NCBI RefSeq assembly: GCF_001423945.1
Contig: NZ_LMPU01000001.1
Coordinates: forward strand, 1,299,971 to 1,363,970
DNA length: 64,000 nucleotides
From: Pedobacter sp. Leaf194
Lineage (GTDB): Bacteria; Bacteroidota; Bacteroidia; Sphingobacteriales; Sphingobacteriaceae
Direction of reading: 5' to 3'
Shown here one piece after another: positions 1-64,000 of this stretch. Numbering within the stretch: position 1 is the first letter of the stretch; each line of letters begins with the position of its first letter. The position numbers and the translations under genes were made by a program. Below the pieces are notes generated by a model. That model saw nothing but the letters and a program-made list of their open reading frames with translations, was not told the DNA's origin and did no database searches.

Positions 1-583
1 CTTAACGCAGGTTCCTGCATACATTCGTAGTGCTAACGACCAGCAGATGTTGGAAATGGCATTAATCGAAAACATTCAGAGAGAGAACCTGAATGCAATT
101 GAAGTTGCTTTGAGTTTTCAGCGCATGATTGACGAAGTGGGCCTAAAGCAAGAGCAGTTAGGCGAACGCGTTGGCAAAAATCGGACAACCGTTACAAACT
201 ATCTACGTTTACTGAAACTTCCGCCAGCGATTCAGGCCTCCATACGCGACCAAAGAATTTCTATGGGCCACGCAAGGGCTTTAATTAGTGTTGATGGCGT
301 TGACAAACAATTGTTTATTCACCAGGAAATTTTAGACAAAGGTTTATCTGTTCGGAAAGTGGAAGAACTGGTTCGAAACTTGCAGCATGCCCCGCTTAAA
401 ATAGAAGATAAGCCAAAAGCAAAAAGTGCATCTTTCCAGTATCAGAAACTTCAGGATGATTTAGCTTCAAAATTTGCTACCCGCGTAAAACTAAAGGTAA
501 GTCAGAATGGCAAAGGCGCAATAGAAATTCCTTTTGTTAGTGATGATGACCTCAACAGAATTTTAGAATTATTAGATTGGTAA
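1..583 (+). CDS. parB: Chromosome partitioning protein ParB, C-terminal part (5' end outside window)
   Basis: The reading frame is open from base 2, and codons upstream of the first ATG read LTQVPAYIRSANDQQMLEMA, so the gene enters from outside. The visible part holds the end of the ParB/Srx CTP-binding domain (ALIENIQRENLNAIE), then the helix-turn-helix segment (QEQLGERVGKNRTTVTNYLRLL) and the C-terminal dimerisation region. ParB proteins clamp onto parS sites near the origin and work with the ParA ATPase; parA would be expected just upstream. The stop codon overlaps the next ATG by one base. Seen: HTH and the family signature. Inferred: closeness to oriC. I saw no consensus parS palindrome in the window. 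Confidence 0.95.
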   Translation, partial: LTQVPAYIRSANDQQMLEMALIENIQRENLNAIEVALSFQRMIDEVGLKQEQLGERVGKNRTTVTNYLRLLKLPPAIQASIRDQRISMGHARALISVDGVDKQLFIHQEILDKGLSVRKVEELVRNLQHAPLKIEDKPKAKSASFQYQKLQDDLASKFATRVKLKVSQNGKGAIEIPFVSDDDLNRILELLDW

Positions 584-1323
584 TGCTAAAAGCTAAGCGG
601 TTAATATTTCTTTCAATACCAGCACTTTTGTTTGTAAATCTGGCTTCTGCCCAGGTTAGGGATACTGTTTTAAAGCCATTAGATACAACGCGGGCAGTTA
701 TTCAAAGGCCGGTAAGGATTGATTCATCTTCCAAAAAACAAGATACGGCAAAAGTTAAATACATTAATCCGGGTAAAATTGCCGGCCGGAAAGCTATTTT
801 TAAATCGCTGATTATTCCCGGTTGGGGGCAACTGTATAACAACCAGTTATTAAACGACAAGCTAAATGCCCGGGGCGAAAAAGCCGGTCATTTCTGGCAG
901 AAAACGTATACCTTAAGTAAAGTTGGTATCATTTATGGTGGTTTTACGCTTCTCACGCTTTCCTACATCGACAACAGAAGCAATTATAAAATATTTCTGA
1001 AAGAAGCGCAGGTTAGGGCATTTAACAAACTAACAACCGACCCAACAAAGAAGCAACCTGTTAACCCCGATTTGGTTCGTTATGGTGATGCCAATGTTAC
1101 TGACGCTCAGGCCATTTATAAAAGAAATACCCAAATCATTATCTTTTCGTACTTCGCAGTTTATGCAGTGCAGGTTATAGACGCTTATGTTGCAGCAAGG
1201 TTAAATTTCTTTAATATTGATGATTCAGTTGCGATAAAAATTACACCATCCTTAATGACTAACCCAAATTCGATGTATGGTTTTAACACTATGCCGGCTT
1301 TGAAAGTCTCTTTAAGGTTTTAA
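583..1323 (+). CDS. DUF5683 domain membrane protein
   Basis: A protein of about 246 residues, starting at the ATG that overlaps the parB stop; a TTG six bases earlier is a less likely start. It begins with a signal-type hydrophobic segment ending near ASAQ, followed by a Thr/Lys-rich linker. The family signature is IIPGWGQLYNNQ near residues 85-96, followed by a hydrophobic segment (GIIYGGFTLLTL) and a second one (QIIIFSYFAVYAVQVIDAYV) in the C-terminal half. Bacteroidota members of DUF5683 commonly sit between parB and dapB, as here. Function is not known to me. Translational coupling to parB suggests coexpression rather than a shared mechanism. Confidence 0.85.
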   Translation: MLKAKRLIFLSIPALLFVNLASAQVRDTVLKPLDTTRAVIQRPVRIDSSSKKQDTAKVKYINPGKIAGRKAIFKSLIIPGWGQLYNNQLLNDKLNARGEKAGHFWQKTYTLSKVGIIYGGFTLLTLSYIDNRSNYKIFLKEAQVRAFNKLTTDPTKKQPVNPDLVRYGDANVTDAQAIYKRNTQIIIFSYFAVYAVQVIDAYVAARLNFFNIDDSVAIKITPSLMTNPNSMYGFNTMPALKVSLRF

Positions 1324-1346
1324 CTTGATAAATAAATAATCATCTA

Positions 1347-2081
1347 ATGAAAATTGCGCTTTTAGGATATGGCAAGATGGGGCAGATTATAGAGAAATTT
1401 GCTCTAGAACGTGGCCACGAAATCGTTTTAAAAATTTCAATTGATAACCAGGAAGATCTAACCCGTCAGAATTTAAAGGCTGCAGACGTAGCCATTGATT
1501 TTAGTACACCAGATTCTGTTTTGAACAACATTTATACCTGTTTTGATGCAAATGTGCCCGTTGTAGTGGGTACAACAGGTTGGTATGGTAAATTGCAGGA
1601 AGTAAAAAACGAATGCAATACATCCAACAATACATTGCTTTATGGTTCAAACTTTAGCATTGGGGTTAATTTATTTTTTAAATTGAACCAAACACTGGCT
1701 AAACTCATGAATAATTACCCTGCTTATGAGGTTCAGGTCGAAGAAATTCACCATACGCAGAAATTAGATTCGCCAAGCGGAACCGCAATTACAATTGCAG
1801 AAGGCATTGTGGATAACCTGGACAGAAAATCTGAATGGTTAAATGAGGTTGTAGGCACAAACGTAGAGGTTTTTCCAACGAACGAACAACTTCTTATCGA
1901 ATCGCATAGAATTGAAAATATCCCCGGCACCCATACGGTAATTTACAGTAGTGAAGTTGATGAAATTGAAATTAAACATACCGCACACAGCAGAGCAGGT
2001 TTTGCTTTAGGAGCCGTTGTAGCGGCAGAATGGCTGGAAAATAAAAAAGGATTTTTTAGTATTACTGATATCTTTGAATAA
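1347..2081 (+). CDS. dapB: 4-hydroxy-tetrahydrodipicolinate reductase DapB
   Basis: 244 residues. It reduces hydroxy-tetrahydrodipicolinate with NAD(P)H in the diaminopimelate/lysine pathway, in the cytoplasm. Seen: an N-terminal dinucleotide-binding loop GYGKMGQ (residues 7-13), the VVVGTTGWY segment near 72-80, and the active-site signature EIHHTQKLDSPSGTA (133-147) with the catalytic histidine (135/136) and Lys139. It is somewhat shorter than the E. coli enzyme, which fits the Bacteroidota form. It follows the DUF5683 gene by 23 bases and precedes lepB in the same direction. The next lysine-pathway gene in the window, asd, is about 60 kb away. Confidence 0.96.
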   Translation: MKIALLGYGKMGQIIEKFALERGHEIVLKISIDNQEDLTRQNLKAADVAIDFSTPDSVLNNIYTCFDANVPVVVGTTGWYGKLQEVKNECNTSNNTLLYGSNFSIGVNLFFKLNQTLAKLMNNYPAYEVQVEEIHHTQKLDSPSGTAITIAEGIVDNLDRKSEWLNEVVGTNVEVFPTNEQLLIESHRIENIPGTHTVIYSSEVDEIEIKHTAHSRAGFALGAVVAAEWLENKKGFFSITDIFE

Positions 2082-2082
2082 C

Positions 2083-2110
2083 GCTGAAAGCGAGAACGCA
2101 AAGCGCAAAA
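2083..2110 (-). repeat. Short heptad tract (four 7-base units)
   Basis: Just after dapB the sequence divides into GCTGAAA, GCGAGAA, CGCAAAG and CGCAAAA. Read on the minus strand these become TTTTGCG, CTTTGCG, TTCTCGC and TTTCAGC. The same 7-base rhythm, pyrimidine-rich with TTT, occurs in longer tracts at 37331-37414 and 41340-41374. Function is unknown. Confidence 0.5.
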
Positions 2111-2219
2111 ATAAATCAAATTGGTACAGATACATATTTGTTGTAACCATACCGAATAAAAAAACAGATAACAGGTAACCGTTTATGCAATTAATCAGTT
2201 AACCAACTAAACATAAAAT

Positions 2220-3416
2220 ATGAATTATAAATTCTGGCAGAAGAAAACGGATGCCAATAAGAAGAAGAAAACCAAAACCCGCGAATGGGTTGATGCAATT
2301 GTTTTTGCGGTAGTAGCGGCAACAATTATCAGGGTGTTTTTTATTGAGGCTTACACCATTCCATCTGGATCTATGGAACGTTCGTTGCTCATCGGCGACT
2401 TCCTGTTTGTGAGCAAAGTGAATTACGGCGCCCGTATTCCGATGACGCCTGTTGCATTTCCTTTCGCCCACCACACCATGCCGCTTACTACTTCTACAAA
2501 AGCCTATTGGGACGGCGTACAATGGAAATACCATCGTCTGCCAGGTTTATCTGACGTGAAAAGAAATGACGTGGTGGTATTTAACTTCCCCGAAGGTGAT
2601 ACTGTAGCAGTTGAAGATCAGGTTTCAAATTACTATGATTTGAAACGGCAGTTCGGCCGCGAAGCTGTGAATAGCCGGTTTACAATTATTAGTCGCCCGG
2701 TTGATAAACGTGAAAATTTTATTAAAAGGTGCATTGGGATTTCCGGCGATGTTATCAGCATGAAAAACGGTGTGGCAAATGTAAATGGCAAAGATGAGCC
2801 CTTAAAAAGCACCGGCATGATGCCTTACCGCCTCATTTTTAAAACGATGGATTTTAACTACTCAGCACTTGATGAGTTTAAATTAGACCTTGGAAATAAT
2901 CCTGCAATAGCTCCAAATACCTATGTGGTAAATATTTCTCCTGAAATGGCAGATGAGTTGAGGGCCTTGGATTTTGTAAAAAGTGTAAATATGGATGCCG
3001 CAACCAGTGCGGAGATTGAAGCCGGTGGCGTTTTTCCGCATGATCCGAAGCGGGTTTGGAACCGCGATAACTTTGGCCCTATTAAAATTCCTGCAAAGGG
3101 ATGGACGGTTAAAATTGACAGCAATACTATGCCATTATATTACCGGGCCATTAGAACCTATGAAGGCAATAAAGTAGAGCAAAAAGGGAATGATTGGTAT
3201 ATAAATGATAAAATCGCGACTTCCTACACTTTTAAAATGAACTATTTCTGGATGATGGGCGATAATCGCCACAATTCTGCAGATTCTCGGTATTGGGGTT
3301 TTGTGCCAGAAGATCACATTGTGGGTAAAGCATTGTTTATCTGGATGAGTTGGGATAGCGAAGCATCATTTCTGCATAAAATACGCTGGAGCCGATTGCT
3401 TAGAGGTATTCATTAA
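2220..3416 (+). CDS. lepB: Signal peptidase I (first of a tandem pair)
   Basis: 398 residues. It cleaves signal peptides from exported proteins at the outer face of the inner membrane. Seen: a basic N-terminus (KKKKTKTREW), one transmembrane segment (DAIVFAVVAATIIRVFFI, 25-42), the serine box AYTIPSGSM with nucleophile Ser51, and the lysine box ENFIKRCIGISGD with general base Lys169. The C-terminal signature is MMGDNRHNSADSR. A non-catalytic insertion of roughly 100 residues (about 195-300) makes it longer than E. coli LepB in that region. The gene follows dapB after a 138-base gap, and a strong terminator comes right after it. Its paralogue begins 152 bases further on. Confidence 0.96.
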   Translation: MNYKFWQKKTDANKKKKTKTREWVDAIVFAVVAATIIRVFFIEAYTIPSGSMERSLLIGDFLFVSKVNYGARIPMTPVAFPFAHHTMPLTTSTKAYWDGVQWKYHRLPGLSDVKRNDVVVFNFPEGDTVAVEDQVSNYYDLKRQFGREAVNSRFTIISRPVDKRENFIKRCIGISGDVISMKNGVANVNGKDEPLKSTGMMPYRLIFKTMDFNYSALDEFKLDLGNNPAIAPNTYVVNISPEMADELRALDFVKSVNMDAATSAEIEAGGVFPHDPKRVWNRDNFGPIKIPAKGWTVKIDSNTMPLYYRAIRTYEGNKVEQKGNDWYINDKIATSYTFKMNYFWMMGDNRHNSADSRYWGFVPEDHIVGKALFIWMSWDSEASFLHKIRWSRLLRGIH

Positions 3417-3434
3417 CCATACAAACGATACTTG

Positions 3435-3467
3435 AAAGCGGGGGACATAAAGTCACCCGCTTTTTTT
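3435..3467 (+). terminator. Rho-independent terminator after the first lepB
   Basis: AAAGCGGG pairs with CCCGCTTT across a short loop that can also pair partly (GGAC/GTC), followed by seven T. It separates the two lepB copies, so the second probably has its own promoter. Confidence 0.85.
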
Positions 3468-3568
3468 GTGCTTAACTTTAATGATACTAGGCGGTGTAAC
3501 AAAGCTTTAAGTCGGGTATCTAAGATTTGTGTTGTTTATATGCACCAAAAAGAACTAAACTAATCTTT

Positions 3569-4759
3569 ATGAAATGGAAATTTTGGCAAAAAGAAACAGA
3601 TGGCAATAAAAAGAAGAAAACCAAAACGCGTGAGTGGGTTGATGCCATTGTTTTTGCAGTTGTAGCTGCAACTATAATCCGCGTTTTTTTTATTGAAGCT
3701 TATACCATTCCCTCCGGTTCAATGGAGCGGTCTTTGTTAATCGGCGATTTTCTGTTTGTAAGCAAAGTAAACTACGGCGCCAGGATTCCGATGACACCCG
3801 TAGCTTTTCCCTTTGCACACCACACCATGCCAATAACCGGAACCAAAGCCTACTGGGATGGTGTTCAGTGGCAATATCGCCGTTTGCCTGGATTATCAGA
3901 AATTAAAAGAAATGATATTGTGGTTTTCAATTTGCCGGTTGGCGATACCGTGGCACTTGAAAATCAGGAAACCAGCTATTACACGCTGCTACGCCAATCA
4001 GATTGGAAAGCGGTTAATAGCCAATACACAATTACCAGCCGCCCTGTTGATAAAAGGGAAAATATAATAAAAAGATGCATCGGCATTTCCGGCGACGTAG
4101 TTAGTATGAAAAATGGTGTTGTTAGCATTAACGGCAAACAGGAACTGTTGAAGAACACCGGGCAAATGCCTTACAAGATAGAAACGAAAACTACTGATAT
4201 AAACTTTGACGTATTTAAGGATCTCGGCTTCAGAATTGGTGAGATGCAACAGGTTAATGCAAATACATATGTTGCAAATGGAACTGAAGAAATGGCTCAG
4301 AAGTTAAGAAAGCTGGACTTTATAAAATCGGCTGAGCTTTTTGTAAAACCTCCGTCTGTAAACGATGGCGACCTTTTCCCATTGGATACAAACCGGAAAT
4401 GGAATGTGGACAACTTCGGTCCGGTTAAAATTCCGGCCAAGGGTTGGACAGTTAAAATTGATAGCAACACGATGCCATTGTATTATCGGGCAATAAGAAC
4501 TTACGAAGGAAACAAGGTTGAGCAAAGAAATAATGTTTGGTACATTAATGACAAGGTGGCAACCAGCTACACTTTTAAAATGAATTACTACTGGATGATG
4601 GGCGATAACCGGCATAACTCCATTGATTCCCGATACTGGGGCTTTCTGCCGGAAGATCACGTTGTTGGTAAGGCGCTGTTTATTTGGATGAGCTGGGATA
4701 GTACGGCTTCTTTATTAAATAAAATAAGATGGGGTAGGTTGCTTCGGGGGATCCACTAG
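3569..4759 (+). CDS. lepB: Signal peptidase I (second of a tandem pair)
   Basis: 396 residues from the ATG at 3569. I chose this start because MKWKFWQKETDGNKKKKTKT aligns with the start of the first copy; an upstream in-frame TTG would add 14 unmatched residues. Ser51 of IPSGSM and the lysine of NIIKRCIGISGD are conserved, as are the C-terminal MMGDNRHNS box and the last residues WGRLLRGIH. The first roughly 90 residues are almost identical to the neighbouring copy, while the middle insertion (about 120-290) has diverged strongly. Codons differ at many synonymous positions even where the protein is identical, which points to an old duplication under purifying selection, not a recent one. Confidence 0.96.
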   Translation: MKWKFWQKETDGNKKKKTKTREWVDAIVFAVVAATIIRVFFIEAYTIPSGSMERSLLIGDFLFVSKVNYGARIPMTPVAFPFAHHTMPITGTKAYWDGVQWQYRRLPGLSEIKRNDIVVFNLPVGDTVALENQETSYYTLLRQSDWKAVNSQYTITSRPVDKRENIIKRCIGISGDVVSMKNGVVSINGKQELLKNTGQMPYKIETKTTDINFDVFKDLGFRIGEMQQVNANTYVANGTEEMAQKLRKLDFIKSAELFVKPPSVNDGDLFPLDTNRKWNVDNFGPVKIPAKGWTVKIDSNTMPLYYRAIRTYEGNKVEQRNNVWYINDKVATSYTFKMNYYWMMGDNRHNSIDSRYWGFLPEDHVVGKALFIWMSWDSTASLLNKIRWGRLLRGIH

Positions 4760-4774
4760 CATTTATGCAAAATT

Positions 4775-4807
4775 AAAAAAGGCCTTAAGTAATTTAAAGC
4801 CTTTTTT
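4775..4807 (+). terminator. Rho-independent terminator after the second lepB
   Basis: AAAAAAGGC and GCCTTTTTT flank an A/T-rich inner arm (CTTAA/TTAAAG). The structure ends in a T run and closes the lepB unit before the accessory locus begins. Confidence 0.75.
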
Positions 4808-4828
4808 ATTTGGATAAAAAACTTTAAA

Positions 4829-4875
4829 AAAAAATTATTAAGTTTACACTTCTTTTCTAAAAAATTATTAAGTTT
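4829..4875 (+). promoter_or_regulatory. Two identical 17-base direct repeats 30 bases apart upstream of the ROK gene
   Basis: AAAAAATTATTAAGTTT occurs at 4829-4845 and again at 4859-4875, start to start exactly 30 bases (about three helical turns). The second copy ends 18 bases before the ATG of the ROK regulator. Phased identical boxes next to a regulator gene suggest an autoregulatory operator. Binding is inferred; the repeats are directly visible. Confidence 0.55.
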
Positions 4876-4893
4876 GTTTACAAATCCAAATAG

Positions 4894-6078
4894 ATGTCTG
4901 TAATAACTGAGAAAAACCAGCGGTTAAGGGCCAATATTATTAAGCATCTATACTATAAAAAAGTATTATCGTTAACTGCTTTGAGTAAGCTTACTCAAAA
5001 AAGCGTGCCTCTGGTTACGTCCTCTGTTAACAGTTTAATTGCAGAAGGTTTTATCCTTGAACAGGGTTTAGCGCCTTCAACCGGCGGCAGGCGGGCATCA
5101 ACATTTCTATTAAACCCATCCCACAACAAATATCTCGTTGCCGTAGCTATGGATCAGCTCATTACCCGGCTAATCATTTATGATTTGTCTGGCAAGGCGA
5201 TATTACCAGTACAACACCTTGAATTTAACGTTGAGAAGGATGATCTTGACGGTTTAATAAAGTTTATTGAAAACAGTATAAATGCTTCCAAAATAGACCG
5301 TAAATATTTACTCGGGATTGGTATTGGGATGCCCGGATTTGTGAATGTAGAAACCGGGGCAAATAATTCTTACCTGAAAACTAAAGATGGAAGCACCTTA
5401 CAAAGCTACCTGAAGAACGCGTTGAAGCTTCCGGTTTTTATAGATAATGATTCAAGCTTAATTGCCCTTGCAGAACTAAATTTTGGCGAGGCAGTTGGGC
5501 GTAAACATGTTATGGTTGTAAACATTGGCTGGGGTACAGGTTTGGGAATGATAATTAACGGGCAGCTTTACAGAGGTAGCAGTGGTTACGCCGGTGAGTT
5601 TAGCCATATACCACTCTCAGATAGCGACAATCTTTGCTCTTGCGGCAAGAGGGGCTGTTTAGAAGTTGACACTTCTTTACTTGTTATGGCTGATAATGCA
5701 GAAAAGGCCTTATTGAATGGCGCAGAATCGAGTATGCAAGAACTGTTTAAAGATAAAAGCAAACATAACGGAGACCATTTTTTAGCTGCAGTAAATGCCC
5801 AGGACCCGTTAGCAATATCTATTTTATCGAAAGCTGCCTTTAAAATTGGCAAAGGCTTATCAACTTTAATTCATATCCTTAACCCGGAATGTATTGTTCT
5901 TAGCGGCAGAGGCGCGAAAGCAGGAAAAATGTTAATTCCCTCAATTCAACAAGCGATAAACGAATTCTGTATTCCGCGTATTGCGGAACAAACAACCATT
6001 AAAATCTCGAACTTATCTGATGAAGCAGAATTACTTGCTGCAGCCAGCTTAATCATAGAAAATAGTTTATTTAAATAA
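4894..6078 (+). CDS. ROK family transcriptional regulator (NagC/XylR type)
   Basis: 394 residues. An N-terminal winged helix-turn-helix (about 12-65, KKVLSLTALSKLTQKSVPLV) is followed by a ROK sugar-kinase-like domain. That domain includes the GIGIGMPGFVN segment, a glycine-rich WGTGLGMIING loop and the zinc motif CSCGKRGCLE. Because the DNA-binding domain is present, it should be a sugar-responsive repressor or activator and not a plain kinase. It stands directly upstream of the SusC/SusD pair on the same strand, so it most likely senses a sugar released by the locus and controls it. Two phased direct repeats lie in its promoter. The ligand cannot be read from the sequence. Confidence 0.88.
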   Translation: MSVITEKNQRLRANIIKHLYYKKVLSLTALSKLTQKSVPLVTSSVNSLIAEGFILEQGLAPSTGGRRASTFLLNPSHNKYLVAVAMDQLITRLIIYDLSGKAILPVQHLEFNVEKDDLDGLIKFIENSINASKIDRKYLLGIGIGMPGFVNVETGANNSYLKTKDGSTLQSYLKNALKLPVFIDNDSSLIALAELNFGEAVGRKHVMVVNIGWGTGLGMIINGQLYRGSSGYAGEFSHIPLSDSDNLCSCGKRGCLEVDTSLLVMADNAEKALLNGAESSMQELFKDKSKHNGDHFLAAVNAQDPLAISILSKAAFKIGKGLSTLIHILNPECIVLSGRGAKAGKMLIPSIQQAINEFCIPRIAEQTTIKISNLSDEAELLAAASLIIENSLFK

Positions 6079-6171
6079 ATTCAAAACCTATAACTTATGG
6101 ATTAAAAGAAAGGAACAACAACCCGACTCCCTTAAATTAAACAAATAAATATTCAAACTAAAAAACTAATT

Positions 6172-9100
6172 ATGAAAAAAATGTACTTAAAGTGTTTAGG
6201 TACGCTGTTGTTATCTATCATAACAATAGCTGCATTTGCACAGAGAACTGTAACTGGAACAGTTAAAGACTCGAGAGGAGGTTCAATACCTGGCGTAAGT
6301 GTTGTAGAGAAAGGCACTCAAAATGGAACCTCTACCAACGCCGAGGGTAAATACACACTTAATGTAAAAGATGGCGCAACGCTAATCTTCAGATCAGTAG
6401 GCTTGGCAACGCGTGAACTATCCGCTTCAGCTAACCTAACGGTTGTTATGGAAGATGATTCTAAAGTATTAAACGAAGTAATTGTTACCGGTTTTGGTGT
6501 AAAGAAAGATGTAAGAAAGTTAAGTTATTCTGCCACTGCAGTTAGTGGTACAGAATTAGCCGAAGCCAATACCGCAAACGTTATTAATGCGTTACAGGGA
6601 AAGGTTGCCGGCGTAATGATAAACCAGGGTGCCAGTGGGCCGCAGTCATCTTCAAGAATCAGAATAAGGGGTAATGCCTCTTTAGGTAATAATACACAGC
6701 CGCTGATTGTGTTAGATGGGGTGCTTCTTGAACAAGGTACTTCAGGTGCAGATTCATGGGGAGATAATGCAGATTTTGGAAACATAATGAAGAATTTAAA
6801 TTCAGATGATTTCGAAAATATTACGGTACTAAAAGGTGCTGCTGCTTCTGCTTTATATGGTTCGAAAGCGCAGAATGGTGTTTTGTTAATTTCAACCAAA
6901 AAAGGTAGACAAACCAAAGGCCTTGGTGTTTCTGTAGCACAAACAACATCATTCGATGATGCTTATAAGTTTGTAGACCTGCAAAATCAATATGGCGGTG
7001 GTATATCTCCAACTTTTGCAAAAGATGCTAACGGTGTGGATGTTGTAGATCAATCTGCAGGATACTATGTTGGTGGATATTCATTTGGTCCGCGTTTAGA
7101 TGGTAGAATGGTAAAAGATTTAGATGGCGTGATGCGTCCATGGGTAGCGAACGACCCTTTAGATTTCTTTCAAACGGGAAAATTCATCAATACTAACGTA
7201 TCTGTTGAAGGTGCATCAGAAAATACAACTTACAGATTATCTTACACCAATTTAAACAACTCCAGCGTTTTACCTGGTAACAGATTAAAAAGAGACGCTT
7301 TTGCATTGCGTGCAACGCAAAATATATCGAAAGCAATCTCTATTGATGCGAGTGTTAACTATAGTGTTTCCAATTCACTTAACCCGGCAAGACAAGGAAG
7401 TGGTAATAATCCTTTATTTGCTTTTACTTACTACCGTCCGAGAAATGTTGATATTGCCAGCTATGTTAACAACAATATTAACCCGGTTACAGGCGGCTCG
7501 TTAAATTCAAGCAACGCTGCTTTGTATGATCCTTACGGAATCGGTGGTGTAGCTTACACGCTTCAAAATGATAACAGAACACAAAAGGAGAATAATTTAA
7601 TCGCAAATTTAGATTTCAATATTAAACTTACTCCTTGGTTATCTGGTTTATTGAGAACAAACACAAGTTACTACGGTACGCAGTATGAACGCAAAAACAG
7701 AGGTTCGGGTATCGCGTTTGCAGGTGGAGATTATGAACTTACACAGTCGGTAAATAAATCATTTAGAATTCAGGGTTTGTTAAACGCCACGAAAACTTTC
7801 GGTACCGATTTTGAATTGAATGCATCACTTGGCGCAGAAACATATCAAAAAAACATCAACAATTCTGGCCTTTACAATACCTCGTTCACCAATGGTGGCT
7901 TGAAAATACCAGATGTTTATTCAATATCAAATTCACTAAACCCAGCTAATACAAGAGCATTCCCGAATGCAGGTAAACGTACAGATGCAGTTTATTTATA
8001 CGGTGACTTATCGTGGAGAAACATGCTTACATTTAACTTTAGTGCAAGAAATGACTGGTCTTCTACGCTTACTTACAGAGATGGTTCAGGCGCATATTCT
8101 TACTTCTACCCAAGTGTAGGGCTTTCGTTTGTATTTACAGAACTTCCAGCCTTTAAGGATGGTAATTCTATTCTGTCTTTTGGTAAAATTAGAGCTGCGT
8201 ATTCTTATACAGGTCTTGATGCTGATGCACAGTACACAAACAGCGCTGGCTATTATAACCTGAATGGAAGTTTCAATAATGCCAACAACGGAAATCAATC
8301 GGTTTATGGATTTTCTGATGCGATTTTGAAAAATGCTAACTTAAAAAACCAGTTAACAAAAGAATTGGAGATCGGTGCTGATATCCGTTTCTTTAAAAAC
8401 CGTTTAGCATTTGATATGTCTTACTACAAAAGAAATTCGACAAATCAAATCTTAAGTTTTTCATTACCAGCAGAGTCTGGAGTTAACTCTCAGGCTTTAA
8501 ATGCTGGAAATATTCAAAATCAAGGTATTGAGATTTTAGTAACAGGCAAGCCAATTGTTTCTAAAGATTTTAACTGGAATGCATCAGTGAACTTCACACG
8601 TAACAGAAACAAAATCATTTCACTGGTACCGGGAGTTGATACATACGATTTAGATTTAGCGTTTGGTAACGACATTACTTCAGTTGCTAAAGTGGGTGGC
8701 TACTATGGCGAAATTATTACTGGTTCGGCATTTTCTTACTATCAAAAGAAAGATGCAAGCGGTAATCCAGTTGCTAGCCCAAGCAATGGTAAAAAAGTAT
8801 TGGGTAACACCGGTTATGGTACAACAGGTGGTTACTATACTTTTGTACGTTCGCAAGATTACGACGGAACTAAAAAGGATTTAGGTACAATGATGGAAGA
8901 TTATTTGGCGAGTACCAGACAGGATTTCTCTTTCAAAAACTTTACTATAGGATTTCAGATTGATGCTAAAATCGGAGGTTTAATGGCTTCAGGAACGCAT
9001 CAATATGGATCTGCCAATGGCTCTTTCGCAAACTCACTTTTCGGTAGAGATGAGGCATCAGGCGGTATTTCATATACGGATGCAAACGGCGTATTACAAC

Positions 9101-9528
9101 ATGATGGTATTATTCCTGATGGCGTGTTAAATGATGGATTAAAAGCTAATGGTGTAGATTTAGGTGGAATGAGTTATGCTGAAGCAGTTAAACAAGGCTT
9201 ATTAAAACCAATACCTGCCTATGCTTATTATGAAAACCTAAGCCAGTGGTCTAGCGGTATCAGAGAATATTCTGTGTTCGAGAACTCTTGGGTAGCGCTT
9301 CGTGAGGTAACTGTTGGTTATTCGGTTCCAAGCAAATATTTGCAAAAAGTTAAATTAAATAGCTTAAGCCTGAATTTAACCGGTAGAAATTTAACATATT
9401 TATATAAAACAGCTAAAGATGGCATTAACCCTGAAAGTATTTTCAGTAACAGAGCAGGCGCTTTCGCAGAATACGGAGGTTGGCCACTAGTGAGAAGTTT
9501 AGGCTTTAACATCAGGGCATCGTTTTAA
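6172..9528 (+). CDS. SusC/RagA-type TonB-dependent outer-membrane transporter
   Basis: 1118 residues. A signal peptide ends near AAFAQ (residue 24). A carboxypeptidase-regulatory-like domain follows (about 25-100, TVTGTVKDSRGGSIPGVSVV), then the SusC hallmark NEVIVTGFGVKKD and the plug domain (about 115-250) with LIVLDGVLLEQG and NITVLKGAAASALYGSKAQNG. The rest is a large beta-barrel ending in RASF, an aromatic C-terminal residue typical of outer-membrane barrels. SusC proteins import glycan or peptide ligands with energy from TonB-ExbBD, capped by a SusD lipoprotein, which is encoded 18 bases downstream. The neighbouring fucosidase and GH3 genes suggest an oligosaccharide ligand, but specificity is not readable. 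Confidence 0.95.
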   Translation: MKKMYLKCLGTLLLSIITIAAFAQRTVTGTVKDSRGGSIPGVSVVEKGTQNGTSTNAEGKYTLNVKDGATLIFRSVGLATRELSASANLTVVMEDDSKVLNEVIVTGFGVKKDVRKLSYSATAVSGTELAEANTANVINALQGKVAGVMINQGASGPQSSSRIRIRGNASLGNNTQPLIVLDGVLLEQGTSGADSWGDNADFGNIMKNLNSDDFENITVLKGAAASALYGSKAQNGVLLISTKKGRQTKGLGVSVAQTTSFDDAYKFVDLQNQYGGGISPTFAKDANGVDVVDQSAGYYVGGYSFGPRLDGRMVKDLDGVMRPWVANDPLDFFQTGKFINTNVSVEGASENTTYRLSYTNLNNSSVLPGNRLKRDAFALRATQNISKAISIDASVNYSVSNSLNPARQGSGNNPLFAFTYYRPRNVDIASYVNNNINPVTGGSLNSSNAALYDPYGIGGVAYTLQNDNRTQKENNLIANLDFNIKLTPWLSGLLRTNTSYYGTQYERKNRGSGIAFAGGDYELTQSVNKSFRIQGLLNATKTFGTDFELNASLGAETYQKNINNSGLYNTSFTNGGLKIPDVYSISNSLNPANTRAFPNAGKRTDAVYLYGDLSWRNMLTFNFSARNDWSSTLTYRDGSGAYSYFYPSVGLSFVFTELPAFKDGNSILSFGKIRAAYSYTGLDADAQYTNSAGYYNLNGSFNNANNGNQSVYGFSDAILKNANLKNQLTKELEIGADIRFFKNRLAFDMSYYKRNSTNQILSFSLPAESGVNSQALNAGNIQNQGIEILVTGKPIVSKDFNWNASVNFTRNRNKIISLVPGVDTYDLDLAFGNDITSVAKVGGYYGEIITGSAFSYYQKKDASGNPVASPSNGKKVLGNTGYGTTGGYYTFVRSQDYDGTKKDLGTMMEDYLASTRQDFSFKNFTIGFQIDAKIGGLMASGTHQYGSANGSFANSLFGRDEASGGISYTDANGVLQHDGIIPDGVLNDGLKANGVDLGGMSYAEAVKQGLLKPIPAYAYYENLSQWSSGIREYSVFENSWVALREVTVGYSVPSKYLQKVKLNSLSLNLTGRNLTYLYKTAKDGINPESIFSNRAGAFAEYGGWPLVRSLGFNIRASF

Positions 9529-9546
9529 TTCTTAAATAATACAGAT

Positions 9547-11151
9547 ATGAAAATTATAAATAAATCAAAATATTTTTTCTTGATATCTACAGCCCTGTTA
9601 TTAGGTACAGGCTGTAAGAAGGAAAAATTTGTGGAAGCAAACCTAAATCCTGAAACTTTATACACGATTAAACCAGAAGATCAATTTTTGAAAGCGGCGA
9701 GTGGCTCGCAAGATGATTTTGAGTATTTCGCTGATGTTTATCGTGCAGCAAATCTTTGGATGCAGTATAGCACGCTAAATACGGGTAACGGACTAAATTT
9801 TAATAACGTTGGTTCTCAATTTAATACCCGCTACAGCAAAATATTTTATGGTCGTTTGGCACCAGCTTTGGTTGATGCAATGAAGAACATAGAATCGATG
9901 CCGGATGCAGACAGAAATGCAAGGGTTAAAATGAAAGCGATTTCTCAAGTACTTTTATCGTACTATGCATTTTATGTTAGTGATATAAACGGCAGCATTC
10001 CTTATACTCAGGCATTTCAAGCTAGGTATGGTGGAACCATCACGCCGGCTTATGACACTCAGCAAGCAGTTTTTGCAAAAGTTGATGAAGAATTAAAAGC
10101 ATCGGTTGCAACTTTAAAATCGAATCAGGCGGCAACGCAGATTAGCCTTGGCGGTAACGATCCGTTCTTTAATGGAGATGTGGTTTCATGGACAAAAGCC
10201 GCGAATGCTTTACGTCTTAAAATCGCAGCACGTTTGATGAAGGTTGACCCGGCCAAAATGAAAGCAATTGCAACAGAAGTTTTGGCAGATCCGGTACAAA
10301 TGACTGCACCGAGCGATTCTTGGATGCTTAAAGTTGGACCTACCTTTGCTGATGCATCAGGAAACTACAACCCAGGAAACTTTGCAGCGGGTAAACCGGT
10401 GTTAGATTTTATGGTTGCTAAAGGTGACCCAAGATTATCTATATACTACCGTCCCAATCAGGCTGGAAATTATGTAGGAAGTTTTACGAGCCCGGATGCA
10501 GCAAAATTACCTGCAAACGCGGCATTGTATTCATCAATTAATAATCTATCGCAATTACAGCACAGATTGTTTACGCCAAACTATAACGAAAATGACGGTT
10601 TAGGCGCTGGTACGGGAAAAGGTTTCTTCCCTATCTTAACCTATGCAGAGTATTGCTTCCTTAGAGCAGATTTTGCGGCACGTGGTGTTACTACCGATGT
10701 AGCAGAAAACTGGTACAAAAATGGTGTTTACGCATCTGTTCAGTTTTACAGCGATAGAGCTGTTGACGCAAAAATTTCGAACTTCAACGCTGTTGCAACT
10801 TCGAGTGTAGATGCCTACTACAATCAGGTTGGGGTGAAATTTGATGCAGCTAAAGCGGCAGAACAAATTGCTTGTCAGGCTTACCTTGATTTTTACAGAC
10901 AACCGCTTGAAGCATGGGCATGGTGGAAAAGAACTGGTTTCCCAAATACCACTTCGGTGTTAGCTTGGTCTGAACTGAAAGCAAATGGAACAATTTTACC
11001 ATTAGCTCGCAGGGCAGGTATCGAAATTTTAAGCTCTTCAAACTTAAACTATGCTAACCAACAGGCTGCTATAGCAGAAATGGCTAAAAACCCTGACTTT
11101 GGCGCTGGTCCGAACGACGCTTTCGGCCGCGTTTGGTGGGACAAAAAATAA
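9547..11151 (+). CDS. SusD/RagB family nutrient-binding lipoprotein
   Basis: 534 residues. A lipoprotein signal peptide with lipobox LLLGTGC places the lipidated Cys at residue 23. The SusD-like fold is indicated by TPR-like helices in the first half (LKAASGSQDDFEYFADVYRAANLWM) and by the segment ILTYAEYCFLRADFAARG near 360, where SusD proteins typically read TYAE..LLLAEA. The C-terminus AFGRVWWDKK is typical of the SusD-like_2 subfamily. It would sit on the cell surface as the lid of the adjacent SusC barrel. A perfect 13-bp hairpin terminator follows at once, so susCD is probably its own main transcript. Confidence 0.93.
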   Translation: MKIINKSKYFFLISTALLLGTGCKKEKFVEANLNPETLYTIKPEDQFLKAASGSQDDFEYFADVYRAANLWMQYSTLNTGNGLNFNNVGSQFNTRYSKIFYGRLAPALVDAMKNIESMPDADRNARVKMKAISQVLLSYYAFYVSDINGSIPYTQAFQARYGGTITPAYDTQQAVFAKVDEELKASVATLKSNQAATQISLGGNDPFFNGDVVSWTKAANALRLKIAARLMKVDPAKMKAIATEVLADPVQMTAPSDSWMLKVGPTFADASGNYNPGNFAAGKPVLDFMVAKGDPRLSIYYRPNQAGNYVGSFTSPDAAKLPANAALYSSINNLSQLQHRLFTPNYNENDGLGAGTGKGFFPILTYAEYCFLRADFAARGVTTDVAENWYKNGVYASVQFYSDRAVDAKISNFNAVATSSVDAYYNQVGVKFDAAKAAEQIACQAYLDFYRQPLEAWAWWKRTGFPNTTSVLAWSELKANGTILPLARRAGIEILSSSNLNYANQQAAIAEMAKNPDFGAGPNDAFGRVWWDKK

Positions 11152-11162
11152 TTGCTAATATT

Positions 11163-11193
11163 AAAACCCCTAATAGTTTATTAGGGGTTTTTT
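11163..11193 (+). terminator. Rho-independent terminator after the SusD gene
   Basis: AAAACCCCTAATA pairs perfectly with TATTAGGGGTTTT across a 3-base loop (GTT), followed by more T. It lies between the SusD gene and the redoxin gene, so the downstream genes need read-through or their own promoter. This is a common way to keep susCD transcripts more abundant than the enzymes that follow. Confidence 0.92.
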
Positions 11194-11205
11194 AATATCA
11201 ACACA

Positions 11206-11790
11206 ATGAAGCTAATAAAGTTATCCATTGCAGTAGTAACTTTCATTGCCATACTTTTTAATGCTGAATTTGCCAGTTCACAGAACTTTGCATCAGTTTC
11301 GGGAATTAAATCCATTAATTTAGTTGGGGTAGATGGTAAGGCTGGCAAAATTAGTTTAAGCAAACCGGTAGTACTCATTTTTTTAAGTCCGGAATGCCCT
11401 TTATGCAAAAACTACTTACCAGGCCTGGTTAAACTCCAAAACTCGAATAAACAAATTACCTTTTATGGAATCGTTCCGGGTAAAGGTTATTCATTAAAAG
11501 AAATTAAGGCGCTTAAAGCTGATTATCAAATTAATTTTGAATTATTAAGCGACCGCGATAAAGAAATATCGAAATATTTAAAAGCGACAACTACACCAGA
11601 GGTTTTTCTCATAAATACAACAGGTGCCATCACCTACAAAGGGATGATAGATAACTGGCCTACATCCTTAGGTAAAACACGATTAGTGGTTACCCAAAAG
11701 TATTTGGAAGATGCCATATCCGATTTGTTAAAAGGAAAAATTAGTTATAAAGAAACAACCCCTATCGGATGTTTAATAAATGATATATAA
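11206..11790 (+). CDS. Exported redoxin (AhpC/TSA or TlpA-like)
   Basis: 194 residues with an N-terminal signal peptide (cleavage near ASSQ, about residue 26) and a thioredoxin-fold domain. The redox motif is SPECPLCKNYLPG with Cys64 and Cys67 (CxxC). The cis-Pro region appears as ATTTPEVFLIN. It ends in TTPIGCLIND, carrying a third cysteine in a context that I associate with redoxin domains fused to cytochrome c/copper monooxygenase modules. Its stop codon overlaps the start of exactly such a gene (TAATG). This suggests a split version of a known fusion, with the redoxin perhaps maintaining heme-binding cysteines or delivering copper. That role is inferred. Confidence 0.85.
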   Translation: MKLIKLSIAVVTFIAILFNAEFASSQNFASVSGIKSINLVGVDGKAGKISLSKPVVLIFLSPECPLCKNYLPGLVKLQNSNKQITFYGIVPGKGYSLKEIKALKADYQINFELLSDRDKEISKYLKATTTPEVFLINTTGAITYKGMIDNWPTSLGKTRLVVTQKYLEDAISDLLKGKISYKETTPIGCLINDI

Positions 11791-13124
11791 TGAATAAATT
11801 ATTTTATTATATTTTTAAAGGCATTGTAGCCATGTTCATTGTATGTGTTTGCGTAGCCAAAGCAAACGCACAAAAGGTTACTTATTATAAAGACGTTGCC
11901 CGTATTATTCAAAATAAATGTCAGCCATGCCACCGGCCGGGTGAGGCGGCGCCATTTTCGTTGTTAACTTACGAGGATGTTGCAAAACGAGGCAGCTTTG
12001 TAAAAAAGGTAACTCAGTCGGGCTACATGCCACCATGGAAACCAGATAATCACTACAGAGACTTTAAAAACGACCGCTCTTTAACGGCCGGAGAAAAGCA
12101 GCTAATTGCGAAATGGGTTGATGATAAAATGCCAATTGGAAATCCAAATCAATTTCAACAAAAAGATGCTAAAACTTATATTGAAGGAACCCAATACACC
12201 CGTACTCCAGACCTCACTTTAAAAACTGCATCTGCTTTTAAGGTTTTGGGCGATAACAAGGAGCGATTTATTGTATTCAAAATTCCTTTCGATATTGGTT
12301 CAGAGCGCAACGTGGAAGCCATAGAATTCATTTCATCAAATAAAAAGGTAGTTCATCATGCCAACTTCGCGATTCATCCTGTACCAGATGATATCGATAT
12401 AAAACAGGGAGCCGATTTTTTGAACCTTACTGAAGACGACAGAACCAAGTACGCACAGTATTTTCCATTTAAAAAAACAATGACTTACTATGGAGGCTGG
12501 ATTCCAGGAACGTCTTACGAATCGTATCCTAATAATTTTGGATGGATTATGCCCAAACGCGGGGTAATATTGTTAACTGTTCACTTTGCGCCAACATCAA
12601 AAGAAGAGAGCAATGTTTCAGGAATAAACTTTTTTTTCAAAAAGGAACCTATAGAAAGGAAGGTACAAGTTATCAGTCTGGGCTCTGCCGGCGTCGGCGA
12701 AAAATCAATTGACCCATATTTTTTTATCCCTGCAGATTCAATAAGAAAATTTGAGCTGAAGATTACAACACCGCAAGACCAATCTTTGCTTTACATTTGG
12801 CCGCACATGCATTACCTGGGCAAGGTTTTTAAGGCTTATGCGGTAACTCCTGCCCGTGATACGGTAAAATTGGTCTCTATCCCATCCTGGGATTTCAGAT
12901 GGCAGGAAATTTATCAGTTCAAAAAGCTTATTAAAATACCAAAGGGCTCTGTATTAACCATTGAGGGTACCTATGATAACTCGAAAGATAATCCAGATAA
13001 CCCGAGCAGCCCGCCACGAAACGTTTATTCAGCAAATGATATGAAATCGACAGATGAAATGATGACATTATTGCTGGTGTTTCTGCCGTATCGAGAACAT
13101 GACGAAGAAATTATTTTAAAATAG
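11790..13124 (+). CDS. Exported cytochrome c / PHM-like copper type II monooxygenase fusion
   Basis: 444 residues. A signal peptide ends near ANAQ (28). A short c-type cytochrome domain follows, with heme motif CQPCH (44-48) and likely axial Met80 in YMPPWK. A two-domain copper monooxygenase-like part fills the rest. In the animal enzyme PHM the copper ligands are two adjacent His plus one distant His (CuH), and an HxH pair plus a Met (CuM). Here they match His189-His190 (VVHHANF), His265 (LLTVHFAP), His339/His341 (PHMHYLGK) and Met424 (TDEMMTL), all in the right order. It should be a periplasmic oxygen-using hydroxylase fed electrons through the heme. The substrate is unknown. It overlaps the redoxin gene by one base. 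Confidence 0.85.
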   Translation: MNKLFYYIFKGIVAMFIVCVCVAKANAQKVTYYKDVARIIQNKCQPCHRPGEAAPFSLLTYEDVAKRGSFVKKVTQSGYMPPWKPDNHYRDFKNDRSLTAGEKQLIAKWVDDKMPIGNPNQFQQKDAKTYIEGTQYTRTPDLTLKTASAFKVLGDNKERFIVFKIPFDIGSERNVEAIEFISSNKKVVHHANFAIHPVPDDIDIKQGADFLNLTEDDRTKYAQYFPFKKTMTYYGGWIPGTSYESYPNNFGWIMPKRGVILLTVHFAPTSKEESNVSGINFFFKKEPIERKVQVISLGSAGVGEKSIDPYFFIPADSIRKFELKITTPQDQSLLYIWPHMHYLGKVFKAYAVTPARDTVKLVSIPSWDFRWQEIYQFKKLIKIPKGSVLTIEGTYDNSKDNPDNPSSPPRNVYSANDMKSTDEMMTLLLVFLPYREHDEEIILK

Positions 13125-13238
13125 CGCACAGCTAAATCGAAGACTAACCTTATCGCCCGAAACATTTTTTGATGCATTCTTTCTGATTGCTGATGAAAAT
13201 TTATTGCCAGAGAAAACATCCCAGCAAATTAAAACATT

Positions 13239-16200
13239 ATGAAAATTAAATTATTTGTTCCAGCCCTGTTTTCTGTTTTAATATTTACCGTGGGTTTGGT
13301 TAAGGCACAAAACACACTATTTACGTTGATGCCTTCTAAAGAAACGAATATCAGTTTTGTAAATAAGGTAATAGAAACGGATTCATTGCATATCATGAAT
13401 TACGAATATCTTTATAATGGATCAGGGGTGGGTATAGCAGACTTTAATGGCGATGGACTGTCTGATATATTCTTTTCATCAAACTCAGGCGACAATAAGT
13501 TGTACCTGAACAAAGGCAATTTTAAGTTCGATGACATTACGAATAAGGCTGGCGTAAAGGGGAATGGCACCTGGGCAACGGGTGTTAGTGTGGTAGACAT
13601 TAATGGCGACGGTTTGCCTGATATTTATGTGTGCCATTCGGGCAAGTTCCCTGATGATAAGCTTAAAAATGAGCTCTTTATTAACCTGGGTTTAAAAGCC
13701 GGGCAGCCTGTTTTTAAAGAAATGGCGACAGCTTATGGCCTTGATGCCGTTGGAACTCAATCTACCCAGGCGGCGTTTTTTGATTACGATAATGATGGCG
13801 ATTTGGACATGTTTCTGCTCAACCACTCAAATCAAACCTATAAACCCTTCTTAAATACCAGAAAAACACGGGCAACCCCAAATATGAAATTTGGAAACCG
13901 CCTGTTCAGAAATGATTCCAAAGATGGTAAGCCTGCTTTTGTAGACGTTACATTAAGTTCGGGAATTATAAATAATGCCTTAAATTTTGGATTAAGCGTT
14001 ACCGTGAGCGATATAAATAATGATGGCTGGCCTGATGTTTATACATCCAGTGATTATACCGAACAAGATTGCTTGTACATAAACAATAAAAACGGCACTT
14101 TTTCCGAGCGCATCCGGCATTCATTAAAGCATATATCCAAGTATTCGATGGGCGCTGATATAGCCGATTATAACAATGATTCGAGGCCCGATATTGTTAC
14201 CTTGGATATGTTGCCGGAAGATAATCGCCGGCAAAAACTACTCAAAGGCGCTGATGAATACGACCAGTATCATTTATTGTTAGATAGCGGTTACTATAAA
14301 CAGCAAATGCGAAATATGCTGCATTTGAATGAAGGTACCGCAGAGGATGGGTATTTGCGCTTTAGTGAAATCGGGCAGCTGGCGGGTGTTTCCAATACCG
14401 ATTGGAGCTGGGCACCACTTTTTGCCGATTTTGACAATGATGGTTGGAAAGATTTATTTATATCCAATGGCTATCTGAGGGATTTTACAGATATGGATTT
14501 TCTAAAATATACGGTTTCAAATGCGCAGAAGGAGTCGCTAAAGCAGGGAAATTTGAAATTTCAAACTTTCGATTTAGTAAAAAAAATGCCTTCCAATCAA
14601 ATTTCTAACTATATTTTTTCCAATAACCGAAACTTAACGTTTACCAATAAAACAATAGATTGGGGTATTTCCGCACCTTCTGTATCTAATGGTTCTGCCT
14701 ACGCAGATTTGGATAATGATGGAGATTTGGATTTAATAATTTGTACCATTAACGCTCCTGTAATGGTGTATAAAAATAATGCGGAACAATCAAAATCCAA
14801 CTATTTAAAAATCAAATTAGTGGGTTCTGGCTTAAATACGGAAGCTTTGGGTGCCAAAATTTATATAAAGTCGGCAGAGAACTCGCAATACCAGGAAAAA
14901 TATGTCGTACGTGGTTACCAATCAAGCGTAGATCCAATAAACTGCTTCGGGTTGGGAAGCCAAAATAAGGCAGATCGCGTTAGAGTTGTTTGGCCAGATG
15001 GTAAGGAAAGTTTGCTGCAAAATGTAAAATCCAATCAAATGCTCACCATCAGATACGAGGAAGCCAAAATCATAAAAAACGATGTTATTGCGAAAAAGCC
15101 TGTTTTTACTGATGTAACACTGCAATCTCATTTACAATACAAGCATGTAGAAAATGAATTTATCGATTTTAAAGGAGAAACCCTGTTGCCTTATGAGTTG
15201 TCGAAATTTGGCCCGGCTATGGCTAAAGCAGACGTGAATAAGGACGGACTTGAAGATGTTTTTATTGGCGGTGCAATCGGCCAACCGGGAAAGTTATTTA
15301 TAGCCCAGAAAGATGGAAGTTTCAATGTTGCTGATTCCAAATGTTGGGAAGAAGATGCACAAAGCGAAGATGTAAACGCCGTTTTTTTCGATGCGAATGG
15401 CGATGGGTCAGTTGATTTATGGGTTGTAAGTGGTGGCAATGAATATGACGACGGTGCGCCCGAATATCAGGACCGCCTATATTTCAACGATGGTAAAGGC
15501 AATTTTAGCAAAGCCAAAGGCGCTTTACCTAAAATGTTAAGTAGTAAGCAGGCAATTTCTACCGGCGATTTTGATAACGACGGAAAAATAGATGTTTTTG
15601 TTGGTGGTATGAGTAAACCGGGTTCGTTTCCCTTATGCAGCAAAAGTTTCTTGCTTAAAAATGAAACCGCAAACGGTATAGTCAAATTTACAGATATAAC
15701 CAAAGAACTTGCACCAGAATTGGAGTATCCCGGGATGGTGGTTACAGCACTATGGCAAGACTTGAATAAAGATGGTTACCCCGAACTTTTGATAGGAGGC
15801 GATTGGATGCCGTTGATGATATTTAAAAATAGTAAGGGCAGCTTAAAACAAGATGAAGATGCTGGGTTAAAAAATACCGAAGGGATGTGGAGCAAGATTT
15901 CTGCCATGGACGTAAATGGCGATGGTAAGATGGACTTTGTGGTAGGAAACTGCGGCATAAATAATCAATACAAAACAACGCAAGAACAACCAATGACGAT
16001 TTTTGCTGACGATTTTAATAAAGACGGCGTTTTAGACCCCATCATGTGCTATTATATACAGGGCAAAAACTACCCTATGGCTTCGAGAGACGAACTACTC
16101 GACCAGATGGTTCAATTCAAAAAGAAATTCTTAAATTATCGGTCTTACGCTGAGGTTTCTATAGATCAGCTGTTCACTCCTGAGCAAATAGATAAAAGTC

Positions 16201-16586
16201 AAAAATTTTATTGCAAACAGCTTCAATCACTTATACTGATTAATGACGGTAATGGAAAATTCTCTGTAAAACCCTTATCTGTTGAAGCTCAATTTTCGAG
16301 AGTTTGGGGAATTGTGATCGATGATTTTGATAAAGACGGCATAAAAGATATCCTGTTGAGCGGGAATTTTTATCCTTACAGGGTTCAGCTCGGGCAGGCT
16401 GATGCAAGTTTGGGTTTGCTTTTAACTGGCGATGGAAAAGGGAACTTCAAAGCTGTCTCTCCCTATGAATCGGGGCTGTATATTGATGGCGATGTTCGCA
16501 ATATGCTCGAAATTAATGGCCCTTCAAAGCGAATCATTGTAGTCAAAAACAACGATGAAGCACAAGTAATTAAAGTTAATAACTAA
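13239..16586 (+). CDS. Exported FG-GAP/VCBS repeat protein with ASPIC/UnbV domain (CRTAC1-like)
   Basis: 1115 residues with a signal peptide ending at VKAQ (24). Many calcium-binding FG-GAP loops of the form DxNxDGxxD are visible. The first is DFNGDGLSD at 68-76, then DINGDGLPD, DYDNDGDLD, DINNDGWPD, DFDNDGWKD and DLDNDGDLD. An ASPIC/UnbV domain lies near 522-602 (YLKIKLVGSGLNTEALGAKI, then VRVVWPDGKE), followed by a second set of FG-GAP repeats. The repeats should form two beta-propellers, used for adhesion or glycan/protein contact outside the cytoplasm. It sits in a gene run with a copper oxidase and a haloperoxidase-type enzyme. The exact role is unknown. Confidence 0.88.
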   Translation: MKIKLFVPALFSVLIFTVGLVKAQNTLFTLMPSKETNISFVNKVIETDSLHIMNYEYLYNGSGVGIADFNGDGLSDIFFSSNSGDNKLYLNKGNFKFDDITNKAGVKGNGTWATGVSVVDINGDGLPDIYVCHSGKFPDDKLKNELFINLGLKAGQPVFKEMATAYGLDAVGTQSTQAAFFDYDNDGDLDMFLLNHSNQTYKPFLNTRKTRATPNMKFGNRLFRNDSKDGKPAFVDVTLSSGIINNALNFGLSVTVSDINNDGWPDVYTSSDYTEQDCLYINNKNGTFSERIRHSLKHISKYSMGADIADYNNDSRPDIVTLDMLPEDNRRQKLLKGADEYDQYHLLLDSGYYKQQMRNMLHLNEGTAEDGYLRFSEIGQLAGVSNTDWSWAPLFADFDNDGWKDLFISNGYLRDFTDMDFLKYTVSNAQKESLKQGNLKFQTFDLVKKMPSNQISNYIFSNNRNLTFTNKTIDWGISAPSVSNGSAYADLDNDGDLDLIICTINAPVMVYKNNAEQSKSNYLKIKLVGSGLNTEALGAKIYIKSAENSQYQEKYVVRGYQSSVDPINCFGLGSQNKADRVRVVWPDGKESLLQNVKSNQMLTIRYEEAKIIKNDVIAKKPVFTDVTLQSHLQYKHVENEFIDFKGETLLPYELSKFGPAMAKADVNKDGLEDVFIGGAIGQPGKLFIAQKDGSFNVADSKCWEEDAQSEDVNAVFFDANGDGSVDLWVVSGGNEYDDGAPEYQDRLYFNDGKGNFSKAKGALPKMLSSKQAISTGDFDNDGKIDVFVGGMSKPGSFPLCSKSFLLKNETANGIVKFTDITKELAPELEYPGMVVTALWQDLNKDGYPELLIGGDWMPLMIFKNSKGSLKQDEDAGLKNTEGMWSKISAMDVNGDGKMDFVVGNCGINNQYKTTQEQPMTIFADDFNKDGVLDPIMCYYIQGKNYPMASRDELLDQMVQFKKKFLNYRSYAEVSIDQLFTPEQIDKSQKFYCKQLQSLILINDGNGKFSVKPLSVEAQFSRVWGIVIDDFDKDGIKDILLSGNFYPYRVQLGQADASLGLLLTGDGKGNFKAVSPYESGLYIDGDVRNMLEINGPSKRIIVVKNNDEAQVIKVNN

Positions 16587-16597
16587 TAAACTGAATC

Positions 16598-17920
16598 ATG
16601 AAAACCTGTTTAACCCTTTTGTTTTTTTGTATTCACATAACTGTAAATGCCCAATGGCAAAGTAGTGAAAGCGACCCAACACCTTTGCACAGGTCGCAAA
16701 AAGCGCTGTCTGATGTTATTGTAAATGATATATTTTCACCTCCCGTTGCGAGCCGGATTTTTGCGTACGCAAACATAGCCGCCTACGAGGTGCAAGCTAA
16801 AAAAGATAAGCAGTTATTGTCTTTAACCGGCCAGTTAAACGGTTTTAGCGGTATACCGAATCTCAGTCCCAAGCAAATAAGCTATTCATTATCATCAACT
16901 TATGCTTATTGGCAGGTTGCTAAAAGGCTTGTTTTTTCAGATGCGGTAGCGCTCGATAGCCTAAACAGCATATTAAAATGGTATAAAACGAAAGGTTATC
17001 CGGACGATGTTGTAGAAAATTCTATGGCATATGGAAAAACAGTTGCTGATTCTATTTTATTCTGGGTTGATAAGGATAATTATAAGGAAACCCGAAAATC
17101 AAGACGCTACAGCATTGTAAAAAAGGAAGGTAACTGGGCGCCAACGCCTCCGGGCTATATGCCTGCCGTTGAACCTTACTGGAATAAGATCAGGCCACTG
17201 TTTTTAAAAACAGCTGATCAGTTTAAACCTGCCGCTCCACCAGTTTACAGCAAAGATAAAGACAGTCCGTTTTATGCAAACGCTAACGAGGTATACCTCA
17301 CGGTTAAGAATTTAAATAGTCAGAATCTAAGTATTGCCAAATTTTGGGACTGTAACCCGTTTTTTTTAAATGTAAACGGGCACATGAATTATGCAACGAA
17401 AAAGATATCGCCAGGGGCACATTGGATATCCATTGCCGGCATTGCCTGCAGAACGAAAAAACTAAGCTATGCGCAAAGCAGCTACACTTATACTGCTACA
17501 TGCATTTCGCTTTTCGATGCCTTTATCAGCTGTTGGGATGAAAAATACAGGCGTAATTACATCAGGCCTGAAACTTTTATAAATGCCAATATTGATGAAA
17601 GCTGGCAGCCTATTCTACAAACACCACCTTTTCCCGAATATCCAAGCGGACATAGTGTTGCATCTACAGCGGCGGCGGTGGTTTTAACCAAAATTTTTGG
17701 CGATAATTTTAACTTTGATGACAATACCGAAATCGACTATGGCCTGCCCGTAAGAAAGTTTACTTCGTTTAATGATGCTGCAAATGAAGCGGCTATAAGC
17801 AGGCTGTACGGCGGCATTCATTATAGGCCTGCAATAGAAAACGGGCAAGTGCAGGGTAGGGCTATAGCCGCTTACCAGCTGCAAAATGTAAAAATGAAAA
17901 AAAATAATTCAAAAATGTAA
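16598..17920 (+). CDS. Exported vanadium-dependent haloperoxidase / PAP2-type acid phosphatase
   Basis: 440 residues with a signal peptide ending at VNAQ (about 18). The whole vanadate/phosphate pocket shared by vanadium haloperoxidases and PAP2 phosphatases is present: Lys316-x6-Arg323-Pro324 (KYRRNYIRP), PSGH at 349-352, and Ser401-Arg402-x5-His408 (SRLYGGIH). No transmembrane bundle is seen, which favours a soluble secreted haloperoxidase-like enzyme over a lipid phosphatase. The motifs alone cannot decide between halide oxidation and phosphatase activity. It starts 11 bases after the ASPIC gene and its stop overlaps the GH29 start by one base, so it is clearly part of the same transcript. 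Confidence 0.85.
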   Translation: MKTCLTLLFFCIHITVNAQWQSSESDPTPLHRSQKALSDVIVNDIFSPPVASRIFAYANIAAYEVQAKKDKQLLSLTGQLNGFSGIPNLSPKQISYSLSSTYAYWQVAKRLVFSDAVALDSLNSILKWYKTKGYPDDVVENSMAYGKTVADSILFWVDKDNYKETRKSRRYSIVKKEGNWAPTPPGYMPAVEPYWNKIRPLFLKTADQFKPAAPPVYSKDKDSPFYANANEVYLTVKNLNSQNLSIAKFWDCNPFFLNVNGHMNYATKKISPGAHWISIAGIACRTKKLSYAQSSYTYTATCISLFDAFISCWDEKYRRNYIRPETFINANIDESWQPILQTPPFPEYPSGHSVASTAAAVVLTKIFGDNFNFDDNTEIDYGLPVRKFTSFNDAANEAAISRLYGGIHYRPAIENGQVQGRAIAAYQLQNVKMKKNNSKM

Positions 17921-19350
17921 TGAAGGTAAAATACATTTTATTAACAAGTTTAATTGCAATAGCTAAGCTTGCAAGCGCCCAGCAAAACGACATTATGCCG
18001 CAATCTTCACATTACGAAGCGCCGGCTGATCCATTAGTAAAAAAGAAATTAGATAACTGGCAGGATAAAAAGTTTGGAATGATTATCCATTGGGGATTGT
18101 ATGCAGTTCCAGGTATTATAGAATCATGGTCTATTTGTTCTGAAGATTGGATTGAGCGAGACTCGACTATATCATATGATGACTACAAGAAATGGTACTG
18201 GGATTTTAGCAAAAAGTTTAATCCTACAAAGTTCGACCCAACCCAGTGGGCAAAAGCAGGAAAGGATGCAGGCATGAAATACCTCGTATTTACAACCAAG
18301 CACCACGACGGTTTTGCCATGTTTGATACAAAACAATCTGATTTTAGTATAGCTAAAGGCCCATTTGCCAACAACCCTAAAGCTGATGTTGCTAAATATG
18401 TTTTCGACGCTTTTAGAAAGGAAGGTTTTATGATTGGTGCTTACTTCTCTAAACCCGACTGGCATTCTCAATATTATTGGTGGCAGAAATACGCTACGGC
18501 GGACAGAAACAACAATTACGACATAAGAAAATATCCGTGGAGATGGAATAAATTTAAGGATTTCACCTACAACCAAATCGGCGAGCTGATGCACAATTAT
18601 GGTAACGTAGATATCTTGTGGCTTGATGGTGGCTGGGTTCGTCCCCTCGAATCCGTTAATGCAGAAGTTTTGTCCTGGGGAGCAAATATCCCGAAATGGA
18701 GTCAGGACATTGATATGCCAAAAATTGCAGACATGGCACGAAAAGCGCAGCCTGGTTTAATTATGGTGGATAGGACCGTCCACGGGCTCTATGAGAATTA
18801 CCAAACTCCTGAACAAAAGATTCCCGAAAAACAGTTAGACTATCCTTGGGAAAGTTGCATGACGTTGGGTGGGGCATGGGGATTTGTGCCAAACGACAAC
18901 TACAAATCTGCTTCGGAGGTTATTAATAAGTTGGTGGAAATTGTAGCAAAAGGTGGCAGCTTGCTGCTAGGCGTCGGGCCAAAACCTGACGGAACTTTTC
19001 CTGCTGAGGTGACAAAAAAACTAGAAGATATTGGAAAGTGGACCTCCATCAATGGTAAGGCCATTTACAATACAAGGGCTGCAAAAAACTACCACAGCGG
19101 GCAAACCTGGTTTACACAGGCTAAGGATGGTAAAAAACTTTTTGCAATCTATTGCTTAACAGCTGATGAGAAGTTGCCAGCTAAAATTAACTGGAGCGGG
19201 AATGTACCAAAGAAAGGATCGGATGTTAAACTAATTTCGACGGGTAAAAACGTAAAATGGAAGGAAGCGAACGGAACTGTTAGTTTAGAGATTCCAAAAA
19301 ATATAAATTCAAATTCTGCTCTGGCTTTTGAGTTTAGTCCTCAAAACTAA
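17920..19350 (+). CDS. Alpha-L-fucosidase, GH29
   Basis: 476 residues with a signal peptide ending near LASAQ (21). The GH29 barrel shows the FGMIIHWGLYAVPG segment (52-65), TTKHHDGFAMFD (125-136) and the nucleophile motif VDILWLDGGW with Asp236. A beta-sandwich-like C-terminal region follows from about 385. GH29 enzymes release terminal L-fucose by a retaining mechanism, and the location should be periplasmic. The ATG overlaps the stop of the haloperoxidase-like gene, and a GH3 gene follows 15 bases later. A second GH29 enzyme of different architecture lies on the minus strand at 24895-26727. Linkage preference is not readable. Confidence 0.93.
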   Translation: MKVKYILLTSLIAIAKLASAQQNDIMPQSSHYEAPADPLVKKKLDNWQDKKFGMIIHWGLYAVPGIIESWSICSEDWIERDSTISYDDYKKWYWDFSKKFNPTKFDPTQWAKAGKDAGMKYLVFTTKHHDGFAMFDTKQSDFSIAKGPFANNPKADVAKYVFDAFRKEGFMIGAYFSKPDWHSQYYWWQKYATADRNNNYDIRKYPWRWNKFKDFTYNQIGELMHNYGNVDILWLDGGWVRPLESVNAEVLSWGANIPKWSQDIDMPKIADMARKAQPGLIMVDRTVHGLYENYQTPEQKIPEKQLDYPWESCMTLGGAWGFVPNDNYKSASEVINKLVEIVAKGGSLLLGVGPKPDGTFPAEVTKKLEDIGKWTSINGKAIYNTRAAKNYHSGQTWFTQAKDGKKLFAIYCLTADEKLPAKINWSGNVPKKGSDVKLISTGKNVKWKEANGTVSLEIPKNINSNSALAFEFSPQN

Positions 19351-19365
19351 TATTAAAATTATAAA

Positions 19366-22041
19366 ATGAAATCCCAAACTGTCATCATCCTGCTTATTTT
19401 AATTACTTTAAATTGTAGCCTATTTGCCCAGCAAAACAAAATCAATACGCAGGCAAACTATAAAAATCCAAAAATAAGTATAGATGAACGGGTAAAGGAT
19501 CTTTTATCGAGGATGACGCCTCAGGAAAAATTCTGGCAGCTATTTATGGTTCCGGGCGATGTTAACGGAATAAAAAATGGCATCTATAAAAACGGAATTT
19601 TTGGACTTCAAATTAGTGCACAGTCGGGCGGTGGCGGCGAAGCCCAGCAAATGTTGAGTTACAATACAACTGAAAATGCCTTTACGCTCGCGAAAAAAGT
19701 AAATCAGCTTCAGCGTTATTTTGTAAAAGAGACAAGGCTTGGCATTCCAATGCTCGTTTTCGACGAGGCTTTACATGGTTTAGTACGACAAGGCGCAACA
19801 GCTTTTCCTCAGTCGATTGGTCTTGCAGCCACCTTTGACACCTTAATGATAGGCCAAATAGGCAAATCCATCGCCAAGGAAGCGAAATTAAGGGGTATTC
19901 GAGATGTGTTAGCGCCTGTTATCAACATTGCCGATGATGTGCGTTGGGGGAGAACGGAAGAAACTTATGGCGAAGATCCATATTTAACAAAGGTACTCGG
20001 ACACGCTTTTATGAATGCAATAGAAAGGGAAAACGTGGTCGTAACGCCGAAGCATTTCATTGCTAATGTTGGAGATGGTGGACGGGACAGTTACCCAATA
20101 GAAAAGAATGAAAGATTTTTAGAGGAAATTCATTTCCCGGCATTCAAGGATGCGGTTGAAACTGTAAACATTCGTTCGGTGATGACTTCTTACAACAGCG
20201 TTGATGGAACGCCAGCAACATCAAATTACTGGCTTTTAACGGATGTTTTAAAAAAGCAATGGGGTTTCAAGGGTTTTGTAATTTCGGATGCCGGCGCAGT
20301 AGGAGGGGCGAATGTGCTCCACAACACTGCAGCTAATTATGAAGAAGCAACGGTACAAGCGTTTAACGGTGGCCTCGATGTTATTTTTCAGGTCGAGTAT
20401 GACCATTACAAGCTTTTCATCCCACCCTTTCTAAATGGTAGCATCCCTCAGGAAAGAATAGACGATGCCGTTTCAAGAGTATTACGTGCAAAATTCGAGT
20501 TAGGCCTTTTTGAAAATCCTTACGTTTCTGAAAGCGATGCCAAGGCTTCGCTTACTGATTTTTCTAATAAAAAACTGGTTAAACAAGCGGCTTTGGAATC
20601 TTTTGTTTTGCTAAAAAACAACAAACAGGTTTTGCCTTTAAAGCAACAATCAAACATTTTGGTATTGGGTGAAGATGCAACTGAAGCTCGTTTGGGTGGA
20701 TATAGTGGCACAGGAAAAGGTAAAATCAGTATTTTGGATGGTATCAAAAGTTACGCAAAAAATGTGGTCGTTAATTATACGCAGGGAAGTTTTCGCAGCA
20801 TTCAAGATTATGTGGTAATAGATTCCGCTTTTTTGACTTCAGGCGGGAAGAAGGGTTTATCGGCTGAATATTTTAATTCTACAGATTTATCGGGAGCGCC
20901 CGTGTTTAAAAGAATTGATAAACGAGTGGATTTTATGTGGACGCTCTATGCGCCTGATGAGCATTTGAGTAGCGACAATTATTCTGTTCGATGGCAGGGT
21001 GACTTAAAGGTCCTCAAATCAGGAACCTATAAAATCGGTTTGGAAGGAAACGATGGTTACCGCTTATTTATCAATGGCAATTTGCTTATAGACCAGTGGG
21101 ATAAGCGTTCTTACCACACCAGGTTGGCAGATTTTACATTCGAGGGGAACAAATCTTATCCGGTTAAAATTGAATTTAGGGAACCTAAAGGAAATGCGCA
21201 CATTAAGTTGGTTTGGAACTATGAGGTTGAAGATAAAACATTTTCTGAGCTTGAAAAAGCGAAAAATCTGGCTAAAGATGCCGACATAGTTGTAATTGCA
21301 GCTGGTATAAAAGAAGGTGAGTTTCTCGATAGGGCAATGCTGAATTTACCCGGAAACCAGGAGAAACTGATCAAGGAAATGGCAAAAACAGGCAAGCCGG
21401 TAGTTGTTTTACTGGTTGGTGGGAGCGCGATAAACATGCAGAACTGGATTGACGATGTACCGGCGATTTTAAATGTCTGGTACCCCGGTGAGGCTGGTGG
21501 AACTGCCGTTGCTGAAACCTTATTTGGCAATTCCAATCCATCTGGAAAGCTTCCCATAACTTACCCTGTACATGAAGCACAATTGCCGCTGGTATATAAC
21601 CATAAACCAACTGGCCGTGGCGATGATTACAATAATTTAAGTGGTGAAGCACTGTTTCCGTTTGGCTACGGTTTAAGTTATACTCAGTTTAAGTATAGCG
21701 AATTGACGATTGAGAAAAATAGAATTAAGGCTGGCGACAAGGTGTCTGTAAAGTTCAAACTTAAAAACACAGGCAATTATGACGGCACTGAAGTGGTTCA
21801 GCTATACCTCCGGGATATTTTGTCGAGCGTTGCACAACCCGTTTTGGCGCTTAAAAATTTTAAAAGAGTTTACCTTAAAGCCGGAGAGGAGCAGGAAGTT
21901 ATACTCGAGCTAGGCCCTGAGGCATTTCAGATACTCAATAAGCAATTGAAATGGGAAATTGAACCTGGCGACTTCAGAATAATGATCGGTTCATCTAGCA
22001 AGGATTTACAGTTGAAAGCTAATCTGACGGTCGAAAAATAA
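19366..22041 (+). CDS. GH3 beta-glycosidase with inserted PA14 domain
   Basis: 891 residues with a signal peptide ending at SLFAQ (about 22). The N-terminal GH3 domain carries GIPMLVFDEALHG (126-138), VTPKHF and the nucleophile motif GFKGFVISDAGAV with Asp308. The C-terminal GH3 domain starts near 400 and is interrupted by a PA14 module (about 495-610; GLSAEYFNSTDLSGAPVF through LEGNDGYRLFINGNLLIDQW). It resumes at DADIVVIAAGIKEGEFLDRA, with the likely acid/base Glu in this loop. A fibronectin-III-like domain ends the protein. PA14 insertions in GH3 enzymes usually shape substrate binding at the active site. It probably acts on oligosaccharides after fucose removal. Exact specificity is unknown. 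Confidence 0.93.
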   Translation: MKSQTVIILLILITLNCSLFAQQNKINTQANYKNPKISIDERVKDLLSRMTPQEKFWQLFMVPGDVNGIKNGIYKNGIFGLQISAQSGGGGEAQQMLSYNTTENAFTLAKKVNQLQRYFVKETRLGIPMLVFDEALHGLVRQGATAFPQSIGLAATFDTLMIGQIGKSIAKEAKLRGIRDVLAPVINIADDVRWGRTEETYGEDPYLTKVLGHAFMNAIERENVVVTPKHFIANVGDGGRDSYPIEKNERFLEEIHFPAFKDAVETVNIRSVMTSYNSVDGTPATSNYWLLTDVLKKQWGFKGFVISDAGAVGGANVLHNTAANYEEATVQAFNGGLDVIFQVEYDHYKLFIPPFLNGSIPQERIDDAVSRVLRAKFELGLFENPYVSESDAKASLTDFSNKKLVKQAALESFVLLKNNKQVLPLKQQSNILVLGEDATEARLGGYSGTGKGKISILDGIKSYAKNVVVNYTQGSFRSIQDYVVIDSAFLTSGGKKGLSAEYFNSTDLSGAPVFKRIDKRVDFMWTLYAPDEHLSSDNYSVRWQGDLKVLKSGTYKIGLEGNDGYRLFINGNLLIDQWDKRSYHTRLADFTFEGNKSYPVKIEFREPKGNAHIKLVWNYEVEDKTFSELEKAKNLAKDADIVVIAAGIKEGEFLDRAMLNLPGNQEKLIKEMAKTGKPVVVLLVGGSAINMQNWIDDVPAILNVWYPGEAGGTAVAETLFGNSNPSGKLPITYPVHEAQLPLVYNHKPTGRGDDYNNLSGEALFPFGYGLSYTQFKYSELTIEKNRIKAGDKVSVKFKLKNTGNYDGTEVVQLYLRDILSSVAQPVLALKNFKRVYLKAGEEQEVILELGPEAFQILNKQLKWEIEPGDFRIMIGSSSKDLQLKANLTVEK

Positions 22042-22045
22042 AAAA

Positions 22046-23131
22046 TTATTTTAAGCCTTCAATTTTTAACTTCTGGGCAAGTTCATTTAAATCGTTTACT
22101 ACAACATCAATTAGAGGGATTCCGTTTACCTTTCTTTCCTCCTCAAACTCATGTTCAGGCTCACCCGGAATAATTACTTTTTTATCGGCATCTACTGTTT
22201 TTGCACTTTTAAAACGATATATCCAATTGTCTAAATGTTCTTTAAAGTCGGCCGCAGGTCGGAAACCGTCTACACGCATTGCACCTAAAAAGTGGCCAAG
22301 CCCTTCGCCAACAGGGTTTGCCGACGGTTCTAAAAAGGCGACAAAAGGCGGTACCCAGGGGCCATAATTTGCGCCCGAAAGCACTGCCGATAAAATATCG
22401 ACTGTTGCACTCAATCCATAACCTTTGTGGCTGCCGTGGTCTTTATCACTCCCTAAAGGTAACAGCGAACCGCCATTTTTTAATTCATTCGGGTCGTTTG
22501 AGTTTTCTCCATTTTTATCCTGAACCCAGCCGTCAGGAATACTTTTATTTGCCCGCTGGGCAATTTCCAGTTTACCATTTGCGGCGGCAGCTGTAGCCAT
22601 ATCTACAACTACAGCAGGATTTTTTCCAGCCGGAAAAGCATAACACATTGGGTTTGTACCCAACAACCTTTCGTTGGCGTAAGTTGGCGCAACCAGCGGA
22701 CTGGCATTAGTCATGCTGATGCCTATCATATCTTTCTCTACAGCCATTAAAGCATGGTAACCGGCAATGCCAAAGTGGTTTGAGTTTTTAACTGAAACCC
22801 AGCCAGTACCATATTTTTCAGCCTTCTCGATTGCTACTTTCATTGCAAAAGGTGCCACAACCAAGCCTAAACCGGCATCACCATCAACGGTAGCGGTTGT
22901 TGGCGTTTCATGTACAATTCTGATATCAGGCGTTGCATTAATTCTATTTTTCTCCCATAACCTTACATAACCACTTAAGCGAGCAACGCCATGAGAATCA
23001 ATTCCACGTAAATCTGAGCGCACCAAAACATCGGTTGCCAACTCGGCATGTTCATCAGAACAACCCATTTTTTTGAAAACACCGTAGGTAAAAGCCCTAA
23101 GGTTGGTTTCGGTAAAGGTTATAAAGTTCAT
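22046..23131 (-). CDS. Ldh family oxidoreductase (malate/L-lactate/ureidoglycolate dehydrogenase type)
   Basis: 361 residues from the ATG at 23131 (MNFITFTETNLRAF); an upstream GTG in frame would add eight unlikely residues. The type-2 malate/lactate dehydrogenase fold is recognised from SDLRGIDSHGVARL near residues 42-55, NSNHFGIAGYHA near 115-126, and SDKDHGSHKGYGL near 225-237. These NAD(P)-dependent enzymes oxidise 2-hydroxyacids in the cytoplasm, and the substrate varies between close relatives. The gene converges on the GH3 gene with only four bases between the stop codons. A role in metabolism of a fucose-derived 2-hydroxyacid is conceivable but unsupported. Confidence 0.88.
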   Translation of the reverse strand: MNFITFTETNLRAFTYGVFKKMGCSDEHAELATDVLVRSDLRGIDSHGVARLSGYVRLWEKNRINATPDIRIVHETPTTATVDGDAGLGLVVAPFAMKVAIEKAEKYGTGWVSVKNSNHFGIAGYHALMAVEKDMIGISMTNASPLVAPTYANERLLGTNPMCYAFPAGKNPAVVVDMATAAAANGKLEIAQRANKSIPDGWVQDKNGENSNDPNELKNGGSLLPLGSDKDHGSHKGYGLSATVDILSAVLSGANYGPWVPPFVAFLEPSANPVGEGLGHFLGAMRVDGFRPAADFKEHLDNWIYRFKSAKTVDADKKVIIPGEPEHEFEEERKVNGIPLIDVVVNDLNELAQKLKIEGLK

Positions 23132-23238
23132 TCTTATTTGTTGATTAAGGAACACAGCATAAATTACAACGCTTAGCTTTTTAATATAACGCCTTTATGT
23201 TATTGGCTAAAGTTGAATATTACAGCTGTTATATTTCT

Positions 23239-24825
23239 TTATGGTAAAAGTAGCGTAAAATCGCCACCCAATGGTTCGAAATTTTCTATACAGGATGACA
23301 GAAAATCTTCACCATAATTTACATACATAGGTGCAATGTTTAAAATCCTCTCTTGAAGCGTTCCGTTTGGAAAAAGCCTTTTCTTTACATTTTCAATCTG
23401 CATCAAAGCAGTTTCATGTTTACGCTTTTCTGCCCTGAATAATTTCTTTTCAAGATTAGCTAAAAGGTGATTTGTTTTTTGCTTCGCTGTATCTGTTGAA
23501 ACCGAAAGCGTTTTGTCAATTTTGTAAGCATTAAGCTTTATTTGGTCAAAAGTGCTGTTTATAGCCCTCGTTTCATCCGCCAGGGCGAGTTGAGCAGTAG
23601 AGTTGCGTCTAACCCAGATGTTTTTTAAGTCTTCAACAGGCAAGAAAATGTCTTCCAGTGCAAAACCTAAATTATACAGGTTTTCGGCACTCCGTTTATC
23701 GATAAGTAACGCCGAATTTCTGAGCAGTAATACCGGAAAATCAACCTTATAGAAATCGAAATTAGCCTTCAATTGCATCCAGTAAGCAACTTCAGCCCCA
23801 CCACCAATGTAGGCGATGTTTGGCAAAATAACTTCCTGGTACATCGGGCGCATTACCACATTCGGACTAAATCTTTCCGGATGGTTACTGATTTCAGCTT
23901 TTAACTCCTCTTCAGAAAAACTGATTTCAGTATGATTCACCTTATATTGCCCATTTTCAAAAATCAGTCGCTCGCGAAGTTCGTCTTTAAGGTAAAAGAA
24001 ATTTATATCCCGACCGTTAACCTGGCTTTTATAACCTAATGATTCGAGCTCTGCGGAGCTTTCGCTAATGTTTTTTGAACTGTTATGCTGAGTAATATCG
24101 GCGGTAACAAAACCCGAAAACAGTTTTTTTAGCGAAGGCTCATCTGCGTTAACAATAACGAGGCCGTATTTTTCGAAGAGGTTATTAACTAAATATCTGG
24201 TGGCGTCTGAAAGGTTATCGTGTTGTAAATAAGCTTGTTGAACGAGTTTTGCAATCCTTTTTCCATTTTTAGAAATGCCAAGGTAACCCTGATAAGCCAA
24301 CACGGCTGCGGCAACCGTTTTTGTGCTTAATCTGCCGGTAGCACCATTGGTATTTTGTATCCAGCTAATATTTTTTTCATCAACACTTACATGGTTAATC
24401 TCGTCGAAATCATGGTCTTCTGTTGCCATCCAATAAACAGGAACAAAATTTTTATCCGGGTGTGCTATTTTCAGTTCGATGGCCAAATTTATGGCCGTTA
24501 CAATTTTATAAATGAAATACAGCGGGCCGGTAAAAAGGTTTAGTTGGTGGCCGGTAGTTACTGTAAAAGTATTATCTGATGCGAGAAGCTCAATATTTTT
24601 TGTTACAGATTTGTTGGCTGCAATATGCCTGTATTGATGTTTTAGTACATCAGCCAAAACATTTCTATCGCCCAGAAACTTTCGTTTTTCAATCGCTTCA
24701 GCCAGGCCTTCCATGTCGGGCCGGTAACTGTAAAAAGCTTTGAGCGCCTCTTCGTTGTTAATATAATCTAAAACTAACTTCGAAAAGGAACCGGTTTCCT
24801 GGTAGGAAATGTATTTTGCCTGCAT
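23239..24825 (-). CDS. bshC: Bacillithiol biosynthesis cysteine-adding enzyme BshC
   Basis: 528 residues. BshC is the proposed last enzyme of bacillithiol synthesis, joining cysteine to glucosaminyl-malate. Family features seen are the N-terminus KYISYQETGSFSKLVLDYI, TVTTGHQLNLFTGPLYFIYK near 90-109, WMATEDHDFDEINH near 131-144, and NIAYIGGGAEVAYWMQLK in the C-terminal half. A coiled-coil-like helical segment (TDTAKQKTNHLLANLEKKLF) lies near 445-465. Many Bacteroidota make bacillithiol. The partner genes bshA and bshB are not in this window. Ldh lies 107 bases downstream on the same strand, without obvious functional link. Confidence 0.93.
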   Translation of the reverse strand: MQAKYISYQETGSFSKLVLDYINNEEALKAFYSYRPDMEGLAEAIEKRKFLGDRNVLADVLKHQYRHIAANKSVTKNIELLASDNTFTVTTGHQLNLFTGPLYFIYKIVTAINLAIELKIAHPDKNFVPVYWMATEDHDFDEINHVSVDEKNISWIQNTNGATGRLSTKTVAAAVLAYQGYLGISKNGKRIAKLVQQAYLQHDNLSDATRYLVNNLFEKYGLVIVNADEPSLKKLFSGFVTADITQHNSSKNISESSAELESLGYKSQVNGRDINFFYLKDELRERLIFENGQYKVNHTEISFSEEELKAEISNHPERFSPNVVMRPMYQEVILPNIAYIGGGAEVAYWMQLKANFDFYKVDFPVLLLRNSALLIDKRSAENLYNLGFALEDIFLPVEDLKNIWVRRNSTAQLALADETRAINSTFDQIKLNAYKIDKTLSVSTDTAKQKTNHLLANLEKKLFRAEKRKHETALMQIENVKKRLFPNGTLQERILNIAPMYVNYGEDFLSSCIENFEPLGGDFTLLLP

Positions 24826-24894
24826 AATTAGCGAAAGTAATGCAATTTAAGAATAATCATAAAGCTGAATAACTATTTTACAATTTTTAAATAA

Positions 24895-26727
24895 TTACAA
24901 ATTGCTTTCTATGGCCCCAACTTCTTCGCGATATAAGCTAATAGGTCCATCTAAGAGCACGGCTATAACTGTGAGGTTTTTGTCGAGCTTATCTTTCGGA
25001 ATTGGGATGTACACGATTCCAGGAATTTTGCTCCAGTATAACTTATTATAAATTTCATGCGGAAGCATAGTTCCTTCACCTACTACCCTGATTCTGCTGA
25101 TATTATTTTTCAACCCTTTAATCGCAATCGGTCCGGTAGGTTCGCCTTCAACAAACAAATACAAAGTTTGCTTATCTACAGATAAGGCCGTTCTTCCCTG
25201 ATAATGCCCTTCAGGGATGCCGGCAGTGGTTTTATATAAAGCCTCAGCATTTTTAATTATCCAGTCGTTTACCTCGGCACTAAAATTTTTAACGCCTGAT
25301 TTGAAATTTAATCCATCAGCAGCAAGGTTAGTACCTTGAAAAATGTTTATACCGATATTTAAATCGATGCTGAGTCTAGTTAAATTGACTGATTTCCCGG
25401 CATCAGCAAGTAGATTATTTATCGATACCGGTTTTTGTTTTGCTGCTGAAAGCTCGATTGGTTCATTTAGTGACACTTTCAGAACCGTGACATCGCTATC
25501 AAAACCATCCTCTTTTAAGCTAAAGGTGTAATCAGTTTCATTCAACTTTGTCACATTTACCGGCGCATTATTTCCAACCAGTTCCACATTTGTTATTTTA
25601 GATTTCAAGCCGCTAAGCAAAACGCCGTTTTTGCCTTTATAATCGAGATAGAGGTAGAGAACCTGCTTGTTTTTCGACAGAGTGCTTTTACCCGCGAAAT
25701 GGCCAGCCGGAATTCCAGCCTGTGTTTCGTAAATGGCTTCTGCATGTTTGTTGGTCCACCTGCCCAGGTCTTTCAAAATTTTTACCTGTTCGGGCGCAAT
25801 AGTGCCGTCAGCTTTCGGTCCAATATCTAACAACAAATTTCCACCCATGCTTATACAGTCTACAAGCGTGCGGATTATCATGTTAGAAGTTTTATAATGA
25901 TTGTCGTATGGCTGATAACCCCACGAATCATTCATCGTATAACATAATTCCCAGAATCTGGCTTGTGGTTTAACCACGGGCACACCTTGTTCCGGCGTTG
26001 CATAATCGCCATGACTGTCTAACCGGGAATTTATGATCACATTAGGATTATCCGCTGTTAACAGGTTTCTTACTTTATCGGTTTGCCATTCTGCCGGGCT
26101 GTGTTCCCAATCGCCATCAAACCAGAGCAAATCTGGATGATACAAATTAGAAATTTCCCTAAGCTGCGCCTGGTAATAGTTTAAAAATTTGTTCCATCGG
26201 TTTGGCTCTTTTTTAATGTCGTACCGACTTCGTTCGCGGGTAAAAATATTGTAATCCTGATAACTCCAATCGGGTAACGAAAAATATAAGCCAGTTTTTA
26301 AGCCGGTTCTTTTCAGGCTGCTTACAAATGGTGTAATCAAGTCTTTTTTTGCCGCACTATTCCCGAGTGTGGTGGTTGCATTGGGTGCTTTTGTATCCCA
26401 TAGGGAAACGCCATCATGATGCTTTGTGGTAATAACAGCGTATTTGGCACCGCTTTCTTTAATCAAATCAGCCCATTCCTGCGGATTATATTTCGAAGCG
26501 TCGAAACCTTCAAGCTGCTTCATGTAAGCATCGTGATTGATGTAGTTATTATAAAAAGCCCATGATTCGGAAATACCGTTTACAGAATAAATGCCCCAAT
26601 GGATGAAAATTCCAAGCTTCGCATCAGCAAACCATTGCATTTTTTGATCACGTGAATTTTGTTGTGCAGAAAGACGATTTCCCATTAGGAAAGGCATCAT
26701 TAGAATCGCAAGCTTTAAATAACGCAT
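24895..26727 (-). CDS. GH29 alpha-L-fucosidase with duplicated C-terminal module
   Basis: 610 residues from the ATG at 26727, which begins a clear signal peptide (MRYLKLAILMMPFLMGNRLSA); an upstream in-frame start would put 12 residues before it. The GH29 barrel is intact: LGIFIHWGIYSVNG, TTKHHDGVSLWD and the nucleophile motif DLLWFDGDW with Asp204. After the barrel a module of about 65 residues occurs twice (about 324-388 and 489-553). Both copies open with W..(K)HAEA or W..KNAEA and continue AGIPxGHxxG, LYLY/LYLF and GLK. The paralogue at 17920-19350 has one such region, so the extra copy looks like an internal duplication. No terminator is evident downstream. Confidence 0.9.
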   Translation of the reverse strand: MRYLKLAILMMPFLMGNRLSAQQNSRDQKMQWFADAKLGIFIHWGIYSVNGISESWAFYNNYINHDAYMKQLEGFDASKYNPQEWADLIKESGAKYAVITTKHHDGVSLWDTKAPNATTTLGNSAAKKDLITPFVSSLKRTGLKTGLYFSLPDWSYQDYNIFTRERSRYDIKKEPNRWNKFLNYYQAQLREISNLYHPDLLWFDGDWEHSPAEWQTDKVRNLLTADNPNVIINSRLDSHGDYATPEQGVPVVKPQARFWELCYTMNDSWGYQPYDNHYKTSNMIIRTLVDCISMGGNLLLDIGPKADGTIAPEQVKILKDLGRWTNKHAEAIYETQAGIPAGHFAGKSTLSKNKQVLYLYLDYKGKNGVLLSGLKSKITNVELVGNNAPVNVTKLNETDYTFSLKEDGFDSDVTVLKVSLNEPIELSAAKQKPVSINNLLADAGKSVNLTRLSIDLNIGINIFQGTNLAADGLNFKSGVKNFSAEVNDWIIKNAEALYKTTAGIPEGHYQGRTALSVDKQTLYLFVEGEPTGPIAIKGLKNNISRIRVVGEGTMLPHEIYNKLYWSKIPGIVYIPIPKDKLDKNLTVIAVLLDGPISLYREEVGAIESNL

Positions 26728-26914
26728 AAGATGGTAGATATAATTGTTAAATATAATATTCACATTCTGTTAATAATGAATTTTTTCATATTCTGTCGGT
26801 TATGAGATAGGGCACAACCGCTAGGTTTCAATTAAAATGTGGATGGTTTTCAAAGCAGGAGGCATTCCAAATTGATGGCGTGGAATTAAGTTTCGGGGGA
26901 TATCTTTCATAAAT

Positions 26915-26946
26915 AAAAAAAGCCGCTCTGAATAAACAGAACGGCT
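26915..26946 (-). terminator. Rho-independent terminator of the DEAD-box helicase gene
   Basis: On the minus strand AGCCGTTCTG pairs with CAGAGCGGCT (one mismatch) across a short A/T loop, followed by seven T. It lies 24 bases beyond the helicase stop codon. Confidence 0.85.
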
Positions 26947-26970
26947 CCTAAAATATTTGGTTTTAGTGAT

Positions 26971-28890
26971 TTACCACTTTTTACGACGTTCGCCGCTACC
27001 ACCCTCACGATTTCCACCTTCTTTGCGACCACTTCCGCCTTCACGGCTTCCGCCTTTTTCATCACGGCTACGACCAGAGAAATCTCTGAATCCACCGCCG
27101 CTGTTTCCGCCTTCACGTCTGCCGCTACCACCAGAGCTTCTTCTCTCGCCACTTCCGCTTCCGCCACGGTAACCACCGCCACCGCCGCTTCTGCGTTCGC
27201 CGCCGAAACCACCGCTACGTCTTTCACCGCCACCGCGTCTTTCGCCTGCACCTTCTCCGCGACCGCCATCTCCGCTTTTTTCAATGCGAACCTGACGACC
27301 ATTAAATTCAACAGCTTTAAAGCCTTCAAATACTTTGTCAGCAACAGCATCTTCAACTTCAAAGAAGGAGAAAACACCTTTTAAATCTATTTTACCAACG
27401 CTTTTGCCAGCAATTTTACCATTATTACAGATAAAAGATAACATATCGCCACGGGTAAATTCATCTACCGAACCTAAGTTGATAAATAAACGGGTGTAAC
27501 CATCGCTACCACGTCCACGTCTTTCACCACGCTCACCTCTTTCGCCACGGTCATCGCCAACTGCTGCATTTAAATCTGGTGCTTTAGAATAGTAATCCAA
27601 AAAGCGGTTAAACTCTAATGAAGCAAAACGTTTAATTACATCTTCTTTAGATAAATCTTTAAATTCATCCATAATACGAGGAATGTACTGGTCAATTTGC
27701 TCCACATTAACTTCTACATTATGTACTTTGTGTACTAACGAGAATAATTGTTTTTCGCAAACATCAAATCCTGTAGGTAATTCAGCTTTAGTAAACTGTT
27801 TGCCAATAATACGTTCCAGCTGACGGATTTTACCTACCTCTTTTGAGTTGATAATACAGATGGAAATACCAGTTTTACCAGCACGGCCGGTACGGCCAGA
27901 GCGGTGGGTATAACTTTCAATCTCATCAGGTAGAGAGTAATTAATTACGTGTGTTACATTGTTTACATCTATACCACGTGCAGCAACATCGGTAGCAATT
28001 AGCAACTGCATGTTACGCTCACGGAAACGTTGCATCACTTTATCACGTTGTTGTTGCGATAAATCGCCGTGTAAAGCATCAGCATTATAGCCATCCTTTA
28101 TTAAATGCTCGGCAACATCTTGTGTATCCAGTTTGGTTTTACAAAATACTACTGCAAAAATTTCAGGGTTAAAATCTACAATACGTTTCAAGGCAGCGTA
28201 TTTATCACGGGCACGAACAATATAATATTCGTGTTCAATGTTTACGTTACCTGTATTTTTTGTGCCCATAGTTAATTCTACAGGGTTATCCATATAGTTT
28301 TTTGCTATACGGCGAACTTCTGCAGGCATTGTTGCCGAGAATAACCAGGTTTTTTTGTCATCAGGAGTGGTTGATAAAATGTCGTTAATGTCATCCTGGA
28401 AACCCATGTTTAACATTTCGTCGGCTTCATCAAGCACAACATATTTAACATTTGAAAAATCGATGGCTTTACGGCCAATGATATCCAACATACGGCCGGG
28501 CGTGGCCACTACGATTTGAACGCCTTGGCGTATTTCGCGTAGTTGTTGCATAATGTTTGCGCCACCGTAAACGGCAACAACATGTGCATTAGCAACGTTT
28601 TTAGAAAAGTTTTTAAGGTCGTTAGCGATTTGTAAACATAACTCACGCGTTGGGCATAAAATTAATGCCTGCGGTTTTGTTACTTTAAAATCGATTAGTT
28701 CTAACAGCGGCAAACCAAATGCGGCTGTTTTTCCTGTTCCTGTTTGGGCCAAACCAACAAAATCATTAGTGCCTTCTAACAGTACAGGAATACTTTGCTC
28801 CTGAATAGGCGTTGGAGTTTCAAATCCAAGGTCCTTTACGGCATTAACGACGTCATCACTTATCCCCAATAATTGAAATGGGTTTGTCAT
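26971..28890 (-). CDS. DEAD-box ATP-dependent RNA helicase with DbpA-type RNA-binding domain and RGG-like tail
   Basis: 639 residues. It unwinds structured RNA in the cytoplasm; relatives (DeaD/CsdA) act in ribosome assembly, mRNA decay and cold adaptation. Seen in order: Q motif (FQLLGISDD, 5-13), Walker A AQTGTGKT (48-55), PTRELCLQ, DEAD box (154-157), SAT (185-187), then HRSGRTGRAGKTG (motif VI, 329-341). A DbpA RNA-binding domain (464-538) follows a charged RGERGERGERR linker. The last 100 residues (539-639) are almost only Gly, Arg, Ser and Glu in GERRGGG- and SGGG-like repeats, probably disordered and RNA-binding. The DNA coding for this tail is repetitive and more G+C-rich than its surroundings. 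Confidence 0.95.
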   Translation of the reverse strand: MTNPFQLLGISDDVVNAVKDLGFETPTPIQEQSIPVLLEGTNDFVGLAQTGTGKTAAFGLPLLELIDFKVTKPQALILCPTRELCLQIANDLKNFSKNVANAHVVAVYGGANIMQQLREIRQGVQIVVATPGRMLDIIGRKAIDFSNVKYVVLDEADEMLNMGFQDDINDILSTTPDDKKTWLFSATMPAEVRRIAKNYMDNPVELTMGTKNTGNVNIEHEYYIVRARDKYAALKRIVDFNPEIFAVVFCKTKLDTQDVAEHLIKDGYNADALHGDLSQQQRDKVMQRFRERNMQLLIATDVAARGIDVNNVTHVINYSLPDEIESYTHRSGRTGRAGKTGISICIINSKEVGKIRQLERIIGKQFTKAELPTGFDVCEKQLFSLVHKVHNVEVNVEQIDQYIPRIMDEFKDLSKEDVIKRFASLEFNRFLDYYSKAPDLNAAVGDDRGERGERGERRGRGSDGYTRLFINLGSVDEFTRGDMLSFICNNGKIAGKSVGKIDLKGVFSFFEVEDAVADKVFEGFKAVEFNGRQVRIEKSGDGGRGEGAGERRGGGERRSGGFGGERRSGGGGGYRGGSGSGERRSSGGSGRREGGNSGGGFRDFSGRSRDEKGGSREGGSGRKEGGNREGGSGERRKKW

Positions 28891-28913
28891 TCGTCTTTTA
28901 TTTATTTAAGCCG

Positions 28914-28921
28914 CAAAGGTA
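28914..28921 (-). promoter_or_regulatory. Bacteroidota -7 promoter box (TACCTTTG) for the helicase gene
   Basis: The minus strand reads TACCTTTG, an exact match to the TAnnTTTG box of the Bacteroidota primary sigma factor, 23 bases before the ATG. The -33 element is not clear. Confidence 0.5.
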
Positions 28922-29081
28922 CGGTTAATAATTCGTATTTTCTTGCTCGTTAAATAAATACTTTTTTAAGCTAAATATTTGAAAATAAGGAAGAAAGGAA
29001 TGATGGAAAAGGCAAGAAGGCTAACTAATGATGGCTGAGATGCAGATTAGCAGTCACAATGTTAAGAGATATTTATTAAAT

Positions 29082-29204
29082 TTTTGAAAATCAAAGCCTC
29101 TTGATATCGGTTAAAGCAGCCCCGCTTTACGCTGCAATCTTTTACCCCTTAATTCACACAAGCTCTTGAGGGGTAAAAGTATTTTCGCTACAATCGGGTT
29201 TAAA
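29082..29204 (+). repeat. Dispersed intergenic element, copy A, with central 14-bp hairpin
   Basis: Conserved blocks in order are TTTTGAAAATCA, a 23-base spacer, CAGCCCCGCTTT, a central hairpin, and CAATCGGGTTTAAA. The hairpin arms are CTTTTACCCCTTAA and TTGAGGGGTAAAAG, with one wobble pair and a 13-base loop. Copies B (44394-44489) and C (56201-56302) share the outer blocks but not the hairpin sequence. Confidence 0.7.
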
Positions 29205-29224
29205 GGGCAAAAACAGAATACATC

Positions 29225-29692
29225 TTAACGCAACCTTTCAGCAGAGCGTATCAATCTTTCGTCTTTATTAATCCCAAAAATTGCCAAAACGCAAAACAAA
29301 ATCGCCAATGCGGGCATGTAGGCACCAACTTCGAAAATTGCACCATCAACGCCACCAGGAAGTTGTTTGGCATAAACGCTGCACCAGAAAGCGAAACCTG
29401 CAATTGCTGCAATTGTGAAAATCACTAATCTCTTTTGCAAACTTCTTTTTCTGAAATTGAAAATGTTTGCAAAACACATTACGGCAACGGCAATATTTGT
29501 AATTAAAAGTGGAAGAAATGTATGCGTTTCTAAAGTTTTACCGCCTTTGGTAGCAAATGTTTGGTGCAGACCATTTGTAAAAATTTCCGATTCAGAACTA
29601 TTTGTTTCTTTTGCCGCAATGGGTAAAAACAGCATCAAAACTAAAGCAATTGTTGCCAATAAAAGCCAGATAGATTGTACTCTTTGTATCAT
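29225..29692 (-). CDS. DUF4293 domain membrane protein
   Basis: 155 residues with four hydrophobic segments: near 10-26 (WLLLATIALVLMLFLP), 60-80 (LLITNIAVAVMCFANIF), 88-108 (LVIFTIAAIAGFAFWCSVY) and 125-142 (MPALAILFCVLAIFGI). The N-terminus MIQRVQSIWLLLA and the C-terminal INKDERLIRSAERLR are typical of DUF4293, a small Bacteroidota inner-membrane family without known function. It starts on the minus strand, divergent from truA 85 bases away. I can add nothing on its role. Confidence 0.85.
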   Translation of the reverse strand: MIQRVQSIWLLLATIALVLMLFLPIAAKETNSSESEIFTNGLHQTFATKGGKTLETHTFLPLLITNIAVAVMCFANIFNFRKRSLQKRLVIFTIAAIAGFAFWCSVYAKQLPGGVDGAIFEVGAYMPALAILFCVLAIFGINKDERLIRSAERLR

Positions 29693-29762
29693 GTTAATTT
29701 AATAAATTGTACAAATATATATTTAATTCCATTTTGCAAGCTTATCTAATAAAAGGAAAAAG

Positions 29763-29770
29763 TATTTTTG
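29763..29770 (+). promoter_or_regulatory. Candidate -7 box (TATTTTTG) immediately before truA
   Basis: An exact TAnnTTTG box ends seven bases before the TTG start of truA. If it is used, transcription would begin at or next to the start codon and give a leaderless or near-leaderless mRNA. The -33 element is weak (a TTG 26 bases upstream). Confidence 0.4.
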
Positions 29771-29777
29771 CATCGCT

Positions 29778-30545
29778 TTGACTAAAAAAAGGTATTTCAT
29801 ACAAATTGCTTATGATGGCAGCTTATATCACGGCTGGCAAACTCAACCGAATGCCGTAACCGTTCAGGAGCTGCTCGACAAAGCCATGTCGGTTTTTTTT
29901 AGGCAACCAGTTGAAACTTTGGGCTGTGGAAGAACAGATTCAGGGGTGCATGCTACTGAGTTTTTTGCACACTTCGATGTCGAAAACTGCGCTGAAGAAA
30001 AAGTTTTGGTTGCCGTAGCCGGTATAAATGCAATGCTTCCTTATCAAATTGCGGTTAAACGAATTTTGCCGGTGCATAATGATGCACATGCCAGGTTTGA
30101 TGCGACAGCAAGAGCCTACAAATATTACCTTCATTTTGATAAGGATCCTTTTAAAATAAACCGTTCCTGGCTAATGAAAGACAGGTTGGATATCGGTTTA
30201 ATGAATAAGGCGGCAGAAGAATTGTTAAATTATACTGATTTTTCTTGCTTTAGTAAATCGAATACGCAAACTTTTACCAATAATTGTAAAATTATGCAAG
30301 CAGGTTTCGAAACGCAAAATGAAGGACTCGTTTTCACGATCGAGGCCGACCGCTTTCTTCGAAACATGGTTCGGGCCATTGTGGGTACTTTGGTGCGTGT
30401 AGGAAAAGGAGAAATTGGAATAGAAGATTTTAAAAATATAATAGACAGTAAAAACAGGAGCAATGCAGGGCAATCTGTACCGGCTTGCGGCTTGTATTTG
30501 GTTAGCGTTAAGTACCCATATATAAATGTAAGTATTAAAGCGTGA
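29778..30545 (+). CDS. truA: tRNA pseudouridine synthase A (TTG start)
   Basis: 255 residues. It converts uridines 38-40 of the tRNA anticodon arm to pseudouridine. The start is TTG: KRYFIQIAYDGSLYHGWQTQ matches the conserved N-terminus of the family and no ATG occurs in frame before it, while the first internal ATG would remove that core. The catalytic motif GCGRTDSGVHA carries Asp54. RAYKYYLHFDKDPF and FLRNMVRAIVGTLVRVGKG in the C-terminal half are also typical. It is followed after 66 bases by an ABC exporter on the same strand. A candidate promoter box lies directly before the start. Confidence 0.95.
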   Translation: MTKKRYFIQIAYDGSLYHGWQTQPNAVTVQELLDKAMSVFFRQPVETLGCGRTDSGVHATEFFAHFDVENCAEEKVLVAVAGINAMLPYQIAVKRILPVHNDAHARFDATARAYKYYLHFDKDPFKINRSWLMKDRLDIGLMNKAAEELLNYTDFSCFSKSNTQTFTNNCKIMQAGFETQNEGLVFTIEADRFLRNMVRAIVGTLVRVGKGEIGIEDFKNIIDSKNRSNAGQSVPACGLYLVSVKYPYINVSIKA

Positions 30546-30611
30546 TTGCTTTTTGGATGAAGGTGAGGAGCCATTCACCGATTCAAAAACAAACATTCTA
30601 AAATTAAAATC

Positions 30612-32381
30612 ATGGCAGTAACAGGCGAAGTATATAATACAGGATTGCTGAAACGTATTTTTCAATACGTAAAGCCTTACCGTGCTGTGTTTGTTTGGTC
30701 GGTTGTTCTAACAATTCTATTGGCTGCAATTTCTCCGGTACGGCCTTTTTTAATAAAATATACGCTGGATAATTACATTCTCACCGGCAAATACTCCGGA
30801 CTGGTGAATATGACAATTTTAATGGTTGTGATGTTGCTATTGCAAACGCTGATTCAGTACAACCATACCTTGTTAACCAATACTTTAGGTCAGTCGGTTA
30901 TTCGCGATTTAAGAATCAATGTCTTCAATCACATTACAAAATTAAAGCTAAAGTTTTTTGATAAAACGCCTATTGGTCAATTGATTACACGAACCGTTTC
31001 CGACCTGGAAACCATTGCCGATATCTTTTCAGAAGGCTTAATATCCATGATTGGCGATACCCTGCAGGTTATTGTGATAATTGGCGTTATGCTTTATACC
31101 GATTGGGAACTGAGTTTAGTAGTGCTTTTGCCTGTTCCGCTATTAATTATGGCTACACGCAAATTTCAGAAAGCCATCAAGGTAGCATTTCAGGAAATTC
31201 GTAACGAGGTATCTAACCTGAATACCTTTTTGCAGGAACACATTACAGGCGTTTCAATTGTGCAGTATTTTGCCCGCGAACGTCAGGAGTACAAAAAGTT
31301 TTATGCTATTAATAAGCGGTATCGCGATGCGAATATCCGTTCTAACTGGTACTATTCTATTTTTTTTCCGGTAGTTGAGTTAATCTCTGCCATGTCTTTA
31401 GGTTTGCTCATTTGGTTCGGGGCAAAGAGCATCCTTTCTAATCCGATAGATGTAACACCGGGTACCATCACCCAGTTCATTATGTATTTGGGGATGGTTT
31501 ACACACCTATCCGCCAGCTGGCAGATAAATTTAACACCTTGCAAATGGGCATGGTTGGTGCAGAGCGGGTATTTAAAATTTTAGATACCGATGAGCGAAC
31601 GCCTGATGCCGGTACAGCTGCTCCGCTAAAATTACAAGGCGATATCAAATTTAAAAATGTCTGGTTTGCTTATAACGATGAAAATTATGTGCTTAAAGAT
31701 TTAACTTTCGAAGTAAAGGCCGGTGAAACTGTTGCTTTAGTTGGGGCAACCGGTGCCGGAAAATCATCAACAATAAATATTTTAAACAGGTTTTACGAAG
31801 TTGAAAAGGGCGAAATTACCGTCGATGGCATCGATATCCACGATTTTAAGCTCGATTACCTTCGAAGCCATATTGCAACAGTGCTCCAGGATGTTTTTCT
31901 TTTTTCGGATACAATTTTGAATAACATCACTTTAAATAACGCTCAGATTAAAATTGAAGAGGTTGTAAACGCAGCGAAAAAAGTGGGTGCCCACGATTTT
32001 ATTGAACGTTTACCGGGCGGCTACCAATATAACGTGATGGAGAGGGGTTCTACGCTCTCGGCTGGGCAGGCACAGCTCATCTCGTTTATCAGGGCTTTGG
32101 TTCACAATCCCGCAATTTTAGTTTTGGATGAAGCAACTTCATCGGTTGATACGGAAACCGAACTGCTCATTCAAAAGGCTATCGATAACCTGATGGATGG
32201 TCGAACTTCTATTGTAATTGCCCACCGCCTATCTACAATTCAAAAAGCTGACCAGATTATCGTGCTTGATAAGGGTGAAATAAAGGAAAAGGGTACGCAT
32301 CAGCAATTGCTAAAACTGAACGGCTATTACAAAAAGTTGTACGATTTGCAGTTTTCTTCTGAAGGTATTGCCAAAGCCTAA
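30612..32381 (+). CDS. ABC exporter, fused permease and ATPase (MsbA/MdlB type)
   Basis: 589 residues. The N-terminal half holds six transmembrane helices (about 25-310; VFVWSVVLTILLAAIS, MTILMVVMLLLQTLI, VIVIIGVMLYTDWELSLVVLLPVPLLI and others). The C-terminal ATPase has Walker A GATGAGKSS near 377-385, Walker B ILVLDEATSSVD and the H-loop IAHRLST. The signature motif reads LSAGQ instead of LSGGQ, a tolerated variant also known in related half-transporters. It should work as a homodimer that exports lipid or drug-like substrates. The substrate is unknown, and neighbours give no hint beyond same-strand placement after truA. Confidence 0.92.
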   Translation: MAVTGEVYNTGLLKRIFQYVKPYRAVFVWSVVLTILLAAISPVRPFLIKYTLDNYILTGKYSGLVNMTILMVVMLLLQTLIQYNHTLLTNTLGQSVIRDLRINVFNHITKLKLKFFDKTPIGQLITRTVSDLETIADIFSEGLISMIGDTLQVIVIIGVMLYTDWELSLVVLLPVPLLIMATRKFQKAIKVAFQEIRNEVSNLNTFLQEHITGVSIVQYFARERQEYKKFYAINKRYRDANIRSNWYYSIFFPVVELISAMSLGLLIWFGAKSILSNPIDVTPGTITQFIMYLGMVYTPIRQLADKFNTLQMGMVGAERVFKILDTDERTPDAGTAAPLKLQGDIKFKNVWFAYNDENYVLKDLTFEVKAGETVALVGATGAGKSSTINILNRFYEVEKGEITVDGIDIHDFKLDYLRSHIATVLQDVFLFSDTILNNITLNNAQIKIEEVVNAAKKVGAHDFIERLPGGYQYNVMERGSTLSAGQAQLISFIRALVHNPAILVLDEATSSVDTETELLIQKAIDNLMDGRTSIVIAHRLSTIQKADQIIVLDKGEIKEKGTHQQLLKLNGYYKKLYDLQFSSEGIAKA

Positions 32382-32434
32382 TCTAATATTTCGATTAATT
32401 TCTTAATTTAACATCTTTTAAAATCCGATAGAAG

Positions 32435-33460
32435 ATGAAGTCTTTAAAAATTTTTGCAACGCTAATTTTTTCCCTTTTAGTTCTAAATATTTCTGCCCAG
32501 CAGAAAAAGTATGTTATGGTTATTCATGGTGGTGCCGGAACTATTTTGAAAAAAAATATGACGCCTGAAAAGGAAGCAGCTTACATAGCGGTTTTAACCC
32601 AGGCTTTGAAAACCGGTTATGCTCAGATTCAGGCTGGAAAAAGCAGTTTGGATGCTGTAGAGGCAACAATCCATGTAATGGAAAACGACCCTCATTTTAA
32701 TGCAGGGAAGGGAGCAGTTTTTACGCATGATGGCCGAAATGAACTTGATGCCGCAATAATGGACGGGAAAACATTGATGGCGGGTGCCGTAGCTGGTGTT
32801 ACGACAGTTAAGAACCCAATTTCAGCTGCACGTGCAGTTATGGAAAAATCTGAACATGTAATGATGGTTGGCTCGGGTGCTGACCAGTTTGCTAAAGATG
32901 CGGGTCTGGAAATTGTTGATCCGAAATATTTTTGGACAAAAGAGCGTTGGGATGGCTTGCAACAAGCAATTAAGGAAGATTCTACCAAGGCAGTTTTAGA
33001 TCATGGCAGCAAAAAAACAGAGCTTCTTGGAAGTAAAAATCACGATTATAAATTCGGTACCGTTGGTTGCGTCGCTTTGGATAAAGCCGGCAATTTGGCA
33101 GCTGGAACTTCAACAGGTGGCATGACCAATAAAAAATACGGACGTGTTGGAGATGCTCCGATTATTGGTGCCGGTACTTATTGCAACAACGAAACAGCCG
33201 GGGTCTCTTGTACCGGCTGGGGAGAATATTATATCCGGAACGTGGTTGCAAAAACCATTTCCGATTTGATGGAGTACAAAGGTTTGAGTGTTGCAGAGGC
33301 ATCAAAAATTGTATTGGATAAAGTTGGGAAAATGGGTGGCGATGGCGGCTTAATTGCCTTAGATAAGAAAGGAAACATAACGATGCCATTTAATACTGAA
33401 GGGATGTACAGAGGCGCTATCACCGCGGATGGAAAAATAGAGGTTAACATCTACAAGTAA
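32435..33460 (+). CDS. Exported isoaspartyl peptidase / L-asparaginase (Ntn hydrolase)
   Basis: 341 residues with a signal peptide ending near ISAQ (about 22). It is a plant-type asparaginase precursor that cuts itself between Gly208 and Thr209; the new N-terminal Thr209 in KFGTVGCVALD is the nucleophile. The HGGAGTI motif (31-37) and the GTSTGGMTNKKYGRVGD segment bind substrate. Such enzymes cleave beta-aspartyl dipeptides, including beta-Asp-Arg from cyanophycin. The stop overlaps the start of a cyanophycinase gene by one base (TAATG), and a dicarboxylate symporter follows. The context strongly suggests the second step of cyanophycin breakdown in the periplasm. Confidence 0.93.
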   Translation: MKSLKIFATLIFSLLVLNISAQQKKYVMVIHGGAGTILKKNMTPEKEAAYIAVLTQALKTGYAQIQAGKSSLDAVEATIHVMENDPHFNAGKGAVFTHDGRNELDAAIMDGKTLMAGAVAGVTTVKNPISAARAVMEKSEHVMMVGSGADQFAKDAGLEIVDPKYFWTKERWDGLQQAIKEDSTKAVLDHGSKKTELLGSKNHDYKFGTVGCVALDKAGNLAAGTSTGGMTNKKYGRVGDAPIIGAGTYCNNETAGVSCTGWGEYYIRNVVAKTISDLMEYKGLSVAEASKIVLDKVGKMGGDGGLIALDKKGNITMPFNTEGMYRGAITADGKIEVNIYK

Positions 33461-34293
33461 TGAGAATACTTCTGGTATCACTTTTTTTATGCATTAGTGT
33501 CCTTACGATTAAAGCTCAAAGTAAGGGCAATTTGTTCATAATTGGGGGCGGCAACCGCTCAGATGCTTTAATGGAGGAAATGCTGAAAACGGCAGGTCTA
33601 AATCAAAGTGATTATATTATTGTATTGCCAATGGCCAGCACAATTCCCGATTCGGGTTTCAAAAGCATAGCCGCTCAACTCAAGAAAATAGGTAGCTATC
33701 AGGTCCGAAATTTCAATTTCAGCAAGCACAATGTAAATGATAAAAAATGGATTGACTCACTGTCATCTGCAAAACTTATTTACATTTTGGGTGGTGATCA
33801 AAGCCGTTTCATGCAATCTGTTTTAAATACGCCAGTTTACAATGCAATTCACCAGGCCTACAAAAGCGGTTCCACAATTGCCGGTACCAGCGCTGGTCCG
33901 GCGGTGATGAGTAGGTTTATGATTACCGGAAAGCAACTTTTAGATACCGTTTATAAAGAAACCTTTAATAAGCTTTGGGATAAAAATATTGAGTTTGAAC
34001 AGGGATTGGGCTTACTTCAAAACACCATAATTGATCAGCATTTTCTAAAACGAAACCGATACAACAGACTAATTTCAGCACTGGCAGCGCATCCTGATTT
34101 GGTATGCGTGGGGATTGATGAAAGTACAGCCATCATCGTTCATGAAGGTAAAGCAGCTGTTGTGGGCGAAAGTCAGGTAATACGAATGGCAAGACCTCAA
34201 AATTTAGAAGTATCGGATAAACATTTAATTAAATTTAGCCATGCTGATTTCGGGATTTTTACCGCTGGCGACGTTATCGACATATTACCATAA
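33460..34293 (+). CDS. Exported cyanophycinase
   Basis: 277 residues with a signal peptide ending at TIKAQ (20). It belongs to the S51 serine peptidase-like fold: FIIGGGNRSDALMEEML (27-43), the GGDQSRFMQS motif (111-120), nucleophile Ser144 in AGTSAGPAVMS, and DQHFLKRNRYNRL, the usual cyanophycinase signature. The enzyme splits cyanophycin (multi-L-arginyl-poly-L-aspartate) into beta-Asp-Arg dipeptides. A signal peptide means it acts outside the cytoplasm, like the extracellular CphE enzymes and unlike intracellular CphB. It is translationally coupled to the isoaspartyl peptidase, which would cut the dipeptides. No cyanophycin synthetase is visible here, so foreign polymer or peptides are the likely substrate. 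Confidence 0.9.
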   Translation: MRILLVSLFLCISVLTIKAQSKGNLFIIGGGNRSDALMEEMLKTAGLNQSDYIIVLPMASTIPDSGFKSIAAQLKKIGSYQVRNFNFSKHNVNDKKWIDSLSSAKLIYILGGDQSRFMQSVLNTPVYNAIHQAYKSGSTIAGTSAGPAVMSRFMITGKQLLDTVYKETFNKLWDKNIEFEQGLGLLQNTIIDQHFLKRNRYNRLISALAAHPDLVCVGIDESTAIIVHEGKAAVVGESQVIRMARPQNLEVSDKHLIKFSHADFGIFTAGDVIDILP

Positions 34294-34336
34294 TCCATTT
34301 TAGACGCAACAAATTTTAACTCTTTTACATCGGGTA

Positions 34337-35623
34337 ATGATTTCTATAAAAAAAATAAAGCAGGTATTTTCTAACCTCACATTTCAGGTTATCCTGGCTA
34401 TAGCCATAGGCATATTTGTGGGTACTTATTTTCCTGGTTTTGCGCCAACAGCAAAGCTTATTAGTCAGGGCTTTATAAACCTGATAAGCATGTTAATCGC
34501 ACCAATAATTTTTTTTACTATCGTTTTGGGCATTGCGCACATGGGTGATATGAAAAAAGTTGGTCGAGTTGGCGGGAAAGCGCTTTTGTATTTTGAAATT
34601 GTTAGCACGGTTGCAATTGCTATTGGCCTGGTGGTTGCAAATGTGCTTAAACCAGGGGCAGGGATGATTGCCAAAGCTGGCGATACCACAAAGATTGCCG
34701 GTTACGCAGAACAGGCGAAGGACATGAATTGGGCAGAGTTTTTTCTGCACATCATTCCGCATAATGTTGTTGCAGCCTTTGCAGAGGGAAACATTTTACA
34801 GATTTTGCTTTTTGCAATTTTATTTGGCTATGGTTTAAACAAGCTGGGTGGCGAAGGCACCTCTGTGTTAAACGCTTTCGATAAAATCTCAAAGGTTTTA
34901 TTCAAAATTATGAAAGTGATTATGCGTTTAGCGCCAATTGGTGCCTTTGGCGGTATGGCTTTCAGCATTGGTACGCATGGTTTACAAAGCATTGTTGGTA
35001 TGGCAAAGCTGATGGGCTCTGTTTACCTTACCTGCATTTTATTCATTTTTATTGTGCTGAATGGCATTTGCCGGTATTATAATTTCAGCCTATGGCAATA
35101 CCTTAAGTTTATCCGTCAGGAGATTCTGATTGTACTTGGCACCTCATCATCAGAATCTGCTTTGCCGAGCATGATGCAGAAAATGGAAGCCATAGGTTGC
35201 GAAAAATCTGTAGTTGGTTTGGTTATCCCGACCGGTTATTCTTTTAACCTGGATGGAACGGCGATTTACCTTGCGATGGCGGTGATTTTTCTTTGCCAGG
35301 TTTTCCATGTAGATTTATCTCTCGGCCAGCAAATTACGGTTTTAGGCGTGCTTATGGTAACCTCTAAAGGGGCGGCTGGCGTAACAGGGAGTGGTTTTAT
35401 TGTACTGGTTTCCACCCTTACCGCATTAAAGATAATGCCGATAGAACACATTTCAATTTTAATTGGTGTGGATAGATTTATGAGTGAAGCGAGGGCAATT
35501 ACTAACGTTATCGGTAACGGCGTTGCAACCATAGTTATTGCAAAAAGCGAGAACCAGTTCGACCATGAAAAATACCTGAAAGCGATTCAACCGGCATCAA
35601 TAGAGAAAGCAGAAGAAGTATAG
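34337..35623 (+). CDS. Dicarboxylate/amino acid:cation symporter (DctA/GltP family)
   Basis: 428 residues with about eight transmembrane helices and two re-entrant loops. The hallmark serine-rich loop reads LGTSSSESALPSMMQKM (about 268-284), and the substrate motif is GYSFNLDGTAIYLAMAVIF (about 301-319). TSKGAAGVTGSGFIVL and the DRFMSEARAITNVIGNG segment, which carries substrate-binding residues, follow. Members import C4-dicarboxylates, aspartate or glutamate with protons or sodium. It lies 43 bases after the cyanophycinase gene on the same strand, so it probably takes up the aspartate released by the two exported hydrolases. That substrate assignment comes from context only. Confidence 0.93.
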   Translation: MISIKKIKQVFSNLTFQVILAIAIGIFVGTYFPGFAPTAKLISQGFINLISMLIAPIIFFTIVLGIAHMGDMKKVGRVGGKALLYFEIVSTVAIAIGLVVANVLKPGAGMIAKAGDTTKIAGYAEQAKDMNWAEFFLHIIPHNVVAAFAEGNILQILLFAILFGYGLNKLGGEGTSVLNAFDKISKVLFKIMKVIMRLAPIGAFGGMAFSIGTHGLQSIVGMAKLMGSVYLTCILFIFIVLNGICRYYNFSLWQYLKFIRQEILIVLGTSSSESALPSMMQKMEAIGCEKSVVGLVIPTGYSFNLDGTAIYLAMAVIFLCQVFHVDLSLGQQITVLGVLMVTSKGAAGVTGSGFIVLVSTLTALKIMPIEHISILIGVDRFMSEARAITNVIGNGVATIVIAKSENQFDHEKYLKAIQPASIEKAEEV

Positions 35624-35660
35624 CTGTTTTGGCGGTAGAATTACTCCCAACTCTTTTCTG

Positions 35661-35668
35661 TATCTTTG
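35661..35668 (+). promoter_or_regulatory. Candidate -7 box (TATCTTTG) upstream of rlmF
   Basis: Exact TAnnTTTG match, 45 bases before the TTG start of rlmF. The -33 element is not convincing. Confidence 0.4.
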
Positions 35669-35712
35669 AGGCAGAAATAAGCACACAGCTTGTTTAATTA
35701 AATTACAGCACA

Positions 35713-36711
35713 TTGGCTCAGAAAGAAAATGCCCGCTCGGAGAAAAGCGAGCTACACCCACGCAACAAACACCGTTCGCGTTACAATTTTAAACAACTTA
35801 TCGGAACATCAAAAGAATTGAAACGCTTTGTTTTTAAAAACGAACATGACGATGATTCAATAGATTTCGCTGATCAAAGTGCAGTAAAAGCTTTGAACAA
35901 GGCGTTGTTGAAGCACTTTTATAATATTCCGCAATGGGATATTCCGAAAGATTATCTTTGTCCGCCAATACCTGGCCGGGCAGATTACATTCACTACGTG
36001 GCCGATCTTTTAGGTTCGAGTAATGATGGAAAACTTCCGAAAGGTAGCAATATAAAAGTGCTTGATGTTGGCGTTGGCGCTAATTGTATTTACCCGATTA
36101 TTGGTCATCAGGAGTATGGCTGGAACTTTGTTGGCTCTGATATCGATCCGCTTTCAATAGAATCAGCGAAGCGCATTGTTGATGCCAACAAATCTTTACA
36201 AGGTGCGGTTGAAATTCGTTTGCAGTCTTCAAAAATGGGGATTTTTAGAGGTATTGTAGGTGCCCGAGAAAAATTTGATGCAGTGGTGTGTAATCCGCCG
36301 TTTCACTCATCTTTAAAAGAAGCAGAGCAGGGAACCCGACAAAAATGGCGCAACCTTGGTGGCAACGAAAAAGAAGTAAAACATGTTTTAAACTTCGGTG
36401 GAAACAAAGCAGAACTTTGGTGCCCTGGTGGTGAGCGTGCTTTTGTAGAGCAGATGATTATTCAAAGTGCTCAAATTTCCAATCAGTGTTTATGGTTTAC
36501 GTCGCTGGTGTCTAAAAGTGCAAACTTAAAAAGCATTTACAGTGCGCTAATTAAGGCCAAGGCTTTCGAAGTTACAACAGTTCAAATGAGCCAGGGACAA
36601 AAAGTTAGCCGCTTTGTGGCATGGACTTTCCATGATGAAGCTGCTCAGGCCGAGTGGGCTAAAGGCTGGAAAGCGGAACCGAAACCAAAAACGGAAGATA
36701 AAGCCGTTTAA
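35713..36711 (+). CDS. rlmF: 23S rRNA (adenine-1618-N6)-methyltransferase RlmF (TTG start)
   Basis: 332 residues. It methylates A1618 of 23S rRNA using S-adenosylmethionine. The basic N-terminus ELHPRNKHRSRYNFKQLI is diagnostic. KVLDVGVGANCIYPIIG (about 115-131) is the AdoMet loop, and VVCNPPFHSS is the NPPF catalytic motif. The start must be TTG: an in-frame stop (TAA at 35695-35697) lies just upstream and no ATG is available before the conserved region. The C-terminus ends in a Lys/Glu/Pro-rich tail. A perfect hairpin terminator follows 20 bases after the stop codon. Confidence 0.94.
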   Translation: MAQKENARSEKSELHPRNKHRSRYNFKQLIGTSKELKRFVFKNEHDDDSIDFADQSAVKALNKALLKHFYNIPQWDIPKDYLCPPIPGRADYIHYVADLLGSSNDGKLPKGSNIKVLDVGVGANCIYPIIGHQEYGWNFVGSDIDPLSIESAKRIVDANKSLQGAVEIRLQSSKMGIFRGIVGAREKFDAVVCNPPFHSSLKEAEQGTRQKWRNLGGNEKEVKHVLNFGGNKAELWCPGGERAFVEQMIIQSAQISNQCLWFTSLVSKSANLKSIYSALIKAKAFEVTTVQMSQGQKVSRFVAWTFHDEAAQAEWAKGWKAEPKPKTEDKAV

Positions 36712-36731
36712 AATAAAAAAAATATACCCAC

Positions 36732-36766
36732 AGCCGAACCAATGAAAAATTGGTTCGGCTTTTTTT
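36732..36766 (+). terminator. Rho-independent terminator after rlmF
   Basis: AGCCGAACCAAT pairs perfectly with ATTGGTTCGGCT (12 bp) around a 4-base loop, followed by a run of T. Confidence 0.93.
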
Positions 36767-36847
36767 ATGTTGATTTAATTCTATTTCTGCTGTTCGGCAT
36801 TAGCAATGCCGACCACTTAACAAAGGATTTTTAGTCCTTAAATTGAG

Positions 36848-37273
36848 CTACTTTTTCTCGTAAACAATCAAGATAGTGAGATCATTATCATCATTCGGCT
36901 TAATGCTATGAGAACTTCCGGGCCTTGTTAAAATGGCGTCGCCAGGTTTTACCGCAAGGGTTTTGCCGTTCATTTGCATGGTGCCGTTGCCACTGAGAAC
37001 GTAATAAATTTCATCTTCTTTCTGGAGGTGATAACCAATGGATGACCCAGGCTTTAAAACCCTTTTTCGGAAAACTGTTTTGAGATTCTTAGCCTCGCCA
37101 AAGAAATTGTAACCAATGGTTTCGCCACCCCCGTTATGCGTTCCCGGTTCTATTTTTGCCACTTCGGCATCGTTTTGTAAAATGTATTTTGCCGTATCGG
37201 GTGTTTGTGCTTTTAGCCCGGTGCACATAAGCGCCGAGAGAAGCATGATTATAAATGTAATTTGTATTTTCAT
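36848..37273 (-). CDS. Exported single-domain cupin protein
   Basis: 141 residues with a signal peptide ending near LKAQ (about 23). A cupin beta-barrel is evident: GSSIGYHLQKEDEIYYVLSGNG holds cupin motif 1 with the metal-type residues His, Glu and Glu, and GDAILTRPGSSHSIKPNDD holds motif 2 with one His. A metal site is therefore plausible. Small cupins of this kind include isomerases, dioxygenase-like proteins and pure binders, so no reaction can be assigned. It is a lone minus-strand gene between rlmF and sucD, with its promoter region facing sucD. Confidence 0.82.
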   Translation of the reverse strand: MKIQITFIIMLLSALMCTGLKAQTPDTAKYILQNDAEVAKIEPGTHNGGGETIGYNFFGEAKNLKTVFRKRVLKPGSSIGYHLQKEDEIYYVLSGNGTMQMNGKTLAVKPGDAILTRPGSSHSIKPNDDNDLTILIVYEKK

Positions 37274-37330
37274 AACTTTTCCAACCTAAAAATTAAAAAT
37301 TCTTGGGCCATTATAGGCCTAGCCGCAAAG

Positions 37331-37414
37331 GTTTTCGCTTCTACCTTTCTGCTTTAACCTTTTTGCTTTGAGCTCCAAGTTCTTCGCTTCAGCCATTCCG
37401 CTCTCGGCTCGAGT
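37331..37414 (+). repeat. Heptad-periodic tract, 12 units of seven bases
   Basis: The stretch divides without gaps into GTTTTCG, CTTCTAC, CTTTCTG, CTTTAAC, CTTTTTG, CTTTGAG, CTCCAAG, TTCTTCG, CTTCAGC, CATTCCG, CTCTCGG and CTCGAGT. Most units follow C-T-T-T-N-N-G or a near variant. The block CTTTCTGCTTTAACCTTT recurs on the minus strand at 41340-41374. No coding or promoter role is evident. Confidence 0.65.
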
Positions 37415-37624
37415 AAATTTAAGCGTTTTGTATGGTTGTTGCCAAAAGCGAATTACTTTTGTTAAATAAACCTGATTGCAACGAAAATGCTTTTACAAAA
37501 CCGAAAAGGTTTGCAAAACCTGTTTGGTTGGAAAAGTATTGTAGTGTAAAGCAGGGCTGTAGTCGCCATAAATAAATTACTTACATTTTCCTGAAAAAAC
37601 GGGCTAAATAATCTATTTTTAGGC

Positions 37625-37654
37625 TTGACTTTCCAGTCAATAATATTAGCTTTG
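37625..37654 (+). promoter_or_regulatory. sucD promoter with palindrome over the -33 element
   Basis: TTG at 37625-37627 and TAGCTTTG (exact TAnnTTTG) at 37647-37654 are 19 bases apart, the usual Bacteroidota spacing. The -33 TTG is part of a perfect inverted repeat, TTGACT-ttcc-AGTCAA (37625-37640). Only 18 bases separate the -7 box from the ATG, so the leader must be very short. Confidence 0.65.
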
Positions 37655-37672
37655 CACAAAAAAAATTGATAC

Positions 37673-38545
37673 ATGAGCGTTTTAGTAAATAAAGATTCTA
37701 AGGTTATCGTTCAGGGTTTTACCGGAAACGAAGGAACTTACCATGCTGAGCAGATGCTTGCATACGGTACAAACGTAGTTGGTGGTGTTACGCCTGGCAA
37801 AGGTGGGCAATTACATTTAGATAAGCCTGTTTTTAATACTGTTAAAGATGCTGTTGATAAAACAGGAGCAAATGTATCTATCATTTTCGTTCCACCTGCT
37901 TTTGCTGCTGATGCGATTATGGAGGCTGCCGAAGGTGGTATTAAAGTGATTGTTTGTATTACTGAAGGTATCCCAACAAAGGATATGATTCAGGTGAAAG
38001 AATATATTGCAGACCGCGATGTGACTTTGATTGGTCCGAATTGCCCGGGAATTATTACTGCTGATGAAGCTAAAATTGGTATTATGCCAGGATTTATCTT
38101 CAAAAAAGGTAATGTTGGTGTTGTTTCTAAATCCGGAACATTAACATATGAGGCTGTAGACCAAGTTGTTAAAGCTGGTTTGGGCATTACCACTGCTATT
38201 GGCATTGGCGGCGACCCAATTATTGGCACGCCAACAGTTGAAGCGGTTAAATTATTAATGAATGACCCGGAAACCCATGGTATCATCATGATTGGTGAAA
38301 TTGGCGGTGGTATGGAAGCTGAAGCTGCCCGTTGGATTAAAGAACATGGTACAAAACCGGTAGTTGGTTTTATTGCTGGGCAAACTGCGCCTCCAGGACG
38401 TAGAATGGGCCATGCTGGTGCTATTGTTGGCGGTGCCGATGATACAGCTGCTGCAAAAATGAAAATCATGCGTGAGTGCGGAATTCGCGTTGTTGAAAGT
38501 CCTGCGGAAATTGGTGCTGCAATGGCAGAAGAATTAGCAAAATAA
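37673..38545 (+). CDS. sucD: Succinyl-CoA ligase, alpha subunit
   Basis: 290 residues, full length. It works with the beta subunit SucC in the TCA cycle, converting succinyl-CoA to succinate with formation of ATP or GTP. Seen: the N-terminal CoA-binding Rossmann fold ([19 protein letters not shown]), [20 protein letters not shown], and the phosphohistidine motif [13 protein letters not shown] with active-site His247. The partner gene sucC is not adjacent here, a split arrangement that I believe is common in Bacteroidota. It has its own promoter with an overlapping palindrome and a strong terminator, so it is monocistronic. Confidence 0.97.
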
Positions 38546-38568
38546 GATTTCAAAACATTTATAAAGAG

Positions 38569-38603
38569 AAAGCGTTTCGGTTAATCCCGAGACGCTTTTT
38601 TTT
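38569..38603 (+). terminator. Rho-independent terminator after sucD
   Basis: AAAGCGTTTCGG pairs with CCGAGACGCTTT (one wobble) around a 6-base loop, followed by a T run. Confidence 0.9.
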
Positions 38604-38808
38604 GGCCTCGCCCCGTCACAGTTGTTGCGCCGGCTAATTTCTGCTGTCCCGCTTCTCAAAGTGATCGATTTGCAGATTGGAAGCATTACCGCATCACAAA
38701 ACAGCGGTTACCAATCCTTAAGGGCCATTATTTATCATCAGTTTGTAAACACTAAAGCAATCGGCAAGGCCAGCAAACCAAAATGAAATTTGTAGCGTAT
38801 ATTGGAGT

Positions 38809-39312
38809 ATGAAAACGTTGTTAAATAAACTATTTTTGGTCTCAGCTGTTGTCTTAATTACGGGATTATCAGCCTGCGCTCAAAAGCAAGACAGAAAAGA
38901 AGTAAAGCAAGCCGAGCAATCAGAAAATATTACACCGAAGAAGAAAATGAACTGGAATCCATTAACACCCGAAGAAGAAAGAGTAATTGTAAATAAAGGC
39001 ACCGAGTATCCTGGTACCGGCAAATACGAACACACAACAGATAAAGGCACCTATACCTGCAAACGTTGCAATGCTGCATTGTACCGTTCGGAAAGTAAGT
39101 TTGATGCACACTGCGGATGGCCGGCTTTTGATGATGAAATTAAAGGTGCTGTAAAAAGAATTCCCGATCCGGATGGTTCGCGTACAGAAATTGTTTGTGC
39201 TAACTGTGGCGCACATTTGGGGCACGTATTTTTGGGCGAAGGATTTACCAATAAAGACACCCGTCATTGTGTAAATTCTATCTCAATGAATTTTGTTGCC
39301 GATAAAAAATAA
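38809..39312 (+). CDS. msrB: Peptide-methionine (R)-S-oxide reductase MsrB, predicted lipoprotein
   Basis: 167 residues. It reduces methionine-R-sulfoxide in oxidised proteins. The N-terminus is a lipoprotein signal with lipobox GLSAC (Cys23), so the enzyme should be membrane-anchored outside the cytoplasm and need an exported electron donor. The MsrB domain (about 50-163) has zinc cysteines 84/87 and 130/133 (CKRC, CANC) and the catalytic Cys154 in RHCVNSISMNF. HCGWPAF is the conserved substrate segment. A hairpin terminator follows, and the gene appears monocistronic. Confidence 0.95.
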   Translation: MKTLLNKLFLVSAVVLITGLSACAQKQDRKEVKQAEQSENITPKKKMNWNPLTPEEERVIVNKGTEYPGTGKYEHTTDKGTYTCKRCNAALYRSESKFDAHCGWPAFDDEIKGAVKRIPDPDGSRTEIVCANCGAHLGHVFLGEGFTNKDTRHCVNSISMNFVADKK

Positions 39313-39337
39313 GGTGGGTATAGTGAGGTTAGGTAAG

Positions 39338-39368
39338 GGCGTACAGCGATAAGTTGTACGCCTTTTTT
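39338..39368 (+). terminator. Rho-independent terminator after msrB
   Basis: GGCGTACA pairs with TGTACGCC around a 9-base loop, followed by six T. Confidence 0.85.
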
Positions 39369-39500
39369 ATTAAATTTCTTTGAGCTTTCGGTTGAAGAAA
39401 TTTGTTGGTTTTCTAACAAAAATTTGGTGTTTACACTATCTGATTTTATGCCCATTGGGCTGCAGTTTTTCCACAAATTATTGATTATAAACTAAATGCT

Positions 39501-39508
39501 TATATTTG
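39501..39508 (+). promoter_or_regulatory. Candidate -7 box (TATATTTG) for the RlpA-like gene
   Basis: Exact TAnnTTTG box 26 bases before the ATG, with a TTG at 39481-39483, 17 bases further upstream. Confidence 0.45.
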
Positions 39509-39534
39509 CAGGCTCGGTAATGAAATTTTAGCCT

Positions 39535-39915
39535 ATGAAATATTTTCTGTTATTAAGTTTTTGTTTTTTGTTTTTACAAGGTAAAGCACAAAATTCTGGG
39601 TCGTTAAATGAACCAGATAGCGTTAAAAAAACAGTTCTAGCAACTTACTACCACAGAAAATTTGAAGGGCGCCGAACCACAAGCGGCGCAAAATACAGAG
39701 CAAAAAAACTTACTGCCGCACATCGTACTTTGCCACTAGGTACGCTAATTACCGTAACCAATCCAGACAATGGCAAATCGGTAATTGTAAAGGTGAACGA
39801 CCGCGGACCATTCTCTAAAAAGCTTGCTATCGATTTGTCTGAACGTGCTGCTAAACAGATTGGTATCTTTACTAAAGGCGTTGCCAGAGTTAAACTCAGT
39901 TATACATTAGAGTAG
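39535..39915 (+). CDS. Small exported RlpA-like (double-psi beta-barrel) protein
   Basis: 126 residues with a signal peptide ending at GKAQ (about 19). The rest is one double-psi beta-barrel domain: LATYYHRKFEGRRTTSG, AHRTLPLGTLITVTNPDNGK and VNDRGPFSKKLAIDLSERAA. These carry the conserved Asp of the NDRGPF motif and the His of AAHRTLP. RlpA proteins are septal peptidoglycan glycosylases that act on denuded glycan strands. This one lacks the SPOR domain of E. coli RlpA, so it is a minimal form and catalytic activity is only probable. It is a single gene between msrB and the nrd genes. Confidence 0.9.
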   Translation: MKYFLLLSFCFLFLQGKAQNSGSLNEPDSVKKTVLATYYHRKFEGRRTTSGAKYRAKKLTAAHRTLPLGTLITVTNPDNGKSVIVKVNDRGPFSKKLAIDLSERAAKQIGIFTKGVARVKLSYTLE

Positions 39916-39969
39916 TATTAGTAATACTGAATTTCGGCCTTAATTTAACCCCCAATTTAAGTTATTAAC

Positions 39970-40017
39970 AATCATTTAGGTTTCCTAAACCCTTAAAAAG
40001 AAATGATTAGCTTTTTT
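39970..40017 (+). terminator. Terminator candidate after the RlpA-like gene
   Basis: An outer stem AATCATTT/AAATGATT encloses a perfect inner hairpin TTTAGG-ttt-CCTAAA and is followed by a T run. The large partly unpaired loop makes it weaker than the others in the window. Confidence 0.55.
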
Positions 40018-40109
40018 TTCGCCTGAAAATGATATTTAGCTGATGCATTTATCCACTAAAATCTTGTTAGTGTTAACAACTTTGATCATCGAAAAAGGGC
40101 TGCGGTATA

Positions 40110-40117
40110 TATATTTG
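40110..40117 (+). promoter_or_regulatory. Candidate -7 box (TATATTTG) far upstream of nrdB
   Basis: An exact TAnnTTTG box 251 bases before the chosen nrdB start. If used, the leader is unusually long for this window, where other boxes lie 7 to 70 bases from the start codon. Confidence 0.4.
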
Positions 40118-40368
40118 TTATAACAAAGTTCTTTAACTTCTTACCCTTTAAAACAGTTACAAAAGCTTAATTTTTAGGAATTTACAAATGCATTTCTCTA
40201 TTGCGGATGTGAAATTTCCCAAACTAAAAAACAAGTTGTTTGCAAGGCGACGGAGTTAGCACTTTCACTAAAAGAGTTTTGATAAAAGACGTTACAATCA
40301 TCATATAAAATTGATGGATGCGTGGTTTTGTCGGCTCTGTTTATAATGAGATTAAAAAATATCAGCGT

Positions 40369-41340
40369 ATGGAACAGGAATTACTACTACAAGAAAACAA
40401 AGACCGATTTGTGCTTTTACCCATAAAGTACCCTAAAATATGGGACATGTATAAAAAGACCGAGGCTAGTTTTTGGACCGCAGAAGAAATTGATCTTTCT
40501 GATGACCAGAAACACTGGGATAACCTGAATGATGGAGAAAGACATTTCATCTCTCACATTCTCGCTTTCTTTTCTGCTAGTGATGGTATTGTTAACGAAA
40601 ACCTTGCAGTAAACTTCATGAGCGAAGTGCAATTGCCAGAAGCCCGCTGTTTCTATGGTTTCCAGATTATGATGGAGAATATCCACGCAGAAACCTATGC
40701 TTTACTTATTGATACTTACATTAAAGACCCTGAAGAAAAAGACCGTTTGTTCCATGCTATTGATACTGTTCCGGCAGTAAAAAGAAAGGCTGAATGGGCA
40801 TTGCGGTGGATTGAAAACGGAACTTTCGCAGAGCGTTTAGTAGCTTTTGCTGCCGTTGAAGGCATTTTCTTCAGTGGAAGTTTCTGCTCTATTTTCTGGT
40901 TAAAGAAACGTGGCCTAATGCCAGGCTTAACTTTCAGTAATGAATTGATTTCAAGAGATGAAGGCTCGCACTGCGAGTTTGCCTGCCTGCTTTACAGTAT
41001 GTTGAGCAACAAATTGAGTGAGGAAGCCGTTCACGGAATCATCAGCGATGCAGTAGAAATTGAAAAAGAATTTATAACCGATGCCTTGCCAGTTGCCCTA
41101 ATTGGTATGAATGCAAAGTTAATGAGCCAATACATCGAATTCGTAGCCGATAGATGGTTACAGGAATTGGGCTACAAAAAGATATACAACGCAACAAACC
41201 CGTTCGATTTCATGGAAATGATTTCATTACAGGGAAAAACAAATTTCTTCGAGAAACGCGTTGGCGATTATCAAAAAAGCGGAGTGTTAACATCTGCAGA
41301 TAATAATAAACAAGCGTTCTCTTTGGATGAAGACTTTTAA
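40369..41340 (+). CDS. nrdB: Class Ia ribonucleotide reductase small subunit NrdB (eukaryote-like)
   Basis: 323 residues from the ATG at 40369 ([20 protein letters not shown]); an ATG at 40318 would add 17 unlikely residues. It houses the di-iron tyrosyl radical cofactor for making deoxynucleotides. Ligands seen are Asp42 ([10 protein letters not shown]), Glu103 and His106 ([10 protein letters not shown]) with radical Tyr110, then EGIFFSGSF and [10 protein letters not shown]. The sequence resembles the vertebrate R2 protein more than E. coli NrdB ([20 protein letters not shown] is shared with human R2), which agrees with the known grouping of Bacteroidota class Ia enzymes. nrdA follows after 209 bases of repeat-derived sequence. 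Confidence 0.96.
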
Positions 41341-41374
41341 GAAAAGCTTAAAGCACAAAGGTTAAAGCAGAAAG
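41340..41374 (-). repeat. Heptad-periodic tract, five units
   Basis: On the plus strand: AGAAAAG, CTTAAAG, CACAAAG, GTTAAAG and CAGAAAG, all ending in AAAG. The reverse complement is CTTT plus three variable bases, the same unit as in 37331-37414. It begins at the last base of nrdB. Confidence 0.6.
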
Positions 41375-41549
41375 CTTCCAGTCGCCGTCATGGCGAGGGA
41401 CGATGTAACCTTAATGCAAAATAAAAATAAACAAATTACATACGCGAGCGCAAGTGTTGATGCTTGATACCCGCTACTAAATATAAAATTCGCCTTGAAA
41501 GGGCCTCCTCTTGTGGAGGGTTGGGATGGGCTTAAAAATCTCGTAAACT
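41375..41549. other. Repeat remnants between nrdB and nrdA
   Basis: Segments such as CCGTCATGGCGAGGGACGATG and a CCTCC-tcttgt-GGAGG hairpin (about 41503-41518) look like decayed dispersed repeats and not coding or promoter sequence. They separate two genes whose products form one enzyme. Confidence 0.45.
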
Positions 41550-43934
41550 ATGTTCGTACTAAAAAGAGATGGCCGCAAAGAGGCGGTGCAATTCGACAAA
41601 ATCACGGCTAGGATTCAAAAGCTGTGCTATGGTTTAAATCCAGAACTCGTAGACCCGATCGACGTTGCCAAAAAGGTAATCGAAGGTTTATATGATGGTG
41701 TAACTACTTCAGAGTTGGATAATCTTGCCGCAGAAACTGCTGCATCATTAACCACAAAACACCCGGATTATGCTTTGCTCGCATCGCGTATCGCGGTTTC
41801 CAACCTGCATAAAAACACAACTAAGTCATTCTCGGGTACAATGAAAATGTTGTACGAATATTTCGACCCAAAAGCACAGAAAGCGGCACCGCTTATCGCT
41901 GATGATGTTTATGAGATTATTGAAAAGAATAAGGACATTTTAGACAGTTCTATCATTTACGATCGCGATTTCGGATTCGATTACTTCGGTTTCAAAACTT
42001 TAGAAAAGTCTTACCTTTTAAAGGTAAACAACAAAATTGTAGAACGTCCTCAGCATTTGTTTATGCGTGTTTCTGTCGGTATCCATAAAGAAGATATCGA
42101 AAGTGCAATCAAAACGTATAACTTAATGAGCGAGCGTTGGTTTACACACGCTACACCAACCTTATTTAATGCTGCTACCCCAAAACCACAAATGTCATCA
42201 TGTTTCTTGTTAACCATGCAAGATGATAGTATCGAGGGGATTTATGATACGTTGAAACAGACTGCTAAAATCTCACAAAGTGCTGGCGGTATTGGTTTAA
42301 GCATCCACAACATACGTGCTACTGGTTCTTACATTGGCGGTACAAACGGTACAAGTAATGGTATCATTCCAATGTTACGTGTATTTAACGATACAGCCCG
42401 TTACGTAGATCAAGGTGGAGGTAAGCGTAAAGGCGCATTTGCAATTTATCTAGAGCCTTGGCATGCCGATGTTTTCGAGTTCTTAGATTTACGTAAAAAC
42501 CACGGTAAAGAAGAAATGCGTGCCCGCGATTTATTTTACGCCCTGTGGATTAACGATTTGTTTATGCAGCGTGTTAAAGATAACGGCGAATGGACCTTGT
42601 TCTGTCCGCACGAAGCACCAGGTTTGGCAGATTGTTTCGGTAAAGAATTCGAAGATTTATATACTAAATACGAAGCTGAAGGCCGTGGACGTAAAACAAT
42701 TAAAGCGCAGGAGCTTTGGTTCGCGATTTTAGATTCGCAGATTGAAACCGGTACGCCTTACATGTTGTTTAAAGATGCAGCGAACAGTAAATCAAACCAA
42801 CAAAACTTAGGTACAATTAAGAGTTCTAACTTATGTACTGAAATTATAGAATACACTTCTAAAGATGAGGTTGCGGTTTGTAATCTAGCGTCGCTTGCTT
42901 TGCCTCGTTTCGTAATTAACGGTGCTTTCGACCACCAAAAATTATACGATGTAACTTATCAGGCTACGTTAAACCTGAATAAAATCATCGACCATAACTA
43001 TTACCCGGTTCAGGAAGCGGAGAACTCGAACATGCGCCACCGTCCGGTTGGTTTAGGTGTACAGGGTTTGGCTGATGCATTCATCTTGTTGCGTTTACCG
43101 TTCGAAAGCGATGAAGCAAAACGCTTAAACAAAGATATTTTCGAAACGATTTATTTCGCTTCGATGACAGCTTCTAACGATTTAGCTGTAAAACATGGTC
43201 CTTACCAAACGTTTAAAGGTTCGCCATTATCAAAAGGTCAATTCCAGTTCGACTTATGGAATGTAACGCCAGACAGCGGCCGTTGGGATTGGAGTGCCTT
43301 ACGCAAAAAAGTAGTTAAAGATGGAGTATACAACTCTTTATTAGTTGCGCCAATGCCAACAGCCTCTACTTCTCAGATTTTGGGTAACAACGAATGTTTC
43401 GAGCCATATACTTCAAACATCTATACTCGTCGCGTGTTAAGTGGAGAGTTCGTTGTTGTAAACAAACACTTGCTGAAAGATTTAGTAGCGCTAGGTTTGT
43501 GGAACAACGATATGAAAAATCAAATCATATTGGCTAACGGTTCAATCCAGGCTATTCCATCAATTCCTGACTATATTAAAGAACTGTACAAAACTGTTTG
43601 GGAAATTAAGATGCGTAACATCATCGATATGGCTGCAGATCGTGGTGCATACATCTGTCAATCGCAATCCCTAAACTTATTTGTAAATGCTCCAAATACG
43701 TCGAAATTAACTTCAATGCACTTTTATGCATGGGAGAAAGGCTTGAAAACAGGTATGTATTACCTGCGTACCCAGGCGGCATCGCAGGCAGTTAAGTTTA
43801 CAGTAGAAAACCAGGGTGGTAAAGCTATCGAGGCGGTTATTCCGGCTGAGATGACGCAAGACCAGGTTGCGGAAGAAATTGTAGACGGGCCAGTTTGCTC
43901 AATGGAAGAAGGCTGTATCAGCTGTTCAGGTTAA
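41550..43934 (+). CDS. nrdA: Class Ia ribonucleotide reductase large subunit NrdA (eukaryote-like)
   Basis: 794 residues. It reduces ribonucleoside diphosphates. An N-terminal ATP-cone ([20 protein letters not shown], from residue 3) provides allosteric activity control. Catalytic cysteines occur in [23 protein letters not shown] and [11 protein letters not shown]. The C-terminal tail [11 protein letters not shown] carries Cys789 and Cys792, the pair that passes electrons from thioredoxin, plus Cys783. As with NrdB, the sequence follows the eukaryotic R1 type ([30 protein letters not shown] is close to R1). A strong terminator stands 80 bases downstream, flanked by a pair of diverged repeats. 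Confidence 0.97.
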
Positions 43935-43944
43935 TAAAATCAAT

Positions 43945-43982
43945 CGTTCATCAGCCGTTGGTTCATTACTTTCTAATTCGCC
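43945..43982 (+). repeat. GGTTCATT-type repeat, copy 1
   Basis: 38 bases matching 44077-44114 at 31 positions. Both read GTTCATyAGCCrTTGGTTCA and then ATTA-TTT-AAT-CGCC. The two copies flank the nrdA terminator. Confidence 0.6.
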
Positions 43983-44015
43983 AGCAAACATGAACATTGT
44001 AAAGCAATAAATTTA

Positions 44016-44050
44016 TAAGGTTTTGGGCAAAAGCTCAAAACCTTATTTTT
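44016..44050 (+). terminator. Rho-independent terminator after nrdA
   Basis: TAAGGTTTTG pairs with CAAAACCTTA, with a partly paired inner loop (GGC/GCT), followed by five T. Confidence 0.9.
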
Positions 44051-44076
44051 TGTCCTTACTTTTGATTTAGTTTAAT

Positions 44077-44114
44077 GGTTCATTAGCCATTGGTTCATTA
44101 GTTTTCAATGCGCC
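44077..44114 (+). repeat. GGTTCATT-type repeat, copy 2
   Basis: Second copy of the 38-base repeat. Just beyond it an inverted short version, GAACCAATGAAC (44140-44151), contains the start codon of the CWC gene. Confidence 0.6.
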
Positions 44115-44145
44115 TGATACCAATGAACTACTGAGCAGTGAACCA

Positions 44146-44367
44146 ATGAACAACCTTTTGAAACATAGCAAACACGAAATCATTCCCTGCGAGCGATGCG
44201 GCACCGCTATTGAGTGCAAGGCAAACGCTTACACTAAATGCCAGTGCAGCGTAGTTCAGCTAAGCATCAACGAAGTGCAGTACATCTCCGAACTTTACGA
44301 TGGCTGTTTGTGTGCCAAATGCCTGTTTGAATTGCAGCAGGAATATAGGGAAGAAATAGGGGTGTAA
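44146..44367 (+). CDS. Small cysteine-rich CWC family protein
   Basis: 73 residues with eight cysteines: CERC (15-18), Cys24, CQC (32-34, preceded by K), then CLC and C near 55-60. The order CxxCG, FECKA-like, CQC and CLCxxCL is that of the cysteine-rich CWC family, probably zinc-binding. Function is unknown. The start codon lies inside a GAACCAATGAAC repeat, so the first six or so residues (MNNLLK) may be an accident of repeat insertion; the conserved part begins at HEIIPCERCG. No neighbour suggests a partner. Confidence 0.8.
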   Translation: MNNLLKHSKHEIIPCERCGTAIECKANAYTKCQCSVVQLSINEVQYISELYDGCLCAKCLFELQQEYREEIGV

Positions 44368-44393
44368 TTAATCCTAACTTAAGACAATTTTTT

Positions 44394-44489
44394 TTTTGGA
44401 AAGCAGGGTTCTGTTCCTTTCGCATTTAACAGTCCCGCTTTCCCTCCAGCCAATTTGAAGAAAATTGGCGTCCGTTCAATCGGGTTTAA
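44394..44489 (+). repeat. Dispersed intergenic element, copy B, with central hairpin
   Basis: TTTTGGAAAGCA (44394-44405), a 24-base spacer, CAGTCCCGCTTT (44430-44441), a perfect hairpin GCCAATTT-gaaga-AAATTGGC, and CAATCGGGTTTAA (44477-44489). The block order and the 24-base spacer length match copy C exactly. Confidence 0.72.
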
Positions 44490-44514
44490 TTACAATAGTC
44501 TCTTTGTCAGGCTT

Positions 44515-44579
44515 CGTAAAAAACAAAATGTCTATTTTATTAGTCAAGATGATATGCTGCAAACAGGACATTTTTTACG
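44515..44579 (+). repeat. Long-loop inverted repeat upstream of the flotillin gene
   Basis: The left arm CGTAAAAAACAAAATGTC (44515-44532) pairs with the right arm GACATTTTTTACG (44567-44579), with a 5-base bulge (CAAAA). The loop is 34 bases. Purpose unknown. Confidence 0.4.
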
Positions 44580-44818
44580 TCTAAAAGGACAGTACAGTTT
44601 CAAGTTTTCCCTACTTAAATAGAGTGATTACAAAATTGATGGAGATGAGTTTTTTATCAACTCTAATTGATGATCGCCATAAATATCAAGTGCAGGTGGC
44701 CTGGATGCGAAACGCTGCCTTGGTCTCTCTTTAAGGCCTTAAATGCCATGAAAATATATATTCGAAAAAGGTTCTAAAAAGCGTAACAAAGCACTTGTTT
44801 TGCTATCAATGTAATGCT

Positions 44819-44835
44819 TGATAAATGGTTTATCA
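44819..44835 (+). promoter_or_regulatory. Perfect palindrome upstream of the flotillin gene
   Basis: TGATAAA-tgg-TTTATCA ends 30 bases before the flotillin ATG. It is followed by A-rich sequence and not a T run, so an operator is likelier than a terminator. Confidence 0.45.
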
Positions 44836-44865
44836 GCATAAAAAAAATAGAAAATACATATCATT

Positions 44866-46836
44866 ATGGAAGCGCTCATTTCTAGTTACTGGTGGGTTTT
44901 AGTGGCACTGTTGTGCATCGTTTTATACAAATATATTTTACGATTCTTGTTCGGGATGGTTATTGTTCCCGAAGATAGAATTGGCTTAATTACCAAAAAG
45001 TTTGTGTTATTTGGCGCAGCAAGAGAACTGCCCGATGGACGTATAATTGCGGTAAAAGGCGAAGCTGGTTTTCAGGGAAAATCATTGGCGCCAGGCTTGT
45101 ATTTTGGAATGTGGTTTTGGCAATATAGTGTAACCATGGAACAATTTACCGTAATACCGGAAGGTAAAATCGGACTCATCATGGCCAAAGATGGCTCTGA
45201 AATTCCGACAGGAAACATCCTCGGAAAAAGGGTAGAGTCTGATAATTTTCAGGATGCTGTGAAGTTTCTTGAGAATGGTGGTCAACGCGGTCGGCAAACT
45301 TCTTACATCACTTCCGGCTCTTATCGTATCAATACCATGCTTTTTCAGGTTTCGGTTACCGATATGATTCGCATTCAGGAAAGCATGGTGGGTATTGTAA
45401 CCACACTTGATGGTTTGCCAATAGAGGCCAATCAGATTGCGGGTAAACTTGTTGAAGGCCACAACAATTTTCAGGATTTCGATGCTTTTATTAAACATGG
45501 TGGTAACCGCGGTTTGCAGCCCCAGGTAATTTTGGCAGGTTCGTACAACCTTAATCCCTGGGCAATTCAGCTGGAAGAAATCCCGATGACCGAAATCGCA
45601 ATCGGATATGTAGGCGTTGTAATTTCTTTTATTGGTACAGAGGGAAGTGATTTAACCGGTGCTGATTTTAAACATGGCAATATTGTGGCTAAAGGCTCAA
45701 AAGGTGTATGGCTTGAACCACTCGGTCCGGGTAAGTACCCAATTAACAAGTACATTATGAAAGTTGAATTGGTGCCAACGACTAACCTCGTTTTAAACTG
45801 GGCTTCCGCCCGGAGTGAAGCCCACAACCTCGATAAGAACTTATCAACCATTACCGTGCGCTCAAGAGATGGTTTCCCGTTTAATTTAGATGTGGCACAA
45901 ATTATCCACGTACCAACTACCGAAGCGCCTAAAGTTATTGCCCGCTTCGGCAACATGGTTAATTTGGTTTCGCAGGTTTTAGAACCGACCATTGGTAATT
46001 ACTTCCGTAACTCAGCGCAGGGCAGTGACGTTATTGCTTTTCTAAGTACACGTAAAGAACGTCAGGAATCGGCAAAAGAACATATTCGCAAAGTGCTTGA
46101 TGAATATAATGTAAACGCCGTTGACACCCTGATTGGTGATATTGTTCCGCCAGAATCTTTAATGAAAACTTTAACCGACCGTAAAATTGCTGAGGAGCAA
46201 AAGGTAACTTACGAAACGCAAAAGCAAGCGCAGGAAACCCGCCAGGGAATGGAAAAAGAAACCGCAATTGCCGATATGCAAAAAGACATTGTTAAAGCAC
46301 AGCAAAGTGTCGAAATAGCAGAGCGTACAGCCAGTGCTACGGTTAAAAAATCTGAAGGTGATGCCGCAGGTGTAAAACTTGCCGTTGGCGCAGAAGCTGA
46401 AGCGACTAAGATGAGGGCCCATGCCGAAGCCGAAGCAACAAAAGCAAGAGCGCAGGCCGATTCTGAAGCCATTAAACTCCGGGCATCTGCAGAGGCTGAA
46501 CAAATTTCGCTAACGGGCGACGCCGAAGCCGGAAAAATTCTCGCAGTTGGTAAATCCACCGCCGAAGCTTATGAATTGGCCGTGAAAGCTTTGGGTGGCG
46601 AAAACTTTACCCGTTATAAAATCACCGAAGAACTATCAAAAGGTAACGTAAAATTGATACCTGATGTATTGATTGGTGGTAATGGCGCAAACAACGGTGG
46701 TTCTGCGATGGATGGCTTATTGGGCTTGAAATTAATGGAACTAATGGACCCGCAACAACAAAGAAAAGAGGTTGTAACAGTTGCCGAAATTGTGGAAACA
46801 AAACCTAAGCCTAAACGAGATAACATTAACCCGTAA
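44866..46836 (+). CDS. Flotillin/SPFH domain membrane protein (YqiK-like)
   Basis: 656 residues. One N-terminal transmembrane segment (WWVLVALLCIVLYKYILRFLFG, 9-30) is followed by an SPFH/band 7 domain. A long helical region of heptad-like Ala/Glu/Lys repeats comes next (about 440-570; EAEATKMRAHAEAEATKARA), where flotillins oligomerise, then a globular end (VKALGGENFTRYKITEELSK) and a Gly/Asn-rich linker. Flotillins scaffold ordered membrane patches. The large SPFH part and single membrane anchor resemble E. coli YqiK. NfeD-type partners are not adjacent. The gene stands alone, with a palindrome upstream and a terminator downstream. Confidence 0.92.
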   Translation: MEALISSYWWVLVALLCIVLYKYILRFLFGMVIVPEDRIGLITKKFVLFGAARELPDGRIIAVKGEAGFQGKSLAPGLYFGMWFWQYSVTMEQFTVIPEGKIGLIMAKDGSEIPTGNILGKRVESDNFQDAVKFLENGGQRGRQTSYITSGSYRINTMLFQVSVTDMIRIQESMVGIVTTLDGLPIEANQIAGKLVEGHNNFQDFDAFIKHGGNRGLQPQVILAGSYNLNPWAIQLEEIPMTEIAIGYVGVVISFIGTEGSDLTGADFKHGNIVAKGSKGVWLEPLGPGKYPINKYIMKVELVPTTNLVLNWASARSEAHNLDKNLSTITVRSRDGFPFNLDVAQIIHVPTTEAPKVIARFGNMVNLVSQVLEPTIGNYFRNSAQGSDVIAFLSTRKERQESAKEHIRKVLDEYNVNAVDTLIGDIVPPESLMKTLTDRKIAEEQKVTYETQKQAQETRQGMEKETAIADMQKDIVKAQQSVEIAERTASATVKKSEGDAAGVKLAVGAEAEATKMRAHAEAEATKARAQADSEAIKLRASAEAEQISLTGDAEAGKILAVGKSTAEAYELAVKALGGENFTRYKITEELSKGNVKLIPDVLIGGNGANNGGSAMDGLLGLKLMELMDPQQQRKEVVTVAEIVETKPKPKRDNINP

Positions 46837-46852
46837 TTTGATTTTTATTGTG

Positions 46853-46886
46853 AAAGGGGCTTGATGAAAATCAATGCCCCTTTTTT
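46853..46886 (+). terminator. Rho-independent terminator after the flotillin gene
   Basis: AAAGGGGC-TTGAT pairs with ATCAA-t-GCCCCTTT across a small loop, followed by T. Confidence 0.9.
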
Positions 46887-47022
46887 CATTTCCGTCGGCT
46901 GAAGCCAGACGGTAATGAAATGCAGTTTGATTATTTATTGCAGGCTGCTTTAGCTGCCTGAATATAAAGAATGGCTTTAGCAAAATTAAACAGCGTGCAA
47001 CTTAAGATAGGAGCAGTATCAA

Positions 47023-47132
47023 GGCATTTCTAAACGGGATAGAAGTGGCAGCCTATTGCTGTCCTGAGCGTAGCTGAAGGGCAGCAATAGCTAAAACGGA
47101 TAGCCCGACTGGCGTAGGTTTGAAATGCTGCC
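47023..47132. repeat. REP-like nested inverted repeat
   Basis: Outer arms GCATTTC (47024-47030) and GAAATGC (47122-47128) enclose a strong hairpin CTATTGCTG (47053-47061) / CAGCAATAG (47082-47090). Its loop TCCTGAGCGTAGCTGAAGGG can itself pair (AGC/GCT). Two AAACGG(G)ATAG boxes lie symmetrically inside. The architecture resembles a dispersed palindromic (REP/BIME-like) element. Confidence 0.6.
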
Positions 47133-47189
47133 CTTGCTTTTCGAAAAAACAATTACATAAATATGCCGTTCTACTTTTAAACAAAATAG

Positions 47190-47197
47190 TAACTTTG
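47190..47197 (+). promoter_or_regulatory. Candidate -7 box (TAACTTTG) upstream of aguB
   Basis: An exact TAnnTTTG box 88 bases before the aguB ATG. No clear -33 TTG. Confidence 0.45.
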
Positions 47198-47284
47198 CAG
47201 CCTAATTTAGAATGACCGGATTATGAATGATTGAATGCTTTGCAAACTCACTCATACTATTAATCTCTCATAAAATTTAAAGAA

Positions 47285-48160
47285 ATGAAGAAAGTAAAGG
47301 TTGGTTTGGTGCAAATGACTTGTACTAAAGATAAGCAGGAAAATTTAGATAAAGCGATTGTAAAAGTTAGGGAAGCAGCTGCCAAAGGCGCACAAATTGT
47401 GTGTTTGCAGGAGCTCTTCACGTCATTGTATTTTTGCGATGTTGAAGATTATGACAATTTCGACTTAGCTGAGGCGATTCCGGGTCCATCTACTAACGCT
47501 TTGCAACTTGTGGCTAAAGAATTAGGTGTTGTTGTTATCGCTTCGTTATTTGAGAAACGTGCGGAAGGTTTGTACCACAATACAACGGCAGTTTTAGATG
47601 CTGATGGCACCTATCTGGGTAAGTATCGTAAAATGCACATTCCAGACGACCCGGCTTATTACGAGAAATTCTATTTTACACCGGGCGATTTAGGCTATAA
47701 AGTTTTCGAAACGAAGTTTGCTAAAATTGGTATCCTGATTTGCTGGGATCAATGGTATCCTGAAGCTTCTCGCATTACAGCTTTAATGGGGGCAGATATT
47801 ATGTTTTACCCAACCGCAATTGGTTGGGATACAACTCAGGATGAAGAAACAAACCAGGACCAATATAACGCATGGCAAACCATTCAACGCTCACATTCGG
47901 TTGCAAATGGCGTTCCTGTTGTAAGTGTAAACCGCGTTGGTTTTGAACAGGAAGGCAGAATGAAGTTTTGGGGCGGAAGTTTTGCAACGAATGCACAAGG
48001 CAAGCTGCTTTATCTGGCATCGCACGATAAGGAGGAAACGGAAGTTGTTGAGCTGGATTTAGATCAAAGCGATTTTATGCGTAAACACTGGCCATTTTTA
48101 AGGGATAGAAGGATTGACTCTTACCAGCCAATTACAAAAAGATATATTGACGGAGATTAA
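47285..48160 (+). CDS. aguB: N-carbamoylputrescine amidase
   Basis: 291 residues, nitrilase superfamily. It hydrolyses N-carbamoylputrescine to putrescine, CO2 and ammonia in the cytoplasm. The catalytic triad is Glu43 (CLQELFTSLYF), Lys116 (KYRKMHIPDDP) and Cys153 (GILICWDQWYPEA). The assignment within the superfamily is supported by the adjacent agmatine deiminase gene, which makes its substrate, and by typical sequences such as TAIGWDTTQDEETNQDQYNAWQ. Together the pair completes the plant-type agmatine route to putrescine. The arginine decarboxylase that would supply agmatine is not in this window. Confidence 0.94.
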   Translation: MKKVKVGLVQMTCTKDKQENLDKAIVKVREAAAKGAQIVCLQELFTSLYFCDVEDYDNFDLAEAIPGPSTNALQLVAKELGVVVIASLFEKRAEGLYHNTTAVLDADGTYLGKYRKMHIPDDPAYYEKFYFTPGDLGYKVFETKFAKIGILICWDQWYPEASRITALMGADIMFYPTAIGWDTTQDEETNQDQYNAWQTIQRSHSVANGVPVVSVNRVGFEQEGRMKFWGGSFATNAQGKLLYLASHDKEETEVVELDLDQSDFMRKHWPFLRDRRIDSYQPITKRYIDGD

Positions 48161-48201
48161 ATAGGTAAACCTAAAAGCTTATCTGGGCATTAGCCAAGCC
48201 G

Positions 48202-48223
48202 CGTCGAAGAGAAAAATTCGACG
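48202..48223 (+). repeat. Small hairpin between aguB and aguA
   Basis: CGTCGAA-gagaaaaa-TTCGACG, not followed by T. It might stabilise or attenuate the two-gene transcript; it is not a typical terminator. Confidence 0.4.
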
Positions 48224-48256
48224 GGCGCAACCTCCAAACTTACAAGACGAAACGAA

Positions 48257-49333
48257 ATGTCAAATTTCCCTCCAAAAGACTATTTAGAACTCAATCAATT
48301 CGATTATTCGCCCAAAAAACAGGGTTATGTTTTTCCTGCAGAGTGGGAAAAACACGAAGCAACCTGGTTAAGCTGGCCACATAAAGAGGCGAGCTGGCCG
48401 GGGAAAATTGAGGCAATATATGGCCCTTACTGCGAGTTTATTAAAGCCATTGCCGAAGGTGAAAAAGTGCGCATTAATGTTAAGGATGAAGAGATGAAAG
48501 CTTCAGCCATCGCTGAACTTTCTAAGGTGGAGGCTGACTTATCGCAGATTGAATTTTATTTTAACGAAACAAATGATGCATGGTGCCGAGACCATGGTCC
48601 TGCTTTTCTAAAGAAAGGTAACGAAAAGGTTGTAGTTGATTGGGGATATAATGCCTGGGGCGGAAAATATCCTCCCTATGATTTGGACGATGTTATACCC
48701 ACAAAGATTGCAAAACACTTTAGCTTGCCCTTGTTTAACCCTGATATTGTTATGGAAGGCGGCTCGGTAGAATTTAATGGTGCCGGTACAGTTTTAACCA
48801 CAACGGCTTGTTTACTTAACGAAAATCGGAATCCGCATTTAAACAAAGAGCAGATTGAAAAGTACTTGCTTGAATATTACGGGCAAGACCAGGTTTTGTG
48901 GCTGGGAGATGGAATTGTAGGCGACGATACTGATGGACATATAGACGATATTACCCGCTTCGTGAATGAAGATACCGTTTTAACAGCCGTTGAAAGTAAT
49001 CCGTTGGATGAAAATTATCTGTTATTGCAGGAAAATTTAGCGGCTTTGAGCGCAATGAAACTAAAAGATGGCCGTAAGCTTAATATTGTTGAACTGCCAA
49101 TGCCTTCGCCGGTAATTTACGATGATACGCGTTTGCCTGCATCTTACGCCAATTTTTACATCGCAAACGCTGCCGTAATTGTTCCGGTTTTTGATGATGT
49201 TAACGACGGCAAAGCTTTGGAAATTATTCAGGGTTGTTTCCCGGATAGGAAGGTGATTGGTATTAATTCTGTAGATATTATCTGGGGGCTGGGCAGTTTT
49301 CACTGTTTGAGTCAGCAGGAACCGGCGGTTTAA
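48257..49333 (+). CDS. aguA: Agmatine deiminase
   Basis: 358 residues, peptidylarginine-deiminase superfamily. It converts agmatine to N-carbamoylputrescine plus ammonia. Active-site segments seen are FPAEWEKHEATWLSWPHKE, DAWCRDHGPAFL, VMEGGSVEFNG, GDDTDGHIDDITRF and, near the end, FHCLSQQEP with catalytic Cys350. It follows aguB after 96 bases with a small hairpin between. The order aguB-aguA and shared strand point to one transcript. Confidence 0.95.
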   Translation: MSNFPPKDYLELNQFDYSPKKQGYVFPAEWEKHEATWLSWPHKEASWPGKIEAIYGPYCEFIKAIAEGEKVRINVKDEEMKASAIAELSKVEADLSQIEFYFNETNDAWCRDHGPAFLKKGNEKVVVDWGYNAWGGKYPPYDLDDVIPTKIAKHFSLPLFNPDIVMEGGSVEFNGAGTVLTTTACLLNENRNPHLNKEQIEKYLLEYYGQDQVLWLGDGIVGDDTDGHIDDITRFVNEDTVLTAVESNPLDENYLLLQENLAALSAMKLKDGRKLNIVELPMPSPVIYDDTRLPASYANFYIANAAVIVPVFDDVNDGKALEIIQGCFPDRKVIGINSVDIIWGLGSFHCLSQQEPAV

Positions 49334-49551
49334 ACTAACTATCTTGCTCTCTGAGCTTGTGGACGGAAAATTGATATTTCCTAGAACTCAACAAGACAAA
49401 GAAAGCGTAGTGAAGAGCAATTAATTCAGTAACTTCAATAAAGAAGCGTCGCTTAAGGAGAATTAGGAAGAAATTGTGAGATTATTAAATTTAAAAAAGT
49501 AAAATTGAGATTGTCTTCAACGAAGATTACTAAATGGTCTTCGGCAAGTTC

Positions 49552-49579
49552 AGACTGACAACAATATAGAGACTGACAA
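49552..49579 (+). repeat. Two AGACTGACAA direct repeats before fabG
   Basis: AGACTGACAA occurs at 49552-49561 and 49570-49579, 18 bases apart, ending 14 bases before the fabG ATG. The first copy is attached to GTCTTCGGCAAGTTC, which resembles a common dispersed repeat, so these may be repeat debris and not an operator. The rest of the 260-base gap shows only small hairpins. Confidence 0.35.
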
Positions 49580-49593
49580 ACGAAATAAAAAAA

Positions 49594-50337
49594 ATGAAAT
49601 TATTAGAAGGAAAAACAGCATTAATTACAGGTGCATCTAAAGGTATTGGTCGTAAAATAGCCGAAAAATTTGCTGAGCAAGGTGCAAACGTAGCATTTAC
49701 ATATTTATCATCAGTAGAAAAAGGCGAGGCTTTGGAGCAGGAATTGCAAAGCTTTGGTACAAAAGTTAAAGGTTACCGTTCAGATGCTTCAAAATTTGAC
49801 CAGGCCGAGCAATTAATAAATGATATAGTTGCAGAATTTGGAACAATTGATATCGTTGTAAATAATGCGGGCATTACCAAAGATGGCTTGCTCATGCGTA
49901 TGAGCGAAGAAAACTGGGATGATGTAATCAATATCAACCTAAAATCTATCTTCAATGTAACCAAGGCTGCTTCTAAAGTGATGATGAAAGCCCGCAAAGG
50001 TGTTTTTATTAACATGAGTTCGGTTGTTGGGGTTACAGGTAACGCCGGACAAGCGAATTACGCGGCATCAAAAGCCGGTATTATTGGTTTTACAAAATCT
50101 GTAGCTAAAGAATTAGGTTCAAGAAATATTCGTGCTAACGTAGTTGCACCAGGATTTATCCGCACGGAAATGACTGAGGTTTTAGACCCTGCAGTTGTTG
50201 CAGGCTGGGAAAAGGATATCCCATTAAAACGTGCTGGCGAAACCGAAGATATTGCAAATGTTTGTGTGTTCCTCGCATCAGATATGAGCGCTTACGTAAC
50301 CGGGCAAACGCTTTCTGTTTGCGGTGGTATGCTGTAA
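49594..50337 (+). CDS. fabG: 3-oxoacyl-[acyl-carrier-protein] reductase FabG
   Basis: 247 residues, classical short-chain dehydrogenase. It reduces 3-oxoacyl-ACP with NADPH in fatty acid elongation. Seen: the cofactor loop TGASKGIGRKIAE (12-24), NNAGITKDGLLMRMSEENWD (90-109, the FabG-specific stretch), and the catalytic Ser143, Tyr156 and Lys160 (MSSVVGVTGNAGQANYAASK). The C-terminal TGQTLSVCGGML is typical. It is a single gene, away from other fab genes, with a terminator downstream. The close match to FabG makes a different SDR substrate unlikely but not excluded. Confidence 0.93.
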   Translation: MKLLEGKTALITGASKGIGRKIAEKFAEQGANVAFTYLSSVEKGEALEQELQSFGTKVKGYRSDASKFDQAEQLINDIVAEFGTIDIVVNNAGITKDGLLMRMSEENWDDVININLKSIFNVTKAASKVMMKARKGVFINMSSVVGVTGNAGQANYAASKAGIIGFTKSVAKELGSRNIRANVVAPGFIRTEMTEVLDPAVVAGWEKDIPLKRAGETEDIANVCVFLASDMSAYVTGQTLSVCGGML

Positions 50338-50451
50338 AAGAAAGTATAGGCTTTAAGGTTTTAGTTGGAGGGTTTACCTTCCACCTTTTATAGTTTCTAT
50401 GATGGTTATGCGAAGCGGGTTTTCTTTCCCAGAGTTATTAAAATATAGATG

Positions 50452-50490
50452 GGCGTAAGGTGGGTTTTTATCCTAAGCCTTACGCCTTTT
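50452..50490 (+). terminator. Terminator after fabG
   Basis: GGCGTAAGG pairs with CCTTACGCC around a 17-base loop, followed by TTTT. It lies between the convergent fabG and L,D-transpeptidase genes. The opposite strand has no T run, so it mainly serves fabG. Confidence 0.75.
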
Positions 50491-50495
50491 AGCTT

Positions 50496-51230
50496 TTACC
50501 TCAAAATGTATTTCCCTTTTATTTCTTTAACATTTGCCATATTTCTGTGCTTCTCAAAAGCCAAATAACCTGGCTGTAAGCTTTTCCAAAAGCTAAGCTG
50601 TGCAGGAAATTGAGTTGAATACTTTTGTATGTTCGCGTTTGTCATTTTGAATGGATAAATATTAACTGGAATTTTATCCTGACCAGAATTCCTTGCCTCT
50701 ACAGCTAAAATGTAAACTTCATCTATCTTATCGTCAGTTAAGGGGATGCAACCTACCGTTACACAATTGCCGTGAATGTAAATGTCTCCTCCTGTTTTTC
50801 GGTCTGCTCCAGTTCTCGCTGAGTCAACTGAATTTGGGTAATTTACACCAAGGGATAAGTGAAAACTACTTATGGGATTAAAAACGTTGATGTAATAAAA
50901 CCCCTCTGGCGTTTGTCCGTCGCCTTCAATAACTTTTGGACCTAAAGTGCCCGAATGTGCGCAAAAATCGTAAGTTTTAAAGCGTGAATATTGTTTGTCT
51001 GATTTGGCTTTCAGCCAAACTTCTAATTTTGCTTCGGCTTTGTAAGCGTTTATCAGCATCGAAAAATCAGTTCCATAACCAGCCTGTTGGATAGATTTCT
51101 TCAAACTTTCCCACTTCCCGCCATATGCATTTGCTACCCTTTCGAATTTAATTTGGTTTGCTTTAAAATTGTTTTGTGCATTGGCCATAATGCTAAGTGA
51201 TAGCAGAAACGTTAAAAAGAGTATTTTCAT
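50496..51230 (-). CDS. Exported L,D-transpeptidase-like protein (YafK/YkuD type)
   Basis: 244 residues with a signal peptide ending at MANAQ (about 19). The YkuD domain shows GTLGPKVIEGDGQTPEGFYYI (about 94-114) and the active-site region DIYIHGNCVTVGCIPLTD with His153 and Cys161. The usual Ser two residues before the Gly-Cys pair is Thr/Val here, a mild departure from HGxxxSxGC. Such enzymes cross-link or trim peptidoglycan; YafK-type members (E. coli DpaA) release Lpp from peptidoglycan, so hydrolysis is as likely as cross-linking. It is divergent from a VWA-like membrane protein gene. Confidence 0.88.
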   Translation of the reverse strand: MKILFLTFLLSLSIMANAQNNFKANQIKFERVANAYGGKWESLKKSIQQAGYGTDFSMLINAYKAEAKLEVWLKAKSDKQYSRFKTYDFCAHSGTLGPKVIEGDGQTPEGFYYINVFNPISSFHLSLGVNYPNSVDSARTGADRKTGGDIYIHGNCVTVGCIPLTDDKIDEVYILAVEARNSGQDKIPVNIYPFKMTNANIQKYSTQFPAQLSFWKSLQPGYLAFEKHRNMANVKEIKGKYILR

Positions 51231-51422
51231 AAACTTGCTTTGGCTAAAGCTAAATATTTATTTGCAAAGCTTGCCACGAAAATGATCATTTGAATTTGGT
51301 GTAAACCGTTTTTATGTACTTAAAGTATTTCACTGGCAAAAATCAACGGCTAAAATTTCCAATAATAAAAGCTTTTGCACCTTTCTTTGCGGTTAAAATC
51401 AAAATTAGCATCTTTATAAAAT

Positions 51423-53507
51423 ATGAATAGCTTTTTTGCCGGTACTTCTATTTTGTATTTTCTGGGTTGCCTCGCATTAGGTATTTTATATGCATGGTTA
51501 CTTTATAGAGGTAATAAAAACCTCGATAAAAAGTTACAATTTGCTTTAACCGCCGCCAGAATTTTTGCTGTAACCGCTATTGCCTGGCTACTATTTGCGC
51601 CATTAATTAAAACACTGAATTATACCTTAGATAAACCTGTCATCATTATCGGTCAGGATAATTCTCTTTCTGTTGGTCAGATTAGGCCGGCCGGTTTCAA
51701 CCAAAAGTTATACGAACAAAACCTTAAGGCTTTACAGGATAAACTTTCGGATAAGTATGAAGTAAAAACCTACAGTTTTGGCGATTCAGTTAGTAATGGC
51801 TTTGATTTTAAGAACCAGGGAAAATTAACAGACGCTTCTGCCTTTTTTCAAAAAATTAGAGATGAATATACCAATAGAAACGTTGGTGCAGTTGTTTTAG
51901 CAACCGATGGTATTTTCAACCACGGCGGAAATCCTTTATACAACATCAACCAAATTAATGCGCCGGTGTATAGCATTGCCCTGGGCGATAGCGTTCCGAA
52001 GCGTGATGTTTTGATTTCAAATGTGAATTACAACGACATCGTTTACCTTGATGATGATTTTACCGTTGAAGTGCAGGTTCAGGCCTTCCAAAGTGATAAG
52101 GAAAACACGGCTTTAACCATTAGTAAGAATGGTGCAAAAGTCGGGCAGCAGAACATTACCATCAATGGAAATTCCTTTTTAAAAACGATTCCGGTAAAAT
52201 TACATGCAAACAAAATTGGTGTTCAAAAGTATTCCGTTCAACTAGGGACGGTACCAAATGAAATCACCACAAAAAATAATTCACAAACTTTTTATGTCGA
52301 GGTAATTGATGGCCGGCAAAAAGTGCTGCTGGCTGCGGCTGCCCCGCATCCCGATTTGGGGGTCTTAAGAGAAGCCATTACACTTAACAAACATTATGAG
52401 GCGAAACTTGCGCTGGCAGATGAGTTGAATGCAATAGATCCTTCTAAATTTGATTTAATTGTGTTATACCAGTTGCCGGATGTTCAAAATCTTTCGGCTT
52501 CTTTTTTACAAAGAGTTAAAACCTTAAAGAAGCCCGTTTGGTATATTTTGGGTGCGCAAAGCAACGTCAATGCTTTTAACCAACTTCAGAATCAGGTAAA
52601 TTTGAGTTCAGCCAACGGCTCGATTCAGGAAGTTTATCCTGCTTTTGCGAACAATTTCACCAGTTTTAAATTATCTGAAGAAAACAAAAAGCAGGTCTCC
52701 ACTTTCGACCCTCTGTTAATGCCATTTGGCAGATTAACCTTAAATGCAAGTGCATCTATAATTTTTAATCAGCGAATCGGTAAAGTAAGTACGCAACAGC
52801 CATTATTGTTTTTTACCAGCGAAAATGGTTTAAAGGCAGGGTATTTAATGGGGGAAGGATTGTGGCGCTGGAAGCTTTCAGTTGCAGAGAACGAAACGGA
52901 ACAATCTAGCCTGAACAATTTGATTGCTAACACGGTGCAATACCTTTCCGTAAAAGACGACAAAAGAAGATTCAAGGTTTTCGCCTCAAAATCTGCCTTT
53001 GATGAAAATGAAAATATCCAGTTTAATGCAACACTTTATAATGAAAGTTATCAGCCGGTTAACCAACCGGAAGTTAGCTTGCAGGTAAAAAGCGATGCTG
53101 GAAAAATATTCAATTATGTGTTTTCGAGAACAGAAAATGCCTATCAACTCGATGCAGGGCCCATGCCCGCAGGGAATTATTCTTATTTAGCGAATACTTC
53201 TCTAGGCGGACAAAAGTTTAGTGCCGCCGGAAGTTTTTATGTAAATGCCCTGATTGCAGAATATCAGCAGACAACCGCCAATCATCAGTTGCTTAATACC
53301 ATATCGAAACAAAGCAACGGAAAGCTTTTTATGCCTGCCGATTTATTGAAGATTGCAGATGAAATTTTAAAGAATGAAAACATAAAAACCATTAGCTATG
53401 AAGACCGTAAATATGATGATCTTATCAATTTTAAATGGTTGTTCGCATTCATTGTGGCTTTGTTAAGCATCGAATGGTTTTTAAGGAAAAGAAACGGCGA
53501 ACTGTAA
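51423..53507 (+). CDS. Large membrane protein with VWA-like extracytoplasmic domain
   Basis: 694 residues. Two N-terminal membrane helices (LYFLGCLALGILYAWLLY, then FALTAARIFAVTAIAWLLFAPLI) and one C-terminal helix (WLFAFIVALLSIEWFL) bracket a large domain. Its first part looks VWA-like: VIIIGQDNSLSVGQIR would hold a degenerate metal motif (DxSxS replaced by DNSLS), and AVVLATDGIFNHGGNP matches the TDG segment. Next come Ig-like beta regions, a class-I amidotransferase-like Rossmann part (KFDLIVLYQLPDV, KKPVWYILGAQSN), and again beta sandwiches. Bacteroidota carry such proteins near Bat/aerotolerance-type genes, but none are adjacent. Function unknown. Confidence 0.8.
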   Translation: MNSFFAGTSILYFLGCLALGILYAWLLYRGNKNLDKKLQFALTAARIFAVTAIAWLLFAPLIKTLNYTLDKPVIIIGQDNSLSVGQIRPAGFNQKLYEQNLKALQDKLSDKYEVKTYSFGDSVSNGFDFKNQGKLTDASAFFQKIRDEYTNRNVGAVVLATDGIFNHGGNPLYNINQINAPVYSIALGDSVPKRDVLISNVNYNDIVYLDDDFTVEVQVQAFQSDKENTALTISKNGAKVGQQNITINGNSFLKTIPVKLHANKIGVQKYSVQLGTVPNEITTKNNSQTFYVEVIDGRQKVLLAAAAPHPDLGVLREAITLNKHYEAKLALADELNAIDPSKFDLIVLYQLPDVQNLSASFLQRVKTLKKPVWYILGAQSNVNAFNQLQNQVNLSSANGSIQEVYPAFANNFTSFKLSEENKKQVSTFDPLLMPFGRLTLNASASIIFNQRIGKVSTQQPLLFFTSENGLKAGYLMGEGLWRWKLSVAENETEQSSLNNLIANTVQYLSVKDDKRRFKVFASKSAFDENENIQFNATLYNESYQPVNQPEVSLQVKSDAGKIFNYVFSRTENAYQLDAGPMPAGNYSYLANTSLGGQKFSAAGSFYVNALIAEYQQTTANHQLLNTISKQSNGKLFMPADLLKIADEILKNENIKTISYEDRKYDDLINFKWLFAFIVALLSIEWFLRKRNGEL

Positions 53508-53606
53508 TTTCAAAATGTTTCATCCAGTCGTGTTCTCTCCAAGCTGAGGTAAATTGAAATTAATTTACATTTGGTACAGCCAGCTTCGCTAATTAGCCTT
53601 TAATCT

Positions 53607-54221
53607 TTAATGCCATTCGTCTTTATAGACAAACTTAGGCATATGCCATTCATATTTTATGGACAGCAAGCGCAGCGTTAAACCAATAACTGTAGCCAGG
53701 ATAGTGGCTAAAAACTCACTTCCGTGGAAATGTTCTATCCCAATATAAACGCCTCCGGTTACAATTGCGGCACTTGCATAAATTTCCTTGCGGAACAAGA
53801 ATGGAACTTCATTACACAATACATCACGTAAAACCCCGCCCGCACAACCTGTTATCATGCCGCTAAACAAAACAATTAAGTATGGTAAGTGAATTTGTTG
53901 TGCAACCTGGCAACCAATAATCGTGAAAACAACAAGGCCCATCGCATCAAGAAAAAGAAATAGTTTTTTGAGTTTCGTCATAACAGATGCGATGAAAGCA
54001 GCAAATAACGCTGCGACTGCTGTAATAACCAAATATTCAGGATGTTCAACCCAACTCATAGGATAGTGGCCAAATAACACGTTTCTAACCGTACCACCGC
54101 CCAAAGCCGTAACCCAGGCAATGATACAAACACCAACCCAATCCATATCTCTTCTGCCAGCAGAAAGCGCTGCAGTCATAGCCTCAGCCGTAATTGCGAT
54201 GATGTATAAAATGTGGAGCAT
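53607..54221 (-). CDS. TRIC family cation channel (UPF0126/YicG-like)
   Basis: 204 residues with about seven hydrophobic segments. The two internal repeats of the family are seen as ALGGGTVRNVLFG (40-52) and GCAGGVLRDVLCNEVPFLF (about 124-142), each with the GGxxRD/N signature that lines the pore. Prokaryotic TRIC channels are trimeric potassium or sodium channels of the inner membrane. The gene is followed downstream by VWA-like sequence on the opposite strand and preceded by the divIC-like gene on the same strand, without obvious functional connection. Confidence 0.88.
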   Translation of the reverse strand: MLHILYIIAITAEAMTAALSAGRRDMDWVGVCIIAWVTALGGGTVRNVLFGHYPMSWVEHPEYLVITAVAALFAAFIASVMTKLKKLFLFLDAMGLVVFTIIGCQVAQQIHLPYLIVLFSGMITGCAGGVLRDVLCNEVPFLFRKEIYASAAIVTGGVYIGIEHFHGSEFLATILATVIGLTLRLLSIKYEWHMPKFVYKDEWH

Positions 54222-54270
54222 AGAGCGGGTTAATCGTTCGAAGTCTATCCTGAACTCCTAACCATTCTGA

Positions 54271-54570
54271 TTAGTCTTTTTTCTCTTCATGAATAATAAC
54301 AAAGACATCTTCGTTATCTTTTTTCATGAAATACTTTTCTCGGGCAAACTTTTCGGCGGTATTTAAGTTGGTGCTTAATTCGTTTAAATCCTTTTTAACC
54401 TGGGCGGTTTCCTTTTCGAAATATTCTTTTTCTTCCTGCAACTTGTTCGCCTGGCTACGGTATTCGTATTGCGACATCATATCATTTTTATCGAAAAACA
54501 GCATCCACACAGCAAAAGCAGCCGTAGCCAGGAAATACTTATTGCGGAAAAGATCTATTAAACGTTTCAT
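54271..54570 (-). CDS. FtsB/DivIC-like septum formation initiator protein
   Basis: 99 residues. A short N-terminal part is followed by one transmembrane segment (YFLATAAFAVWMLFF, about 12-26), then a coiled coil (YRSQANKLQEEKEYFEKETA through LNELSTNLN, about 37-72), and a small C-terminal domain with AREKYFMKKDNEDVFVI, the usual FtsB/DivIC ending. These bitopic proteins link the divisome core in the periplasm. The gene follows eno on the same strand after 166 bases, the classical eno-ftsB order known from many bacteria. Confidence 0.9.
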   Translation of the reverse strand: MKRLIDLFRNKYFLATAAFAVWMLFFDKNDMMSQYEYRSQANKLQEEKEYFEKETAQVKKDLNELSTNLNTAEKFAREKYFMKKDNEDVFVIIHEEKKD

Positions 54571-54736
54571 ATTAAGATATTGACGGCGTAAATGTATAAA
54601 AAAACATCCGAAGATTTAAAATCTCCGGATGTTCCACAAATAAGTTTTTCAACTTGTTAACATTAAACCTAGATGTCAGGTTAAGCCTGCAGAAACATTT
54701 TAATAAAAGTCCCCGCAAAAGCTCAATAATATCTGT

Positions 54737-56119
<1,383 letters not shown>

Positions 56120-56200
56120 TTAATAAAAGCGTTTTGGGCGTTAATGTTACGATACTAAATTAAGCCTGACGAGTGCCCAGGTTTTGAGTTGACATCAATA

Positions 56201-56302
56201 TTTTGGAAAGCAATTACTGAAGCTTTTGGGTATATCCAGTCCCGCTTTTTGTTACAATAAAAGCAGAAAAAGCTTTTGGTTTTCACTGCAATCGGGTTTA
56301 AA
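56201..56302 (+). repeat. Dispersed intergenic element, copy C, with central hairpin
   Basis: TTTTGGAAAGCA (56201-56212), a 24-base spacer, CAGTCCCGCTTT (56237-56248), a hairpin AAAAGC-agaaaaa-GCTTTT, and CAATCGGGTTTAAA (56289-56302). The three 12-14 base blocks equal those of copy B; the spacer and hairpin do not. Confidence 0.72.
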
Positions 56303-56384
56303 TAACTTAAATCCGGTAATTCTTCGGCGAGCGAATGTTTCTAACCAGTTAGCATGGAGTTGCCATCATCAACATTCAACGAAA

Positions 56385-57509
56385 TTATTTTGCTATGAAC
56401 TTTAAAAAAGGCACAAATTCACGGTGCCAAAACCATTGCTTGTGTTTGCCGTCTTCCTTTTCAACTAAAATCATGTTTTTATTTAAACCATCAGGGTTCA
56501 AAATGGAATGAACCTTTTTCATATCCTCAATCATTTCCGACCCTTCCAAATCGCCGGCCACAAAAAATATTTTATTGTTTTTTAAGCGGGATAAATTAGC
56601 ACTAACGTCTGCGTATATCTCTGGCGCTATCCAAAACGAAGGACTGAAAACGCCTGCCGAACCGAACACCTCCGGATATTTCAATATTGCGTACAAAGAA
56701 ATTAATCCGCCCATGGAGCTGCCGGCAATGGCTGTATTCTTAGCATCTTTAAAGGTTCTGTATTTGGCATCTATAAAAGGTTTCAGGGTTTCAACTAAAA
56801 AAGAAACGTAAGCTTTGCCTTCTCCTTTACCATATTTGCTATCATATGGATTATATTCTTTAAGCCTGTCTTGCTCATCATTGTCTATTCCCACAATTAT
56901 CATCTCCTTCAAACCATCACGTATCAGGCTATCCATTATAGAATCTGCTGCCCATTCATCAGCACGGGGCGGGTTTGCATGAAACAAAGTTTGTCCATCA
57001 TGCATGTAGATCACAGGATACTTCTTTGTTGATTTTGAGTAACCCTTCGGTAAATAAATCCAGATTTGCCGATGCTTGTTTAACTGCGGTATAAAAAACG
57101 CCGAGTCCACCACCTGCACATGGTCGCCGTAATGATATTCTTGTTTCACTTGTTTAAAGTTATCCGCCCAGTTTGCAACATTAACACTCATACTGGTATC
57201 AACAGTCAAATTTAAATTTCTGTTTTCAATAGCTCTGCCATTTTTTTCGCATTCTACCTTCTCCCAACTTCCTCTCGTAATTTTAAAGTCGTGGCTGCCC
57301 TTAGGTAAATTTAGTGCTATGGTATAATTTAAGCTATCCTTTTGTTTGAGTCTGAACGCCTCGTTTTTCGGGTTCCAATCGTTAAAGTTGCCTGCAACGA
57401 ACAAGCTGTCGGTGGTTTTTTGCGAAATGCTGATCTTAAGTGTAATTTTAATCTGAGCAGACGAAAGGATTGGTACTAGCAAGCTGAGAAACAAGAAGTG
57501 CTTTAACAT
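56385..57509 (-). CDS. Exported esterase with N-terminal glycogen-binding-like (CBM48/E-set) domain
   Basis: 374 residues from the ATG at 57509, which begins a signal peptide (MLKHFLFLSLLVPILSSAQ). An E-set/CBM48-like domain (about 20-110) shows LFVAGNFNDWNPKNEAFRL. The alpha/beta-hydrolase domain of the enterochelin-esterase/esterase D type follows, with YPVIYMHDGQTLF (oxyanion region), nucleophile Ser265 in AGSSMGGLISLY, and a final His in DGKHKQWFWHREF. Possible substrates are acetylated or feruloylated glycans or siderophore esters; the sequence does not decide. It is divergent from the mscS-type gene and downstream of eno. Confidence 0.87.
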   Translation of the reverse strand: MLKHFLFLSLLVPILSSAQIKITLKISISQKTTDSLFVAGNFNDWNPKNEAFRLKQKDSLNYTIALNLPKGSHDFKITRGSWEKVECEKNGRAIENRNLNLTVDTSMSVNVANWADNFKQVKQEYHYGDHVQVVDSAFFIPQLNKHRQIWIYLPKGYSKSTKKYPVIYMHDGQTLFHANPPRADEWAADSIMDSLIRDGLKEMIIVGIDNDEQDRLKEYNPYDSKYGKGEGKAYVSFLVETLKPFIDAKYRTFKDAKNTAIAGSSMGGLISLYAILKYPEVFGSAGVFSPSFWIAPEIYADVSANLSRLKNNKIFFVAGDLEGSEMIEDMKKVHSILNPDGLNKNMILVEKEDGKHKQWFWHREFVPFLKFIAK

Positions 57510-57650
57510 GTAGTTTAATTTGTTTTTCAATCTACAAATTATTTCATGTGTTGAAAGGTTAAATCGGAAATTTGTGTCGTTATAAATCTTACTTTTGCTT
57601 TCCCTGTCATCAGAAACATAATACATCTCCAAGATTTTTAAAATAGATAT

Positions 57651-60017
57651 ATGTCTTTAACAAGTTTAAAGAAGAGCAGTTTCATTGCTTTTTCGCTCGC
57701 ATTCATGCTGTTGTATTCAGCCCGGGGCATTTGTCAGCAGAAGAAAGATTCGCTACTAAATAAACCAGCAAAGCAGATAGATGAGGCGCAAATTCCGCTA
57801 TTGGTTACAAAAATCGAGACTTATAATTTTACTATTGATAGAAGTAAATTTATTTTACAACGAGGTTTTGATGTAAGTAAAATACAAGATGCCTTACCTG
57901 CCATCGAAAAAAAGGTGAAGGGATTTAAAGCAAGGTTTGAAAAAAACGGCAGCAACATGAACTTGCGCAGTTTAAACAGCTCTGTGATTATGCTTGCAGA
58001 GGTAGCTGATAACTTAACAACTTACAAGGCAATACTCGCCGAATACTGCCTACAGCTTAATAAAACCCAAACCGATTTAAACAAGATATTAACGGACAAG
58101 AGTTTAAAGGCTGATGTTGAAGATTCTACTTTGAAAGCTCAAATAGCCGATGTTTTGGTAGAGGGAAATAAACTGAACCTTACTCAAAAGAAAATTTTGG
58201 CAAATATTAACCTGCTAAGCAGCCACATATCGGTTAACCTTTTGCAAACAAAAAACCTTTCTTCAGATATGGTTTATCTGTCTATTTCCAAGAAAATAAA
58301 TATGTGGTCGCAGGAGGAGGCGCCACTATTTAAAGCAAAGCCTGGGCAATATGATAGTTCTTTTTCGCAGGTAATTTCAAAGGCCTTTGAGCGCTCAGGA
58401 AAAATTATTTTTATTTACCTCGCCGGGAAAATTGGCGTTGTGGTACTCAGTTTGTTAATTTTTGCCGCTTTAACCGCGTGGATGGTGTCAAATATGCGCC
58501 GGGTAAAAAAGCTTGATGAAAAAGAAAGCATTTTAGCTCAGGTTCAATTTTTAAAAAGGAACGTTATAATTGCTTCACTCTTCGCTTTTTTTACTTACGT
58601 GCCGTTTCTTTTCGGTAACCCCACCATGTCCATGCTCCATGCCTTAGAGCTGTGCCGTTTATTAGCGCTATCTTACCTCTTAATACCTTTCTTAACAAAG
58701 TTCGGCCGCTTAATCTGGTTTTCCTTATCCACGCTGTGGGTGTTTTTCGCATTAGATGATATCTTGCTCGATTCGGCATTTGGCGAACGATGGGCGCTAT
58801 TTATTGCAGCACTGTTACTCCTGGCAATATGCGTTCAAATCATCAAAAGCAAAACCAATTTGTTTGTTAAAATAGAAGCCTCACCGGCAACAAAAGCTTT
58901 GGTGTATTTTACCATTTTCCAAATTTTCTTGTCGCTGGTTTTCAACTTGACAGGACGATTATCATTAGCAAAAATTTTTGGGGTAAGCGCAATCCAATGT
59001 TTGATGCTGGGCGTAACACTTAAAGTTTTTTGCACGCTGGTTTTAGAAGCAATTTACCTCCAAACAGAGGCTTATCAATCCAGCCGGTTCTCTGATTTTA
59101 TCAACTATAAGGAACTACAGTTTCGTTTGCAGCGGTATTTATGGTTTATTGCTGCTGTTGTGTTTTTCGTCTCATTTGTTAGAAACATCACCTTGTACGA
59201 TTTGTTAACCAGCGCTACATCGCAGTTTTTTAACGAAATCAGAAGTATCGGCAGTTACAAATTTACCTTTGCAAGCATTGCTATATTTATTTGCATTATC
59301 TGGCTTTCATCAATCATTTCGAGCTTTATAAGCTTCTTCTTTGGGCACGAAAAAGCAGTTGCAGGCGGTAAACGGAATAGCCTAAACTCCATGATGTTGC
59401 TGATTAGACTGGCCATCTGGACGATTGGTTTTTTAGTGGCAGTTGCAGCAGCCGGTATCCCGATTGATAAGCTATCGATAATGTTAGGTGCTTTGGGTGT
59501 TGGTATAGGTTTTGGCTTGCAAAACATCGTTAATAATCTCGTTTCGGGTGTAATCATCGCTTTTGAACGGCCAATTCAAATTGGCGACCAGATTGAGATT
59601 GGAACAAAAGCCGGTGTTGTAAAAGAAATCGGCGTTCGTTCCAGCAAAATACACAGTGCCGAGGGTTCGGATATCATTGTTCCAAATGGAGATTTATTGT
59701 CGCAACATTTAATTAACTGGACCATGCAGGACAGGAGCAAACGCGTCGAGTTCACCGTTGGCATCCCTTACGAAACTGACATTGAACTGGTGATAAATTT
59801 AATCGCAGATAAGCTGGCAAAAAACCAGCGGATCCTTCCCTTGCCAAAACCCGTGATTATTGTTCAGGATTTTGGCGAATACGCAGTTGGCATACGGACG
59901 TTATTGTGGGTTGCCGATTTATCTGTAGCGGGCGAGGTGCGAACAGAGGCAATGATTGATGTAAAGAGCGTTTTAAGCGAAGCCGGAATTAATCTTCAGG
60001 TAAGGCCGTTAAGCTAA
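57651..60017 (+). CDS. Large MscS-type mechanosensitive channel
   Basis: 788 residues. A signal-like N-terminus ends near GICQ (about 29), followed by a mostly helical periplasmic region (30-235) with coiled-coil character. Next come around eight to ten membrane helices, and the MscS core with pore helix MLGALGVGIGFGLQNIVNNL (about 610-630). The beta domain follows (FERPIQIGDQIEIGTKAGVVKEIG and IIVPNGDLLSQHLINW), then the alpha/beta C-terminal domain. The size and extra helices make it like the MscK/YbdG-type large paralogues rather than minimal MscS. It should release solutes on hypo-osmotic shock from the inner membrane. Confidence 0.93.
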   Translation: MSLTSLKKSSFIAFSLAFMLLYSARGICQQKKDSLLNKPAKQIDEAQIPLLVTKIETYNFTIDRSKFILQRGFDVSKIQDALPAIEKKVKGFKARFEKNGSNMNLRSLNSSVIMLAEVADNLTTYKAILAEYCLQLNKTQTDLNKILTDKSLKADVEDSTLKAQIADVLVEGNKLNLTQKKILANINLLSSHISVNLLQTKNLSSDMVYLSISKKINMWSQEEAPLFKAKPGQYDSSFSQVISKAFERSGKIIFIYLAGKIGVVVLSLLIFAALTAWMVSNMRRVKKLDEKESILAQVQFLKRNVIIASLFAFFTYVPFLFGNPTMSMLHALELCRLLALSYLLIPFLTKFGRLIWFSLSTLWVFFALDDILLDSAFGERWALFIAALLLLAICVQIIKSKTNLFVKIEASPATKALVYFTIFQIFLSLVFNLTGRLSLAKIFGVSAIQCLMLGVTLKVFCTLVLEAIYLQTEAYQSSRFSDFINYKELQFRLQRYLWFIAAVVFFVSFVRNITLYDLLTSATSQFFNEIRSIGSYKFTFASIAIFICIIWLSSIISSFISFFFGHEKAVAGGKRNSLNSMMLLIRLAIWTIGFLVAVAAAGIPIDKLSIMLGALGVGIGFGLQNIVNNLVSGVIIAFERPIQIGDQIEIGTKAGVVKEIGVRSSKIHSAEGSDIIVPNGDLLSQHLINWTMQDRSKRVEFTVGIPYETDIELVINLIADKLAKNQRILPLPKPVIIVQDFGEYAVGIRTLLWVADLSVAGEVRTEAMIDVKSVLSEAGINLQVRPLS

Positions 60018-60049
60018 GCACTTACCCTATTAAGCGCAACCCGATTTCC

Positions 60050-61456
60050 TTATTTCAGTTCATCTAACACGCGGAACAACTTTTTATTAATGCCGCTTCC
60101 GCTGTAGTTGTTAATGTTTATTACAATTACATACTTATTTCCTGCAGAATCGGTATGGTAGCCAGCGAAAGCAGAAACATCGTTTATGGTTCCGCTCTTT
60201 ATTTTCATGCCATTGTATTCGGGTAAGGCTTTGTAGAAGTCGGGAAACCAATTTTCCTTTTGAATTTGAAATAAAATGCCAGCCATTGCCGAAGTCGTAA
60301 TTCTGTCGCCGGGCGACAATCCGCTACCATCGATAATATTCAGTGCAGATTTATCAATTCCTTTTTCTGACCAGTAACTTATTTCCGTTTCTGCTCCTTT
60401 TGATGTTGAAGCGGTCTTTCCGGCTTTCAACGCAATAGTTTTCAAAAGCGTTTCTCCATATAAATTTATACTTTTCTTGAGGAACCAATAGGTGATCTCG
60501 CTTAAATTGGGAGAACTGATTGTATTTATTTTTTGAGTTATGGCAGGTATTTCCTGATTATTCAACGCCATTAACCGCGTTGTTGTAGCCGGTTGCACAG
60601 CGGGAATTCCCAGTCTTTTTAACGTATCCTGCAGGCGGTACGCACAGTCAAAAGCAGGGTCGGGTAGTGCTACAGAAATACCCGCTTTGGAAATCCCCAT
60701 TCCCCAACTTCCGCGTAAATAAGCAACGTTGCTATACGGCGGGAGGAAGGCATAGGTTCTGTCGCCACTGCCCGAAGAACCAGTTTTTAACTCATTTACA
60801 ATTTTTATATAAGGAGTTTCTGGCACGGCTTTAACCACTTTAACTTCGTTCGCTGCGCTCAAACCTGGGTTTAGGTGTATGTCGAACTGATTTTCCCGCC
60901 AGGCTAAACCGGAAGTACCTGCTCCATAATAATTTCCAATATCTTGCCAAACCCAACCCTCAGGCGTAGTTTGTGTGCCAAAAATCCTGTCGTCGCCAAT
61001 GATAGCGCCTTCAATTTTTTTTATGCCAGCAGCTTTTATTGCGGAAACCCACTGCGTTAAAACTGCATTCTCTTTATTTTGGTAACGCCACGAACCTAAA
61101 GTCGGGTCGCCGCTACCGATGATGATTAAGTTTCCTTTCAACGTTCCGTCGGTGGTGATATTTCCACTGTACGCAAGGGTTGTTTGAAACTGAAAATCTT
61201 TACCAAGAATACTAAAGGCAGTGGCAGCGGTAATGGTTTTTAAGGTTGATGCTGTGGCTAAACCGATTTGGTCATTTTTAGCAAACAGTGTTTTGCCCGT
61301 GTTGGCGTCTAAAACACAAAGTGATGTGATGGCATGTTTTGCCTGTTCATCAGCCAATAACGTATTGAAAGCCCGTTCCAGGTTTTGAATTCTATTTTGA
61401 GCAAAGCAAGTGACAGAGAAGAAAATAAAAAATAATGCAGGCTTAAAAAATTTCAT
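60050..61456 (-). CDS. dacB: D-alanyl-D-alanine carboxypeptidase/endopeptidase (PBP4, DacB type)
   Basis: 468 residues from the ATG at 61456, which starts a signal peptide (MKFFKPALFFIFFSVTCFAQ); an upstream in-frame start would place 15 odd residues before it. The class-C PBP motifs are SxxK with Ser70/Lys73 (TASTLKTIT), SxN as SIN in KKSINLYGETLLK, and KTG replaced by KSG in MKIKSGTINDVSAF. The long insertion between the SxxK and SxN motifs is normal for PBP4. The enzyme trims or cuts peptide cross-links in the periplasm. The gene converges on the mscS-type gene 32 bases away. Confidence 0.94.
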   Translation of the reverse strand: MKFFKPALFFIFFSVTCFAQNRIQNLERAFNTLLADEQAKHAITSLCVLDANTGKTLFAKNDQIGLATASTLKTITAATAFSILGKDFQFQTTLAYSGNITTDGTLKGNLIIIGSGDPTLGSWRYQNKENAVLTQWVSAIKAAGIKKIEGAIIGDDRIFGTQTTPEGWVWQDIGNYYGAGTSGLAWRENQFDIHLNPGLSAANEVKVVKAVPETPYIKIVNELKTGSSGSGDRTYAFLPPYSNVAYLRGSWGMGISKAGISVALPDPAFDCAYRLQDTLKRLGIPAVQPATTTRLMALNNQEIPAITQKINTISSPNLSEITYWFLKKSINLYGETLLKTIALKAGKTASTSKGAETEISYWSEKGIDKSALNIIDGSGLSPGDRITTSAMAGILFQIQKENWFPDFYKALPEYNGMKIKSGTINDVSAFAGYHTDSAGNKYVIVININNYSGSGINKKLFRVLDELK

Positions 61457-61554
61457 GTGGCAAAAATAAATGAAATAAAAAAAGTGATGTGTAACAAACA
61501 CATCACTTTGGTAATTACTTATTAATGATTTTCGAAACCTTCCGGCTTAAAAAA

Positions 61555-62544
61555 TTAAACTAATTCCTTCTGAATTAAATATTCTGCAATTTGAACCGCA
61601 TTGGTTGCAGCTCCTTTACGTAAATTATCGGCAACAATCCAAAGGTTTAGTGCTTTCGGTGCAGATTCATCTCTACGAATACGGCCAACAAAAACCTCAT
61701 CTTTTTCATGAGCATCTTTTGGCATAGGATATTTTAGATTTGCAACATCATCCACAACGATAATACCAGGTGATTTCTCTAAAATACTACGCACTTCTGC
61801 TAAGTCAAAATCGTTTTCAAATTCAATATTTACCGATTCTGAATGACCACCCATTACTGGAATACGAACAGTAGTTGCGGTAACTTTAATGCTGTCATCG
61901 CTCATGATTTTATTCGTTTCCTTAACCATTTTCATCTCTTCTTTGGTATATCCATTGTCCATGAAAACATCAATATGCGGAAGTACGTTTAAGTCGATTT
62001 CGTAGGCGTAAGCTTTAGGCCCATCAATTCCTTTACGTTCGTTCATCAATTGCTCAACCGCTTTAACTCCTGTTCCCGTAACCGATTGATAGGTAGAAAC
62101 CACAACACGTTTAATTTTGTATTTGTCGTGCAGCGGTTTCAAAACCACCACCATTTGAATGGTAGAACAGTTTGGGTTCGCAATAATTTTATTATCGATA
62201 GAAAGCTCGTGCGCATTTACTTCCGGTACAATTAATTTAATTGCCGGGTCCATTCTCCATGCAGAAGAATTATCGATAACTGTTGTTCCGGCTTCTTTAA
62301 ACCGTGGCGCATGTTCTAACGATGTATTTCCACCGGCAGAGAACAAAGCGATATCTGGTCGCATGCCAATAGCAGTATCCATGCTAACGATTGGAAACTT
62401 CTTACCCTTAAAAGTAATTTCCTTGCCAACACTCTTTTCTGATGCTACGGGAATTAACTCTGTTAAAGGGAAATTTCTTTCCTCCAATACTTTTAACATT
62501 ACGGTACCAACCAAACCGGTTGCACCAACTACTGCTACTTTCAT
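61555..62544 (-). CDS. asd: Aspartate-semialdehyde dehydrogenase
   Basis: 329 residues. It reduces aspartyl phosphate to aspartate semialdehyde, the branch point to lysine/diaminopimelate, threonine and methionine. Seen: the NADP loop VVGATGLVGTVML (5-17), the DNSSAWRMDP segment, catalytic Cys126 in IANPNCSTIQMV, RIPVMGGHSESVNIEF with the active-site His, and a C-terminal DNLRKGAATNAVQIAEYL. Its product feeds DapA and then DapB, whose gene is at the other end of the window. No operon partner is adjacent, and the next gene upstream is divergent. Confidence 0.96.
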   Translation of the reverse strand: MKVAVVGATGLVGTVMLKVLEERNFPLTELIPVASEKSVGKEITFKGKKFPIVSMDTAIGMRPDIALFSAGGNTSLEHAPRFKEAGTTVIDNSSAWRMDPAIKLIVPEVNAHELSIDNKIIANPNCSTIQMVVVLKPLHDKYKIKRVVVSTYQSVTGTGVKAVEQLMNERKGIDGPKAYAYEIDLNVLPHIDVFMDNGYTKEEMKMVKETNKIMSDDSIKVTATTVRIPVMGGHSESVNIEFENDFDLAEVRSILEKSPGIIVVDDVANLKYPMPKDAHEKDEVFVGRIRRDESAPKALNLWIVADNLRKGAATNAVQIAEYLIQKELV

Positions 62545-62593
62545 TCTTAATTTTAATTATTATATTTATTAAACATTTGATATAAGCCCAAAT

Positions 62594-64000
62594 ATGAAGA
62601 AAATTCTGCTTATATCCCTATTGTTATTTTCCAAAACTATCTTTTGCCAGGTTAATGATTCATTTTCTGACGGCAATTTCTCTCAAAATCCCCTCTGGAA
62701 CGGTGATGTAAGTTACTTTCAGGTTAATCCTCAAAAGCAATTGCAATCGCAAGGGCAACAGCTTGCCTCGCAAACCATTTCGCTTTCCACGGCAAATCAG
62801 TTAAGTTTAAACGCAAGCTGGACCTTTTTAGTGCGGTTAAATTTTAACCCGAGCACAACTAATTTTGTACGGATTTACCTCAGTGCCGACAAAGAAAACC
62901 TGAAGGGCAGCTTAAATGGTTATTTTATTCAGATAGGGGAGACTGGAGCGGCCGATGCCTGCCACCTGTACAAGCAAACGGGAACTTCTACCGTACGTAT
63001 CCTCACAGGAAATCAAAAAACCAGGGCGAGTGCTGCTCTTTTTTTAGCAAGGATAAAAGTGACCAGAGACGCGTTTGGTAAATGGGATTTATTTACCGAC
63101 ATAACCGGTGGCAATAACTTCACCCTCGAGAAAAGCGTGGTCGACAAAAGTTTCGTAACATCCAGTTTCTCAGGTCTCGTTTGCAGATATGCCACCGCAT
63201 CAAGATACAACCAGTTCATATTTGACGATTTTAGCATCGATGATTTAACTGAGAATACAACACCGCCAACAATTAAAAGCGTATCTGTTGTTGATGGCTT
63301 CAATCTGGATATTACTTTCTCCAAACCTGTCGATTTAAGTTCGGCCAGCGCTGCAAATAACTATAACTTATCTGGTGGTTACGGTGCTCCAACAAGTGCT
63401 AGTTCTACTGCATTAGCCAATGTTTACAGGTTAACTTTCCCGAAAGAATTAATTTCTGGGAACTATACGTTGGGCGTTAATAATGTAAAAGATGTAACCG
63501 GTAATGGGATTGCCGCGAATAGTTTAATCAATTTTGTTCACATTAAAACTTACACGCCAAAATATGGCGATTTAGTTATTAACGAAATATTTGCCAATCC
63601 CTCGGGAAGCCCTTCCTTGCCACAGAAAGAATTTGTAGAAATCTGGAATACTACAAGTGAATACATTTTGACAGCAGGGTGGAAATACGCCGACCAAACC
63701 TCAACCTACACGTTTCTTCGCGACACGATTAAGCCAAATCAACACTTTATTCTTACCACACAAGCCGATGAATTGCTATTTAAACCCTATGGGAAAACCA
63801 TTGGAATTTCGCCATGGCCGAGTTTAAATAATGACAAAGATATGCTTACTTTAACTGACAACACGGGTAATCTTATTGATAAAGTTGCTTACTACGATAC
63901 CTGGTATAAAGATGAGCAAAAGAAAAAAGGCGGCTATAGCTTAGAGCTAGTCGACCCGAAAAATGTTTGTGGTGGCACGCAAAACTGGTCGGCCTCAAAT
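62594..64000 (+). CDS. Exported lamin-tail-domain protein (3' end outside window)
   Basis: 469 codons are visible and the frame stays open to the last base. It starts at ATG with a signal peptide (MKKILLISLLLFSKTIFCQ). A lectin/LamG-like N-terminal region follows (DSFSDGNFSQNPLWNGDVSY; about 20-215). An SbsA-type Ig-like domain comes next (TPPTIKSVSVVDGFNLDITF; about 220-315). A lamin tail domain begins near 330 (YGDLVINEIFANPSG, EFVEIWN) and includes GYSLELVDPKNVCGG. The combination is typical of large secreted Bacteroidota surface or nuclease-associated proteins, often with a type IX secretion tail that would lie outside the window. The function is unknown. Confidence 0.88.
   Translation, partial: MKKILLISLLLFSKTIFCQVNDSFSDGNFSQNPLWNGDVSYFQVNPQKQLQSQGQQLASQTISLSTANQLSLNASWTFLVRLNFNPSTTNFVRIYLSADKENLKGSLNGYFIQIGETGAADACHLYKQTGTSTVRILTGNQKTRASAALFLARIKVTRDAFGKWDLFTDITGGNNFTLEKSVVDKSFVTSSFSGLVCRYATASRYNQFIFDDFSIDDLTENTTPPTIKSVSVVDGFNLDITFSKPVDLSSASAANNYNLSGGYGAPTSASSTALANVYRLTFPKELISGNYTLGVNNVKDVTGNGIAANSLINFVHIKTYTPKYGDLVINEIFANPSGSPSLPQKEFVEIWNTTSEYILTAGWKYADQTSTYTFLRDTIKPNQHFILTTQADELLFKPYGKTIGISPWPSLNNDKDMLTLTDNTGNLIDKVAYYDTWYKDEQKKKGGYSLELVDPKNVCGGTQNWSASN

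Follow-up and report, generated by a model that had tools for sequence, protein, structure and literature searches.

What does an exported, oxygen-using enzyme do beside a SusC/SusD importer and two glycosidases? Glycan loci of Bacteroidota are usually seen as hydrolase and lyase systems. In Pedobacter sp. Leaf194, a run of nine genes within the window (the whole 64,000-nucleotide stretch of DNA that was analysed) combines a SusC/SusD pair (SusCD) and glycosidases with a copper monooxygenase and a haloperoxidase homologue. The original prediction took the redox and glycosidase genes as one run serving oxidative glycan use. Our analysis suggests the oxidative use of some nutrient, perhaps a fucose-bearing glycan, because the oxygenase adjoins the same kind of importer in dozens of related bacteria.

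Organization of the gene run

Nine open reading frames, all on the + strand, occupy positions 4894–22041 of the window. The run and its upstream elements are as follows.

4774–4808, strand unassigned (called on −): terminator-like hairpin with a 15-pair stem, from a scan, between the signal peptidase gene and the ROK gene
4869–4876, +: promoter-like box TAnnTTTG
4894–6078, +: ROK-family regulator (PF00480, 151.2 bits)
6172–9528, +: SusC-type TonB-linked outer-membrane porin (NCBIfam TIGR04056, 564.6 bits; Pfam Plug and CarbopepD_reg_2)
9547–11151, +: SusD-like protein (PF12771, SusD-like_2, 190.7 bits)
11206–11790, +: exported redoxin with a CPLC motif (PF00578, AhpC-TSA/redoxin, 46.4 bits)
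11790–13124, +: exported cytochrome-c-like/PHM-type copper monooxygenase (copper ligands, CxxCH, predicted fold)
13239–16586, +: FG-GAP/ASPIC (CRTAC1-like) propeller protein (PF13517, 246.4 bits; PF07593, UnbV_ASPIC, 69.9 bits)
16598–17920, +: vanadium haloperoxidase homologue of the PAP2 family (PDB 4cit, E 7.5e-140; pocket residues in place)
17920–19350, +: GH29 alpha-L-fucosidase (PF01120, Alpha_L_fucos, 335.9 bits)
19366–22041, +: GH3 glycosidase with a PA14 insert and an Fn3-like domain, beta-xylosidase-like (PF00933, PF01915, PF07691; best PDB entry 7zb3, a beta-xylosidase)

The gene content and order proposed originally match the reading-frame coordinates and Pfam assignments, and the spacings of −1, 114, 11, −1 and 15 bases between the last six genes are exact. 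Read by eye, each of these six translations opens with hydrophobic residues and then shows a plausible cleavage site, in agreement with the predicted signal peptides. The box at 4869–4876, which fits what we take to be the Bacteroidota promoter consensus (TAnnTTTG), is the sole intergenic one among eight such boxes in 4601–22100, and similar boxes precede ROK in relatives. The 114-base gap 5' of the ASPIC gene was searched for an RNA element, and its structure is no better than that of shuffles (z 0.60). The RpoB, MutS, DsbD, glutaminase-like, UbiA and amino-acid-kinase genes nearby were judged ordinary genomic neighbours and not parts of the locus.

The run has the hallmarks of a Sus-type polysaccharide utilisation locus (PUL). 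Specifically, SusC and SusD homologues are neighbours, and two exported CAZymes, GH29 and GH3, lie in the same run and on the same strand as the pair and a sugar-type regulator, with gaps of −1 and 15 bases. It differs from such loci in that the constant partner of SusCD is a c-heme/copper monooxygenase, while the glycosidases are optional.

Predicted fold and ligands of the copper monooxygenase

The monooxygenase is barely recognized by sequence profiles. Cu2_monoox_C scores 22.6 bits, just below the cut-off of 23.0, Haem_bd is weak (19.8, cut-off 27), and phmmer against solved chains gives no match at E 1. The structure model (pLDDT 89.4) has the two-domain PHM fold and superimposes on PHM (6ao6) with Z 19.7 and rmsd of 3.2 (259 residues aligned), and on dopamine beta-hydroxylase (DBH) with Z 19.5. 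A PNGase-like identity was considered, as a jelly-roll fold is common to both, and was rejected: PNGase F, the next family, reaches only Z 7.9 versus 19.7 for PHM.

All 123 aligned rows keep the copper ligands H189, H190, H265, H339, H341 and M424 as well as the heme-binding CxxCH (C44, C47, H48); these rows include the window's own sequence and two duplicate loci (L018 = L063, L021 = L103), the duplicates being dropped from the tree. By pattern, we take three of the histidines to be CuH and the other two, with the methionine, to be CuM, which gives the full ligand set of the PHM/DBH type II copper monooxygenases. Thus, the predicted PHM/DBH fold and the intact ligands back the weak Pfam call, and the protein is, as modelled, a PHM-type monooxygenase. 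It shares with PHM and DBH the predicted fold, two copper sites and six ligands, and differs from them in its low identity (11–16%), its N-terminal CxxCH domain and its SusCD context. We know of no substrate assigned to the bacterial PHM type of this locus.

SusCD, redoxin and PHM as the conserved core

The neighbourhood survey used the best 80 of 186 relatives. Neighbours were called with an ORF picker and phmmer (30 query proteins, E 1e-10), which bounds the absences reported here, and the named loci span at most 10 kb per side, with the Dyadobacter and Persicitalea stretches stopping near SusD. Among the 76 named loci, all found through the monooxygenase and thus all with PHM, 73 have SusC, 64 a redoxin, 44 ASPIC and 39 a haloperoxidase; the exceptions for SusC are L125, L128 and L133. 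ASPIC is absent from 32 of the 76, and 31 of these 32 have SusC. The CxxC motif is present in 60 of 76 rows of the redoxin alignment.

The PHM tree gives the same picture. The group holding the window's PHM comprises 97 rows (SH-aLRT 98), and SusC lies within 6 kb of PHM in 94 of them; two of the three remaining rows are cut by contig ends. The combination of PHM with SusCD extends over four family codes or more (f1, f2, f9, f10), and the gene order recurs across many genera, so it is beyond chance. In Pedobacter soli DSM 18609, locus L058 carries all nine genes in the order found here. The original prediction held that the linkage would be accidental if the redox genes occurred in relatives without SusCD and glycosidases. 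They do so in part: ASPIC-haloperoxidase pairs are common phylum-wide, mostly without SusCD nearby, and most of the distant PHM relatives lack SusCD; of the eight family-sample genomes with a distant PHM, six were covered (all but G049 and G070), giving nine loci, some of them on short contigs. The link between PHM and SusCD, in contrast, is not accidental, as the counts of 73/76 and 94/97 rule this out.

Pairwise distances run parallel for PHM and ASPIC (r 0.89), haloperoxidase (0.89), ROK (0.80) and GH29 (0.66), a trend that shared species history alone could explain, as these values carry no species control. SusC and SusD track PHM least well (r 0.60 and 0.61) though they are nearly always present, as if they had at times been exchanged. 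Further neighbours in relatives are a K+ transporter, a multiheme cytochrome, a redoxin, CBM9, FecR and two family-less proteins.

The ASPIC protein and the haloperoxidase homologue

The ASPIC protein contains an FG-GAP propeller followed by an ASPIC/UnbV domain, as in CRTAC1, and its predicted fold matches murine CRTAC1 with Z 40.9. Its second propeller resembles aldos-2-ulose dehydratase, which acts on oxidised sugars, with Z 28.4 in a search covering mainly residues 617–1115; many unrelated propellers score 24–30, and the likeness is a lead only.

The PAP2 protein aligns with 4cit over residues 4–433 (470 bits). We take 4cit and 4usz to be the Zobellia iodoperoxidase, and the set Lys, Arg, Ser, Gly, His, Arg, His to define the vanadium-haloperoxidase pocket. 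All seven residues are present (K316, R323, S350, G351, H352, R402 and H408) and are invariant in 39 of 39 module rows, the window and one duplicate pair included. The protein is thus, judged by homology, a vanadium haloperoxidase. It resembles the Zobellia enzyme over its full length and in its vanadate pocket, and differs from it in lying inside a SusCD-PHM operon.

GH29 and GH3 are separable from the redox genes

In the host-family sample, six of six genomes whose PHM is at least 52% identical, the window's own genome included, have GH29 no more than 10 kb from PHM. These genomes are related and were chosen by PHM similarity; their overall totals are 41 rows for GH29 and at least 562 for SusC, the SusC counts for G078 and G019 being lower bounds (150 candidates scored). 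A whole-genome search for GH29 alone in 14 genomes of Dyadobacter, Persicitalea, Runella and Chitinophaga finds it within 10 kb of 0 of 20 close-type PHM genes, and it lies that near to 0 of 25 haloperoxidases in PHM-free loci (several on short contigs). Among all named loci, any glycosidase or PNGase of those looked for is present in only 24 of 76, and the presence of GH29, mapped onto the PHM tree, has to change 11 times or more.

The congener G013 carries in the same slot lepB-ROK-SusC-SusD-GH29-Ldh2-BshC, without PHM, haloperoxidase or other redox gene. In L020 and L074, the redox set and the GH29 set are direct neighbours, and each has a SusCD to itself. On the other hand, the sequence cluster of the window's GH29 (19 loci) adjoins PHM also in Ferruginibacter, Flavisolibacter, Paracnuella, Parapedobacter and Parafilimonas. 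The window's ROK clusters mostly with ROKs preceding GH29 loci, and in L074 two ROK copies that are sisters on the tree stand ahead of the redox and the GH29 set.

Thus, the original view of the redox and glycosidase genes as one run holds in that the redox genes belong with SusCD and that GH29 is enriched in the host family, and fails in that the two are not inseparable. A single indivisible oxidative-plus-hydrolytic operon is ruled out by G013, the glycosidase count and the absence of GH29 within 10 kb of PHM in the 14 genomes searched. The locus is a composite of a SusCD-redoxin-PHM core, the wider ASPIC-haloperoxidase pair and a separable GH29-GH3 part.

In one or few relatives, PHM has as neighbours PNGase F (L020), GH18 (L021), GH125 and GH20 (L018) or GH92 (L088), genes that hint at N-glycan-like substrates. 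The Leaf194 operon itself lacks the combination of a PNGase or endo-glycosidase with an alpha-mannosidase that marks an N-glycan degradation locus; Pfam finds no PNGase, GH18, GH20, GH92 or GH125 in it. Elsewhere, the host genome encodes a PNGF-II-like PNGase and a FucP homologue above the cut-off.

Discussion

Our best reading is that an exported O2-using module oxidises a putative glycoconjugate imported by SusCD. In its full form, in which the nine genes are one operon that imports a glycan or glycopeptide carrying fucose and includes an exported step that uses oxygen, we give this reading somewhat less than an even chance. SusCD would bind and import an oligomer, as its family is known to do. 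The copper enzyme would, like PHM, hydroxylate a C-H beside a hetero-atom, so that an N- or O-linked group is broken or trimmed, and its c-heme motif domain would supply the copper sites with electrons in place of ascorbate. The redoxin may hold cysteines or copper sites reduced. In the weakest step, the ASPIC protein would bind or position the substrate, and the haloperoxidase would use peroxide, possibly derived from the monooxygenase, to oxidise halide or substrate. GH29 and GH3 would afterwards take off fucose together with a sugar in beta linkage, for instance xylose, and ROK, of a type common to redox and GH29 loci, probably switches the whole set. Oxidation of the substrate or a capping group ahead of fucose removal, as proposed originally, is plausible.

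A serious competitor, to which we assign roughly one chance in three or a little better, is that two adjoining loci have fused. SusCD-redoxin-PHM, with or without ASPIC-haloperoxidase, would then import and oxidise a peptide, a phenolic or another small molecule in place of a fucosylated glycan. GH29-GH3 would have no more in common with it than slot and regulator type, and the second SusCD would have been lost in the merger. The G013 locus, the paired sets of L020 and L074, the repeated GH29 changes and the 14 genomes with a PHM locus and no GH29 within 10 kb all speak for such a fusion; the last of these results made us lower our confidence in the one-operon reading slightly and raise that in fusion to match. 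The occurrence of the window's GH29 cluster beside PHM in five further genera, the sister ROK copies of L074 and the host-family enrichment argue against fusion.

The redox genes might also serve chemical defence or detoxification at the feeding site, against reactive halogen, peroxide, or plant or algal phenolics, and not nutrient breakdown. The haloperoxidase homology, the ASPIC-haloperoxidase pairs without SusCD across the phylum and the increase of the Zobellia iodoperoxidase on a brown alga, as stated in part of PMC9296495, are consistent with this. The tightest link, however, is that of PHM, not haloperoxidase, with SusCD, and it persists in loci without ASPIC, making a defensive role improbable. 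Still less probable is that the PAP2-fold protein is a phosphatase acting on the glycan or glycopeptide, with a vanadate pocket and no peroxidase chemistry. Pfam gives PAP2 alone (42 bits), and phosphatases and haloperoxidases have the same vanadate pocket; however, the nearest solved protein is by far a haloperoxidase, and all seven pocket residues are invariant.

Among the papers listed in our literature search, none joins SusCD or a PUL with a c-heme/copper monooxygenase. The porphyran locus in which a cytochrome P450 carries out oxidative demethylation, as outlined in parts of PMC10033563, likewise places a monooxygenase and redox partners beside glycoside hydrolases; there, P450 and ferredoxin act on 6-O-methyl-galactose, whereas the enzyme here is an exported copper/c-heme protein of another family. 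In the plant N-glycan degradation system of Bacteroides, SusC/D are likewise accompanied by GH29 and GH3, a core alpha1,3-fucosidase and a beta1,2-xylosidase; as far as the relevant sections of PMC9522356 describe it, that system includes a PNGase active on such glycans, is scattered over the genome in loci with GH92, GH2 and PNGase, and comes with no mention of redox genes.

In 2016, no lytic polysaccharide monooxygenases (LPMOs) had been discovered in Bacteroidetes, according to a statement in PMC5127042. It is conceivable, if unlikely, that the c-heme/PHM enzyme cleaves glycans or glycopeptides as a copper monooxygenase with a built-in electron donor and is thereby the counterpart in function of LPMOs for Bacteroidota. 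It would act outside the cytoplasm, hydroxylate the carbon beside a hetero-atom to break N- or O-linked groups, and feed its own SusCD. On that view, the SusCD-redoxin-PHM set that stands by itself in Chitinophaga would amount to a minimal locus for oxidative utilisation, free of any glycoside hydrolase. The conserved unit, the named strains and the invariant residues make substrate and reaction directly testable. With a copper monooxygenase tied to SusCD, these bacteria would gain access by oxidation to glycans or to some other nutrient that they import.

Putative operon layout and gene identities

The original prediction of a gene run at 4894-22041 is borne out in gene set and coordinates, and all nine open reading frames are on the + strand. 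Pfam, NCBIfam and PDB searches identify the products as a ROK regulator, SusC, SusD, a redoxin with a CPLC motif, a PHM-type copper monooxygenase (borderline; 11790..13124, hereinafter PHM), an FG-GAP/ASPIC protein, a vanadium haloperoxidase, GH29 and GH3. The signal peptides claimed for the last six products are matched by signal-peptide-like N-termini in 6/6, as judged by eye. Eight boxes of the Bacteroidota promoter consensus, TAnnTTTG, lie in 4601-22100; the sole intergenic one, at 4869, is ahead of ROK, and relatives have a similar sequence upstream of ROK.

In several Pedobacter, the locus occupies one chromosomal slot, with DapB and signal peptidase genes on one side and Ldh2 and BshC on the other (577-4759 and 22046-28890 in the window); the slot contents differ among species. 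A tandem pair of signal peptidase I genes lies at 2220-4759. Just outside the operon, on the opposite strand, is a further glycosidase:

24895-26763, - strand, second, longer GH29 (622 aa)

Proteins nearest to this second kind of GH29 were found in 9 of 76 PHM loci.

Metalloenzymes of the locus

The copper enzyme scores 22.6 bits against a Pfam cut-off of 23.0, and has no sequence match at E 1 among solved proteins. C44, C47 and H48 (CxxCH), as well as H189, H190, H265, H339, H341 and M424, are invariant in all 123 aligned PHM rows. Its AlphaFold2 model (46 sequences, pLDDT 89.4) aligns with PHM itself over 259 residues (Z 19.7, rmsd 3.2); dopamine beta-hydroxylase (DBH) scores Z 19.5, and PNGase F, which has the jelly roll in common, is next at Z 7.9. 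Because of this invariance and these model matches, the enzyme is assigned, as modelled, to the PHM/DBH fold, with both copper-ligand sets and, N-terminal to them, a c-heme motif. A candidate for the second heme ligand is M80, which belongs to an MPPW motif and is invariant in the 8-row and 46-row alignments.

The haloperoxidase matches PDB 4cit (E 7.5e-140), and seven pocket residues are invariant in 39/39 module rows. The ASPIC protein contains an ASPIC domain and twelve FG-GAP-like calcium-site motifs; its model (pLDDT 81.4, 90 residues below 50) matches murine CRTAC1 with Z 40.9.

SusCD, redoxin and PHM form the constant core

The best 80 of 186 relatives of the copper enzyme in named genomes define 76 loci, spanning Pedobacter, Chitinophaga, Flavihumibacter, Ferruginibacter, Dyadobacter and others. 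The predicted association of redox genes with SusCD was recovered: SusC and SusD are each present in 73 of the 76 loci and redoxin in 64, followed by ASPIC (44), ROK (40), haloperoxidase (39), an exported alpha/beta hydrolase (10), GH3 (7) and GH125 (3). A protein with the window's GH29 as best query occurs in 21/76 loci; GH29 of the window's own sequence cluster is found in 19, and 18 exceed 400 bits. Any glycosidase or PNGase among those sought is present in 24/76. SusCD, redoxin and PHM are the constant core of the locus.

On the PHM tree, where Pedobacter rows are nearest to the window, 97 of 123 rows fall in a single group (SH-aLRT 98), 94 of them with SusC within 6 kb. Of the three remaining members, L128 and L133 are cut by contig ends, which leaves L125 as the genuine exception. 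The minimum number of changes is 5 for SusC and ASPIC, 8 for haloperoxidase and redoxin, and 11 for GH29.

Close-type PHM genes keep SusCD, whereas distant PHM genes and ASPIC-haloperoxidase pairs mostly lack it. Specifically, PHM relatives occur in 20/296 genomes of a phylum sample. Among 20 stretches from this sample, SusCD is present in G332, G156 and G308, the three with identity of at least 46%, and SusC in two (L139, L149) of the 17 at 41% or less. In a family sample, 14/151 genomes hold such a relative; SusCD is present in all six with identity of at least 52%, the window's own among them, and neither SusC nor SusD is seen in nine loci from six of the eight other genomes.

In Chitinophaga, the core mostly stands alone (SusC in 16/18 loci, ASPIC in 1, haloperoxidase in none of the 18); a LacI regulator and a second PHM gene are frequent there. 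In the 8 Dyadobacter loci, PHM-ASPIC-haloperoxidase lies ahead of SusCD, and a search for redoxin found none. In small genomes (g11, g23; L024-L028), a redoxin-PHM pair sits amid housekeeping-type genes without SusCD.

ASPIC and haloperoxidase are a separable pair

ASPIC lies within 6 kb of 15 of the 20 haloperoxidases sampled phylum-wide, and SusC or SusD lies within 8 kb of 3; PHM is absent from the surrounding stretch in all 20. For 25 haloperoxidases of PHM-free family-sample loci, the corresponding numbers are 21 for ASPIC, 9 for SusC or SusD, and 0 for GH29. ASPIC-haloperoxidase is a pair of wider occurrence, separable from SusCD-redoxin-PHM. Such pairs without SusCD occur across the phylum (L157-L176, L033-L055); two ASPIC genes are frequent, and a GH65-like gene occurs sometimes.

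The GH29-GH3 block and its regulator

The congener G013 has no match to PHM or haloperoxidase, and lepB-ROK-SusC-SusD-GH29-Ldh2-BshC fills the slot of the window's operon. G140 (L020) has SusC-SusD-redoxin-PHM, PNGase F, then ROK-SusC-SusD-GH29-GH3; L065, L068, L072, L073 and L080 have PHM-ROK-GH29-GH3 without a second SusCD. Because three blocks are separable across relatives, we infer that the window's operon is best explained by two adjoining loci having merged, with loss of the second SusCD.

The predicted joining of glycosidases to the redox genes holds in part. GH29 lies within 10 kb of PHM in 6/6 family-sample genomes with close-type PHM, which are mutually related and picked by PHM identity. 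Their GH29 rows number 5, 12, 4, 6, 2 and 12, and SusC rows at least 562; by arithmetic, a GH29 neighbour is expected at about 0.7-5% of places per genome. Same-cluster GH29 is also carried by Ferruginibacter, Flavisolibacter and Paracnuella (Chitinophagaceae). However, 14 additional genomes (eight Dyadobacter, four Chitinophaga, Persicitalea and Runella) have GH29 within 10 kb of 0/20 close-type PHM genes, and therefore the link is limited to part of the range. GH29 at 16-19 kb from PHM in 3/4 Chitinophaga genomes (G450, G451, G453) may reflect chance or a loose link.

The window's ROK falls in a six-row tree set (support 95); of the five others, L065, L068, L080 and G013 are ahead of GH29 loci and L069 is not. 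P. frigoris (L074) has sister ROK copies, one ahead of each block. Judging from this grouping and these copies, both blocks probably respond to the same kind of signal.

Pairwise distances among PHM rows correlate best with those of ASPIC (0.89, n 44) and haloperoxidase (0.89, 39), then with those of ROK (0.80, 41), redoxin (0.69, 65), GH29 (0.66, 19), SusD (0.61, 71) and SusC (0.60, 73); for each, 0/999 permutations, made without species control, were as high. Because SusCD tracks PHM least well, the distances suggest that SusCD pairs are exchanged at times.

Substrate candidates

In one or a few relatives each, the enzymes encoded next to PHM are PNGase F, GH18, GH20, GH125, GH92, GH35 and a sulfatase. 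The window's own genome encodes FucP and a PNGF-II-like PNGase (652 bits, L156). In Bacteroides, PMC9522356 describes removal of beta1,2-xylose and core alpha1,3-fucose from plant N-glycans by a GH3 and a GH29. These points would put a plant- or insect-type N-glycan or glycopeptide first among the candidates, if on its own a rather unlikely one; the window's operon contains no PNGase or mannosidase. Beside the L156 gene lies one that, going by the start of its sequence, may be gyrase/topoisomerase-like.

In G021 (L019), FucP above cut-off and an altronate-dehydratase-like gene lie within about 20 kb. With SDR and amidohydrolase-like genes they make up a run that suggests oxidative L-fucose breakdown adjoining the locus; the genes of this run were identified partly by Pfam and partly guessed from sequence starts.

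Relation to known loci

Among known utilisation loci, the closest parallel for an oxidative step is P450 demethylation of a porphyran sugar, described in PMC10033563. In the open-access papers searched, none was found that combines haloperoxidase with SusD and utilisation loci, or peptidylglycine monooxygenase with SusD and Bacteroidetes, and those listed for ASPIC/UnbV with SusC included no apparent description of this locus. The variant is therefore, as far as these searches reach, undescribed within that literature. The mechanism that we infer for the PHM-SusCD locus would be oxidative glycan use. The locus is a real, conserved variant of the utilisation locus, and the merger of its PHM and GH29 blocks may be meaningful.
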